DNA from: Arbacia lixula
Lineage: Eukaryota; Echinodermata; Echinoidea; Arbacioida; Arbaciidae
Length of the DNA stretch: 64,000 bases
Direction of reading: 5' to 3'
Assembly (NCBI GenBank): GCA_963669155.1
Contig: OZ022591.1
Location: forward strand, 19,915,925-19,979,924
The notes below the pieces were generated by a model. That model was given only the letters and a program-made list of their open reading frames with translations. It was not told where the DNA came from and made no database searches. Every line of letters starts with the position of its first letter. Positions within the stretch are counted from its first letter, which is position 1. A program made the translations under genes and the position numbers. Shown in pieces: positions 1 to 64,000 of this stretch.

Positions 1-256
1 CTAATGGCCCCATAGCTTGTCCGAGGCTTGTCCGAGTAGCAACAACTACGCAGTTGTGGGGGAACGAAACTGTTGTGAATACATTGCGAAAACGGTTTAT
101 TAAACGGACATGGACTAGTGTATCTTCAGCCTCTCGAGTTTGCAGGCGCATGTACTGTAAACCCGTGCTCGCAGAATTACATCACTAAAGAGCTCCATTA
201 TTACTAGCCTATTTAGAAAGCTCAGTTCACAACTTAGTCTGGTAACACAGACTACG

Positions 257-261
<5 letters not shown>

Positions 262-286
<25 letters not shown>
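262..286. repeat. poly(C) tract
   Basis: An uninterrupted C run of about 25 bases. It is one of at least ten poly(C)/poly(G) tracts longer than 12 bases in the window. Confidence 0.9.
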
Positions 287-288
<2 letters not shown>

Positions 289-1360
289 GCTGGCGAGGGT
301 GATTAGCGGTCAGCAAGTAGGGGTTGGGCGTGTTACCATCCTCGATTGTGCCCATGCACTCTAGCACACCCTTACAAGTATACACACAGTACATTTTGGC
401 CCATGCCCATAAATCGGCTTTCTTGGTGCGTACCGTTGTAAACAAAACGACCGTTACACAACATACTGTGTACCGTTACTCAACTATTGAATGAAAGAGT
501 GATTACGTAATGGAGATTGAGATCGATGGTACACTTTTCACGTGGCTTTTTAGTTGTAGCCTGGTTCGTCGAACCATGGTTGAACCATTGAACAAACGAT
601 TGACCATCAGAGCGTAAAAGCACGGACGAGTAATCCCCTACGCCCACCACCCGCCCATTTTCTTTTGTACTGATTCAGCGATGTGGGTCAACGTGACCTA
701 TGTGTACATGTATATTGGAGCACGGAACTATTAACCACATGGCTGGAGCCTACATCATACTTAAAATACGTTAACAACTTTGAAAGGACGCATTCTACTG
801 GTATAACGTTATGTTTCAACATAGATCCTCTGTACGTGAGCATGAATGCGCGCATTTTACTGCAGATGCGTGATATTTAACCAAAGAGATGTGAGTGGTT
901 TCACAATGTAAGAAACTCCGTAGTGTAGATAAACACAGGTAACGCTAGGTAAAGCGTGGGGTTGGCAGTTGGCACCAAGGATAAGCACTAGATAGTTCCC
1001 CTCCCTTCTGAAGATCTAACAAAAAAAAAACGAGACATACTTGTGGACAAGTATAAGGTGGTCTGTATTGACAAATTCGTGCACAGACATGGGCTGGTAA
1101 ATGCACGGTGACCATCTTTTCAATATAAATCAGTGGCAACGCTAAATAAAGCTCAAAGCACACCTACAACATACTAACATTTTAGAGACTTGCCTAAATT
1201 ATCACATGTATGTGCTAGAAACATGTAAATAATAGTTATTTAAGATATAGGGGCGAGAGGGAAAAATGGAAAAGAAAATCTCAAAGAGAATGACAAAGTG
1301 AGGGATTGAACAGAAAAACGTTGCAAAAATCACTTCGCAAAAGGAATAAAAGATTTACTC

Positions 1361-1434
1361 TACCCACACCAGGATTCGAACCGGGGACCTCGTGTTCTTA
1401 AAACAGCGCCTTACCCATAGAGCCACAAATCTTC
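1361..1434 (-). tRNA. tRNA-like sequence (degenerate tRNA or tRNA-derived SINE head)
   Basis: The minus strand carries an intact B box (GGTTCGAATCC) and an A-box-like stretch (TGGCTCTATGGG) about 50 bases apart. Between them is an anticodon-arm-like segment whose 7-base loop TTTAAGA would give anticodon UAA (Leu). The T stem pairs with one mismatch. The acceptor ends do not pair and the long variable arm expected of tRNA-Leu is absent, so this is more likely a pseudo-tRNA or the Pol III promoter head of a SINE than a functional tRNA. No tail motif identifies a SINE family. Confidence 0.45.
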
Positions 1435-4400
1435 CTATTTACTTAACACGCAATGCACAGCTGGGGCTAGAATGATTTAGAAGTCGTTATTCAAGCTGAA
1501 ATTCGGCCACGATCCCGACATCTGATTGGTAAGGGAGACAACGATCCTAAAAGCTAGAAGACTCAGCTACAACATACTAAAATTACAGAGTAAAATGTCC
1601 AAATATAGGCGACATACAACTCCTAAACGATCGTCATGTCAATTCATGATTTGAAATAAATGCCTCTCCCATTGACATTACACGTACATATCCTCGAAGC
1701 ATGATAAAAGAATTGAATGAGAGACCATGGAGAGACAAACTCCTAAAAATGGCGATTTTTATTTTGCTCCCAGTGTAAATGCCCCCCATGGAAAGCCCGC
1801 TAAAATACACGGACCCTAATCGCGTGACCAGGGATGTATGAAGCGTATTTGATCGTAACAAGGATTCGTACATCCTTGCTCGTTCTCGGGTCCATTGTAT
1901 GAACGTCTTAACAAAAACAACCAATACCGTTGCCCCGATGCCTAATAGTTTGAGATCAAAAGCTAGGGTCACTCACAATAGTTACAAAAAAAAAATAATC
2001 CCTCTTTTGTTACGAGATACAAAACTTTCGCGGGCTACTGGCAAATGCAAAGCCATTGACCATCGATTACGGGGATGCCTAGATCTGGTCTCCGTCCCAG
2101 GCTCACGGGCTGTTATTTCCTTGCACTTCAATCCCAATTAACACACTCTGTTGCCAACACTTGATTATGTCCTTGCTTTCATATGCACAAACGCATAAAG
2201 TGAACGTGTGGAACTTGAGAAATAAACAGGACATGAGGTGGCTGGACGGCACTTGAAATCCTTGACCTTCTTAGGACCCAGCCGCTGGACCCAGCCGTAT
2301 TGACCACACGTGCCTGGGTCCATCAAAGCAAAGATCCTTGGTATACACAGGGAGGTGATCTCAACTCACACCTCCCTGGTATACATGTAGGTTGGTTGAC
2401 CCTCACATACAATGGAGGTAGAAGACTGATTAGGCTACGCAGACTACAATGTGATTATGTGCACGCGTAGCTATTATAACTTCATGGTAGATGCATGGTA
2501 TACGTACAATAGAAGCCAATCCCTGCAAAGCAATTACAATTAAAATTCATCTCAGGCCTTCTTGTTTGCCTTCTTCTATTTAATGGGTCTACTATCACGA
2601 AAGAACATTACAAGCACGTGGCCGTGTTTTTTGTTTTTTTAAGTTACATAGTATAGTATTACAAAGTAATACAGAATACCAATAAATACCCCTGCACCAC
2701 GAGAACCCTCAAGAAAATATTCCGCCAGCCTTGTGAGGAGTCAGGAAATCGAGTTTTGTATTTCCCTCGCTAAACTTGTAATTATTTGTACGGAGCGTGG
2801 TTCCTAACTGGTTCATGATTATTCATACTCCCAATGGTTTAAGATTTGGTTAGAAATTTACAAACAATAATGTCACCTTTTGGAGAGTGCGCTGATCCAA
2901 ACATCAGAATTGAAAATGTAAGAATCTTTACAATCTCGATTTTTCATTTGGCCCGAGGCTGTGATTTAAAACTTCACAAATGATAGCAGCAATCAAACAC
3001 ATATCAGCTTCCATTACCGCGGAAAGTCATTTTAATTGCCTGATTGCAATACATTGTTTGAAGCCCACCTAGTCGTCCGATATGCATTACATCACAGACC
3101 TAGATCGACGTTCTGGGTATGTAATTACACAAAATCATATTACAAAACATAAAGCTGGCTCAGCCATGTAAATCCTTAGTTTAAACTGGCAAAACAATAA
3201 ACGTGTAAACGGCAAATTCTGTTCATTCCTCATAAATACATTCACATAATTCAATATTTGAAGTGATTCTTCTTGACATCATCATGATGAGTGCAATGTT
3301 TCAATTTTCTCTAGCCATTGCAGGGGGCGTGAGAAGAAAATACCACCACTGCACGCACTGTAGACAGCGGCGATTGGTGCATGTACGTGAAAACAAATGC
3401 TTTGCCTTCCTGAACGTGTGCAGTTTCCTATTCGCTCTCGTTACGTAATCCTTGGTTTGCTGAGAACAAAACCAAGATGCCTGTGATGTCAAATTACATA
3501 AAGGTAACAGCGATTGTCTCTTTCGAGGGACAAGCGGTTAAGTCAACAAAAGAGCGACGTGTTCACCTTAGTTTTGTATAACTATTATGTGAGGCACGAA
3601 TGGGTCAAATTAGCAGTCGTTGGTTATATGGACCAAACAAAAACTTCCTTTTGTATGAGTCATGACAACTACTTGCACTTACACCAGGCTTGCCCAACGA
3701 TGCAGCAAATACAGCATTCCGTTGGTTTGCTTGTATTATTTAACACATGATGATGCTTTACTGTCATATTTCAACTGACGCAAACTTATTTCACTATGCA
3801 CATCAAAAGAAAATGATGAAATGTCGTCCTCCAAAAGGATTTTTCTCAGCAGAGTGATATCCTGAAGCACACTTTATCTGGTTTTTGCGTTTATACAATT
3901 CATATCTTACTGCAATACCATCGGATCTTGACATATATTCAGCAAGTAACATGCTGGCAGACGAGAAGGAGACAATTGAACGAGCCCAACTGGTAAACAG
4001 TTTCCCACTTCCCACTAAAACCCACCCGGGCATACACTGGTAATGAAGTGGCGTCGTCGCAACACATGTTTGATTTCTCGAGCTGGCATCCTGTGCACCA
4101 TGAATTTGCACATGTTTTTATACCCGTGTCTAGTGCACGCCGTCACGGAAAACACCTTGAAAGACACCAAACACATACAAACTTTAAAAAAAAATATGAT
4201 GTAAGGACAATAATGTCTAAAACGTTTTCATGAAAACAACATCTCGTAAAGTTGTACAGTACAAATTAAGGTAATCATTCTCTGGAAATATATATATATT
4301 TTTTTTAAACTGTACTCCAAAGGAAGTAATTATACAAACGGAAATGAAGAAATAAATAAATAATCTAAGAAACATAAATTCTTAATAGAACATCTTCAAA

Positions 4401-5468
4401 ATAACAAATTAACAAGTTCTCCAACAACGAAGAAAAGAGACACAGAAACTGAAACTGTTTAAATCACCTTTTTTCGTGATTGAGAATAGTTTAACCCCCC
4501 CCCCCCCCCCACACACACACAAAAAAAAAAAAAACACCAAACGCATACACAGAGCGCGCGCACACACACACACATACACAAATTTACACAATACAGTAAA
4601 CAAATGTGATCAGAGATTCAGAACACACAAGCGTGGGATTTGTCTTCTTGATTAAAAAAACACTGAAGTGTTAAGACTTTAGACTCACCCGCATTCTTTA
4701 AAAGGAAATTAATCACTCGCACCCTGCAATCTACAAATGTCAATTATAATAATTCATGTGATATTGATGTGTGATTCTAAAGTAACACAGCCTCTGCCAT
4801 GTTAACACTTAAAATGTTTGTAGAAGGTTTGATCACAATGAACAATAAACACGCATGTACCCCTTCAGAAAAATCAGTGATGTTAAACTTGACAGATGGT
4901 GATGTTTCATGTTTGCATGTACTGCAGGACAAATAGGGTCTCAATTAGACTAGTCTCAAAGTGTTTTTTATCATTTATTTTTTTTGGGCATAGGGTGGTA
5001 TTTCTGAATGAAATTTCAAAATTGTCTGCTCTGACTTAGCTGTGTTATTGTTCCTTCATATTCTGAAACCTTTTATAATTAGAATACCACCTCTGGTAGA
5101 GTGTGATTAAGATAAATATGAGTTAATTAGATTAGCTGAGCATGTTTGAATGGGCATTACTAGAACAATTGGCAGATTGCTCCTTTAGGTAAACATTGCT
5201 ATATCTTATCATTATGTACACTATTTCTTAATGATACCTTTAAGAATTCAAATCGGCCCCTCTCCCGGCCGAGATTAATTACTGCATCTGCGTGTCGTGC
5301 CTCCTGCGTGTTTAACTACACGGAATAACTGAAACAGTTTTAAACCTTTCACTGTACCACAGCTGAATGAAATGTAATATAGACCTTCGTTAATGGGCTT
5401 TTCTTGGCTAGGCACAGGGAGAGTTAACGTTGCGATGAAGATTGGAAAACAATGTGAAGTGGACTTAC
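1435..5468. other. No gene seen; presumed GLUT intron or downstream sequence
   Basis: Open frames on both strands are short and lack splice-supported or family-like sequence. There is a composite poly(C)/(CA)n tract near 4494-4575 and a short inverted repeat around 2346-2385 (arms CAGGGAGGTG / CACCTCCCTG). The next GLUT exon, about 160 bp in animal class I GLUT genes, was looked for on the minus strand and not found, so it probably lies left of the window. Confidence 0.5.
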
Positions 5469-5570
5469 CAGGGAAGGCCCAGTCAGAACGCCGATACCGT
5501 AGCCGTACTGGCACGACGACCCGAAAGTTACGGCGAGGACAGAGATGACCAGCCATATCGTCGGCCGTCC
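5469..5570 (-). CDS. SLC2A (GLUT) sugar transporter, TM1 exon
   Basis: A 102-bp exon, phase 0 at both ends, bounded by a good acceptor (TTTTCCTTCACAG) and donor (GTAAGT). It encodes 34 residues: a hydrophobic helix (TIWLVISVLAVTFGSS) followed by CQYGYGIGVLTGPSL. In class I GLUTs this is the TM1 exon with the motif GSxQ(F/Y)GYNxGVxNxP. GSS-QYGY is closest to the GLUT5 style, and the usual Asn is Gly here. The family carries hexoses passively across the plasma membrane through 12 helices. Exon length and phase fit the vertebrate TM1 exon. Seen: exon, splice sites and motif. Inferred: family, since only one helix is visible. The remaining exons would be to the left. Confidence 0.72.
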
Positions 5571-6897
5571 CTGTGAAGGAAAAGTGTAACCACCGCTAGG
5601 CATTATGTCGGAGAACTTCTTGTTATGATGACGATGTAAAAAGTTCAGTCACGAGATGATGATGAATAGCGACAGAGTTTCACAACTGTGATGGCAATTA
5701 GAACACTGGATTTTGTCTGAATAATTACGTCTTGGGCTTTGCTAAATACAACAAGTTTAGCTGGCTCAGCTGCTTCAATCACGCACTACACGCGCACATG
5801 CAGCGGAAATCTTCGCTAGATGGTGTGTTAACAGTTAGCAGATCGCTGCGTGCCGCGCCGGTGGTGAAATCGGTGGTATCGAGGTACGTCGACGTGTGTA
5901 CAGTCAAAACTAAGGGGGCGGTGAGCCTGAGAAAAACGCCTTCTCTCGATAGTGTTGTGTAAAGTCGATAAGGTTTATTGACACAGTACGAGCTGGAATA
6001 CCGGCATAGAGCTGGGCAGGTAGATCAAGCGAGTCGAAGTTGCCGAATCAGACTGCTAGCTGCTAGCTTTCGCGCATAATGGATCGCGCGCGCTCTCTGA
6101 TCTGAATGCACTGTGCTATACGGCCAAGAAATTTTCATAGAGTTTAAGTAGTATGGATATCTCGCGCTAGCGCGCGCTGCACTAGCTTCTACCCATAGAG
6201 TTAGTATACGTACTAATTCTACGCGTAGTAGGATCGCGTGTCGGCGATTAGTAACTAGTCTAGTACGTCAGTTGCAATGTCACGTTCTCAAATCCATTTT
6301 TTTAAAGAAATATCTTAAGTACTACAAATATACGAGTTTAAGTAACATCCCAAGACAACTGAATGCCCTGAAACAAATCATATTTTAAGAAACGATTCAA
6401 AGTGTGAAATTTCATACATTAATTGTATAGTAATATTATTACTTCAAAATGAATCATGAATGGGTCTGCATTTCAGAAATATGTGAGGCATCGTAGCAGG
6501 ACCTATTTCGGTCGCCTGGATTCATTCATGAAAATGCCAGAAAGCAAGACTACTGATGGAAATGGACCCACAGCCCGAGATAAATCATGTCGATGTATAT
6601 TTCGGCCTTCATCTAAACAAGTTAATTGGCCGATTGGTTTTGAATGAGCTGACATCAACGTCCCAGCGCGTCTGTCAAGACTATCATAAATTATTAATAT
6701 CCCACTTACCCTAGCTGGGAATATGCTTTGATGAGGTCATGAACTAGAACTACGTCCAAGATGAGACAAACGCACTAACATGACACAATAAAAGCCTATA
6801 GGTCCGTGGCTGTAGTACAGACAATTTGAAGTTTTACATCACTCGTCAATACATGCTCTCTTTTTGCATCTCCCTCCCCCCGCACCCCCTCCCACCA

Positions 6898-6952
6898 CCC
6901 CTCTCTCTCTCTTTGAACCCCGGCCCCACTCCTCCACCTCCTCTTCTCCCCT

Positions 6953-7006
<54 letters not shown>

Positions 7007-7062
7007 AACCCCGGCCCCACCCCTCTACCTCCTCTTCTCCGTCTTCTCCCCTTCTCTCACTC

Positions 7063-7115
<53 letters not shown>
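6898..7115. repeat. CT microsatellite duplicated with its unique spacer
   Basis: Long (CT)n runs alternate with two near-identical copies of a spacer that begins TTTGAACCCCGGCCCCAC and continues with CCTCCTCTTCTCC. The whole block is a higher-order tandem duplication. Confidence 0.85.
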
Positions 7116-7116
<1 letters not shown>

Positions 7117-8766
7117 AACATGGTATGTGGACATTATCTCCAGGCACGAAAAACAGTGCCTAACCTTTCTTTGAGGTTGTGTCTGCAACGAGCGCATACG
7201 TGACAGCCGTGGTACGATAAATAACGGTAGCACGCCATCTACTGCTTGTACCTTTTAAGGTTTGTGATAATCACACATTATCCGTATTCAAGGATTTGTG
7301 TATTGATATGCACATTTAATCGGCTTAATATCCAAAGTCTACCACAAAATATCAAATTCCCTTTATTTGACTTCGTGTTAATTTTCTTCTTCATTTTATC
7401 CTTGTCGACTTTGTGTGTTTCCTCTTGCCTCTCTTCCTTTCCTATCGTCCTAACTCCATTTCACGATGCCTACCCCATGCATACATAACAACAGATGAAA
7501 GCCAAGACTTCCCTTTGCTATTTCTTCGACGCGCTGTTCGTAGACGGAGTTAGATTACATCAGACATCAGAAAAGATCACGGGTGTGTGTTTTGGCTGGT
7601 TTCCAACCGACTGTGACCTAGTAACTGGAAACGGTGATATGTGTGGAGACGTTACGGCAAGACAGTAGTAGGCCACAATCGAGATGTACAGAGAATAGTA
7701 CATCGAACACAGGCCTACATGTCACGTGACAAATTATAAATCTACATTCAAGATGCGATTGTCACCCTTCTCATGTTGTTCCTACAGCCGCGTTGTAAAC
7801 AAAATTACAAATCATATTGATTTCCGTCCACATTTTTGTGTATATACACCGGAAGCGTTTTTGTACCAATGCTAGGTTTATTCATGAAAATGCACAGTTC
7901 GTCGGGAATTACTTTGACTAACGCCTTCAACGTCCGCACAATACTGCTATGTCACCTTGAAACATTATGAAAGGGATCATCCAGTAGTGGTGTATACGTT
8001 GATGGGACCCACCATCCAAGTACAATCACCTGTTTGTCGTCATCACGGGACCTGTTCTGATTTTATTTCAGGATCACATGCAAAAATCGTCTTTTGAAAA
8101 CGATATACAGTACTCTATCATTGTCAGGAGACGAATTATTATTGTCTAAATGAATAAATCAAGCCAGAAAGAGACGACCCATGATCATAACAGAATTACC
8201 ACGATTGCATTTTAAGTAAATCACATAAAAAAATATTGGCGCATCCTATTTTTTCTTTAAGCGTGAAATCCACTAAAGATCACCCAGCATGCAATAATAT
8301 AATAAGTCCAATAATTAACTTTGTATCCATTTGCCATCCAAAAAGTTTAACCTTACATTATTTTGAAACTCTCTGTGCACGGAAAGTTCTAGCCAACTTT
8401 GTGATAACTTAATGAAAGACATGATTGTTAACTACAACTTCCAGTGTAGATTTAAAAATAAATAGTATCCTGTTTGTTTCTCATTCGACTCACTGTTTAT
8501 ATTTTACAGACTTATTAAATAATGCTGTTTTATTTGTGGTTCATGCAATGTTTTGAAGAGCTTGATTGTTGCCTTCAAAAGGCATACCCTTCCTTTAAAT
8601 GCATCCGGATTACTCCAGTCATTCATAAAATTTCCAGCCGTCATGGTACGTCGTATAGGCCTACTGCGTTACTGCACTCGTGTCATGATCATGTTGTGGG
8701 AGTGTCATGTGGTGGTGGCGTCCGTTGCGCACGTACTCTGCCAGACATGTTATCCTGACAGGGCAC

Positions 8767-8857
8767 TGACGTCACCAAAACACTCCGAGAATGTTCGTGA
8801 CGTTATGACCCCGTGAGGAACATCAATGTTATGATTCCGAGGGAGTGACGTCACGTG
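8767..8857. promoter_or_regulatory. Two perfect CRE sites with an overlapping E-box
   Basis: TGACGTCA occurs at 8767-8774 and 8846-8853. The second overlaps CACGTG at 8852-8857. A related GTGACGTTATGA lies between them. These are CREB/ATF and bHLH consensus sites. Activity is inference only; they fall in the presumed GLUT intron 1. Confidence 0.3.
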
Positions 8858-11276
8858 ACTGAACACCCTTACAATGATGTAATATCATGTTGAGGGATGA
8901 TCACGGGTTAATGTTGAAGTACAAGGAAACACTTAAACTCAACTTCAATACAAGTCAACCTCAATCATATCAGACTGTTTACTATATATTTGGTGTATAA
9001 TATATATATTTATAGAGCGCAGAAACTATTCCATAAAGTATAGATTCTACTTCGCGTTATAGGACTCCTGAAATATTTAATTGGATACGGTTGCAGGATA
9101 TCGCATACATTTATCATTGAAGGTGAAGTTTGATTAGTTCATTTTATACAAAACAAAATAAAAATTTGCAAATCATATTAAACGTCATGTAAGTTAGATC
9201 ATTTTGCCGATAGAGGGCGTGGAGTAGGCGTGTCCTGCCGTGGTGTGGGCGTGGTGTGGCGTGGCGGGCAAGCCGCGCATACATTTAAGACATCGATATA
9301 GGAGTACTGAGTCTATCCAACTATGCGTATCACACCTTGAACATTACTGTTTATATTAAGCTCATTAAGACTGAGAGATGAAGGTCAATGCGAGCGATAA
9401 CGGATCAGGAAGAGAATTCGGCCGAATCATCATTATTATCGATACGATGAATCGAAGACAACCCACATACTGTGCTGTTATTTTGATTTGACCGAGGTAC
9501 CGTATGGTGGCGTAGATTTAATGAAAATTCTCTTGATGTTAAAACTGTTCCCACATGAAGACGATCAGTCCTATGGGCAATGAACTTAGTTAAGTTTTTG
9601 TTTTTGTTTTCAACTGTGTTATAGTTGATATATGGGACTATACTTGTTAAGTAACGAGTTGCCGAGAGAGATTTTTGTTTCGATTCCATGTCACCAGTCA
9701 CCGGTACATTATGTGCAGCTACCTAAAATCTCCCTATCGATTTGTATTTCCAACGTGACTGGCATGACATGGAGAGATCTAACCGTCATATCCCCCCTTC
9801 CAAAATTCTGAACTGCGTTTATAAAATGGTTTATTAGTGTGAAGAAAAGCTTTACTTCAAAGGAGCATAGCAGAGCACACAGCTCTTATCAAGATTTGAA
9901 TTTGATTACTGATGCCTTCAACGTAACGCGGAATCGTTCCAGCCAAAACTGGAATTGTTTCAAGGATCAACAATCATTTTGTAAGACTAGAGGTCATGAG
10001 GATATTCTGGCCACTGCCTGCAGCATCTTAATCTTTTTTTTTTTGGTATCAATGAAGTCGTCTGATTGTAACGTAGTCTGTAATCACTCTCTGCTGCGCT
10101 CTTATCTCCTTTTCTCTGCAAGCAATCGCTCTCTCTCGCCACCCATGCTATCCCTTGTCTTTGTCACTGTCTCCACCCCCCCCCCCCCCCACACACACAC
10201 ACACCACTTCCGGTCTCCTCTCCTTTTTATATTTTGGCACAGCAATAGCCCATTGTGTGCCACATGTGCCTATCAAATTTCACAAGAACTTAACACAAAT
10301 CACATATCTGGCAAACACAGGAATAATGAATACCGAACGAGGGTTGAATAATCCATCCCACTAACATGAACGTGACATTCGCACGCTCGAGGGAACAGCT
10401 GCAGAGCTTTATTCCCATAATCAAATGAAATCGTGTAGACCGACATATTGTGTCCATATCATCATGATGATAAAGAACATTTCATCAGTCAATCCTGCGT
10501 ACACCAGAAGCAAACTTGTTTTAATAGGTCTATGCGTTTCGTGTGTATTTACTTGTGAAGAAAATGCGTCAATGACGCTTGCATGATTGATTCATGCATA
10601 ATTATGATAAATTTAAAACGGTATGACAGATAAATGTATGTTTGGGTGACAATGTTGATAGAAATTGGGATACTGGATGTAAATTCGTATAAACTGTTTT
10701 TGTAAACCTTCCACATGAATTATCAGAATAGATGAAATCCTATGCTGATGTGGCATTAAAATGTAAAATTGAGTTGGATATAGACTGACCATACTATGGC
10801 ATTTGGGGAAATGTACACTCGAGCACTGGCCTTTACACGTGATATTCTTGTATTATTACATTGTGCGTGATGGATGACATCCCGTTATGACATCACAACA
10901 TTACCTATTTATATAGATAATGTATGTATACCAACACCATAGTGTTGTCCGCTACGTCGAAAGTATATCATTTTTGACACCGTAGTAGTGCCGGTATCAA
11001 TCAATAGTCATAATGCCTACGCTAGCTACGGAAAACTACAAGTTTATGCAACCCTTCAAGAGTTCACGTCGCGTCCATCTGATAACGCATCCAAGACGGT
11101 ATTTCAGCTCGCACGCATTTCATTTCTAGATTTATCTATACCATATCGCAAGAACCTCCCTTTAGCAACTAAATTGAAGATGTAACATAATTCTGTAAAG
11201 CTGTTTATAAGAAGATGAATTGCATCTCAACATGGATAAATATCTTACCGAAATCATTGTGGTTAAAATCACTTAC

Positions 11277-11384
11277 CGTACTCGAGGAGGTTTTCTTCTC
11301 CGAACTAGTGAGTTCAACCTGAGAGATGTTCTTCGAGTCTTCGGGATCATAAGAAGAGTGATCGAAGTTCGTCTTGTCTTCCAT
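11277..11384 (-). CDS. Candidate first coding exon of the SLC2A-like gene
   Basis: A 36-codon exon with a strong initiation context (CAAAAATGG) and a consensus donor (ACG|GTAAGT). It encodes a hydrophilic, acidic and Ser/Thr-rich N-terminus (starts MEDKTNFDHSS, ends KKTSSST) suited to the cytosolic tail that precedes TM1 in GLUT proteins. It ends in phase 0, matching the phase 0 start of the TM1 exon at 5570. The intron would be 5.7 kb. Linkage rests on strand, phase and plausible tail composition only; it could belong to an unrelated gene. Confidence 0.5.
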
Positions 11385-13661
11385 TTTTGCAAGATTCCGC
11401 CAAGTCCCCTCGTTTTCTGGAGAATTTGGCTTCCGCTTTGTTTGTTTGGGTTATATGTATTAGCCTGACGCTTTTATGTCTTGGTCTCAGTCGTATTACC
11501 TGCACTGTGCTTGCCCTCGTACTACCAGTGTGATTTACGGTTTGAGTTATTCAAGTTCTAGGGGACCTACTGTGCACCCAAATCGCTCGCTTCTGACTCG
11601 AGACAGGAGTGAAGAAAGGAATCAAAACATCGACGTCGTCTCGGACCCCCTTCTGAGCTTGTAAGGTCATGAATTTGCCGGCGAGTTAGCCGTCATGAGA
11701 GAGAGAGAGAGAAAAAAACCGGACACAGCTCTCATGCGTAATGCAAAACCATTGGCGTTGCGCAAACTTATCGGACAGTACAATAATAAAACGTCACACG
11801 ATTAAAAATCCCATTTGCTGTTACAATCATCATTATGGGTATTGCGATCTGTGGGCAGTGTCTGGGCGTTTGTTGTATAATGGATGTTATCATCTGTTAT
11901 CACATTAATCCGTTTAAATGTTAACTAGATTTGGGTTTATTTGTTCGAAGATAATGGTCTAACTTCTGCCCATGCTGATGTTCTCACCTCATGCACGTTG
12001 GCACTGTCAGCAGTTCACGAAGATGATACACAAAGATAGATGGTAGATGCAACTAAAAACGACCTTGAAGGAAATAAGAGATGCCAGGAGTATGCACGTC
12101 TGCCTCGTGGAACGCTGCGTTATAATTAGGAGCGTATTGGCAAGTGCGACGACCGCCTCCCCCACCCCACCGGCACCCCCACCCACGAGAAAAGCGAGGT
12201 TGAAAATTGGAGAACATCGACAATCTAACATTAAGGATTGTGATGAAGATGTGATTGTGCGCTGTCATGACGCTGTTGATGCTGATGGTGGGGAAGCCAT
12301 GCCGCATTGGATGATGGTTGTGAGACCGGGGAGGAGGAGAAGAAAAGAACACCAGAAATAACACGAAATAAAACCAAGAAGAATGAGAAATAAATGCGGG
12401 AAAATATGTAAGAGAAGTAGATATATAGGCCTACAAGAAACGGTCATGTCAAGTTCTGTCTACAGAAATTAATGATGAAATGAAGGAACAGGTGTGCCTA
12501 CTGTGAGGCGGAGGGTAACGATTTATTTTGAATTACAGTATGATATATGACTGTAAAACTGACATTCTATACTATATTTCGCTATCGCCAAGAGCTTGAT
12601 TGCCTACAAAGAGGCACAAAGTAATTTTTACGTAATGATAACGAAACGGAGGTAAACGTATTCAATCATTTTAGAGACCATCCGAGGGTAACGTTGATAT
12701 TTGGCCATGTTGTCTGCACTAACTTGATGGAAATAATTATATCCAGCATAAAATATTGACAGTTAAGGGCTTGAAATGCATTGTCTGCATTTGCTTCATT
12801 TCTCCCTGATCTGATTGTCGCTCATCAATGCTAGCATATATCTCTCACTCCCTCCCCCCGTAGTGGTTGCTCTCATTATCATATAAGTATGTAGATTACG
12901 GATGCGACAATTCCGAACAACATTTCAAATTAATCACTCAAAATTGATGATGCAGATGGTAATAATGATACGTAGTCATAGTGATCACATATTTCTTACT
13001 CGCTCTCTGTCCGTCTGTCTCGAAATGGTTGCCAACAATTGACACTTGATGAACAAGTATTTAACGAGGAGTTTAATGTCGCCTCTGCTGTTCTGCCCAC
13101 TTCTGCCCATCTCTCACACGTTTGAACACTCCCCCACCCCCCTCCCCCTCTCTCTCTTTAATAGTCACACGGCTTTTACGCCCGATATGATAATATCGGG
13201 TCACTCCTGGACTGGCTATTCAAGAGACATGATCTCAAATGGTTGCTACTTTCTACATGTACAACATAATTGCGTCGTCTGTTTAGTTAGATTATATTTC
13301 CACTCGATAATGCTTGCCATAATAATGTACTTCCTTCAACTACCATACACCCCAAATTGATTAAATACATCGTATTGACATTGAAATATAGAGTTTATTT
13401 TCATTTTTCTTTAATTAGAACCACGTATTTATCGCGGATTTGTAATATTTTTCTGCCTGTTTTAATTGAATGTTTTTTTCATACTTGGTAAATTTCGACC
13501 TCCAACATACAGTCGCAAAATAAAGTGTACAAAAATATGGTTTATTCATGGAGATATCGCAGTTTGAAAGGGAGACGTTTTCGCGGTTCGAGAGGTCAAG
13601 TGAAGGTCACGACTACCGAGCTGAAAATATAATCGCGTGTTTTCTGCTACCTGCGGACGAA

Positions 13662-14058
13662 TATCGGTTGCGAAGTCCGTATGATTTCTGAAAATTCGTG
13701 TCACTTTGAAGACGAATAGCACACATGTTTTATTTTTGAGCCCAAACAAAACTGAAATCAAATTCTCCGCTAGAGTACTGGCTTTCCAAAGCTGTAACTG
13801 GTGTTGCCGTCCAATTTGTAGAAGGGTCAGGATCCAGCAAAGTCTGAGAGCTTACATATATATTGGTTGCGAAGTCCATACAATTTCTGAAATCTCGCGT
13901 CATTTTGAAGACGAATAGAGCCCAAACAATATTGGAATTAAAATCTCTGCTGGAGTATTGGCTTTTTAGAGCCGTAACTGTCGTTGCAGTACAATCCATG
14001 GAAGGGTCAGGATCCAGCAAAGTTCTGAGAGCTTACATAGTTATTAAAAAAAAATGAG
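13662..14058. repeat. Two-copy tandem repeat of about 199 bp
   Basis: Copies start at 13662 and 13861 with TAT(C/T)GGTTGCGAAGTCC and both close with GGGTCAGGATCCAGCAAAG followed by GAGAGCTTACAT. Divergence is moderate. On the minus strand both copies are open in one frame, giving LDPDPS...TALxSQYSS twice, but no splice signals or known domain support coding. Confidence 0.75.
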
Positions 14059-15934
14059 GCATTTTTTTTAAAGCAAATAACATAAAAACTCCTTTGCGGA
14101 TTTCGAAAAAAATGAAAATATTTATTAAGAAACATATAATCTCAATCCCTGTCTAAAAAAATTCCTGATCAGTATGCTTACAGAAGACACCAGCAAAAGA
14201 TCTCGCGAGCATGTCGAATTCCTTCATTATCTAGGTGCAGCAAAATCTGCGCGTTAGAAAGAAAAATAGCAAAGCTTGTTAGTATAGGCCTACGGGGACT
14301 GGTCTTGAACGAAAATACAAATCTTATGATTATTGTGATTTTGAAAAGTGGATGTTTTTTCCTATTATGCGCACAGTACGTGTATATTTGACACTGTTAA
14401 AATTGACCTCATGGACATGTCTTATCTTTTCTGAAGGGAAATGTAAGACTTCAGTTGAATGTTGTCCCCTCGTCATGCCGGGTCGTCATGTAGGAAAGTG
14501 AAACGAATGAAATGAAATGAAACAGGCAAAATTGCTGTCTTTTGATTGAATGTTCGAGTTCCCATATCTGTCCACGTTCCCTTTGTCCGTCAGTCATCTA
14601 GTTTTTATTTTTCCCCATTGTGTGAGCAGAATGGATGGGGAGCGGAGGTACATACTCTCGAGGTTGGGTGCAGGGGGTTTGCGGGTGTCTCTGTAAGAAG
14701 GTGGATCCGAGCAATGTGGATCAGTGGAAGGGAAGGGGAGAGGTGGGTGAGGAGAATGTGTGGGGCTACCGAGACGGGCTCGGCTTGGGTTGTTCAGAAG
14801 GCATCATAGTGTTTTCTGGACAAGTCAGGCAGGTCACTTAGGTGTCAACGGGGGTGCAGGGTATTCCAGCGAAGTACTGGCCAGCCAGGGGGAGGTGTAC
14901 AGCACTCAAATGGCCGAAACACCTGTGATACCTGGTGTGCTGCTGATGACCCATTGACATCTGCAGAATTTAAGATCTTTCTGTATTTTCTACTCTACGT
15001 CATGCAATCAACGGAAAGCCATGGCAGATGAAGTAATGTGACATTTCATATGAAAGAAATGGTGATACACCCTGTACATAGGGACCTATACACAAGTTCT
15101 GACGGATGAACCGATGTATCACTGTTTCTGAGATAACACTTTTCATAACAGCAATTTCCTTTTGTTGATCTATCGTATATCAGCACAAGACCACATTACA
15201 CATTTGGTATTGTTATAAGCTCATCCGTGGGGTATAATGTTTTTGTACGGAAAAAAAAGAAAAAAAAAGTAGGTACCTGTAACACTAAATAATCTGCAAT
15301 GATGACCTACTACATGTAATCTATACAAAGGCCATTATGTTTAATATTGATGAAACTACGATTATGGCCAATTATGTCTGTCAATAAAAAAAAAGAAAAG
15401 AAAAAAAAAAGGATATAGGTACATGTTTCAACAAAATGGTGGCAAAAGTAATGTTTCTAATTCTAGTTTTTCCAATTTTTCTTACCCTATTTCTGAGATT
15501 TTTCTGTTTTTATTTACAGCACCTAACTTTTTGTTGGGGTTGCCCAGTAAGTACAATACACGTAATGCAATTTGTACAAATCAAAACCAGTTTGCTAACA
15601 ATGTGAACAAAATGAACATACTGCTCAAACTTTTTAATACACAATTACAGAATACATGTACATGGTGGTTTATCCAAGTAAAAGCTTTGAAACTCAGTAC
15701 ATGTGAAAATATCATATTCCACACACACATTGAATTCCATGAGAGTTTTAAATCTACGGAAAAACAACTTTATTGACCTTATTTGCTAATCTTGATTATC
15801 ATCTTAAGTAAATGAAACTATTATTACGTCTACAGTATGAAATCCATGTGGTTGTGATGGGCTCAGTCATTCCACGAAGTTGGGGCACGAAGTTGGGGCA
15901 TAAAGCGTCCCCATCTGTTGCCTATATATGATTA

Positions 15935-16430
15935 GGGGAAAGTACACCCTGAACTTCAGTTGGTTTTAATAAAAGCAAAAACATGACAGAAACATGAGAG
16001 TGAAGGTTTTACAAAAATCAGTCATGGGATAACAGTGTTAGGAATTTTCAATTGTTTAATTTTGTGATGTTACTTGCCAAGTGCTCTGCTTTGCATAAAT
16101 TCCTTTTATGGAATAATTCCATTTTCTCTTAAGGATATAATAATTTTACCTGTGCATTGAATGCATCAAGACGCATGTTTCAATACATATACCTATATTG
16201 AAAATATTAATTCTCTCATAAAAAAAACTGAAAAAGAGGAATTTATGGAATTATACAGCACATAATATATGGGAGAGTATCTTGCATGTGACCTCACAAA
16301 ATTAAAACTTTAACAAATTATAACTTCCTTAGCCTTTGATGGATGTTCATCAAACCTTCACTGACATGTTGCTGTAATTTTCTTCTATAATCAAAACTAA
16401 TCAACCACCAGGATGGACTTTCCCTTCAAA
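15935..16430. mobile_element. Fold-back MITE, family F, copy 1
   Basis: It starts with GGGGAAAGTACACCCTGAA and ends with a diverged complement (GGATGGACTTTCCC). The subterminal arms carry GAGTGAAGGTTTTAC and its complement, and a GGGAGAGTATCTTGCATGTGAC motif shared with the copies at 37617 and 55645. No ORF, so non-autonomous. The terminal TTAA is degraded in this copy. Confidence 0.6.
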
Positions 16431-17232
16431 TCTTTGTGGGCCAGATAAACTGTGGCACTATGGAAATTGTGTGAATGACTTGTGACAATATGCACATGTG
16501 GCACATTAATAGCCAAGACATTGTGTGTGTGCTTGACGTTTATCAAACAAAAAGAAATGTTTGGTTAATCTTTCTCCAGTGTTTGTCAAGTAGACAAAAT
16601 ATTTGTGAAGTATAATACATGCGATTGTACTTATCACACTCTTGTAACAGCAAACTGACTAGATACACCCATGGAAACAAAGCAGTGTTTATCATAGGAA
16701 TACTAATATTGCTCACAGGAGGGCTTTACAAATCCATGTCAGATATATTTGTTTTCACATTTTCTAGTCTCCCTCTATGAAGAACAATAAGATACAACTG
16801 TTATGGTTCATCATTGTTGTCTTTTAGGAAACCAGGTACTTATAAACACATATGCTGTTCCTATCATGTACTAGGTATGGATTTGTGTATTACGTATCTA
16901 TGTAGTTCCTGATATATGTAGTCAAGTTACAATTTCCATTGGATGTTAAGTCTTTAAATTTTGACACCAGTGGTTCACACAAATCACATAGCACAGCAGC
17001 TTGTCTGGAACACCAAAGAGTTAAGATACTATTTGCATCATTCTGTACAGTGAAATCAAAGCTCTTCTGCCTTGCTATCAGCTGGGTCTCAACTCAGTGG
17101 AATGACCCAATAACTAAACATCAATTGGTGATTTTTAAATAAGGGTGCAAGTCTGTGACTTTTTTATGTCTCCTTTCTGCACAACACCAAACTCTTGAGC
17201 CTACCCATGCTATTAGGACACAAGTGTGATAC

Positions 17233-17374
17233 TATTAGTTACATCCTGCTTGTTCACGGAATACGGGATATATCTACGTTCTGGTTCCATATTCCATGAG
17301 GCTGGAGGCCGAATGGAATAAGGAACCAGAACGTAGATATATCCAGTATTTACGTGAAAACAAGCAGGGTGTGA
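17233..17374. mobile_element. Near-perfect fold-back element
   Basis: Arms of about 55 bases beginning CCTGCTTGTTCACG and containing GGATATATCTACGTTCTGG pair across a short loop, GAGGCTGGAGGCCGA. Fragments of the same arm (GTTCACGGAATACGGG) recur at about 17621 and 17720, so it is a repeat family and not a lone hairpin. No coding capacity. Confidence 0.7.
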
Positions 17375-17950
17375 CGGTTTTATCTCTTTAAGTGTATTTA
17401 TAAGACAGGTTGAAAGAATGTAACAAATAACATTCCCGTACGCAAGTTACTTGATTATGCATTAATATTACTAATTTCTCCAGCCGTGCATTTATTGTGC
17501 AGGACTGCTTTTTTTGCAGCATTTACCTTTTTGCTCTGGGACGATTGATCCAGCGCGCGGTGTACGCGCGTGTGCGCGCAAGCTAGCTGCATGTGCATGC
17601 GCTTGCGTGTGTTGTTTTGACGTTCACGGAATACGGGCTCATATTCACTGCACATGTGCACAATGATGAGAATGCACGGGAATACATTAAAACAATAACA
17701 ACAACCAAACGTAAACAGGTAATACGGGCTCACATTACCCGTTCGATATTTTCAACCAAGTACATGAGGTAAATACGGGTTTATCTCAAAGACAAATTGA
17801 CCAATCAGATTACAGAATTCATGAAAAAAATGGCCCACTAAGAGGTAAGTGCAAATATTGTTTCTACATACAGCTTAGCAAAGAATGAAGAATGATACTC
17901 ACAACTTGTAAGAATGGATGACCAAATAAGTTCCCCATACTACATACAGA

Positions 17951-18690
17951 CTAGAGCAATTCGAATGCTACGGCAGGCATGCAGTCAATAAATATGCTTC
18001 CACCTCTTTGTTAGCTCTTTTTTAGATTTATTTTCAGAAAACTTGTATGTTTGGTGGGTAATGTACCATTTAAATTCCTATGTGAAATGAAAATATATTT
18101 TTTTACCATGTTAAGCCAATATTCATTGAACATTGACCACTTACTTGTCTGACTTCCGCTCTAACCAGTTGATCTAAATCCATCCTTGTATCAAGTTTGT
18201 TTAAAAGTAGCCACTTTTGGGTGAAGTTCAGTGACCTTTGACCTTTCAGGAATCTCACACAAACTTTTATCAGTCTACTTCCATTTTTGTACCATGTTTG
18301 GTTTGAATTATATAATGTACATTAGGATTCAATGTGAAAATTATCAACTTGGGGGCAAAATTCATTGACCTTTGACCCCTGACCTTTCAGGTATTTTACT
18401 ACAAATGTCACCAGTCTACTCCAAAGTAGTAATTCATCTTTGTACCATGTTTGATTAGAACTGCATCCTCGGATTTTGATTTATTGTGAAAAAGGTAAAT
18501 TTTGGGCCATTTTCAACAAAGTTCACCTTTGATCGCGATCAGAATTGACCCCTATTTTACACACTTCATTGGTTTCATGCAATTCACACATGTACCAAGT
18601 TTGAAGCAAATCTGGTTAGCGGTTCTCAAGATATTGCGTAGACAGATGCGGGACGGACGGGCTGATCGATGGACGGACAACCCGAAAAAC
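17951..18690 (-). mobile_element. Helitron-like family H, copy A (diverged)
   Basis: In minus orientation it ends GAATTGCTCTAG|T with a degraded hairpin just upstream, then carries several TGACCTTTGACC units, the segment matching GTACCAAGTTTGAAGCAAATC, a (GGAC)n stretch and CAACCCGAAAA. The 5' terminal hairpin seen in other copies is lost. Confidence 0.6.
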
Positions 18691-18765
18691 AATAGTAAAA
18701 AGTCATACCATTATGCACCGCTCAGCGCCATCCAGATTGATTTGTTTGCAGTCATGTCCACTTCT

Positions 18766-18924
18766 GGGCCCCGTTGCATAAAAGTTACCATTGATAGTAA
18801 CTCCATTATCAATGGTTACTACCATGGTAACACTGCTCAACAGCCAATCAAATTCAAAGTTGCCATAGAAATTGCCATTGATAGCAAAGTTACCATCAAT
18901 GGTAAGTTTTATGCAACGGGGCCC
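18766..18924. mobile_element. 159-bp MITE with GGGCCCCGTTGCATAAAA terminal inverted repeats
   Basis: The terminal repeats match over at least 18 bases. Subterminal TTACCATTGAT / ATCAATGGTAA words repeat in both orientations, so most of the element can fold back. No clear target duplication is visible and the superfamily is not assigned. Confidence 0.8.
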
Positions 18925-19782
18925 TGGTCTCATAAACTGGTACACTAGACTGGTGCAAGCATGACTGCAAACCAAACCTGACTGTGGCTGTGCAGTACAG
19001 CATGGAATGACTTGTCCTTTTTATGCAGTATGGAGAATTCCTGGTATCATGGGCAGCAAACATACATACATGTACTGGTACCCATGTTTACAGAATCGCC
19101 TACAAACAAACCTCCTTAAATACAGCGCGAAATATAGAAATAAGTGTATGTATGAATTTACTACTTTTACACATTTACCACAACATCAGATTCTGATACC
19201 CCATCTTTTCTCTTTTCCTATCTTGCATCTGACAACTGTTTTGAGGTCATGCTTGATATGTGACCCTATGTCTATGAGGTTCTAGCCATTCAGCTGTTTT
19301 TTTTTTCTTCCAACATAAGCATGAATATTGAGATGGGAATTTAGCAGCTTCGTTTATTCTACATTGTGACAATTTGAGGATTCATGACTTTGCAATTGGA
19401 AAATCACATGCACTAACCCTAATCAAAAACATAAAATGAATAAAGCAAAGTGCATCAACTATCATTTCAACATAACACAACAACAGTTTCTCTTTCAGAA
19501 TTCTGACAGTATTTGGCATTAATGAAATAAAATACATAACACATCACTCTATTACCAGTAACCATTTCAACTGAAATTGGATTACTTTTACAGTACACCA
19601 AAGAATATAAAATGACAAAAAATGTACGTCTACAACTACCATTTTAACATAAGACATCCACAATGTTACAGAAATATGACAGAATTTGGCATTAATGAAA
19701 TTACCAGTGATGGTTTCTACTGAAATGATTACCCACTGGTTTAACAGACATTATTTTGTCTCTAATGAGACTTACGAGTACG

Positions 19783-20281
19783 ACACATATAACTGTCAGT
19801 TATGAGCAGTATTCCCGTCATTAGAGACAATTCCAAACAAACGAACACAAAATGTTGCCACTTACAAGCACAAATACACAACAAATCAAATGAACAATTC
19901 AAAAGAACAATGAAAATCCTTTCATCAGAATCAATGTCAAACAAACAAAAACAGATACTTGTGTATTGAGTTGATTACAAGTAAAATACAAATGACTTCA
20001 CAGCATTCTTGTCACTTGCAACAAGAAAAACAAATAATAGCAGGGCAACAATCAAACATCAGACACATATAACTGTCAGTTATGAGCAGTATTCCCGTCA
20101 TTAGAGACAATTCCAAACAAAAGAACAATGAAAATCCTTTCATCAGAATCGATGTCAAACAAACAAAAACAGATACTTGTGTATTGAGTTGATTACAAGT
20201 AAAATACAAATGACTTCACAGCATTCTTGTCACTTGCAACAAGAAAAACAAATAATAGCAGGGCAACAATCAAACATCAGA
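19783..20281. repeat. Recent tandem duplication (280 bp and 219 bp)
   Basis: Copies start at 19783 and 20063 (ACACATATAACTGTCAG). They are almost identical except that the second lacks about 62 bases. An older, weaker duplication lies just left (the GACAG(T/A)ATTTGGCATTAATG word near 19505 and 19678). Confidence 0.85.
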
Positions 20282-20360
20282 AGGTAAATCCAACCTTTTC
20301 CTAATTGGAGTTGATTTCAAATAAAAGAATGACAAATGATTGTGACTGAGGTAATACAAA

Positions 20361-21817
20361 CTAGAGCAATTCGACTGCCCCGCAGTCGATAAATATGCCT
20401 CCGCCTCTTTGCTATTCTCAGAAAATGTGTAAGTTTGGTGGGCAATGTACCATTGCTCCTATGTGAAATGAAAATTTCGCATTCTGTTTTTTCAAGTTTA
20501 GCAAAGTTTGGCAATGTTCATTGACTTTTGACCTCTTTGACTTCCAATCTAACCAGTCCGTCTAAATCCATCCTTGTATCAAGTTTGTTTAAAATTAGCC
20601 AATTTTGGGTGAAGTTCATTGACCTTTGATCTTTCAGGAATTTTACCCAAACTTCACCAGTCTACCTCCATGAAGTGATTCATCTCTGTACTATATTTGG
20701 CTTGAATTGAATCATTAGTATTGGATTCAATGTGAAAAATATCTATTTGGGGGCAATTTTTAGCCAATTTTGGCAAAGTTCATTAACCTTTGAGAAATTT
20801 CACCAAAAATGTCATCAGTCTAGTAGTGATCCATTTTTTTACCATGTTTGGTTGGTATTGCTCCATTGGATTTGGATATATTTTGAAAATTATCACTTTG
20901 GGGGCAATTTTCAGCCAATTTTTGGCAAAGTTCATTGACCTTTGACCTTTGAACTCTCAGGAGTTTTACCCAAACTTTCACCAGTCCACCTCCATGAAGT
21001 GATACATCTCTGTATCATATTTGGTTAGAATTGCGCCATTGGATTTGGATTTAGGTTTATTGTGAAAAATATCAATTTTGCAAAGTTCATTGACCTTTGA
21101 CCTCTGACCTTTCAGCAATTTCACCAATAATGTCACCAGTCTACCCAAAAGTAGTGATCCATCGTTTCACTATGTTTGGTTGGAATTGCACCATTGGGTT
21201 TGGATTTATTGTGAAAAATTGAAAGTTTGGGGCAATTTCTAGCCAATTTTGGCAAAATTCATTGACCTTTGACCTCTGAACTTTCAGGAATTTTACCAAA
21301 AATGTCACCAGTCTATCCCTAAGTAGTAATCTATCTTTGTACCATGTTTAATGAGAATTGCATCCTTGGATTTGGATTTATTGTGAAAAAGGTCAATTTT
21401 TGGCAAATTTTCACAGATTTCATTGACCTTTGACCTCTGACCTTTCAGGAATTTTACCAAAAATGTCACCAGTCTATCCCCAAGTAGTGATACATCTTTG
21501 TACCATGTTTAATGAGAATTGCATCCTTGGATTTAGATTTATTGTGGAAAAGGTCATTTGGGGGCAATTTTTACAAAGTTCATTGACCTTTGACCTTTGA
21601 CCTCAATCAGATTTGACCCCAATTTTACACACTTCATTAGTTTCATGCAATACATACATGTACTAAGTTTGAAGCAAATCTGCTTAACGGTTCTCAAGAT
21701 ATTGCCTAAACGGATTCGGGACGGACGTACGTACGGACGGACGGAAGGACGGACGGACGGACGGACAACCCGAAAACATAATGCCTCCGGCCACTTCGTG
21801 GCGGAGGCATAAAAAGA
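20361..21817 (-). mobile_element. Helitron-like family H, copy B (near full length)
   Basis: In minus orientation it runs from TCTTTTTATGCCTCCGCC, with a perfect 5' hairpin formed by ATGCCTCCGCCACGAAG and its partner, through (GTCC)n and GTTAAGCAGATTTGC, then about eight units of 150-170 bp each containing AGGTCAAAGGTCA or close variants, to a 3' hairpin (GACTGC...GCAGTC) and GAATTGCTCTAG|T. A 3' hairpin followed by CTRR and a T is the known Helitron terminus. There is no ORF. The 5' flank is T and not the canonical A, so the Helitron call is inference. Confidence 0.65.
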
Positions 21818-22445
21818 ACCTTGCAACATCACAACATTCTTGTAAATTGTAACAAGGAAACAAACTCAAGATATTGATTAAAAATTAGGAGGCAGTATTA
21901 ATAAATGACATGAACATGTAAAGCTTTCTAGTTTATTCTACTGTTATTGTACTGAAACTCTATCTACGAAAATCAACTGAAAAATGATAACCCAACAAAA
22001 ACCTCACAGTCTAAAACAATGATTACAGCCCATCATCACTTCAATATCTCTCAACAGATGGCGCTAGACCGTGGCCCAGCACAAGCACTCTGGCCCGTAT
22101 ATAGGTTAGTGTGTAATATTCAATCTAAAACTTGGGACTTAATGGCTCAATCTCTCAAAACTACCATTAATAGTCCAATGTTCTTGGACACAAGCCCTCA
22201 TATACACCTCCCAGATATTCTCTGACAACATTTTAGCAATTTTAAGGGAAGTGAAATTTCCTTCCCATTACTCCCCCTTTCCTGTAAGATGGGAATCCTG
22301 TAAAGTCATGCAACTAATAAGATACCCAAATACATGTAGTACCAAAAATCAAAGTTTGTTATACCTATCTCTAATATGTAACGCTCTCAACATTACCCAT
22401 AAGACCACACCACTGTTACACTGTTACACCACAAACCTTTGAACC

Positions 22446-22495
22446 TCTCCCCCCCCCCCCCCCCTCCCCAAAAAAAAAAAAAAAAAAAAAAAAAT
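22446..22495. repeat. Composite poly(C) / poly(A) tract
   Basis: A C run of about 17 bases is followed by TCCCC and about 24 A residues. Confidence 0.85.
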
Positions 22496-23219
22496 ATCAC
22501 ATCAAAATCATTGTCCAAAAGGCATCATCTGCTTAGCAAAAAGCTCAATTTATGATTCAGATGCTCTAGTTCTAGTTCAATTCCAGTCTAGTTGCAATTT
22601 TTTGGTTCATATTATTACAGCCGAGGAGATGATCAAACAACAATAATCATGACTTGGGGAGATGATCATCAATTTTACTGACTGTATCAAAGCAATGCCT
22701 TAGAAGTCCCGACTCCATGATTCTGAGTAGTGAAAGTACCCAAAACTCAACAAAGGTGACTTTCCTTTTGACTAACAGCAAAGCAAAACAGATACAAATC
22801 ACAACTACAATTACACTACAAAATCATAAGTGGTTGCAGCAGTTTTGTTCCTCTAAATCATACAATCCATACCAACACTTGCAGTGGTATCCTCAGGTCC
22901 TTGGTTACGAAAGTCTTTAACAGTCTTGTTGTGTACTTGCTGAAAAAGTAGCCCTTCTGAAAATCATTACTAAGGCAACTGGCACAGACTGAGAACAGCC
23001 AATAGCCCATGCATGGGAATGAATGAAGAAAAATAATGAACCATAGCAAGATAAAAATTAAGCACAACTAGATAATTAAATCTGGAGAATGTAGGCCAGT
23101 CCCGCCTTGGAAAACACAATCCGTGTGTAAGTAATTACCCTCAGCCCAAGGTACCATGGTTCTTCAAAACAAGGAATCCAAGCTTTTAATGTAATTTGTA
23201 GCCCTCAAGTTATGACATC

Positions 23220-23315
23220 TTATTGAGCAACATACCTATGTATATTGGTCCTGCCTTGCCCAAACCAGCCCAGGTCAAAGTCGTAACCGTCACCCTTGCG
23301 GTTACGACACATGTT
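23220..23315 (-). other. Coding-like in-frame extension beyond the MYND gene stop codon
   Basis: Directly after the TAG at 23318-23316 the same frame stays open for 31 codons to a TAA at 23222-23220. The decoded peptide starts NMCRNRKGDGYDFDLGWFG and has the GC content and residue mix of the upstream exon, unlike the AT-rich intron sequence. It could be a readthrough extension, a recently truncated C-terminus (TAG arising by one base change) or chance. The sequence after the TAG (AAC) is not a known strong readthrough context. Confidence 0.4.
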
Positions 23316-23531
23316 CTAGTAATTACTACCAGCGTTCTTCTCCTTAGTTTGATAAAACTCGTCACAATTGAGCTTGTGGAACTTGTCCCACGCCTCCACC
23401 TGGCAGTCTCGTGAGCAGTAGAGGGCGGTACAGTGAGCGCAGCGCTTGAGCTTCTTGCCGATTCCCAGACTGCAGAAGTCGCAAGTTGGGATCGGCTCCG
23501 TGCCATGCTTCTCTCGGAACTGGATCAATAT
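23316..23531 (-). CDS. ARM/TPR/MYND gene exon 14 (aa 664-734, MYND finger)
   Basis: Acceptor TATCACCTCTAG. It encodes the MYND finger with spacing C-X2-C-X10-C-X2-C-X4-C-X3-C-X8-H-X3-C, all eight ligands present, and ends at a TAG. The in-frame sequence beyond the TAG is described separately. Confidence 0.92.
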   Translation of the reverse strand: MLIQFREKHGTEPIPTCDFCSLGIGKKLKRCAHCTALYCSRDCQVEAWDKFHKLNCDEFYQTKEKNAGSNY

Positions 23532-26500
23532 CTAGAGGTGATAACAAAAGGGGTGCGTATACAATGTAAATTTCAAGTATCACATAACATGCAGTTGCTG
23601 CTTGAACCCTTTTTGTGACAAACAAACTGCTGCTCTACATATATGGGTTTTATGCACTGATGGTGAAAGATTCCATGTTAACACGTTGCTGATGGGTACA
23701 TTTTCAGGCTCTGTGAACCCTGGTCCAATAAGGATAGCAAAATGTGCCATGGAACTGCAGTAACTAAAGGGGTATGGCTTAATAGTGCAAAGCAGGTCAG
23801 GGTTAACCCTATCTAGCCCGGGGGAGGGGGGGGGGAAACGGCCCCCCCCCCTTCGACATTTTTCACAATAAATTTGTAACGCAAAAAGATAAAAAGATAG
23901 CGCCGCAACGTTGTTTTTTTTTTTCCCTCTAAGTCTCACGCAACTTTTAACACCAAATTTGTGACACTGGGGTATGCCGTTCCGAAGTTATGTAACATTT
24001 TGTGCATGCACGTCAGACCAAAAATTGCTCAAAAACGTGATTTTATGTACAAATCCAATGCAAATTCTGTATCTAGCCAAAATTCATAAATGTATCCTGA
24101 GTTTTATTTCTACTGATGAAAAACAATACATTTCATGTTATTTATGACTGAAAAAGTGTTGCCAAAGATTTCCATTGAAAAAGCAAAGAAAAACATGAAG
24201 TCGAAAAACAAAGAAATACATAGGAAATTCAAAAAACAATAAAATACAAAAATAAAAATTAGCATGATTAATTAAACATAAATTTGAATAATTTTGATGC
24301 AATTGACAATTGAATTGTGGAGATTACGTCATCGTTGATGTGCGTGCCAATTTTCGTCGCCATCGCGCGATCATCGGTCGAGATCTGGGGGGGGGGCTGA
24401 GACGGATATGACTGTTTTATTTCATCTTTTACATTGCTCCTGTGCCGGTTATTGCAGGGCTATTCATTTCTTCCAATGTTGTGCTGACACACCCACTGAC
24501 CTTGTCTTTCAGAGACTTGAAGAAGTCGGCAGTGGGGTCACCTCGTACGCACAGGCTGATGTCGGACAAGGCCCGGTAAATCTGTCCCAGTTCAAAAAGG
24601 CCCTTGCTGCGCCGGAACAGGGCTTTCCGCAATAAACCATTGTTTTTGCCATTGCCGCGGGTGTTGATGGGGCAGGCAACTGTGAGTTGGAGAGTAAAAG
24701 GATGGGGATAAAAGTTAATATACTACTGTAAAATCAGCCAATTTCACGGCACACCACACCCATTCGCGGGATGTTATTTTCCTGCAAAAGAAATACCTGT
24801 CACTACGAAACATTCCATCCTATGCATTAAAATCATCAACACGGCCCCAAACAAAACAGTATCATGAACATTTAAAGGGCATATACTGTACTGGGAAGGC
24901 AAAAACGCCTTCAAAAGGTAATTGTTAGCAATCTTCATGCCAATGGTCTTAAATTCATGTATTGTTCATTTTACAAGCTTGCTGAAAGTTATTTGCCTTC
25001 AAATGATCCACATTTGGAGAAATTAATGATTAATGATTAAATCCTCAAAATGTTCGGCCCGAACATTTTGAGGATTTGTGATTTAACATAAAAGCCTATC
25101 ACTGTGCAGCGCGTCACAATATGCGTACAAGTTGAAGGCCATTATTAGTAACTCCAAAATCCCAGATAGAATTGCGCATCTAGTCTGCTTAAGAGCACAG
25201 TTTATGCAAATTTCATGGCGTGATTGCTATGGTTACGTCCATGGTTTAATCAAATAAAAAACAAGGCATTAGCAATATTGTGTCTCGCCCACTTGCGAAT
25301 ATAACCAGAAATATCGCGATCTCCGTTGCTACGCAAAAGAATTGTATCCCTGACCTCAAATGACCTTTGACCTTATCCTGTGACCTCCAACGGTACCATA
25401 ACATGAAGGTACCCCCAGTGCATCAATGACCCAAGTTAGGTTGTAATCCAAGCAACCTATGTGAAGTTATTTGTCAAAAGAGAGTCTTGCAGGTAAACTT
25501 TAACGTATGACCTCAAATGACCTTTGACCTTATCCTGTGACCTCCAACGGCACCATAACATGAAGGTACCCCCAGTGCATCTATGACCCAAGTTAGGTTG
25601 TAATCCAAGCAACCCATGTGAAGTTATTTGTCAAAAGAGAGTCTTGCAGGTAAACTTTAACGTATGACCTCAAATGACCTTTGACCTTATCCTGTGACCT
25701 CCAACGGTACCATAACATGAAGGTACCCCCAGTGCATCTATGACCCAAGTTAGGTTGTAATCCAAGCAACCCATGTGAAGTTATTTGTCAAAAGAGAGTC
25801 TTGCAGGTAAACTTTAACGTATGACCTCAAATGACCTTTGACCTTATCCTGTGACCTCCAACGGTACCATAACATGAAGGTACCCCCAGTGCATCTATGA
25901 CCCAAGTTAGGTTGTAATCCAAGCAACCCATGTGAAGTTATTTGTCAAAAGAGAGTCTTGCAGGTAAACTTTAACATTTGTGACGGACGACGGACGACGG
26001 ACGGACGGACGACGGACGGACGGACGACGGACGGACGCCATTTGGATCCCTTAGTCTCGCCTTCACCTCCGGTGGGCGAGACAATAACAGGACATGACTG
26101 CATGTGGTTGCAGGTGCACTATGGGACGGCTTTTGCGGAATCTAGAATTGGTCTACTATAAATGAGTCTACAGGCATATTGTTGGCAGACAAACTGATGG
26201 ATGGACGGACAACACAAAATAACTCCTCGGCTCCCTAGCAGTACAGGGATGAATATACAGAACGTCATACATACATCCGATGCACCTGGCTACGGCTTTG
26301 TCACAGTCCTTCACGGCGCGCTCATACTGGTTCTCACACAGATAGCACTGGGCTCGGTTACAGTACAGGGTTATAGGCAGGTCATACCTACATCGAGAAC
26401 ACAGAAAGACAATGGTGAGTTTAAAACTGCAAAGAAAGACAGCACTATTTGACGTGAGGATTTCTCATACTAGTCATACTGATTGGAAGGTCATAGGAAA

Positions 26501-29500
26501 CATGCTATTCATGATGCTTTGAGTAAACAATATCAGAAAAACTGAGGTTTGTTAAACCCTACAAAGACAGAGCACACTCACATTTATGATGCTGTGAGGA
26601 TTTCTTCTGCTGGTCTACAAAGAGGTGGCACTGGGCTGGGTTGCAATGTAGGGTTATAAAAAGGTCATATGTATATTGGAAACGAAGAGAAACAGAGGAT
26701 ACCCTAATGGTAATATTTGGCTGACTTTTCTCCATTCAGATACAGAGCAGCGGGACTCTTGCGTAATCTGCTGTATGGACAAAAGATGACAGCTACGAAT
26801 AATCTCTAAATGCCTTTAATACAGGGTGCAATCAAGCCACATCCATTTGGTCATTGCAGTTCCATGGCAAAATGACATTCTTACTGGACCAGGGTTCACA
26901 AAGCCAGGGATTCTAACTATGAGCAACAGGTTAATACCCATTTCACAGTTTTAACCTGCACAAAGGGCTACAATACATTGAAACATCTGAGAGTGAATCT
27001 AAGACGTACCATGATTTTAGCTCCTTGTTTTTCATAATTGGAGGGCAAATGATGAGAGCTTCTGTGTATTTGTTAATGGCCTTCTCATACTGTCGAGCCT
27101 GGAAGAACTCGTTGCCCTGCTCCTTGAGTCGTTCGGCCAAGTCTCGGTTTAGTTTCTTGCTGGATTTGAGGCGCTCGGTGAACTGCTTCCTGGCGTGAAG
27201 GAACCCACTGTCAAGAAAAAAGAGAAAGAGTTTGTTTTGTCTAATGTCATGTTGTTTTTTATCTTCCTCTGATTAAAGACAGGGTGTCCCGTTTGCAAAA
27301 GTCATGAAATTTGGCAGGAATCAGCAGTTTTCCCAAATAACAACATGCATGAAATCTCAGTCATAGCTTCACCAGCAATATCAGGAAAATTGAAAAACTA
27401 TTCTTGTTTACGTTTGAAACGCACTGACCACAGTCTACATTCATTATTGCATTATCTCTGTCAGCCTTCTGTGTGGGCATTGAACACATGCACTATGAAG
27501 GGGACCGGTGCGGAGCATAGCGCAAAGTGTCTCTGGTCTCTAGGCTGTAGGTTCTGAACAGCCCAAAACCTCCTCAAAAGCTAGCGATCGCTATGATTTC
27601 ACATGAAGTAAGTCACTTTCCAGTTCTATTATTGGGAGGGAAGTTCTGATTCAGTATCTACTTCCATTTTTCATGGTTTTTCCAAAATTCTATTTTTTTG
27701 CCCTGCAAAAGGGACATCCTGTTTTTCAGCCACCCACCAATAATACGTTTGCTTTGGTTAAGTGTATTGCTGGACATCTACCTTCCATTGAACTGGTAAT
27801 TGGTGTTAAAGAGCTCATGTTTAAGGCAATATCAGGGACATATAGACCACCTCCCTTGAGCAGTATGTTTCACTGTACTAAGTTTGAGAAGTGAGGCAAT
27901 AGGAAGGAGAGGAGAACTCACTCTCTGGCATAATGTTGATAGCCTCTCAGAAGATCTGTCACATGCATGTTCAGTGGTCTCTGCAAGCACACAAGAAAAC
28001 AAATATTTTATAAGAAGACAAATATTTCATAATACATACATAAACATTCACCACTGAATAAACTACACAGGCTCACAGTCATTGAGCACCTGTAATAAAA
28101 AAAAAAGGTGCTCCTGCGAATGACAAAAAATATAGCAATTCGACTGCCACGCAGTCGATTTTACCCAAACTTTCACCAGTCTACCTCCATGTAGTGATAT
28201 ATCTCTGTCCCATGTTTGGTTAGAATTGCACCACTGGATTTGGATTTAGGTTTATGGTGAAAATTATAAACTTTTGCAAAGTTCATTGACCTTTGACCTC
28301 TGACCTTTCAGGAATTCTACCAAAAATGTCACCAGTCTACCCCCAAGTAATGACCCATCTGTGTACCATGTTTAATGAGAATTGCATCCTTGGATTTGGA
28401 TTTATTGTGAAAAAAGTCAATTTTTTTACAACGTTTTACAAAGTTCATTGACCTTTGACCCCTCAGGAATTTTACCAAAAATGTCACCTGTTTAACCCCA
28501 AGTAGTGATTTATCTTTGTACCATGTTTAATGAGAACTGCATCCTTGGATTTAGATTTAATGTGAAAAAGGTGAAAAAGGTGAAAAAGGAAAACACCTAA
28601 ACGGATTCAGGACATACAACCCAAAAACTTCGTGGTGGAGGCATAAAAACAATTTAAAGTATTTAAAAGGTTTTAGAAGTACTGTAGCCCTGCAAAATTA
28701 ATTTGCACATTCCCCCCCCCCCCCCCCACTAATTTGAATGTGACAAAAATGGATTGAATAATATTTCTCCCCTCATACAACTAACTCTACAGGCAATATT
28801 TTATTGCAATTATTCATTGCCATTTTGCCCTAACCTTTCACCCTTCCAGAGTTAATACTTCCAATGCTACCTGTACATTGTCTACTCAACTAAGTAGGTG
28901 ATCAGTAGTAACCCTTTGGCAATTAATGACAGATAAATTTAATCGCATCATTGACTTGAGAAGGTTGTGATTTAATCCAGTAAACTATTTAATGTAATTT
29001 CTCAGAACATCAAAACAAAAAAATATAAATCTGTAAGCTAATTTATTTAGCTAGCTAATATATTATCATATCTAAAATCATCATGAGCCAAACGGTTGCC
29101 TGTTTCTCTACCTGGCTACTGTCTCTGCCTGGCTAGTGTCTCTGCCTGGCTAATTCAAGTTCCTGCATGTTTTTCTTTTCCTCGGCATATTTTCTAATAG
29201 ACTGATTTATCAATCTTATTACGACAAAGAGAAACAGCAAAACAATCAAATCTAAACAAAACATGTATCTTACTGCTTCGTTGAAGTAATATTCAGGGTA
29301 GTAGTGGATGTGGTGCGGGCCAAAGTATTTGATCATGTGATGCACACCCTCTGTCTCCACAGTGTAGGTCAGGTAGGCCAGCATGCTGAGCTGAAGGTCA
29401 TGGCTGTGACTGTACATGTGGATGGATGCAGCTCGAGCTATGCTCTGTAAACAAGGTAGAACAAACCCCAATCACAAATCACTGTTATACAGATAATACA

Positions 29501-30849
29501 CAGCTCTCCCTAGTGCCCAGTTCATGCATTAACCCTATATAGCCCGGGCTATTTTGGGGGGGGGGGGGGCAAAAACAGCCCCCCCTAAGATCTCGACTGT
29601 TGATCGCGCGATCGCGACGAAAATTGGCACGTACGTCACCGATGCCGTATTCTCCTTTAAATATAGCCCCAAAACTGCTAGATATCAGTCCAGACACTCT
29701 TGTTAGGATTATTATCAAATTAGGATTTTAAAAAATGGCAATATCAAAGTTTTTCTTATGTATTTTATTGTTTTTTTAATTTCTTATGTATTTCTTTGTT
29801 TTTTCGACTTATGTTTTTCATGGTTTTTTTCAATGGAAATCGTTGGCAACACTATTTCAGTCATAAATACCATGAAATCTGTTGTTTTTCATCAGTAATA
29901 AGAGAAATAATGATACATTTATGAATTTTGGCTAGATACAGAATTTGCATTGGATTTGTACATGAAATCACGTTTTTGAGCAATTTTTGGTCTGACATGC
30001 ACATACAAAATGTTACGTAACTTCGGAACCGTGTACCCCCACGTCGCAAATTTGGTCTTAAAAGTTGTGTGAGACTTGAAGGAAAAGAGTCATGAAACGT
30101 CGCGTCGCGATCTTTTTGCGTTACAAATTTATTGCGAAAAATGTCGAGGGGGGGGGGCTGTTTTTGCCCCCCCCCCCCCCCGGGGCTAGATAGGGTTAAC
30201 ACTGCAACTGAGCACAATGTGCGTACCATTTGAGCATGCTCTATGCATTTATGTGCAGATCAGCCCATTCATTCACCCTTCCTGCTGCTCAATAGGCTTT
30301 GTATGCATAATTGGTGATAAAATATGCACATGGCGAACAAAGGGTTGATAGAGGTCCAGAACCAGAAAGGTACATTTCGTTTTGGGTGATATTGGATTAT
30401 TGAATGTCCATTTATTGAGAAAACAAGAACTCTCCTGGGACATTTGATTGAACTCAACCGTGGTCTAAACATGGGCTACTACCATAGTAACTGGCGTGAA
30501 TATAGCACCTATGAAGAACCTTAACAGGCATGTTCATTGTTGGACATTTTTAAAGTGTAAGTGCCAAATCAAGCATACATCACAAAATTTGCTTTAACTG
30601 TGGTCTTAATCTACAACTCCTTGGAGAATTCTGGCTAATACTGTTAGAATTGTTTGTGTGTCCATGCCTCACCTCCACAGCTCCGATCTTGTACCTCAGC
30701 ATCCCCTCATGCATGGCAATTTTAGTGGCCAGATGAAAATAATGTGTGATGTGGTCGTACGTTGCAAAATACACTACAAGTCAAGGGGAGAGAAAAAAAA
30801 TAGTAGACACATATATCTATTTTTGCTTCAAAAGAGAATAAGATCAACA

Positions 30850-30887
<38 letters not shown>

Positions 30888-33800
30888 AGATAGATAGAAG
30901 GGGCGTCTTCATTAGCTCGAGCTGGGCAAAATAGCGAGCTTGTTCTGATCGGGTTAGCTAGCCAGATCACGAAAAAGCTAGCTATTTGTGTCTTCATTAG
31001 CCAGATCAGGCAAAATAGCGAGCTATTTGGTCGAGAAAATTTCCCACGAAATCTTGGGCTAGATGGAGCTAGCTCAAGCTAGTTCGGAGCATCTTCATTA
31101 GCCTGAAAATTTCTCGATCCCGGCATGCATCAGCACCCACGAGGCATCATTTACGTAATAGGTTTTTACACGTGCGTGAATGCGAGCTCACAACCGAAGC
31201 CATGCAGTCATGGTCTATTCCCGTCGCACACTGCTGGTACGTGCGAAACTCGGGATAATTTACGCAACCCGAGCTCGAGCTTACGTATCCCGAGTTTCGA
31301 GCTAATGAAGACGCGATTGCAACTTCAGGCTAATTCCCCGGATCAGCAAAATAGCTCGCTATTTCATCTGATCGGGCTAATGAAGACGCACCTAGAGAGA
31401 GGTCAGCTCTAGGCTCTTTTCAGATATTCACCTCTTCTTTTGACCAGCTGGACAAGGTTTTTAAGAACAGATGAGTCTCTGATTCAAAAAGTGAGAGAGG
31501 AAGGGAGATGAGAAAGAGAGGAAAGGAAGAAAGAACAATATGAGTGAGAGATGGAGAAATAGAGAGTAACAAAGAGGAGAGACAGACAAAAGTAGAGCAA
31601 TTTGACTGCCACACCGTCGATAAATATACGTCTGCCTCTTTGCTGGCTCTATTTATTCTCAGAAATCATGTTTGCTTCCTGGGCAAAGAACCATTGAATT
31701 ACTGTGTGAAAATGTCATATTCTGTTTTTCCATGTTTAGCCAAGTCTTGCAATGTTCATTGACCTTTGATCTCTTAGTTCTTTGACTTCTAATCTAACCA
31801 GTCTGTCTAAATTCACTGACCTTTGACTTTTAAGAAATTTTACCCAAACTTTCACCAGTCTACCTCAATAAAGAGAGAGAGAGAAAGAGAGAGAGAAGGA
31901 TCAAGAAGGAGAGACAGAGGGACAGAGAAATGGAGCAACAATCAGTTAGACAGAGAGATTGAGGAGGAATGTCAAGAAGGGGAGAGAAGAGAGTGTATAC
32001 ACAGATTTAGAACAAGGCATTAGCAATATTGTGTCTCGCCCACTTGCGAAAATAACCAGAAATATCGCGATCTCCGTTGCTACGCAAAAGAAAACTGAAA
32101 CAAACAAATAAGCAACTTTAAACAGACAACATCAAAATCAGGTGCAAAATAGTGACTTTGAATAAATTTGCATAAATGTGCATGAGTAATGTTTGCCTAA
32201 AAATGCTCACACATGCTCACACAATTCTGTGCACAAGTTAGGAAGCCTTCACCAAGAGTCTTGCAAGTAAACTTTAATGTATGACCTCAAATGACCTTTG
32301 ACCTTATCATGTGACCTCTTACAGCACAATAACATGCAGGTGCCCCAAGTGCATCCATCATCCAAGTTTGATTGCCATTGTAGCAACATGTGATGAGTTA
32401 TGTGTGATAAGAGAGTCTTGCAAGTAAACTTTAACGTATGACCTCAAATGACCTTTGACCTTATCCTGTGACCTCCAACGGTACCATAACATGAAGGTAC
32501 CCCCAGTGCATCTATGACCCAAGTTAGGTTGTAATCCAAGCAACCTATGTGAAGTTATTTGTCAAAAGAGAGTCTTGCAGGTAAACTTTAACGTATGACC
32601 TCAAATGACCTTTGACCTTATCCTGTGACCTCCAACAGCACCATAACATGTAGGTACCCCCAGTGCATCTATGACCCAAGTTAGGTTGTAATCCAAGCAA
32701 CCCATGTGAAGTTATTTGTCAAAAGAGAGTCTTGCAGGTAAACTTTAACGTATGACCTCTAATGACCTTTGACCATATCCTGTGACCTCCAACGCCACCA
32801 TAACATGAAGGTACCCCCAGTGCATCTATGACCCAAGTTAGGTTGTAATCCAAGCAACCCATGTGAAGTTATTTGACAAAAGAGAGTCTTGCAGGTAAAC
32901 TTTAACGTATGACCTCAAATGACCTTTGACCTTATCCTCTGACCTCCAACGGTACCATAACATGAAGGTAACCCCAGTGCATCTATGACCCAAGTTAGGT
33001 TGTAATCCAAGCAACCCATGTAAAGTTATTTGTCAAAAGAGAGTCTTGCAGGTAAACTTTAACGTATGACCTCAAATGACCTTTGACCTTATCCTGTGAC
33101 CTCCAACAGCACCATAACATTAAGGTACCCCCAGTGCATCTATGACCCAAGTTAGGTTGTAATCCGAGCAACCTATGTGAAGTTATTTGTCAAAAGAGAG
33201 TCTTGCAGGTAAACTTTAACGTATGACCTCAAATGACCTTTGACCTTATCCTGTGACCTCCAACGCCACCATAACATGAAGGTACCCCCAGTGCATCTAT
33301 GACCCAAGTTAGGTTGCAATCCAAGCAACCCATGTGAAGTTATGGATCATAAGAGAGTCTTGCAGGTAAACTTTAACATTTGTGACGGACGACGGACGAC
33401 GGACGGACGACGGACGGACGCCATTTGGATCCTTTAGTCTCGCCTTCACCTCCGGTGGGCGAGACAAAAACTGATGGTGTTGTTCGTAGTCTAGAAGAGA
33501 TGGGTTTTCAGATATTTCAGATATTCACCTCCTCTTTCGACCAGCTCAATGAGGTTATAAGACGACACCAGTCTGTGACAGATGGCCTCACTGGAGCACA
33601 GGCCCAAGACGACAGTCAAGGACTCTTGGCAGGCCGCTGCAGAGAACTTGTTATTGACTGGTGCCGTCAACCATCGGATGCAGGGCTGCAGAAGCAACAA
33701 TCCATCATTTCGTTTTCAAAGATATCATATATAAGGCTAGACTTTTGTTTTGCATGTTGATTACCCCAATAAGCATACCATGTTGGGTTGGAATTTCATC

Positions 33801-36800
33801 ATTGGATTTGGATTTATTGTAACAAACATCAACTTTTGGCAATTTTTTTAGAAAAGTTCATTGACCTATCACCTCAATCAGAATTCACATATGTACCAAG
33901 TTTGAAGCAAATCTGGTTAACGGTTCTCAAAGATATTGAATAAACAGATGGACAACCCAAAAACATACATGTATTGCCTCTGGCCACTTTGTGGCGGAGG
34001 CAAACAAATGTTTTTACTATAAAAAAAAATTAACTTCGTAACTGATGGAACTGATGCAATCTTTTAAGTTGAACATAAACCTCCTTTAAGACTTGATGAA
34101 ATAAGTTCTTACGTCTAGAAGTCTATGATACATTCAAAGAGCAGGAGAGAGAAGAGAGAGGAAGAGTGAAAGTGAGAAAGGAGGAATGGAGAGAGTGGTG
34201 GGGGGACATAGATCTAGACAAACTGAAGGTGTTGTTTGGCTTACATCTAGAAGAGATGGGTCCTTTGTCACAGCTGCTCTGGGCTCTTCACATATACGAC
34301 AAAGCTGCAGTGAAGGAGAAATAACAAGAAAATACAAACTCAATAATGAATTCACTAAACTAGCATCATAAACATGTAGAGCTCACTTATAATTTTGCCA
34401 GAATACTTCATTCACATATTAAGCATAATACCAATATTCTTGCACCCTTGACTATGACATCACTGAGGTGCCATTACAGTTAGATGTCAACCAATTTAAA
34501 ATACATTGTGGTTGATTGTAACAATCTCAACAAAATCACAAATTCAGCTCAGTTATGGATTGTGAAGACAACCAAATGTGACCATTCAAATGGGTGGGTT
34601 ATTCTAAGGTGAATACAAAATGCTGTGCAAGATATCCCTGACAATTCAGCAAAGTTCATTAAGCAGTGTCTCATCTCCTTACAAAGGCACCATACAATGG
34701 CATTTTGTACACAAGACATCATTTATCCAGTCATCCAGTTATCCAGTCATGTTTAAATATGTTTTCCACAACTCAATGTTTGTATGTGCCTGAAATATTG
34801 ATATAGTTGGATTGAATCGTAATGTCATTGGGCTGGTGAAAAGCAAGTCTCTATCATTTTGCACTGAATTAAATATCTTCATTTGTTTCTATCTTATATG
34901 ACAATTTATCAAAATTGACGAATGAACAAAGTAAATATATCTTATTACATCAGGAAAAGAATGAGAAGGAAGCTAATAATATGAACCCAATTCCGCAGTT
35001 AATGATTTTTCAGTCTTTGATTATTATGTCAAATATAGTACATAATTTACATCTACACACACAAGTTACAACCATGTTTATGTTTTTCTAACTCATTGTT
35101 TATTGTTTATATGTGTCTATAGTATGGCTATATATTGTTGTCTTATTGTGCTGGTGGAAAGCAAATTTCCATGATTTTGGACTGAATAAAATATCTTGTA
35201 TCTTGTATCTTTATTGGCATTCATACAGGAACATCATTCTATTGATTTTGTTGTTCAGATTTTAATTAAATGTGATAAAGACAAAAATTGAATAGAATTT
35301 TGCATCTGTGATTCACTGCACTTACTCACAGTGCAGCTGCTAAGATGTGAAGAGAGGCATAAAGCAAATGTCAGTACAGCTTATAAAAACAAAAGAGAGC
35401 TTTTCTCCTGTGATTCAGGGCACTTACACCTACTTCATGCTGGCCAGATTTTACCAGGGGAATCTCTCAGCGTGAAAGGGAACCTAAATGGAACACCTGG
35501 GGAGCCTCGAATTAAATTTTTGAAAAAATGTTCCCCCCCTCTCCTCCCCAGTAAACACCTGTTGAACTCCTGGATGTTCACCAGGGAAAGTCTAGCATGA
35601 AAGGCCATCGCGGTGAATCACCGGGTGAAATGCAGATTAAAGATGAAAGGTCATGTCTTGTTTACGCACTTCCACGTGATTCCTACTTGCTTTCAAACAA
35701 TTGCAATTTCGCCAGCTGTGTTGTGACTGGGTCACACAAGTGTACAAAAATTAAAGCAAGCTTCTAGCTACCTAACTAGCTAACTACTTCCGCTATATTG
35801 ATGTAGGTCGGGTGTGTACTGTACAGCTGCATATGCGTACGTGCACTCAACACGTGAAGTTCACAACGGCGCGTAGTAAATTCAATGGGGCGGCACACTC
35901 CAGCGTGAAAGGAATTTTCCACGGTGATTACCTATTAGTTTCAACTGTGAATTCACTGGTGGTTCCCCGGAGCAGTATAAGAGCAAAATCGGAAGAAAGG
36001 TTTTATAATTTGATGCACTTACAGTAAAGGTCTTAAAGACTGAAGAGGCTATCACCTGTGATTTGATGCAAATTTCAGTACAGCTAAAAACTTAAAAGAG
36101 CATAAGGGGTGTACACACGACTTCCTAATCATAAAAGTGTTTACACCCTCTACACCGTAGATCAAATCAAAGGAACAAAGGCGGCCCACGTCTAACGGAG
36201 TTGGCTTTCTCATAAGCTGTATCTTTGAATTGCCTCGAACAAATACTAGTCCTGGTGCTTTCTTAGAACCGTTAATTATACTGGTTATGTGATTGAGATC
36301 GTATTATACGCGTACGTGCACTCAACACGTGAACTTCACCCTCCTACAGTGCGCTGCACAGCCCCAACGCACTCACAACTGTGCATTATTTGTATAATAC
36401 TGCACACGTGCTAGCAGGGCTTAACTTTGCACGCTACATTCAGCATTCATCATGCAAATGATAGTAGCAGTCAACAAAACTACCAACTAAATCACTAGCT
36501 GTTCTTTTCATGAGCCTACATGAGATTTCATATGCATTGTATGTTTCATTGGACACTGGATTGGAAAATATCAAACCGGAGGCCTAGCGGCTTCAGAAAG
36601 CCACCAGTTCACTGACCGATCGGACTCAAGGCGAAATCAAGTAAAGATCCTTGAAATAAGGAGGTGTTCATCTATGTTGACTAAACTTACTGTTCAGCTC
36701 CTAAAAACTGAAGAGAGTTTTTCATCTATGATATGATGCACTTAACCTGATGCTCATAGTTAGATTTTCTAACTTTCTGAACTCTGGTCCAATTCAGATG

Positions 36801-39800
36801 TTAAACTTAACCATGGAACTCCTATAACCAAAGGGTAGTTGCTTAATTGTGTTCTTTATGGTATTTGATGTTCATTCATAGCCTGTTGTCCCTTGCCCGA
36901 TTAGCAGGTTGTATGGGAGTCATGCTGCTTAGCATCTGAAGGAAAAAAGACAGCCTGCATATATGCAGGCTCAGTACAAAATGGGTTCAAGAGCTGCTAA
37001 ACAAACGAAGAGAGGTTTCCACATGTGATTCAGTGCAGTTATAGTAAAGCTCCTACCAAATAAAAAGAGAGCGTTTACCGAGGACATGATTTTGAGACTG
37101 AAGAGGTGCAAGCTGTAGGCGTAGGTCATGACACATTGTCTCTGTTCATCCTTGGTCATCTCCTCCACCGCATGCTCGTCAAAGGCTTCCTGGTAGTACA
37201 GGGGCAGCATCCCCTGTCGTCGGTCCCCCATCATGTCAAACTCATACTGCTCCAACCCGCCCTTGTACCAATCGGACACCATCTTGACTGCATAGTTCTT
37301 GCTGACATACTCGCACAGCCGAGGGAACAGCCCTTTCTTAAGGGCCATCTGTAATGAACGAAGCAGAAAGATTACTAGTAACTATTGACCCTTAGCTGAC
37401 CTTTGACCTCATCACCCTCATCAACACACAGGTGATATTACCCAAGGATCATTTGTAGTATGTATGAACACAATTGATGCTGAAATAAAAAAAAAAATGA
37501 GAGCAAGTTAACAATTACTAACATTTTTGTAACAGACTAACAGACAGGAAAAGTGATTACTAGGTCTCATCCGAACTTTGTTCTGGCAACACAATAATGA
37601 CTTATTCGAGTGATATGATAAAATGGACAGACCACCCTAAATTCAAGTTGGTTTTAATAAAAGCAGAAAGAAAAAGAAAAATTCTAGTGAAGGTTTGACA
37701 AAAATTGATCATAAGGTAAAAAAGGTAAGGTTGTTTTAAGTTTTGATTTTTTGACATCGTGTGCGTGAGTGTGTACTACTTTTTCCATCAAATGCCTTTT
37801 TCCTGTTCTTTGATGAAGTAATACAATTCTATTCATAGCGGAAGAGTGTAAAATCCTGTCTAAATATATATCAAACACACAGGTAAAATACAAAATATCC
37901 TTTTGAAAGTAGCCATTTTTGTTGTGATATAGGAACTATACAAATACATGCACACTGTCAAGCAGCGCGGTGAACAGGAGCAGCAAGAAAGATCTCGCCT
38001 AAGATATGGACACAACTCCAGAACTGTCTCTAATATTCTATATTTTGAAGTGTATTATCAGTTATCTAATATGTAGTTAACCACACATTTCAACTATTTT
38101 CAAAAAGAAAATGATATATTTTATGGGACAGCACCTTGCATGTGACATCACAAAATCAAAAGTTTAAAATTCAATAATTCTCTTTTCCTTTCACCGATTT
38201 TTGTCAAAGCTAAACCTATGTTTCTTTCATGTTTCTGCTTTTATTAAAACGAACTGAACTTTAGGGTGGACTATCCCTTTAAAAGATCAGATGAATAGCA
38301 TTAGCAGCCACATATAGACAGATCTAGACAAGGAGATATATGGCAGGCATCTTACCCTCTTGGCTATTGATTCACTCCGGGCACAGAAGGATGCGAGGAT
38401 GTGCAATGCGTGGCAAGTAACGATGGGCTGAGTTGTGTCTATGTGGAAGAGAAATTATCACATCAAAATCTCTTAGACAGTGTGACTTGATAAGTGCACT
38501 TTCATGCAGTAAGATACAGGGAAACCCCATAATAACGAGGGGGTCGGGACCCACACGTTTTCCTCCCTATACCCGATTGCTCGCTATACCAGTACATGAT
38601 CAAAACATACAGAAACAAATGCATATACACATGTACAGGACTATACAAACAATAACATATTTACCACTAAGACTGAAATCTTTAAATGGCCTTGCAAGCA
38701 TTCTAAACTGGATTCAATAACTAAAATATCTTAACAGCACAGTTGAAAATGTGAATAAATGACACTTCCAACACCTTCGTTTAGCAACAAATGAAGCAGC
38801 AGGGAGGCTAAGTTACCTGGCCGCGCCACCTGGCAAGACCGCGTGTAAGCAATGAATGATCATTGAACGCAATCTTCAGGCATGGCTAGTCGTACATGCG
38901 AGGTGTCACATGTGTGTAGAGGTTCTGTTTGCCATGTGCGTGTGTGACTGTATTGATGTTTGGGCGCGGGGGCGTGCAGTGCCCAAGCCGTACGGCGATA
39001 CAGCTCTGGCAGTACTGCACGCACGTAATATGAACTTACGCGTGTGTGGCCGTGTGTGTGATCAATGCTTAATGGTGCGAAGAAAATTGCTTGTGCTGTT
39101 GTTGCGTTTCCTTCGCTGCGTGGCGTGGCTGTATGAGGGCATGCTCGTAGTAACGGGGTCAATTTCCTTTCTTTTTCTTTATTCATGGGCTGGGAGTTTG
39201 CCTCGCTATAGCCGATCTCGTTATATGAAAACAGAATACACGGAGGTCTATGGAAGAAAAATTGGGGCCTCTGCAGGATACAATCTACAATCCTGCAGGA
39301 ACATTTTTTATTTTTTCTCTTCCTTGCTTGTACACTCCAGCTCAAAGGAATTGGCATAGGGAAAGGGAAGAAGGGGAGAAGGGGAGAAGGGGAGAAGGGG
39401 AGAGCTCATTATAACGGGGTTTGCCTGTACTTACAATCCTGCAGGAACATTTTTTATTTTTTCTCTTTCTTGCTTGTACACTCCAGCTCAAAGGAATTGG
39501 CATAGTGAAAGGGAAAGGGAAGAAGGGGAAGGAGCCGCAGTTTTAAACTGCGGTAAATATCCAGAACGCTGATGAATTTTGCATATATCATGGGGGAAAA
39601 GAAGGAATCTATATTCATAGATGAAGTTGGGAGACAAAGAAAAGAGGAATCATTTCAGCAAAATCAGAAAGGGTAGATTTTAGTGAAAGGGCTTTCTAGA
39701 GCAATTTCAAAATTAAAATCAGAAAGGTTTGAATATCTAGAGGTGTGTAGTTTTCAGTCATACTGTAGACACTGGAAGACAATACCCACCCATTGCAAAT

Positions 39801-42800
39801 TTGCAGACGATGTCGAGAAAGGAGCGATTCGTGACCACGTCCTCCATGAAGGGCCTGGTCTGGACTTTGGTGTCGCAGATGTACTCGCTGCCAATGATGT
39901 TACTGGTGAGCTCGAGGCTGTGGAAGTAAACCGACTCCCACGAGTCACCTAGGCTGCTGCTGGCATCACCCTGGGTCACAGACTTGGGCACCTCGACGTG
40001 GAGCAGGAGGTTGATTACATCAAAGATGCGGCAGGAGACAAAGAGATCGACCAGGTCGGCCCATTCCATCTCATGGAACTGTAACCACGGAATAATTTAG
40101 GATATTAAGTTTGATGAGCAATTCTAATCAGTGGACTCATGTTGACATGTACCCTACAGCTCAAAGGAATTGGTATAGGGAAAAGGAAAGGGAAGAAAGG
40201 GCAGGAGCCTCAGTTTTAAACCACGGTATACAGTTGGACCTCGATTATTCGGCCACGTGGGGACTGGTGGCCGTCCGGAAAAGCGATTTGGCCAGATAAG
40301 AGAGATATGTTAAAAAAGGCACTTTCTAGTTTCTAGTATGTTATTGTAGGGGTATACAAGTGTAACATATTACCAATTAACCAGCATTATGATTATCTTC
40401 CTCAAAATACACAGACCAGCAACAGAAGTCACTTCAAAATCTCAACAAAATAAGATCACTTCGCTACAATCATGACAATCAGACTGCACTCGACTCCATC
40501 ACATTCAATCGTACCCCTCAGGGGTTCGATTGTATCAAAAACATTTACATATTTTTTTGTTTGATTTGAACACGACCGTGTGTTGCTGCCCTCTACGTTC
40601 GAAGATGTAACAGAACAATCTCCAACATGGTGGTTAGGCGAGAGTCGTTGACTGATCAAAACGATGTCCAAAAAAACCCAAATTATCGATAAAATTTAAT
40701 TCAACCATAAAAAGTGCTGATGATGTGAAAGGTGAGGATATATTCATGTTAAATGTGTTTGTCAAAATACATGTATTTTTGGTGGACTGATGGATCCGAT
40801 AAGAACGGATTCTAATGCGTCATTGGTGCAGTGGCAGATACAAATTTTGACCAGCGCGAGTGTTACCGTATTGTGACATCGCTACTCATTGTGTGTTGAC
40901 TCAACATCTGTCTGAATCTACTGAGAAAGGTGTCATAAATCCAGTGGTAACTAATCTCTATAATCTTGATAGCAGTGATTGACAGAATGTCTCACAGTGT
41001 ATTCGCATGAACATGGCAGCATGTGTGTTTGTCTGAAGTGATTTTGGCACTGAAAACTCATAAAAACATTGAAAAAAAACATTAATAAAAATCAGCGAGT
41101 TGCCGTCAGGCTAACAGAGACAGCCGGAAAATCGATGGCCGTATAATTGAGGTCGAACTGTATTTTGTCCAGTCCAGCATGAAACACTATACTTTAGCCT
41201 AAAAGCATTGTGTTTCATGCTGAACTGGACAAAATATACTGCGATTTAAAACTGAGGCCCCTTCCCTTACTTCATTTTCCCTTCCCCGATGCCAATTCCT
41301 GTGAGTCGTAATGCATGTGTGTGGATACATTACCAATGACTGCTACTGCTAGATCTAGACTAGAACACACTTCTTTTTACTTTTGTGGAGCAATTTGCTG
41401 CACTGCTAAGGGTTAGACCACAAAAACTAGGCACTAGTTCATAAGGGCAAGTTCATGACAGATGGACATCACTCTCATTTTTCAAATGGATCTACTTCAA
41501 AACTTATTTTGTTTTTCAAAGTTCACTGCATCAGGAATTATGTAGGAACCATAAGGCTACCATTTACCACCTTTATTTCTTTCTGTGACGTTTCTGTTAA
41601 TGAGTATCTGAACAGCACATAAAATGCGATGTGGGACAACATATACAGTTGGCAGCAAAATTATTCAACCCCCCTTTTATTTTGGACATTCTGTCATAAT
41701 TGATAATATTGCAACATCAGATTGCTATTAAACCCTTAAGATAGTTAGCAGACAGTTAATTACTAAAGAATACCGGAGAAAAAAAATATCAAATTTTACT
41801 TCATAGTTCATCTGAAATTGCAATTTGCGCCCAAAAAGCATGATGCAAAATTATTCAACCCCCTATTTTACACACAAGAAATGAATGCACAAATAATGAC
41901 AATTTAAAAGCCATTGCATATATTCTGAGGTGAATGCTGATTTTATTTTATCCTCCACCTGAAATTGGAACCTTTATATGCACAACTTACAAGTTGTAAC
42001 ATGATTCAACCCAAATGGGGTATCTTTTAGTACTTTGTGCAACATCCATTTGCTGCAATGACCTCCTGCAGACGAGATGAATAGCCTCTCACAAGCTTCT
42101 CACAACGCTCCTTGGGGATTTTGGCCCATTCCTCTTGTGCAATGGTCTTAAGGTAAGCGATGTTTGTAGGTCTACGTGCTGCAACAGCTTTCTTCAAATC
42201 CCACCACAAATTCTCTATTGGGTTTAGGTCTGGAGACTGTGATGGCCACTCAAGGTGTGCAAGAGGAATGGGCCAACATCCCAAAGGAGCGTTGTGAGAA
42301 GCTTGTGAGAGGCTATTCATCTCGTCTGCTGGAAGTCATTGCAGCAAATGGATGCTGTACTGTGTTTTGAACCACATGTTAAAGGTTATCACATCTCACA
42401 AGCCATCGGCTTTTAATTCTGGTGATGTCTTATACTCATTGTTCATGAAAGTTGTTTATTCTTGTTTGTTAAATGAATAAAGAATTGAATTGACATTAAA
42501 AAAAAAAAAAAAAAACTTCTTTGCTGTTGAATTCTTCAAAAAAAAGTGATTTCTAGGTCTGCATTAGCGCTCTCAGCTAGGCCCTAGGCTAGCCCCGGGA
42601 CCATTACGTAACTAGCGCCGAAAAATATTCCCTGTTGAAACTGAAACTTGATAGCACGGAAGACAATGTCCAATTGATTATTATGCTCCCTCATTTTCTC
42701 AATTTGTAGTAGGGCCTACAGGCCATCACCAGCATCGCCACTGCATCAGGTGAATCGTCATACTATCAATATATCAGGACTATTTTGAGGTGCAGAAATA

Positions 42801-43273
42801 AAGATCCACAAATTGGATACATGTCAACAGTTAACTGTCTGTAGACTAACTCAAAGGTTATTACGACATATAAATGAAACACTTTTCAATTCTATAAACA
42901 TAAAACTATATTTTAAGAGTCTAGCAATGTATGAATGATAACATTAACAATCAAAATAGAAAGATACTGAAAGATCGAAAGATGCTGGGAGTATGAAGTA
43001 GTTTAGTACCGTGGTTCCTTCTGTAATCATCAAAAGTCTGATGATTTTAGACAGCGACTTCATGACCACGACCTGATGCCTCCGCCACTCGTGGTCGCGG
43101 CCGAGAGCTAGCTGCACGGCCTCCGCATCATCGGGCACAGAGTTGCGAGTTACGCTCTTCAGCAACTTCTTCAGGCATTTGTTTCGAGATTTATCGGGAG
43201 TTTGCAAAGCTTCGATCAGAACTTTCATTTGGTCCTGAAACCTGGTAACTCTCCTCTTATCTTTCCCATTCAT
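23316..43273 (-). CDS. ARM-like / TPR / MYND zinc-finger protein (14 exons, 734 aa)
   Basis: Fourteen exons on the minus strand, all with GT-AG ends and compatible phases, join into one 2205-nt frame. In-frame stops (TAA TAA) lie 18-23 bases before the ATG at 43273. Residues 1-500 are helix-rich, Leu/Ala/Cys-rich ARM- or HEAT-like sequence. Residues 524-557 ([20 protein letters not shown]), 567-600 and about 617-650 are TPRs. The C-terminus is a complete MYND finger: C680, C683, C694, C697, C702, C706, H715, C719. Known: TPRs and MYND fingers bind peptides, often Hsp90 tails and Pro-rich motifs; ARM+TPR architecture recalls UNC-45, but the order differs and UNC-45 has no MYND. No SET domain, so not SMYD. 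Inference: cytosolic adaptor or co-chaperone-like scaffold; function unknown. Confidence 0.85.
23803..24400. mobile_element. piggyBac-like MITE family P, copy 1 (right end truncated)
   Basis: It begins TTAACCCTATCTAGCCCGGG, then poly(G), poly(C), TCGACATTTTTCACAATAA, and ends near a core containing GATC and TCTGGGGGGG without a closing TTAA. Lies in intron 13. Confidence 0.7.
24501..24679 (-). CDS. ARM/TPR/MYND gene exon 13 (aa 604-663, TPR3)
   Basis: [12 protein letters not shown] linker, then [20 protein letters not shown] and a third TPR-like repeat. Strong acceptor TTTACTCTCCAACTCACAG, donor AAG|GTCAGT, ends in phase 0. Confidence 0.87.
25039..25077. repeat. Perfect 18-bp palindrome with 3-base loop
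   Basis: AAATCCTCAAAATGTTCG is followed by GCC and its exact reverse complement. Lies in intron 12; no repeat-family context seen. Confidence 0.9.
25260..26084. repeat. 157-bp minisatellite element, copy 1 (4 units)
   Basis: Units start at 25351, 25508, 25665 and 25822, exactly 157 bases apart, each with TGACCTCAAATGACCTTTGACC. It is flanked by AACAAGGCATTAGCAATATTG...GTCTCGCCCAC on the left. On the right are (GGAC/GACG)n, ATTTGGATCC and a terminal hairpin (GTCTCGCC...GGCGAGAC). Lies in intron 12. Confidence 0.92.
26275..26387 (-). CDS. ARM/TPR/MYND gene exon 12 (aa 566-604, TPR2)
   Basis: [20 protein letters not shown] then [12 protein letters not shown], a canonical TPR. Acceptor TCGATGTAG; donor GGAT|GTATGT, chosen over an upstream AG|GTGCAT because only it keeps the phase of exon 13. 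A decayed second copy is at 26610-26669. Confidence 0.87.
26610..26669 (-). pseudogene. Decayed duplicate of exon 12
   Basis: Read on the minus strand it gives [20 protein letters not shown], matching exon 12 at 12 of 20 positions and sharing the flanking TATAACCCT and CAGTGC words. It has no stop, but the acceptor AG is missing (ATATAC instead of GATGTAG) and no donor follows, so it is probably not spliced. Confidence 0.7.
27010..27207 (-). CDS. ARM/TPR/MYND gene exon 11 (aa 500-566, TPR1)
   Basis: A basic helix ([16 protein letters not shown]) leads into the first TPR, with the Gly-Asn-x-x-Phe and [12 protein letters not shown] signatures of a carboxylate-clamp type repeat. Acceptor TTCTTGACAG, donor ATG|GTACGT. 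Confidence 0.9.
27922..27980 (-). CDS. ARM/TPR/MYND gene exon 10 (aa 481-500)
   Basis: [19 protein letters not shown], acceptor GTGTGCTTGCAG, donor GA|GTGAGT (phase 2). Confidence 0.82.
28131..28649 (-). mobile_element. Helitron-like family H, copy C (internally deleted)
   Basis: Carries the 3' hairpin end (GCAATTCGACTGCCACGCAG on plus), a few DR1-bearing units and a degraded 5' end (CTTCGTGGTGGAGGCAT). Lies in intron 9. The terminal CTAG is mutated to CTATA. Confidence 0.65.
29274..29444 (-). CDS. ARM/TPR/MYND gene exon 9 (aa 424-480)
   Basis: [20 protein letters not shown] through YYFNEA. Acceptor CTTGTTTACAG, donor GCA|GTAAGA, phase 0 at both ends. The frame continues into a hydrophobic intron read-through that is not coding. 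Confidence 0.87.
29529..30199. mobile_element. piggyBac-like MITE family P, copy 2 (complete, 671 bp)
   Basis: Flanked by TTAA at 29529-29532 and 30196-30199. The ends are inverted: CCCTATATAGCCCGGG... and ...CCCCGGGGCTAGATAGGG, each followed inwardly by poly(G), CAAAAACAGCC and poly(C). Inside is GATCGCGCGATCGCGACGAA. TTAA duplication with CCCT termini is the piggyBac hallmark. No ORF. Confidence 0.8.
30673..30773 (-). CDS. ARM/TPR/MYND gene exon 8 (aa 390-423)
   Basis: [20 protein letters not shown] through KIGAVE. Acceptor CTTGACTTGTAG, donor GAG|GTGAGG, ends in phase 0. Confidence 0.85.
30903..31389. mobile_element. MITE with GCGTCTTCATTAGC inverted termini
   Basis: The terminal repeats GCGTCTTCATTAGC / CTAATGAAGACGC bound 487 bp. 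Copies of the GTCTTCATTAGCC word and AAAATAGCGAGCTAT recur internally, giving a nested inverted structure. Lies in intron 7. Superfamily not assigned. Confidence 0.7.
31432..31476 (-). CDS. ARM/TPR/MYND gene exon 7 (aa 375-390), 45 bp
   Basis: [14 protein letters not shown], phase 1 at both ends, same donor context (AGAAGAG|GTGAATATCTG) as exon 6. It appears to be a partial duplicate of the exon 6 end. The acceptor (GAATCAGAG) is the only one nearby that keeps the frame. Confidence 0.7.
31592..31868 (-). mobile_element. Helitron-like family H, copy D (3' fragment)
   Basis: The 3' terminal region only (TAGAGCAATTTGACTGCC on plus, GTCGATAAATATACGTCTGCC), ending in a (GA)n tract. It lies in intron 7-6 sequence next to exon 7. 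Confidence 0.6.
32011..33467. repeat. 157-bp minisatellite element, copy 2 (7 units)
   Basis: Units start at 32282, 32439, 32596, 32753, 32910, 33067 and 33224, all exactly 157 apart. Both end sequences are the same as in the copy at 25260. Lies in intron 6 of the same gene. Confidence 0.93.
33529..33685 (-). CDS. ARM/TPR/MYND gene exon 6 (aa 323-375)
   Basis: [20 protein letters not shown] through [10 protein letters not shown], an ARM-like helix pair. Acceptor TTGCTTCTGCAG, donor GAG|GTGAAT, ends in phase 1. Its last 50 bases plus donor resemble exon 7. Confidence 0.85.
33763..34003 (-). mobile_element. Helitron-like family H, copy E (5' part)
   Basis: Carries GTACCAAGTTTGAAGCAAATC-type sequence, GACAACCCAAAAACAT and the 5' hairpin (GCCTCTGGCCACTTTGTGGC). 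Lies in intron 5. Confidence 0.65.
34245..34304 (-). CDS. ARM/TPR/MYND gene exon 5 (aa 303-322)
   Basis: A 60-bp exon, [20 protein letters not shown], phase 0 at both ends, acceptor CTTCACTGCAG and donor GAT|GTAAGC. A decayed copy of its 3' end and donor lies near 33475-33510 beyond exon 6. Confidence 0.75.
34740..35215 (+). repeat. Two retroposon-like 3' ends
   Basis: Two diverged copies share GTGCTGGTGGAAAGCAAATTT (first copy GGGCTGGTGAAAAGCAAGTCT) and end GGACTGAATAAAATATCTTG. The second (to about 35210) finishes in ATCTTGTATCTTGTATCTT, a short tandem tail as in some LINE or SINE 3' ends. No reverse transcriptase is present. Confidence 0.5.
35300..37070. repeat. Degenerate intron 4 repeat words
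   Basis: The segment that directly follows the exon 4 donor (on plus: GCTCCTACCAAATAAAAAG preceded by TGTGATTCAGTGCAGTTAT) recurs in diverged form near 35330, 35380, 36010, 36060 and 36690. This suggests old local duplications within the intron. Confidence 0.5.
36953..36972. repeat. Perfect 20-bp palindrome
   Basis: AGCCTGCATATATGCAGGCT reads the same on both strands; intronic, 107 bp downstream of the exon 4 donor. Confidence 0.9.
37079..37348 (-). CDS. ARM/TPR/MYND gene exon 4 (aa 213-302)
   Basis: Phase 0 at both ends, acceptor TCATTACAG and donor TCG|GTAAAC. It encodes [17 protein letters not shown] through [11 protein letters not shown]; the internal ATG is not the start. Confidence 0.88.
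37617..38282. mobile_element. Fold-back MITE, family F, copy 2
   Basis: Left arm GACCACCCTAAATTCAAGTTGG, right arm its diverged complement ending GGTGGACTATCCCTTTAA. It shares TAGTGAAGGTTTGACAAAAA and GGACAGCACCTTGCATGTGA with the other copies. Lies in intron 3. Confidence 0.65.
38356..38438 (-). CDS. ARM/TPR/MYND gene exon 3 (aa 185-212)
   Basis: Acceptor TTTCTCTTCCACATAG, donor AGG|GTAAGA. Only the frame [18 protein letters not shown] is open; the other two frames stop. This fixes the acceptor and the exon 2 donor. Confidence 0.85.
38517..39427. mobile_element. pogo/Tigger-like element, copy 1
   Basis: Termini CAGGGAAACCCCATAATAAC and the complement of GTTATAACGGGGTTTGCCTG, flanked by TA on both sides as in pogo/Tigger insertions. 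Internal sequence matches, inverted, the element at 52514. Two overlapping 165-codon frames inside show no transposase motif. Lies in intron 2. Confidence 0.7.
39288..39515. repeat. Direct duplication spanning the Tigger-like right end
   Basis: AATCCTGCAGGAACATTTTT...CTTGTACACTCCAGCTCAAAGG occurs at about 39288-39370 inside the element and again at 39434-39515 just outside it. Confidence 0.75.
39790..40078 (-). CDS. ARM/TPR/MYND gene exon 2 (aa 89-185)
   Basis: Acceptor GTGGTTACAG, donor ATGG|GTGGGT (phase 1). It encodes [20 protein letters not shown] and a region through KFAM. The alternative donor 4 bases downstream (GTATTG) would break the frame of exon 3. Confidence 0.85.
40150..41310. 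mobile_element. Fold-back element interrupted by a pogo-like insertion
   Basis: The outer arms CTCAAAGGAATTGG...CCTCAGTTTTAAACC and CTGCGATTTAAAACTGAGG...CCAATTCCTGTGAG are inverted. The inner arms TTTTGTCCAGTCCAGCATG / CATGCTGAACTGGACAAAA pair across a 22-base loop. The left arm is split at TA by the element at 40231-41160. Lies in intron 1. Confidence 0.7.
40231..41160. mobile_element. pogo/Tigger-like element with TA duplication
   Basis: Termini CAGTTGGACCTCGATTATTC and the complement of ATAATTGAGGTCGAACTG, with TA on both flanks. About 930 bp with no intact transposase. Terminal sequence recalls JRK/Tigger-type ends. Confidence 0.7.
41646..42515 (-). pseudogene. Broken Tc1-like element with an inverted transposase 3' fragment
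   Basis: The left end (CAGTTGGCAGCAAAATTATTC) follows TA and has an inner direct repeat of CAAAATTATTCAACCCCC 190 bases further in (41846). The minus strand 42320-42027 encodes a transposase C-terminus ([20 protein letters not shown]...[13 protein letters not shown]) ending at a stop. At about 42256 the sequence flips: plus-strand 42256-42370 encodes [20 protein letters not shown] and a stop, then a 3' UTR-like stretch with AATAAA at 42476 and 18 A residues at 42498-42515. Inactive: no N-terminal or first two catalytic regions. Confidence 0.8.
42516..42625. repeat. Fragment of the hAT-like interior
   Basis: CTTCTTTGCTGTTGAATTC...GTGATTTCTAGGTCTGCATTAGCG directly follows the poly(A) and matches 47656-47720 inside the hAT-like element. 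Confidence 0.7.
43010..43273 (-). CDS. ARM/TPR/MYND gene exon 1 (aa 1-88)
   Basis: Start ATG with upstream in-frame stops; basic N-terminus ([15 protein letters not shown]). It ends in phase 0 at a weak donor, ACG|GTACTA. Confidence 0.8.
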
Positions 43274-43455
43274 GTTGACGTCCTCTCCTTATTACTCATC
43301 CAATATGGCATGACCACAAACAAACTACATGTATTTTGGAATCCACACAGCTTTGCATGCACGCATGTTGTTATTATGTTCACAAATCACATATACAGAA
43401 CACTACATCGTGCTAAGTACAAGTACACACGTACACGTTTGGATCAAAGACCTAC

Positions 43456-43478
43456 TATAGCGCACGCGCAGCGCTATA
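43456..43478. promoter_or_regulatory. NRF-1-like palindromic site upstream of the ARM/TPR/MYND gene
   Basis: GCGCACGCGCAG fits the NRF-1 consensus (YGCGCAYGCGCR) with one difference. It sits within an inverted repeat TATAGCGC...GCGCTATA, 183-205 bp upstream of the start codon. Promoter role is inferred from position. Confidence 0.4.
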
Positions 43479-43624
43479 CGGACTTTGGTTTCGATTCTAG
43501 ACTGGTACTAGTCTAGTTTCTAGCCGTTTCTATTTCGACTTAGTTTAACTCCAAGTTGCAGCCAAAACCCCAATGATCGCGCCGAGCCGAGTGAGGGCGC
43601 TTACCCCAGTGATTGCGCCGCCCG

Positions 43625-44710
43625 AAACCATTAGAATCCACTGGTCTCTAATGGTTTCTACTGGTTTGATTTTGTTTTTTTTCACACTCCTTCTCAAACC
43701 ACTAGATCTCACTGGTTTCTATTGGTTTCTACTGGTCTTCAATACCATTAGAATCCACTGGTCTCTAATGGTTTCTACTGGTTTGACTTTTTTTTTTTTT
43801 TTTTTACACTCCTTTTCAAACCATTACTTAGATCTCACTGGTTTCTACTGGGTCTTCAATACCATTAGAATCCACTGGTCTCTAATGGTTTCTACTGGTT
43901 TGACTTTGTAATTTAAAAAAAAAAATCAAACCAGTAGAAACCATTAAAGACCAGCTAGTAGAAACCAGTGAGACCTCATGAATATTCATGAGCATTCACG
44001 TGTCACAATTTTGTACTTTTAAAAAGATAACTTCCACATAACTCTATAAAAGGAGTATATATACAAATACACGATTTGAAGTTTAAACATAAAATAGTGA
44101 ATGTCACCGTGTAGGAAATAGAATAGGAATAGGATAGGATAGGATAAGATAGGATTAAGTATAGATAAGGATAGGATTAAGTAAGACCATTTAGGACCAT
44201 GCCACGGTTCGGATTATCTTAACATAAATTTAGATCATTGTTAGATCACGTCGGATCAACATTTTGATTCTACTGGTTTCTACTGGTATTCTACTGGTCT
44301 TCTGTTGGTCTTCTATTGGATCCAGTAGAGATTCCTACTGGTATTCTACTATTATTTTCCTAATGGTTTCTACTGGAAATCATTTCACTTTCCATATATT
44401 TAAACCAGAAGAAAATTTCCAGTAGAAACCAGTAGGAATCTCTACTGGGTCCAGTAGAGATTCCTAGGTATTCTACTAGTCTTCTATTGGATCCAGTATA
44501 GAGATTCCTACTGGTCTCTACTGGTATTCTACTGGTCTTCTGTTGGTCTTCTATTGGATCCAGTAGAGATTCCTCTTGGTTTCTACTGGTATTTTTCTAA
44601 TGGTTTCTACTGGAAATCATTTCACTTTCCATATTCAAACCAGTAGAAAATTTCCAGTAGAAACCAGTAGAAATTCTAATGATTTTTCCTTACTGGTTTC
44701 TACTGGTTTT
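43625..44710. repeat. TACTGG-word array in both orientations
   Basis: Dozens of TTTCTACTGGT / ACCAGTAGAAA words in blocks. Three related units of about 120 bp at 43625-43915 contain CCATTAGAATCCACTGGTC. Inverted units follow at 43925-43970, then a second block with ATTGGATCCAGTAGAGATTC at 44265-44710. A (GGATA)n stretch lies between them (about 44125-44180). Confidence 0.8.
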
Positions 44711-44740
44711 CCGTCCTGGGATGCATAAGACATGAAAGGA

Positions 44741-44991
44741 CAGGGCCGTCACCAGCTTTTTTCTAGGGGGGTGGGGGGGGGGGGTGCTTTTTAAGAAAAA
44801 AAAATATGGATCTACTAATACTGATAGTATTTCGCCTAGATCTTTTTCAAAAGAGCCCTCAAGTATCCCTACTCCCCCCCCCCCCACACACAAACCCCTC
44901 CGGTTTTTTTTTGTTTTGTTTTGTTTTGTTTTTTTTGGTTCTGAAGGGGGGTGCGTTCGCACCCTCCGCACCCCCCCTGGCGACGGCCCTG
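44741..44991. mobile_element. hAT-like MITE with AAGGA target duplication
   Basis: Termini CAGGGCCGTCACCAG and the complement of CTGGCGACGGCCCTG, followed inwardly by poly(G)/poly(C). AAGGA directly flanks both ends (5-bp duplication). The interior holds homopolymers and TTTTG repeats; long frames over it are artefacts. Confidence 0.75.
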
Positions 44992-46215
44992 AAGGACGTT
45001 TATTACTGGCTGCCTCTGGGACAGGAGCGCATGGCATGTGCTCATTAATATTAATTAAAATCTTCCTAAAATATTTTTCGGAATACCAAAGATAAAATAT
45101 TTTAAGGACATTGTATTTTTTTTTTTTTTTTTTTTTTTATCTCTGTGGATTTTCGGAACACCGCCCCTGAACCTTTGTACCAATTTGCATTACCCCTAGG
45201 CCCTACCATAGATATTCATGATCGGCTGCTTTCTGATTGGTTCATTTCCTTACAGTTAGGTTTACGGTTTACGCGGACAAATTCAAGACATTTGACAGAG
45301 GACGATTCTCGTACCTTGTACTTGTATGACACAAATATCACCTCTGGTATGTATTTCTGAATACCAATATTATGTGCAAAATGATTGTGAAGTTTGTCGT
45401 AAAAGTTCAAGTTGGTGAAATATGATTTCGATGGGTTGTAATGCCGTAAATTAGACAGAGAACTTCAATATTGTTGCACTATACGTTGGCCCACTTGCCT
45501 GATTGCAGCGGCCGCTTTTATTTGTTGCCGTAAATGTCCCGCTGGAGGAATGGGTAACCAGTCAACTCGCGCGCCACGACCAACTCCTCCATACCCCCCC
45601 CCCCCCCCCGAACTTGGTCACGTCGCCCCACTTTTTGGTGAAGTCGCCCCACTTTTTGGACAAGTTGTCTTTCTCTCATTGAGACCTTTCATTTGATATA
45701 TGATTTGTCCATATTGAAAAAAAAAATAAAAAAATTTGTGTCCCATACAGATATTACGCGTCAGTCGTCTGTACGTGGATCGGTTCCGACGTGCATGATG
45801 ATTTTCAGTAAATCTGAATTGTATTTTTACGATAAGAACTTTTGATTTGTATGATTGTATCTTAAAAATGATTTATAAAGGGTTTGTCATGTTTGTTGAG
45901 AAAATAAGCATTAGAGAGAGACCTCCGAGACGTAGTCGAGACTCGGGTGGTAGTCCCATATGTGCAAAGATGCGTGTGTTGTGATGTGATGTGAGAAATT
46001 AAATAAATAAATAAAAAGTACAATAATACGAATCAAAGTTCTTATCATAAAAATATGATTCAGATTTACTGAAAATGGCAATCCCGTACCATAGGGGACA
46101 GGCAGTATCGCACATGTATAATGCACGCGTTTATGGGAACACTGCAATACTGTCGTCGGCAGAAAGTGACCTAGAAATCACTTTTTTTTTACGAATTAAG
46201 CAGCGAAAATTTTGT

Positions 46216-46292
46216 CTAGGGTTAGGGTTAGGGTCAGTGTTAGGTTCAGAATTAGGTTTAGGCTTAGCTAGGGTCAGGGTTGGGTTTAGGGT
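46216..46292 (+). repeat. Degenerate interstitial telomere-like repeat
   Basis: TAGGGTTAGGGTTAGGGTC followed by diverged TTAGG-type units over about 77 bases. TTAGGG is the telomere repeat of deuterostomes. Confidence 0.75.
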
Positions 46293-46328
46293 TAAAATTC
46301 ATAAGATTAGTGGGATACCCTGGTCCCC

Positions 46329-46572
46329 TACTGTATAAGCTGTTTATTTCGCGTACATATATTTTCGCGAATGGTGGCTTCTGCCACATATTCGCGTGTT
46401 GTTAAATTCGCGTTCACGTATACTCATCCATGCGTGTTAGTACTTAGTATAATCTCGTAATGTTGCAAGTTGATATGAGAATATTTTCGCGCGTTGTTAA
46501 ATTCGCGTTTGCTCGTTCATTCGCGAAATTCGCGAAAATAAAACCCTCGCGAAAATAACAGCTTATACAGTA
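46329..46572. mobile_element. 244-bp TIR MITE
   Basis: Inverted termini TACTGTATAAGCTGTT(T)ATT and the complement of AATAACAGCTTATACAGTA, about 25 bases, enclosing repeated TTCGCG and GTTGTTAAATTCGCGT words. No ORF. Confidence 0.8.
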
Positions 46573-47089
46573 TTGTACTGGATTGCCCTGAAAATTATAG
46601 CGTCGGAACCGATCCACATTATAAATCTGTAACATGAAAATGACAATGTAGAGCTTCGCGCTAGCCACGGCTTGTGCGTCATGAGCGTTGTAAGCAATGA
46701 CTGCAGCGATCATGGCGATCGCTGAACGCTAGTATACTAGAATTCCGTCCCATTATGCATTGCGATGCAAGAACCGTAAAGGTTTGTATTGTCATAATTG
46801 TTCAGCCTTATGCTTTGAATGAATATGTCCAATAGGGTCCTCTTCTTCCTCTTACCCTGCAAAAAACATGATAAGTCTCTCCAGTTCACCAATTCTTCAA
46901 GTGATATTGGTATATTGGCAGTCAGTGAGAGAATGGGAGAGTTGCTTTCTTAGAGTAGCCCTGTATCCATAAATTTAGGGAAAAAATGAGAATGAAACTA
47001 GGAAACAAACCAGTCAAATTCACCAAGTTTAAAAATGTAGCAATGTAACACACAAAAACTGGATCATAAGCTCAGTCATTTGTGCCAAA

Positions 47090-48443
47090 CAGGGCTCTAC
47101 AAAATTTTTTTTTACCACTTGCCCTTTCGGGCAAGTGGTAAAAATATTTGCTTGCCCTGGAGGAAAAACTGCTTGCCCGTTTTTTTCTTATTATAACCTT
47201 TGTTTTTCACTAATTCTTCTGCAGAACCGTATACCTTATCCTGCCGAATTGTAACATACTTTACAGGACAACTGAACTTAACAATAGGTATTTACACAGA
47301 GTTTGACAAGTTACTAGTGTTTGTTTTTAATCATCTGAGTCCATCATGTTTAGCACCGACTCTCCTAACTATAGTACTCTTGCTTTCACTCGAAATAAGC
47401 ACACATACGCCTGACCTCCATTAATTTGATAATTGGGCATGTTGGGAGCAGACTCTGTTCACTACATGTAGGCAGGTATAGGACACTTTCACAAGACTAG
47501 AGGCATTTCAAAAACACATATTGATAACACTGACTACACCACATTGCATTGTAATGTGTAAGTGGCAAAGCTTGTCATAATACATGTAACTCCTAAGCAC
47601 GCTCACAGGATTATAAACAGTCACATTTCAAAAGTAAAATGTCTAACCCTAGACAACTTCTTTGCTGTTGAATTCGTCCAAAAAGTGATTTCTAGGTCTG
47701 CATTAGCGTCCGTTTAGACACTATAGCCCCGGGACGGCTAGGCGGCTAGCTACCCGTGACTAGCCGCATAGCCGTAGGCTGTCATGGATACACTTAGTTA
47801 TGAACTAGCGGCATGATCTCCCACTTTCGAGCTTGTCAATACAGAAAACCTTAGAGTAATCAGCCCGATATTTCTGGGTAGGGTTCTTGGTAGATGTGCT
47901 AATGTTGCTGTTTCAAGTGTACTGGTAGCGATCAAAATCATGGGCAAATCAATTAAATCATTGCTGCTCCACGGCAGGTATATGTGCTGAACTCGTACAA
48001 CAATCGCTTACACATGTTTTCACATTACAGTCCCATATGTGGGCGCGAGACACACAAATAAAGACAGCTGTTACGAAAATTTCACATCGCGCATGCGCGC
48101 ATTCGCGATTGCAAGCCAGTGCTCTGGTAATGCGGGTATCGCTCATGCGCAGAATTTATTTTTCAGTTCAAGATGGCAGTGTCCATGGAATGGAGTTTCA
48201 GACGAATTTTCATGACAAAATCTCAGTGATCAATCCAATTTCGGCTGTGTTTGCCTGGTTTGACATGATACGAGACACATTCACATTAATTTTCTCGCAT
48301 ATGCATAAGAACAATGTTATTTTCATATTTTTTGGTGAAAAATAACCACTTGCCCGGATGGGCAAGTGTCTTTGAGAAATGCTTGCCCGGGCGTCATTTT
48401 CACTTGCCCCGGGCAATCGGGCAAGTGGGTTTGTAGAGCCCTG
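47090..48443. mobile_element. hAT-like element with CCAAA target duplication, covering the NCAPD2 upstream region
   Basis: Termini CAGGGCTCTACAAA and the complement of TTTGTAGAGCCCTG. Both subtermini contain CACTTGCCC...GGGCAAGTG hairpins. CCAAA flanks both ends directly. A piece of its interior recurs at 42516, supporting a mobile origin. No intact transposase. Confidence 0.7.
48088..48178 (+). promoter_or_regulatory. Candidate NCAPD2 promoter: two NRF-1-like sites and a YY1-like site
   Basis: CGCGCATGCGCG (48088-48099) and GCTCATGCGCAG (48141-48152) resemble NRF-1 sites, and CAAGATGGCA (48169-48178) resembles the YY1 consensus often found at TATA-less start sites. They lie 610-700 bp before the NCAPD2 ATG, in a spliced 5' UTR distance. 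A short uORF would start at the ATG of the YY1-like site. No clear donor was found, so the 5' UTR exon is not drawn. Confidence 0.35.
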
Positions 48444-48504
48444 CCAAATCATTTCGACAGAAAGATGGATCTAGTATTAGGCTGACATCACTGCAAGGCT
48501 GATG

Positions 48505-48690
48505 CATGGGTTACAGTTCGATATTCCGAAGGTTCAGTTATTCCGAAGGTTCGTAATTCCAAAACACGTAAATTGCATATACCTCGATGCTCGTTAGTCC
48601 GAAAACGAAAAAAGTTTTGTTAATCCGAGCATTTGTCGTGTAACGTTCAGAATAACGAACCTTCGGAATAACGAGTGCTTCCCGATGCAT
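48505..48690. mobile_element. Small fold-back MITE (TTATTCCGAAGGTTCG type)
   Basis: TTATTCCGAAGGTTCG on the left pairs with CGAACCTTCGGAATAAC on the right, about 180 bp in all, immediately upstream of the first NCAPD2 coding exon. Confidence 0.7.
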
Positions 48691-48764
48691 GAGGTGTTGA
48701 CTTTTTTAAACATAAATTTTAACAATGTTACTGATGTCTTCTTTGCTGACAAATTTCTAAATAG

Positions 48765-48785
48765 GAAGCACACCGACCCTTGATC
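48765..48785 (+). other. NCAPD2: 5' UTR part of the NCAPD2 start exon
   Basis: An acceptor (CAAATTTCTAAATAG) precedes the ATG by 21 bases, so a non-coding upstream exon is expected. Confidence 0.6.
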
Positions 48786-48903
48786 ATGAGCTGGGACTTT
48801 GTACTGCCCCTTCACCTGAAGGACCTACAGACAGGGACTGCGGCCAACCAGTACATCGTGGAAGATGTCTACCCGCTCAGGCAAGTGGCCGACAAGATTA
48901 TTG
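48786..48903 (+). CDS. NCAPD2: NCAPD2 coding exon 1 (aa 1-40)
   Basis: ATG at 48786; MSWDFVLPLHLKDLQ...ANQYIVEDVYPL; donor ATTG|GTGAGT, phase 1. Confidence 0.92.
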
Positions 48904-51900
48904 GTGAGTGTATTGTACTTGTGATTAATCTGTTCAGTTTCTTTTATCAGGGCTGGACACTAGAAACTTTTTCTTGGCAGCAGAATAGGGCGCAATTTCC
49001 AGCCTTTTGGGGGCATGTAAAATCGCTTGCACATTTCTGGTTGGGATTTTAAAAATATTTCAGCAATTCATGTAATTCCTTTTGTTTTTGAAACCTTACA
49101 ATGTATATTAAAATAAAAAAATCATTACAAAGTGAGAAAATGAATTTGAAATTTTCAGGCCATGTCCATGATCCCGTGGAAATGCCTGACTGTTCAAATC
49201 TTTCACCCAAGATACAGTCTTCTCAGATGTCCAAGACTGAATCTATCGATTCAAGTCTATATTAGAAATTGACAGGAAAGGAGAGCCAGAAATGTAAGAA
49301 ATCATTGGATCTTATGAAGAATATTTTCTGCTCTCTTCATTGCAATTTCCAAGACATACCACGATCTAGTGAATTAAAACTTATTCCTCTTATTTTCAGA
49401 TTGTTGAGGTTATAATGCATGTTTTATTTACCTTTTCCAGGTTGCAAGTCTGCCCTCCACCAGGATGGTTCACTGATGATTCTGGATCATTTTGATGCCT
49501 TCTACAGCCTTCTCAGGTTAATGTCATGCCAATTCTCATCGCTTGATTTGTCGCTTGATTTATCCTGCACGATAGTAAGCAAATAATCAACGTTGGTAAA
49601 GGTGATGGGATGAACTATCACTTCCGAGGCGATCTGGATGTAGCTATCTTTCCGAGGCGCAGCTGAGGAAAGATAGCGTATACATTCAGATCGCCGAGGA
49701 AGTGGTAGCTCGTCTCATTGCTTGAAACCAAAAGTTGATTATTTGCTTTATATTCCACATCTGAAACCAACTATCTATACCAAAAATGACAATTTGACGT
49801 AAAAAGGTAATGTTTACTTATCTCCATAACCCCGAGCCGCTGCCATGGGGAACACGCGTTAGGACGCGCATTAGGACGCGCATTAGGACGCGCATTAGGA
49901 CGCGTATTAGGACGCGTCTTAGGACGCGCGTTAGGACGCGTTAGATGTCAAGTGATAGTCCGAGTGTAACGCACTTTTATTTCGCGCGTACTCAAAATAT
50001 TAATCACGCATTAGGACTGTGAGGAGTGAAGAGATCAGCGAAACCAAAAAGTACTATCACCTAGAGAGTAACAAACTTTTATTCTCAGGTGATCTGATAG
50101 GAAAAACTATGCCTCATCACGTGATCAGCTCTTGACCAATCATATAGCAACATTCTTAGTATGTGGAATATAATTGATATTAAGCAAAGCAGACAGATTC
50201 ATGAAGCACATCAGCGAAAGCAAAATCAGACAAGTAATAAAGAAGTTATGGTTAAATTGATGGATGTTTGACCCCTACATTGTATGTTAATTGACAACAA
50301 TTGCATGTATGCAAGCTCAGAATGCCTTGCAGCTTCTACTACATGTTATAAAGTGTAGTGTGTGCACCCTCTCATCTCTGTAGCATTTATCCCCCTTACA
50401 CACATACACACACACATACAAGAGAATACATTATAACAATAAATCAGATATACAATAGCAAAAGTTTTTAAAACGCATCTTATTTGTAATAACACTTTCA
50501 ATTTATTTGCTCTTTCCATCTCTCTGTCTCATTCTCGATGTCTGCTTCATTGGAGCAGGCAATTCCAGATCGTTGACAAAGACACACGAGAAGAAGCATG
50601 GGACATCATCTTGACAGGTGAGTTTTTATGAACCATTTATATATCAAGCTTATAAGCGATGAACATGCACATTACTGTATGTGCTGTTATTTTCGCTAGG
50701 GAAGGGTCGCAAATTTTACAACATGCAAAACCATTACCATATAATCTTGATTGCACCGCACACTGCTATGTGCGTACAAAGTACCAGCACCATCTCATGA
50801 TGGGGTACCGGCACCGTATACTTGGGCAGTCACACGCTTGCTAGCTTGCATAGCATGCCATGTCCTGCTCAATCGAGCGTTGTACAAACTTGCAAATACA
50901 GTTTGTTTTCTCCCATTTGTGTGTGTACCGGTATATCATACTGTAGCTTGCCTGGAGCAGTGCATTCATTATGTAGCGCTGGGTGTCATTCACAAAAACA
51001 ACCCCCGCTAATATGACTGCATATGACATTTGCAAAAATATCTGTACGCCAAAATATAAGCGTGTACATTACTACGTAAGTACGTATGCACTCCGAGTGA
51101 ATTTTACCCATGAGATGATTGTATTCAGTTGTATAAAAAATGTTTCTAATATGTTGTGTCTGCATGGTAAGCCAGGTGAAGTTACAAGCTTTTGTGTCAA
51201 ATTACTCAGAATCAAAGTTGTGTGCTCCTTGTTGATAGAACGGAGATGCAGACCAGTCCAGTTTTATGATATCTAATACATGTACACTATTGTGAATTAC
51301 CTTAATACTGCATTTTTCTTCTTTTTAAGAAGATATTGTATAATAATTGAGTGAAATAAACTCATTTAGATGGTACGTAGTTTAATTACTGCAAAAATTT
51401 CATCTCATTGTCCATATTATAAATGTCCGTGGAATACAATTTGTGTGTATCTATTTGTGGGTGCCTCTGCCACATAAGTGACTGGTGGTATTATGCATCC
51501 AGGTTGTCCATCTGTTTGGTTTTGGTTGACTCAAGAAAAAAAGGTTTTCAATGAAAGCAGATGATAAAATAATCAACTGATTCATATTGAGGTTAAATAG
51601 GTCACAGTCAGATCTCAATTTTTTCTGTTTAACTCTTTGTGCATTCACCCATAAACCCTCTGTGCGTTGTATTATTTTAGCCAACTCCAATGAAAGCTAG
51701 GGTCTCACATTCGCGCCATTCACATTTGTGCCATGAGTCATAATCTAACAATGAACCTGACCATGGTACATGTATTGTTAATTAGGACGTTTTTATTGAT
51801 TTTCCCCTTTCCTTTTTTCAATTGGACTTCCTGGGTCTGCTGGAGGATGTATTGATTTTTTTCGCAAAACAATGGGACAAGGGACGTCCATAGGGAAATA

Positions 51901-54900
51901 TGTGGTTGTGTAATAATGCGAACGAAACACATGAAGAGTTAAGTGATGAGGCAAGAAATGTCAATCTTTTGATTCTGGTCCAGCCTGCAAAAGGAATGTG
52001 AGTTCTCTGACTCAGTTCATTGAGAGTTCCGACAGTGAGCCCAATACCCGCCACCTTTTGCTCAACGCCACCAAGATGACCACCTACGTCCTCTGTCAGA
52101 TGACCGAGGCGTTTGAGGGTGATGCATGCAAGCCCTCCACGGACACTGCCAGCCTCAAGGGAAGGGTGAGTTTTGACTATGACCAGCAAAGAAAAAAACA
52201 ATGAGTGCAATTTAGCCCCCCAAATATGAAAAAGCACCCCCTCCGCATGAAAATATCAAAAGTGCCCCAGTGAAAAACAGACTTCATTTAACCCTAGTTA
52301 GCACGGGGGGGGGGGGGGGGGGGGGGGGGCAGGCAAAAACAGCCCCCTCCCCCCCCTCAACATTTTTTGAGACTTCAAAATATATTGCAATTTCAAAATA
52401 GCCTGGGCTATATAGGGTTAAGGCAAACTGCAAAGCAGTGTTGAGGTTTGAATACATTTTTATTCCCCTCCGCCCCCACCCCCCCTTCCTCAACTCCCTT
52501 GACTTTGATGATACAGGGAAACCCCGTTATAACAAGCACAGGTATAGCGAGAACCTTGCTATTACGAGGACATTTCTTGGGTCCCCATTTTTCTTCCATA
52601 GACCTACGTGTATTCTGCTTTCATATAACGAGATAGGCTATAGCGAATTTTTTGCTATAGCGAGGCAAATTCCCAGCACTCCCTTCAGCCGAGCCGCCAA
52701 GCGAGGGAAGCGCAACAACAGCACAAGCAATTTTGTTCGCGCCGTTAAACGCTGATTACACACACTGTGTGCAAGAATCCACACACACACACACCACACC
52801 ACACAACACACACACACACACACCACACCACACATGCATATCACGTGCGTGCAGTACTGCCAGAGCTGTACCTCTATACGGCTCTAGGTACTGCACGCCC
52901 CGTGCCCAAACATCAATACAGTCACTCACGCACATGGCAAGAGCCTCTATACACATGTGACACTGCGCATGCGTCCATGATCATTCTTTGCTTACACGCG
53001 GTCATGACAGCAGGCGCGGCCGGGTAACTGGGCCTCCCTGCTGCTTCATTTGTCGGTAAACGGAGGCGTTGGAAGTGTGATTTATTAACATTTTCAACTG
53101 TGCTGGTAGATATTTAAGTGAATTTTTAGCTAATTAATTCAGTTTAGAATGCTTGCAAAGCCATTTAAATACTACAGTCCTAGCGGGAAATATGTTTTAT
53201 GTTTGTGTAGTCCTATAGATATGTTTGTTTCTGTATGTTTTGATCATGTACTGGTATAGCGAGGAAAAAGTGGGGTCCTGTCCCCCTCGTTGTAACAGGG
53301 GTTCCCTGTAACTTTAAATGTTTTCGAAGTAAAAACTGTTAACTGAAGGCATTCTGATGATATACTTTTAGTAATACTCACTGGAGATGAGAAAGGATGT
53401 CGTCGATAATGGCTTCAGGCATATTAATTGTTCCTGGTCTTCTGTAATTAATTCTCATTCCAATTCTGTCAAATATGTTTTAATGATAAAAAGTATGATG
53501 TTCCATTTGTTTAGTTTTTGTTTCATTAATCTTTAAATCCATGATTCCCATGATAGTATACTATCTTGTCTCTCCCTAGGGACGGAGCAAGAAGTCTGTG
53601 AAAGCCAATGAGTGGGACTGGGACAGTGAGAAGGAGAGATCTCTCCAGTGCCTCATTCAGACCCTTCAGCTTGACATCTGTAGGCTCTGGGATCCTCCTG
53701 TTGTTGAAGAGGAATTTGTCAAGTAAGCCAGATTTATTTAAAGGATTAGATGTTTTGCAAAGAGACAATAGATAAAATCCATGTTTTACTGGTATTCTCC
53801 AAAGAAATAAAATTGATAATCCAATCTGCAGAGGAGAGGAACATGTGTGTGTGTGCGTGTGGGGGGGGGGGGGGGGGGATGGTGGGTGGGGGGAGATGGT
53901 GCCATTATCATTATCATACAGTAAGACATTGGTAGCCTGGTGGTACTGTGGTTTCCTGTCTGGTCTTCTTTATCTCTGCTTATTTATCAAACAGATTGAT
54001 TAATCAAATCTATTACCAAAACAGTACCAGTAGAACAAAGATTATATAAGCCGGCATTCTTCTGCAAAACAAATGGCAAAGCCTTGTTGCAGGCTTTTGT
54101 TTTCCCTATACACTTTGGCTGCCCAAGCATCTCCCTTTTCACGACAAGATTTCAAGAGAGTGTCCTTGAACTCTACTGTCCTTATTAGGATTACTGTCTC
54201 CTCAGATCTCTTCTCTTTGGCCCAACATGTGCTGACCTCCCATAAAACAAGCAGTCTCTGTTGCAATTGAGTGCCTTTTCAGCTGAGCAAAGGACATGGC
54301 TGCCACCGTGTCTGCTCTTGCTTCTTCTCTGCAGTGTTTGCAATATTTCACATTTGTTTGTGTAGTTCGAGTGGCAGACTTGATGAACCAGTTCAACAGG
54401 TGTTGTGTGAATGTTGTCCGCTCGAGATCTACTTGTTTGGTTGACAGTGGCATTTCCCTTTTAACCCTAATCAGGCCGGGGTTGATTCAACCCCTCCTTG
54501 AGATCTCCGCCATCAGTTGCGCGATTGCGACAAGATTTGGCACGCACAATACCTGTGTCATAATCTACAAGATAATTTTCTTATATTTTTCAAAATTGTT
54601 AATTGTTAATTTTAATTGATTAATTATGCAAATTTAGCCCACAATTATATAACACACTAAATAAAAACATTTAGAGTCTAATATTTGGTTTATACATCTG
54701 TTATAATATGTTTAACAATGAGTGTCGCGATGAGTCGTTCTTGCGTTGCAGCATTATTGCATGAAACGTCGAGGGGGGGGGGGGGGCGTTGATTCAACCC
54801 CCCCGGCCGTTTAAGGGTTAAGTGAGAATCAATATTTTTCTCCTCTTTCTTTCAACTTATAGCACATTCTAGAGAGTCAATCATTATTTGTCTAATTATG

Positions 54901-57900
54901 ATCATGGCGGGGGAAAAAAAACACACACACACACAATTATATCACATGTACTTTGAACAATATTGCATTAACAAAACCCAATAGAATTTATTCTATTGAA
55001 GTGTAATAATGGCAAAGATACATGTACCTGGATTCTTAACCTATATGCATATCAATGTGCTTAAGGGCAGGTCCAATAAAGATGACTCATTCTAAGGAGG
55101 AATGTTAAAATGCCAATGTGAACATGTTAAACATGTTTCAAACAATGAAAATCTTTTGCAAATTACCTCATGTCACTAATAACTGTTTGATAGTATTACT
55201 ATTCCATGTTGCTTATTGTTTGTGGAGATTATGGGGGAAAATATATTTGTATATATGTGTTGTCAAGAAAATATCAAATTCATAGATATGATTTAAACAT
55301 ACAGAAATCGCTAAAATATTAGTGATATGTATTATGCATCTAGCGGTCAGCAGGAACCATAGCACAGTGTGAACGTATAGGCCGGTTCATCATGTTTGTG
55401 GATTGATTTCTTTGCTGCGCAGCCTGGTGAGTGGGTGCTGCTACAAGCTGCTGGAGAACCCAGCTGTCACCAGGAACCACAGTACTAGGGATGTCATCAC
55501 ACAGCTGCTCGGCCTCCTCTTCAAGAGATACAACCATGTACTGGGTCAGACATACATGTACCTTTCTTACTTTCGATGAATGATTCCTCTTGTTTGGCTT
55601 TCTAATCTCAACAGTTGCTGGTATCCTTTGAAAGGTATGATCAGTTAAAGGGGAAGTTCACCCTGAAATTATTTTGGTTTCAATAAAAAGAGACAAATGA
55701 AAGAAACATATGAGTGAAGGTTTGACGAAAATCGGTCAAAGGAAAAGAAAGTTATTTGATTTTTAAGATTTGATTTTGTGACGTCACATGCGAGGTGCTC
55801 TCCCATATGTTGTGTACAATTTTCTTCGAAAATGTGCATTTTCTCACAAATATATGCATCCTTTTACTCGTGCGTTTCATACATTATCAGAAATACGTTT
55901 TTACACACATACCTGTCCGAAAAAAAATCATTCCGTTGTCAAAAACAGGGAAAAAGGCAATTTATCGACTTATTTTGTACACAACATATGGGAGAGCACC
56001 TCGCACGTGACGTCACAAAATCAAAACTTTAAAATCAAATAACTTTCTTTTCCTTTGACCAATTTTCGTCAAACCTTCACTCATATGTTTCTTTCATTTG
56101 TCTCTTTTTATTGAAACCAAAATAATTTCAGGGTGAACTTCCCCTTTAAGGGATTTGTAATTAAAGCAATCTAGGAAAAGAGATTTAAAATGCCTTCCTC
56201 CATGCATGTAGGGACAACTGCTATCCCCCCCCCCCCCCCCCCATCCCATTCCCTCCCATGGTTACTGCTGTATACAAAGAATGGTGCTGGGCAATGCCTC
56301 AGTGTCAATTGCAGAAAGAGCAACTCACACAAGAGTCTGATGCCGTCATCCACAATAATATCTATAGATATTAGGTTCTTCAGTAGTTATATTTTATGAA
56401 TGTGCCATGTTTGTTTGCATCTAGGTGGCAGCCTCAAAATGCTGCAGCTGATTCAGCACTTTGAGCATCTACCCAGCCCCCTGGCTCAGGCTGTCCAAAC
56501 CATCGTCTCTCAGTTTGGTGTCAAGAGTGTCGTCAACGAGATCATGAGGTGAGATTATCATCACTTTCCAACACAAACAGCCAGTCGGCAGGCCCCAGAA
56601 AATACGCATAATTTTTCATGAACTTGGTCCAATCTTTTTATGCCTCCGCCACGAAGTGGCCGGAGGCATTATGTTTTCGGGTTGTCCGTCCGTCCGTCCC
56701 GAATCCGTTTAGGCAATATCTTTTTCACATTAAATCCAAATCTAATGATTCAATTCAAACAAACATGGTACAGAGATGTGTCACTTTATGAAGGTAGACT
56801 GGTGAAAGTTTGGGTAAAATTCCTGGAAGGTCAGAGGTCAAAGGTTTATGAACTTTACCAAAATTTGCTGAAAATTGCCCCCAAATTGATACTTTTTACA
56901 ATAAATCCCAATCCAATTATGCATTTCAAGAAAACACTGTACATAGATGAAACACAAGGATACAAGGATGGATTTAGACAGACTGGTTAGATTGGAAGTC
57001 AAAGAAGTAAGAGGTCAAGGGTCAAATGAACATTGCCAATCTTCGCTTAACATGGAAAAACAGAATAAATGGTATTTTTATTTCACATAGGAATGCACTG
57101 GAACATTCCCAACCAAACAATCAGATTTTCTGAAAATAATCCAAATAGAGCTAGCAAAGAGGCGGAGGCATATTTATCGACTGCGTGGCAGTCGAATTGC
57201 TCTAGTTTTCTAATTGTTCTGTTTTCTTTTTATTGAATTCACCTCATTTTCAGAGTTTTCTTGTGCTTGATTTGCCTTGCAGGGAGATTGGGAGCATGGA
57301 CCCACATGACCTCTCCCGGGACAGCAGTGGGACCCGTTCCTATGCAGCCTTCCTGGTGGAGCTGGCTGAGAGGGTTGCCAGCACCATGCTACCCTGCATC
57401 AGCCTGATCCTGTGCCACCTTGATGGAGAGGTCAGTACTGATTTGACCCCTTCTGTGCCAGACAACAATGGTGCTCCGTACATCTCTGTGTGTAGCTTGA
57501 GATCAAGTGCTGTGCCTCATACTCCCGGGGTATTTCAAAGCTTTCAAAAAATGTCGTCCGCACGTTTTTACATGCATAATGCAAATGCAATATCACAATT
57601 CTTTTTTATGCCTCCGCCAAGAAGTGGTCGGAGGCATTATGTTTTCGGGTTGTCCGTCCGTCCGTCCGTCCGTCCCGAATCCGTTTAGGCTATATCTTGA
57701 GAACCGTTAAGCAGATTTGCTTCAAACTTGGTACTTGTATGTATTGCATGAAACTAATGAAGTGTGTAAAATTGGAGTCAAATCTGATTGAGGTCAAAGG
57801 TCAAAGGTCAATGAACTTTGTAAAAATTGCCCCCAAATGACCTTTTCCACAATAAATCCAAATCCAAGGATGCAATTCTCATTAAACATGGTACGAAGAT

Positions 57901-60900
57901 AGATCACTACTTGCCGATAGACTGGTGGCATTTTTGGTAAAATTTCTGAAAGTCCAGAGGTCAAAGGTCAATGAACTTTGCCAAAATGGGCTAGAAATTG
58001 CCCCAAACTTTAAAATTTTCACAATAAATCCAAATCCAATGGTGCAATTCCAACCAAACATAGTGAAACGATGGATCACTACTTGGGGGTAGACTGGTGA
58101 CATTGTTGGTGAAATTGCTGGAAGGTCAGAGGTCAAAGGTCAATGCACTTTGCAAAAATTGATATTTTTCACAATAAACCCAAATCCAAATCCAATTGCG
58201 CAATTCTAACCAAACATGGTACAGAGATGTATCACTTCATGGAGGTAGACTGGTGAAAGTTTGGGTAAAACTCCTGAGAGTTCAAAGGTCAAAGGTCAAT
58301 GAACTTTGCCAAAAAATAGCTAAAAATTGCCCCCAAAGTGATAATTTTCAAAATATATCAAAATCCAATGAAGCATTACCAACCAAACATGGTGCAAAGA
58401 TGGATCACTACTAGACTGATGACATGTTTGGTGAGATTTCTCAAAGGTCAGGGATCAAAGGTCAATGAACTTTGCCAAAATTGGCTAAAAATTGCCCCCC
58501 AAAAGATATTTACCACATTGAATCCAATACTAATGATTCAATTCAAACCAAACATAGTACAGAGATTTATCATTTCATGGAGGTAGACTAGTGAAGTTTG
58601 GGTAAAATTCCTGAAAGATCAAAGGTCAATGAACTTCACACAAAATTGGCTAATTTTAAACAAACTTGATACAAGGATGGATTGAGACAGACTGGTTAGA
58701 TTAGAAGTCAAAGAAGTAAGAGGTCAAAAGTCAATGAACATTGCCAAACTTGGCTAAACTTGAAAAAACAGAATGTGATATTTTTATTTCACATAGGAGC
58801 AATGGTACATTGCCCACCAAACATACACATTTTTTGAGAATGGGAAAGAGGCGGAGGCATATTTATCGCCTGCGTGGCAGTCGAATTGCTCTAGTTTTCA
58901 ATGAATTAACACTATATAGCCCAGGCTATTTTGAAATCGCATAGCCCGGGGGCGGGGGGAAAAAAATGGCCCCCCCCCCCAAGATCTCGACCATTGATCG
59001 TGCGATCGTGACGAAAATTGGCACGTACGTTACCGATGACGTTATCTCCAGAATTCTATTCTCTATTGCACCAAAATTCTTCCAATTTATTTTTAATTAA
59101 TTAATTATGCTAATTAAAGCATAAAATCATAGATTGGATGTAAATCTTGAAATATATCCCCCAAACTGCTAGATTTCACTCCAGACACTCTTCTTAGGAT
59201 TATTTTTAAAAAAGGATTTTAAAGAAGGCAATATAATTTTTTCTTATGTATTTTAATGTTTTTTGAATTTCTTATGTATTTCTTTGGGGGGGGGGGGGGG
59301 GCAAAAACAGCCCCCCCCCCCTCCCTTAAGATCTCAACCATTAATCTTGAGATCGCGACGAAAATTGGCACGTACGTCACCGATGACGTAATCTCCAGAT
59401 TGCCATTCTCTATTGCACCAAAATTCTTTAAATTTATTTTTCATTAATTGATTATGCTTATTAATGCATAAAATCATAGATTGGTTATAAATCTTTAAAT
59501 ATATCCCCAAAACTGCTAGATATCTGTCCAGACACTCTTCTTAGGATTATTATCAAATTAGGATTTTAAAAAAAGGCAATATCAAATTTTCATTCCTCCG
59601 CCACGAAGTGGCCGGAGACAGTATGTTTTCGGGTTGTCCGTCTGTCCATCTGTACATAAGTCCGTCCATCTGTCCGTCCGTCCGTCCCGAATCCGTTTAG
59701 GCAATATCTTGTGAACCGTTAAGCAGATTTGCTTCAAACTTGGTACATATACATGTATTGCAGGAAACTAAGGAAGTGTGTAAAATTGGGGTCAAAGCTG
59801 ATTGAGGTCAAAGGTTATAGGTCAATGAACTTTGTAAAAAATGCCCCAAAATGACCTTTTCAACAATAAATCCAAATCCAAGGATGCAATTCTCATTAAA
59901 CATGGTACAAAGATGGATCACTACTTGGGGATAGACTGATGACATTTTTGGTAAAATTTCTGAAAGGTCAGAGGTCAAAGGTCAATGAAATTTGTGAAAA
60001 TTTGCCAGTAATTGACCTTTTTCACAAATCCAAATCCAAGGATGCAATTCTCATTAAACATGGTACAAAGATAGATCACTACTTGGGGATAGACTGGTGA
60101 CATTTTTTCACAATAAATCCACATCTAATGGTGCAACTCCAACCAAGCATACTGAAACGATGGATCACTACTTGGGGGTAGACTGGTGATATCATTGGTG
60201 AAATTGATGTGAGGTCAGAGGTGAAAGGTCAATGAACTTTGCAAAAATTGATATTTTTCACAATAAACCCAAATCCAAATCCAAATCCAATGGTGCAATT
60301 CTAACCAAACATGATGTATCACTTCATGGAGGGAGACTGCTGAAAGTTTAGGTAAAATTCCTGAGAGTTCAAAGGTCAAACGTTAATGAACTTTGCCAAA
60401 AATTAGCTAAAAATTGCCCCCAAAGTAATAATTTTCAAAATATATCCAAATCCATTGGAGCAATACCAACCAAACATGTGCAAAGATGGATCACTACTAG
60501 ACTGATGACATTTTTATTGTAATTTCTCAAAGGTCAGGGATCAAAGTCAATGAACTTTGCGAAAACTGGCTAAAAATTGGCCCCAAATAGATATTTCTCA
60601 CATTGAATCCAATACTAATGATTCAATTCAAACCAAACCTAGTACAGAGATGTATCAATCCATGGAGGTAGACTTGTGAAGTTTAGGTAAAATTCCTGAA
60701 AGGTCAAAGGTCAATGAACTTCACTGAAAATTGGCTAATTTTAAACAAACTTGATACAAGGATGGATTTAGACTGGCTGGTTAGACCGAAGTCAAAGAAG
60801 TAAGAGGTCAAAAGTCAATGAACATTGCCATACTTCGCTAAACTTGAAAAAACAGAATGTAATACTTTCATTTCACATAGGAGCAATTGGTACATTGCCC

Positions 60901-62042
60901 ACCAAACATACACATTTTCTGAGATTAGCAACTTTAGCTTCTTTTTTTTTTAAGCTTCTTTTTTTTTTATTGGAACTGTTAACACATGCTTCTTGAGGCA
61001 TGAAAAGACCAAAATCAATTAGTTAAAATGATTGTTGTCAAAACCTGCTCTCAAAAGGCCCAGTTAGAATAAGGTTACATATTTCACTATTTTGTCTCTC
61101 CTCCAATTTTTTATATTGATGCAGTCCTATACTATGCGTAATGGCGTTCTTGGAGTTATCGGAGAAATAGTGATCAAAGTCTTGAGCAAAGAACAACTGG
61201 ATAAGAATGCCAAAACGGCTCGGGATCAGCTTCTGGATAAGCTTGAGGTAAGTGTCTGAGATATTTATGTGGAACATATGTGTGATGCAGCAATTTGGGT
61301 TCAAAACAAAGATGTGAACTCTTCACCCTGAATGTGTGGGGTAAAAGTTCCCAACGGGGGGATTCTGCCATCCACCCTCCTCTGCCCCTCCCCCCCCCCC
61401 CCCCCCCCCAGATCTCTGCCTTGGATATTCAGATCGTGCACAGATAGAGGCCAACCTATTTTAAACATCACCATTGAGTTTCATAAATTGAGACTTTGTA
61501 TGTTTTTTTATTTCTAGGATATGAACCCACATATTCAGGTTTGTGTGCTGCATGATGAGGAGACGGCAAAATGAAAGATTCAGACATGTATGTACAAATA
61601 GCAATATATTTTCAGTCTCATTCGCACAAATTCTTTACTAAAACATTAAGGAGCATTGCAAATAATGTGTGAAATGTACAAATTAGCACATTTTACTGAA
61701 ATAAGTTCAACTATTTTTTGAGTTGTTGTGGAAATTGTAACATGTCAATACTTATTAGCATAAGGGTTGAAAAATGTTTCACCAAAAATATGCTATGAAA
61801 AAGGCTGATTGTCATTGTGATTATTACCCCAGGACCACATTCATGATGTGAATGCCTTCAGCCGTAGCAGGGCCCTGCAGGTGTGGCTGCATCTGTGCCG
61901 TGAGAGAGCAGTGCCCCTGACCAGGCAGCAGGCCGTGCTGGGGCTGGCCGTGGGCAGGCTCAGGGACAGGTCTAGCATGGTGCGCAAGGCAGCTGTCCAG
62001 CTCATTTCAGCCTTCCTCACTACCAACCCCTTTGCTGCCAAG
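48786..62042 (+). CDS. NCAPD2: Condensin complex subunit 1 (CAP-D2), N-terminal part, 10 exons
   Basis: Ten plus-strand exons join in frame to 435 residues. The protein is the HEAT-repeat subunit of condensin I, which with SMC2/SMC4, NCAPH and NCAPG compacts mitotic chromosomes by ATP-driven loop extrusion. Family landmarks seen in order: FVLPLHLKDL...NQYIVEDVYPL start, LDHFDAFYSLL, EWDWDSEKERSLQCLIQTLQ, LDICRLWDPPVVEEEFV, SGCCYKLLENPAVTRNHSTR, IQHFEHL, ELSRD-type DLSRDSSGTRSYAAFLVELA, MRNGVLGVIGEIV, HDVNAFSRSRALQVW, VPLTRQQAVLGLAVGRLRD and FLTTNPFAAK. All match the vertebrate order. The family is about 1,400 aa, so roughly the first third is here. The start matches the family N-terminus. Introns are dense with transposons. 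Confidence 0.97.
49441..49516 (+). CDS. NCAPD2: NCAPD2 exon 2 (aa 40-65)
   Basis: Acceptor TTTACCTTTTCCAG; CKSALHQDGSLMILDHFDAF; donor CTCAG|GTTAAT, phase 2. Confidence 0.92.
49575..50175. mobile_element. Long imperfect palindrome and flanking repeat in NCAPD2 intron 2
   Basis: Arms of about 75 bases (AGCAAATAATCAAC...CGATCTGGATGT...GCTATCTTTCC and complement) meet at a loop GAGGCGCAGCTGA near 49655-49670. A second inverted pair, TATTCCACAT (49750) and ATGTGGAATA (50161), encloses a 12-bp minisatellite. No ORF. Confidence 0.7.
49853..49945. repeat. 12-bp minisatellite (TTAGGACGCGCA)
   Basis: Seven to eight units with one- or two-base variants; each unit adds CpG-rich GACGCG. Confidence 0.9.
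50559..50617 (+). CDS. NCAPD2: NCAPD2 exon 3 (aa 65-85)
   Basis: Acceptor CATTGGAGCAG; QFQIVDKDTREEAWDIILT; donor ACAG|GTGAGT, phase 1. Confidence 0.9.
50618..51983 (+). other. NCAPD2 intron 3; nothing recognised
   Basis: No repeat family shared with the rest of the window and no further exon seen. Confidence 0.5.
51984..52165 (+). CDS. NCAPD2: NCAPD2 exon 4 (aa 85-145)
   Basis: Acceptor GATTCTGGTCCAG; includes TRHLLLNATKMTTYVLCQMT; donor AGG|GTGAGT, phase 0. Confidence 0.93.
52288..52421. mobile_element. piggyBac-like MITE family P, copy 3 (short, 134 bp)
   Basis: TTAA on both sides; CCCTAGTTAGC...poly(G)...CAAAAACAGCC...poly(C)...GGGCTATATAGGG. A minimal, internally deleted copy. NCAPD2 intron 4. 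Confidence 0.75.
52514..53308. mobile_element. pogo/Tigger-like element, copy 2
   Basis: CAGGGAAACCCCGTTATAAC at one end, the complement of GTTGTAACAGGGGTTCCCTG at the other, TA on both flanks. The interior matches the 38517 copy in inverted orientation and carries (CA)n. No transposase. NCAPD2 intron 4. Confidence 0.75.
53580..53722 (+). CDS. NCAPD2: NCAPD2 exon 5 (aa 146-193)
   Basis: Acceptor TGTCTCTCCCTAG; EWDWDSEKERSLQC through DPPVVEEEFV; donor GTCAA|GTAAGC, phase 2. Confidence 0.95.
53862..53890. repeat. poly(G) tract with (GT)n
   Basis: GTGTGTGCGTGT followed by a G run of about 17 bases in NCAPD2 intron 5. Confidence 0.85.
54461..54821. mobile_element. piggyBac-like MITE family P, copy 4
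   Basis: TTAA flanks; CCCTAATCAGGCCGGGGTTG...and...CCCCGGCCGTTTAAGGG. The inner subterminal word here is GTTGATTCAACCCC and not CAAAAACAGCC, so it is a subfamily. It keeps GCGATTGCGACAAGATTTGG. NCAPD2 intron 5. Confidence 0.7.
55423..55544 (+). CDS. NCAPD2: NCAPD2 exon 6 (aa 193-234)
   Basis: Acceptor TTTCTTTGCTGCGCAG; LVSGCCYKLLENPAVTRNHS through LFKRYNHVL; donor CTGG|GTCAGA, phase 1. Confidence 0.95.
55645..56149. mobile_element. Fold-back MITE, family F, copy 3 (best preserved)
   Basis: TTAA flanks both ends. Arms of about 170 bases start AGGGGAAGTTCACCCTGAAA and pair with the right end. Each arm contains a CRE (GTGACGTCAC) and GAGAGCACCTCGCA / TGCGAGGTGCTCTC. No ORF. NCAPD2 intron 6. 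Confidence 0.8.
56226..56243. repeat. poly(C) tract
   Basis: C run of about 17 bases in NCAPD2 intron 6. Confidence 0.85.
56425..56548 (+). CDS. NCAPD2: NCAPD2 exon 7 (aa 234-275)
   Basis: Acceptor GTTTGCATCTAG; KMLQLIQHFEHLPSPLAQAV through VVNEIM; donor ATGAG|GTGAGA, phase 2. Confidence 0.94.
56633..57205 (+). mobile_element. Helitron-like family H, copy F (complete ends, 573 bp)
   Basis: A|TCTTTTTATGCCTCCGCC at 56633 to GAATTGCTCTAG|T at 57205, with both terminal hairpins and only about three DR1-bearing units. This copy has the canonical Helitron A/T flanks. NCAPD2 intron 7. Confidence 0.72.
57283..57430 (+). CDS. NCAPD2: NCAPD2 exon 8 (aa 275-324)
   Basis: Acceptor TTTGCCTTGCAG; EIGSMDPHDLSRDSSGTRSY through LILCHLDGE; donor GAG|GTCAGT, phase 0. 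Confidence 0.95.
57600..58894 (+). mobile_element. Helitron-like family H, copy G (near full length)
   Basis: TCTTTTTTATGCCTCCGCC to GAATTGCTCTAG|T, 1295 bp, eight or so units with AGGTCAAAGGTCAATG, opposite orientation to copy B. NCAPD2 intron 8. Confidence 0.72.
58906..59589. mobile_element. piggyBac-like MITE family P, copy 5 (rearranged)
   Basis: Starts TTAACACTATATAGCCCAGG with two partial left halves in tandem (second from about 59284), each with a CGACGAAAATTGGCACGTACG-type core (20-base limit: CGACGAAAATTGGCACGTAC) and GATGACGT. No closing TTAA; it is cut by the element starting at 59590. Confidence 0.65.
59590..60925 (+). mobile_element. Helitron-like family H, copy H (3' end lost)
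   Basis: Begins TCATTCCTCCGCCACGAAG with the 5' hairpin, (GTCC)n and DR1-bearing units. It stops shortly before the 3' hairpin at a T-rich stretch. NCAPD2 intron 8. Confidence 0.7.
61125..61247 (+). CDS. NCAPD2: NCAPD2 exon 9 (aa 325-365)
   Basis: Acceptor TTATATTGATGCAG; SYTMRNGVLGVIGEIVIKVL through ARDQLLDKLE; donor GAG|GTAAGT, phase 0. Confidence 0.95.
61388..61410. repeat. poly(C) tract
   Basis: C run of about 20 bases in NCAPD2 intron 9. Confidence 0.85.
61518..61538 (+). other. NCAPD2: Candidate 21-bp in-frame microexon in NCAPD2 intron 9
   Basis: A strong acceptor (TTTTTTTATTTCTAG) is followed by seven codons (DMNPHIQ) and a plausible donor (CAG|GTTTGT). Both neighbouring exons have phase 0 boundaries, so inclusion would keep the frame. 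Vertebrate NCAPD2 has no equivalent that I know of; it may be a cryptic site. Confidence 0.25.
61833..62042 (+). CDS. NCAPD2: NCAPD2 exon 10 (aa 366-435)
   Basis: Acceptor GATTATTACCCCAG; DHIHDVNAFSRSRALQVWLH through SAFLTTNPFAAK; donor AAG|GTAAGG, phase 0. The next exon is not found before 64000. Confidence 0.96.
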
Positions 62043-62743
62043 GTAAGGCAGTTGTGAAAGTGAATACTCAGGTCAGTTTGACCTCAGGATACCAGGGGAG
62101 AATGTACTCAACATTATGAAGTTGTTGAAATGAAATGAAATCACAGTATTTCATTTCATGCTGACGACAGAACAGTTTTGGCATGACTACGGCCGGTAAT
62201 TTGTCATCACCTTACCCTTACCTCTAATTGAACAAAGCATAAAGGAAAAAGAAGAACCAAACCTGATCAACATTTATGAATTACCTAGATCTATAATACA
62301 TGTATATTTCTTTCAGTTTTTCCTCAATGATAAGATGTCAATCATCATAAAAGTGATAATGATATCATGCCAGTGAAAACTTTCACTCTTGACATGTTTT
62401 CTTGTGCGCTTGCAATAACGCTTTGTTTTTGTTCTGTTTTTTCTTATTCCATATTCCTCTTATTATTGTCCATCAAGTTTCGACCCTTTCCTGATCTCTG
62501 ATCTCATCCAAACTCTTTGGAAATATTCTAGAGCATCTGAAATTTTGCAGTAAATGTTTTTTTCCCTTCAAAATCTTTCAAATGTTATGATCTGGACACA
62601 ATTTTGTAAAAAAAAGAAGGCATATTTTCAGTCCTTCATATGTTCCATCCCTTAAAGGTCCCCTGTCATCAAAATGTATGTAGACTTGTGTTGATGCAAC
62701 ATATTATGTACATAACAAAATCACTAACTGTTCAATGGAAATA
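62043..62743 (+). other. NCAPD2 intron 10, unique part
   Basis: AT-rich; no exon or repeat family recognised before the Tc1 element. Confidence 0.5.

Positions 62744-64000
<1,257 letters not shown>

Follow-up and report, generated by a model that had tools for sequence, protein, structure and literature searches.

Nearly all perfect DR1 sites in the 64,000-nt stretch of DNA analysed here (the window) lie in two families of tandem repeats, H and 157, which, judged by their sequence features, have the anatomy of HINEs, the non-autonomous Helentrons of the DINE-1/pearl/Cg_HINE kind. The sequence AGGTCAAAGGTCA is the consensus DR1 for RXR, HNF4 and COUP-TF. Taken as a whole, we regard as probable a reading in which H and 157 are HINE-type families with two shared boxes, copying accounts for the number of DR1 sites, and the first box is kept by a protein, most likely a host receptor.

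Anatomy of the two families

The window contains ten repeat elements, two of the 157-bp family and eight copies or fragments of family H, the latter compiled by hand from self-alignment and end motifs. An earlier, sequence-only reading of this DNA had likewise counted eight H copies; the range it gave for them, 20361..60925, holds for all except the copy at 17,944-18,690. The elements and their parts are listed below.

17944..18690, minus strand: worn H copy, recognised by self-alignment and ends; two perfect cores (18232, 18366)
20358..21817, minus strand: near-full-length H copy; six perfect cores (20936, 21091, 21263, 21424, 21584, 21591)
~20372-20388: palindrome CGACTGCCCCGCAGTCG, just outside the 3' subTIR of the H copy 20358..21817
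20395..20405, minus strand: 3' subTIR of the same H copy, ATGCCTCCGCC as read on the plus strand
21719..21766, minus strand: (GGAC)n / (GTCC)n microsatellite adjoining the hairpin of the same H copy
21781..21810, minus strand: terminal hairpin of the same H copy, made of the 5' subTIR (21800-21810) and its inverted partner (21781-21791)
25265..26088, minus strand: element a of the 157-bp family; four perfect cores at exact 157-bp spacing
25281..25292, minus strand: 3' subTIR of element a, TGTCTCGCCCAC as read on the plus strand, with palindrome-like GCAATATTG at 25272-25280
25351..25980, minus strand: 157-bp unit array of element a; on the plus strand the half-site cluster comes first and box 2, CCAAGTTAGGTTG, ~60 bp on
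25982..26037, minus strand: GACGGACG-type microsatellite of element a
26072..26083, minus strand: 5' subTIR of element a, within the terminal hairpin GTCTCGCC..GGCGAGAC
28126..28650, minus strand: short H copy; two perfect cores (28287, 28449)
31588..31881, minus strand: 3'-end fragment of an H copy, lacking a perfect core
32016..33471, minus strand: element b of the 157-bp family; seven perfect cores at exactly 157 bp, divergent first unit at ~32252-32408
32032..32043, minus strand: 3' subTIR of element b
32255..33382, minus strand: 157-bp unit array of element b
33455..33466, minus strand: 5' subTIR of element b
33777..33975, minus strand: H fragment; no perfect core
56633..57210, plus strand: short H copy with both ends present; no perfect core
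57603..58899, plus strand: near-full-length H copy; five perfect cores
59587..60931, plus strand: H copy with its 3' end lost; two perfect cores (59973, 60702)

Other repeats in the window include a MITE-like small element at ~18770-18925, just past the worn H copy, with inverted ends GGGCCCCGTTGCATAAAA..., a remnant DDE transposase at 42027-42335 on the minus strand (Pfam DDE_3, 27.9 bits, just below the cut-off of 28.6), and an inverted pair, ~70% identical, at 38511-39269 and 52580-53314, which is another dispersed repeat family. The sequence-only reading placed the DR1 cores in introns of two divergent genes; the exon-like ORFs seen here were of TPR type and lay on the minus strand.

Read on the strand opposite TGACCT, an H element consists of T's, ATGCCTCCGCC, a loop and GGAGGCAT, which together form the hairpin, followed by a GTCC block, the units, and a 3' end composed of GGCGGAGGCAT, the palindrome CGACTGC..GCAGTCG and CTAG-TTT. 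A 157 element opens with TGTCTCGCCCAC..GGCGAGAC; a GTCC/GTCGTCC block leads from there to the units, and behind the units come GTGGGCGAGACA and a short palindrome, CAATATTG. Window copies of both families carry subTIRs at both ends (ATGCCTCCGCC in H, TGTCTCGCCCAC in 157), the inverted partner of the 5' subTIR that makes the hairpin, a microsatellite and central tandem repeats, and T runs flank the H copies at 20.4, 56.6 and 57.6 kb. The 3' palindrome motif of H was found in seven of nine arrays sampled elsewhere in the genome, while that of the 157 family is weaker, being just the short core. With one mismatch allowed, subTIRs were present at both ends of seven and at one end of two of the nine sampled 157-family arrays; for the nine sampled H arrays the motifs were present at both ends in six, at one end in two and at neither in one (L076). 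Stop-to-stop ORFs of ~100-160 aa overlap some copies, and the one at 57206-57688, when scanned, gave no Pfam family.

This layout matches the HINE and DINE-1 features set out in PMC4067079. As described there and in PMC7492417, HINE and Cg_HINE elements resemble H and 157 in having a 5' subTIR with inverted partner, a GTCC-type microsatellite, repeats of ~140-180 bp (the size predominant among the central monomers of oyster Cg_HINE, PMC7492417), a 3' subTIR with palindrome and possibly T-rich flanks, a likeness of described features and not of sequence. Since the anatomy fits, the layout common to both families, which the sequence-only reading had correctly noted as terminal hairpin, (GGAC)n block and unit array, is that of a known transposon type. 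The ~157-bp units are, by the same features, the central tandem repeats of HINE-type elements, and the ~157-bp spacing follows from the unit length of such repeats. Mobilisation, which had been suggested earlier, is well supported by the HINE-type ends of both families and their spread through the genome. On this evidence H and 157 are previously undescribed elements of a known transposon kind, unusually heavy in receptor-type sites. PMC4067079 counts sea urchin among the genomes bearing DINE-1-like elements, with reference to the paper on the Tsp elements of sea urchin.

DR1 sites in the window and across the genome

We counted 29 perfect TGACCTTTGACC 12-mers and 26 perfect 13-mers across the window, in agreement with the earlier figure of more than twenty DR1 cores. 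When up to two mismatches were allowed, TGACCTTTGACC occurred 66 times against 5.81 expected, the maximum of 100 shuffles being 12. The matches, in the window and in the genome, consist of two AGGTCA half-sites one base apart and in the same direction. All but one of the perfect 12-mers (28 of 29) fall inside seven of the ten repeat elements, and the three H copies at 31.6, 33.8 and 56.6 kb have no perfect core. A lone perfect DR1 lies outside all H and 157 elements at 37397-37408, ~15 bases from the exon-like ORF 36971-37381 on the minus strand.

The spacing of the cores differs between the families. In the 157-bp arrays the four cores of element a and the seven of element b stand exactly 157 bp apart, as had been claimed, and each unit holds a half-site cluster reading TGACCTC-AAA-TGACCTTTGACCT-TATCCTG-TGACCTC, with half-site steps of DR4, DR1 and DR7. 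For H, in which DR1 is contained in a heptad run, (TGACCTY)2-3, a unit length of ~150-170 bp had been claimed; neighbouring perfect cores show distances of 134-172 bp, of 7 bp where the heptads run on into a third half-site, and in one case of 729 bp.

In the host genome (607 Mb, 590 contigs) the exact 13-mer TGACCTTTGACCT occurs 23,903 times (12,053 + 11,850), or once per ~25 kb, and its reversed control 48 times; these and the following genome counts are lower bounds for repeats. The consensus DR1 pattern RGKTCAnRGKTCA (RGKTCANRGKTCA) gave 38,602 matches against 1,607 for its reversed control, and the consensus DR2 (RGKTCANNRGKTCA) 3,207 against 1,071; three positions in the exact-DR1 listing (C1:2,618,274, 2,618,431 and 2,618,588) are absent among the consensus DR1 matches listed. 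The human genome is roughly five times larger than this one. For human, the same patterns are reported in Table 1 of PMC1785376 to give 11,230 DR1 and 108,582 DR2, the former to be set against the 38,602 found here.

In the window and in a random 200 kb, nearly all exact DR1s lie in such elements. Twenty stretches of 10 kb drawn from contigs C1-C20 at positions 0.1-17 Mb (including 11,289 N) contained five perfect 12-mers, all of them in one H element (L051). The 100 exact-DR1 places listed resolved by eye into 19 clusters and six single sites; among the 18 arrays and two single sites sampled from these places, and so chosen by DR1, the arrays comprised nine of the 157 family and nine of H, and at L078 no element was recognised by eye. 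We infer that copying of HINE-like elements produced the genome-wide number of DR1 sites.

Two further patterns were seen in the genome. The DR2 GGGTCAAAAGGTCA recurs at ~173-bp spacing on contig C1 (19,493,277-19,493,636 and 6,814,657-6,814,844) and probably marks another repeat family, one whose half-sites are paired as DR2. Several arrays of the 157 family contain a core 191 bp (157 + 34) from the one before it, for example from C1 5,117,861 to 5,118,052, perhaps reflecting a subfamily with a 34-bp insertion.

Two shared boxes and the conservation of the DR1 core

The sequence-only reading held that the families differ in sequence beyond the DR1 core and that DR1 had been kept in two independent lineages. 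With the half-sites masked, the divergent 157 unit aligned to the H consensus with a score of 32, which no shuffle attained in runs of 200 and of 500; the match spans ~60 bp, and the second block lies in the same register, 43 vs 49 nt after the core. The 157 majority consensus matches H more weakly at the same place (score 23, attained by three shuffles out of 200 and three out of 500). H and the divergent 157 unit have in common a box 1, the TGACCT half-site cluster including a perfect DR1, and a box 2, CCAAGTTTG-like, ~45-60 bp further on. The supposed difference beyond the core is wrong for this second block, which lies ~45-50 bp past the core, clearly so for H and the divergent 157 unit and less strongly for the 157 majority. 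Because H and the divergent unit share the block in register, the independent-lineage reading is unsupported, and we reject separate origins for the DR1s of the two families in the window. By these alignments, H and 157 probably form one superfamily, the divergent 157 unit sharing both blocks with H in the same register.

The sampled locus L079 is a third element, with ends GTCTCGCCTGA..TCAGGCGAGACA and palindrome GTGGTTCGCGAACCAC as read by eye. It contains CCAAGTTTGATCACAATTG. Aligned with a single real H unit, L079 scored 31, a value attained by none of 1000 shuffles, whereas its match to the divergent 157 unit was weak (score 23, 13 of 1000); against the H and 157 consensuses there was no match, the score being 17 in both cases (reached by 455 and 267 of 1000 shuffles, respectively).

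A comparison of the core with the rest of the unit, which the sequence-only reading had proposed as a check, turned out differently in the two families. For H, the core clearly ranks with the best-conserved segments of the unit. Among 30 full units not chosen by DR1 (from the window and L051), the exact core was found in 14, with a median window of 5 and 4 of 156 windows higher; within one mismatch it was found in 27, with a median of 11 and 0 of 156 windows higher, so that the earlier statement of a perfect core in every H unit is not borne out. In the larger set of 77 full units out of 109, the core was exact in 35 (median 14) and within one mismatch in 68 (median 29), ranking 5th of 156 and joint 1st, respectively, and in a set of 38 stretches it ranked 7 of 157 windows. 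Masking the core in the alignment profile (109 stretches) lowered its rank to 55 of 156 (0.801 vs a mean of 0.778), a ranking in which heptad copy number blurs the columns. The best-kept H stretch, AAAGTTCATTGACCTTTGA, begins 9-10 bases upstream of DR1 and is therefore not centred on it; this stretch also reads as an inverted pair, AGTTCA-T-TGACCT, 16 times in the window.

In the 157 family the preference for DR1 over a control is slight at most. The row sets used were 79 (all), 54 full of 79, or 13 window rows, depending on the analysis. Among all 79 rows, 30 of 38 cluster columns are invariant vs 47 of 119 elsewhere, and the invariant runs of at least six columns are TGACCTC, AATGACCTTTGAC, TGACCTC and ATAACAT; in the 13 window rows alone, variable columns number 5 of 38 in the cluster vs 51 of 119 elsewhere. 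The core ranked 21 of 146 in a 13-row set that included two flanking non-units, and once these were removed (11 units) it was invariant, being among three of 146 windows as high. A genome-wide count of 11,670 for AATGACCTTTGAC vs 8,926 for a non-core 13-mer favours the core, the first number possibly including other families and the second being that of a single 13-mer counted alone. Spaced patterns gave nearly equal results, with TGACCTTTGACCN{15,36}GTCACCAGTCTA in 15 of 24 anchors vs GTCACCAGTCTAN{40,65}TTGGATTTGGAT in 14 of 24 (22 sequences). In the genome-wide count not chosen by DR1, 8,343 of 8,926 units with an intact anchor retained the DR1 12-mer (93.5%) and 8,269 of 8,926 the control 12-mer (92.6%), in a family that has diverged little (mean identity 0.955). 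The control word is itself well kept, 40 of 40 intact in the sample, the same as the core, which makes it a hard comparison. The check thus favours the core in sampled 157 units and hardly in the genome count. Column-based p-values for this family (6e-4, 5e-5 and 5e-4) were rejected as general proof of selection, because the columns are dependent, the sampled arrays had been selected through DR1, and almost no excess appears in the genome count.

The near-equality of core and control in the 157 family is what would be expected if box 1 persisted neutrally, with unequal exchange and conversion homogenising the tandem units and slippage of the TGACCTY heptad regenerating DR1. The mismatches of the divergent unit, 1 of 38 positions in the cluster vs 31 of 119 elsewhere, fall mostly in its second half like a conversion tract, and the number of TGACC copies per H unit varies from 0 to 4 (77 full units), both of which fit this explanation. 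It sits less well with the separate half-sites being nearly invariant while some spacer columns vary (79 rows), and with the finding that, in the H units sampled independently of DR1, no 12-mer window surpasses the core when one mismatch is allowed. We regard the neutral explanation as rather unlikely.

Related arrays and the persistence of box 1

Paired perfect DR1s separated by 130-160 bases turned up in bacterial genome assemblies (16 stretches) and in three viral contigs; a 28-mer of the H 5' end had no match in viral contigs. Three of these 19 matches resemble HINE arrays with hairpin-like ends: L014, from a Bathymodiolus symbiont assembly, with a 158-bp unit, and L008 and L010, from one bacterial MAG, with ~147-bp units, all with a TGACCTTGACCTTTGACCT box. 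L014 is probably mussel DNA, and we infer that all three are probably host-DNA contamination of bacterial assemblies. Outside the half-sites, their units showed no likeness to H, to 157 or to each other, save that an end segment of L010 weakly matched the 157 unit (score 21, 9 of 500 shuffles). The remaining 16 were classed by eye as short iterons, heptad repeats, bacterial duplications or cores beside N runs; in Nitrosospira, Nitrosomonadales and Ralstonia contigs (L006, L012, L017 and L018), TTGACCTTTGACCC(A/C)CG recurs every ~22 bp in an iteron-like arrangement unlike HINEs.

That box 1 outlasts most of the H unit may be explained by its use by a protein important to the element. The likeliest single candidate would be a DR1-binding host nuclear receptor of RXR, HNF4 or COUP-TF type, which could promote transcription of the element or open its chromatin in the germ line, and any effects on host genes would be by-products. 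That a nuclear receptor is what keeps box 1 is put forward tentatively, at somewhat less than an even chance.

An element-encoded protein or a replication factor is another candidate. The half-site cluster might represent iterons recognised by a replication factor or by the Rep protein of the Helentron, its likeness to a receptor site being coincidental. Box 1 does consist of direct repeats, the element that holds it is of rolling-circle type, and conservation in H reaches beyond DR1. Moreover, all 11 of the 157 arrays viewed by eye (nine sampled, two in the window) share one end point ahead of the microsatellite, and four of the 11 open exactly with the cluster's first TGACCT. The half-site spacing, however, differs by family (DR1; DR4-DR1-DR7; DR0-DR1) with DR1 constant, which suits a dimeric receptor, an argument biased by L008, L010 and L014 having been found by DR1. 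We consider iterons a doubtful explanation.

Host selection on the arrays as enhancers, decoys or nucleosome-phasing arrays, as the sequence-only reading had envisaged, appears highly improbable. The very large number of perfect consensus sites speaks for it, as does the binding of transposon-borne receptor sites in human cells: Alu repeats have been described as harbouring DR2 and HNF4a sites, part of which are bound in vivo (PMC1785376, PMC3252374). The spread of the sites here, however, tracks the transposon, and the authors of the Alu study PMC3252374 considered the accessible sites too scarce to alter HNF4a availability in the normal hepatocyte, so that a sink effect was unlikely to matter there.

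Receptor use of box 1 would have a partial parallel in Alu, which resembles H and 157 in that a transposon multiplies receptor direct repeats genome-wide (PMC1785376, PMC3252374); the present elements differ in bearing tandem DR1s, several per element, in a DNA transposon, whereas Alu carries DR2 in a SINE. Pearl and BIV160/Cg170 of bivalves are similar in having ~160-bp units within mobile elements (PMC5139131). As described there, each BIV160/Cg170 monomer has 'two well-conserved sequence motifs', here set beside H and 157 by description only, and the published BIV160 primer contains TTTGACCCC, a hint of likeness. In the literature search we found no paper joining Helitron, DR1 and nuclear receptor, and none with Helentron and nuclear receptor among the matches listed; PMC7492417 and PMC4067079 nowhere use the phrase 'nuclear receptor', and those matches to the DR1 string with 'repeat' that were examined among the ones listed were oligonucleotide primers.

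Since L008, L010 and L014 were found by DR1, they suggest a wider rule and do not prove it. Under that rule, a half-site cluster with a perfect DR1 would be a lasting functional box of HINE/pearl repeats across animal phyla, used by a host receptor in the germ line, and receptor-responsive arrays would have been sown repeatedly; we hold this to be quite unlikely. If it were true, HINE/pearl elements would have sowed tandem receptor-responsive arrays by the ten thousand. For the genome analysed here, the elements would serve, were they not bound, as a warning that motif counts mislead in HINE-rich genomes; and should receptors occupy even a minor fraction of the sites, the elements would constitute a natural experiment in which a DNA transposon titrates and rewires nuclear-receptor networks.
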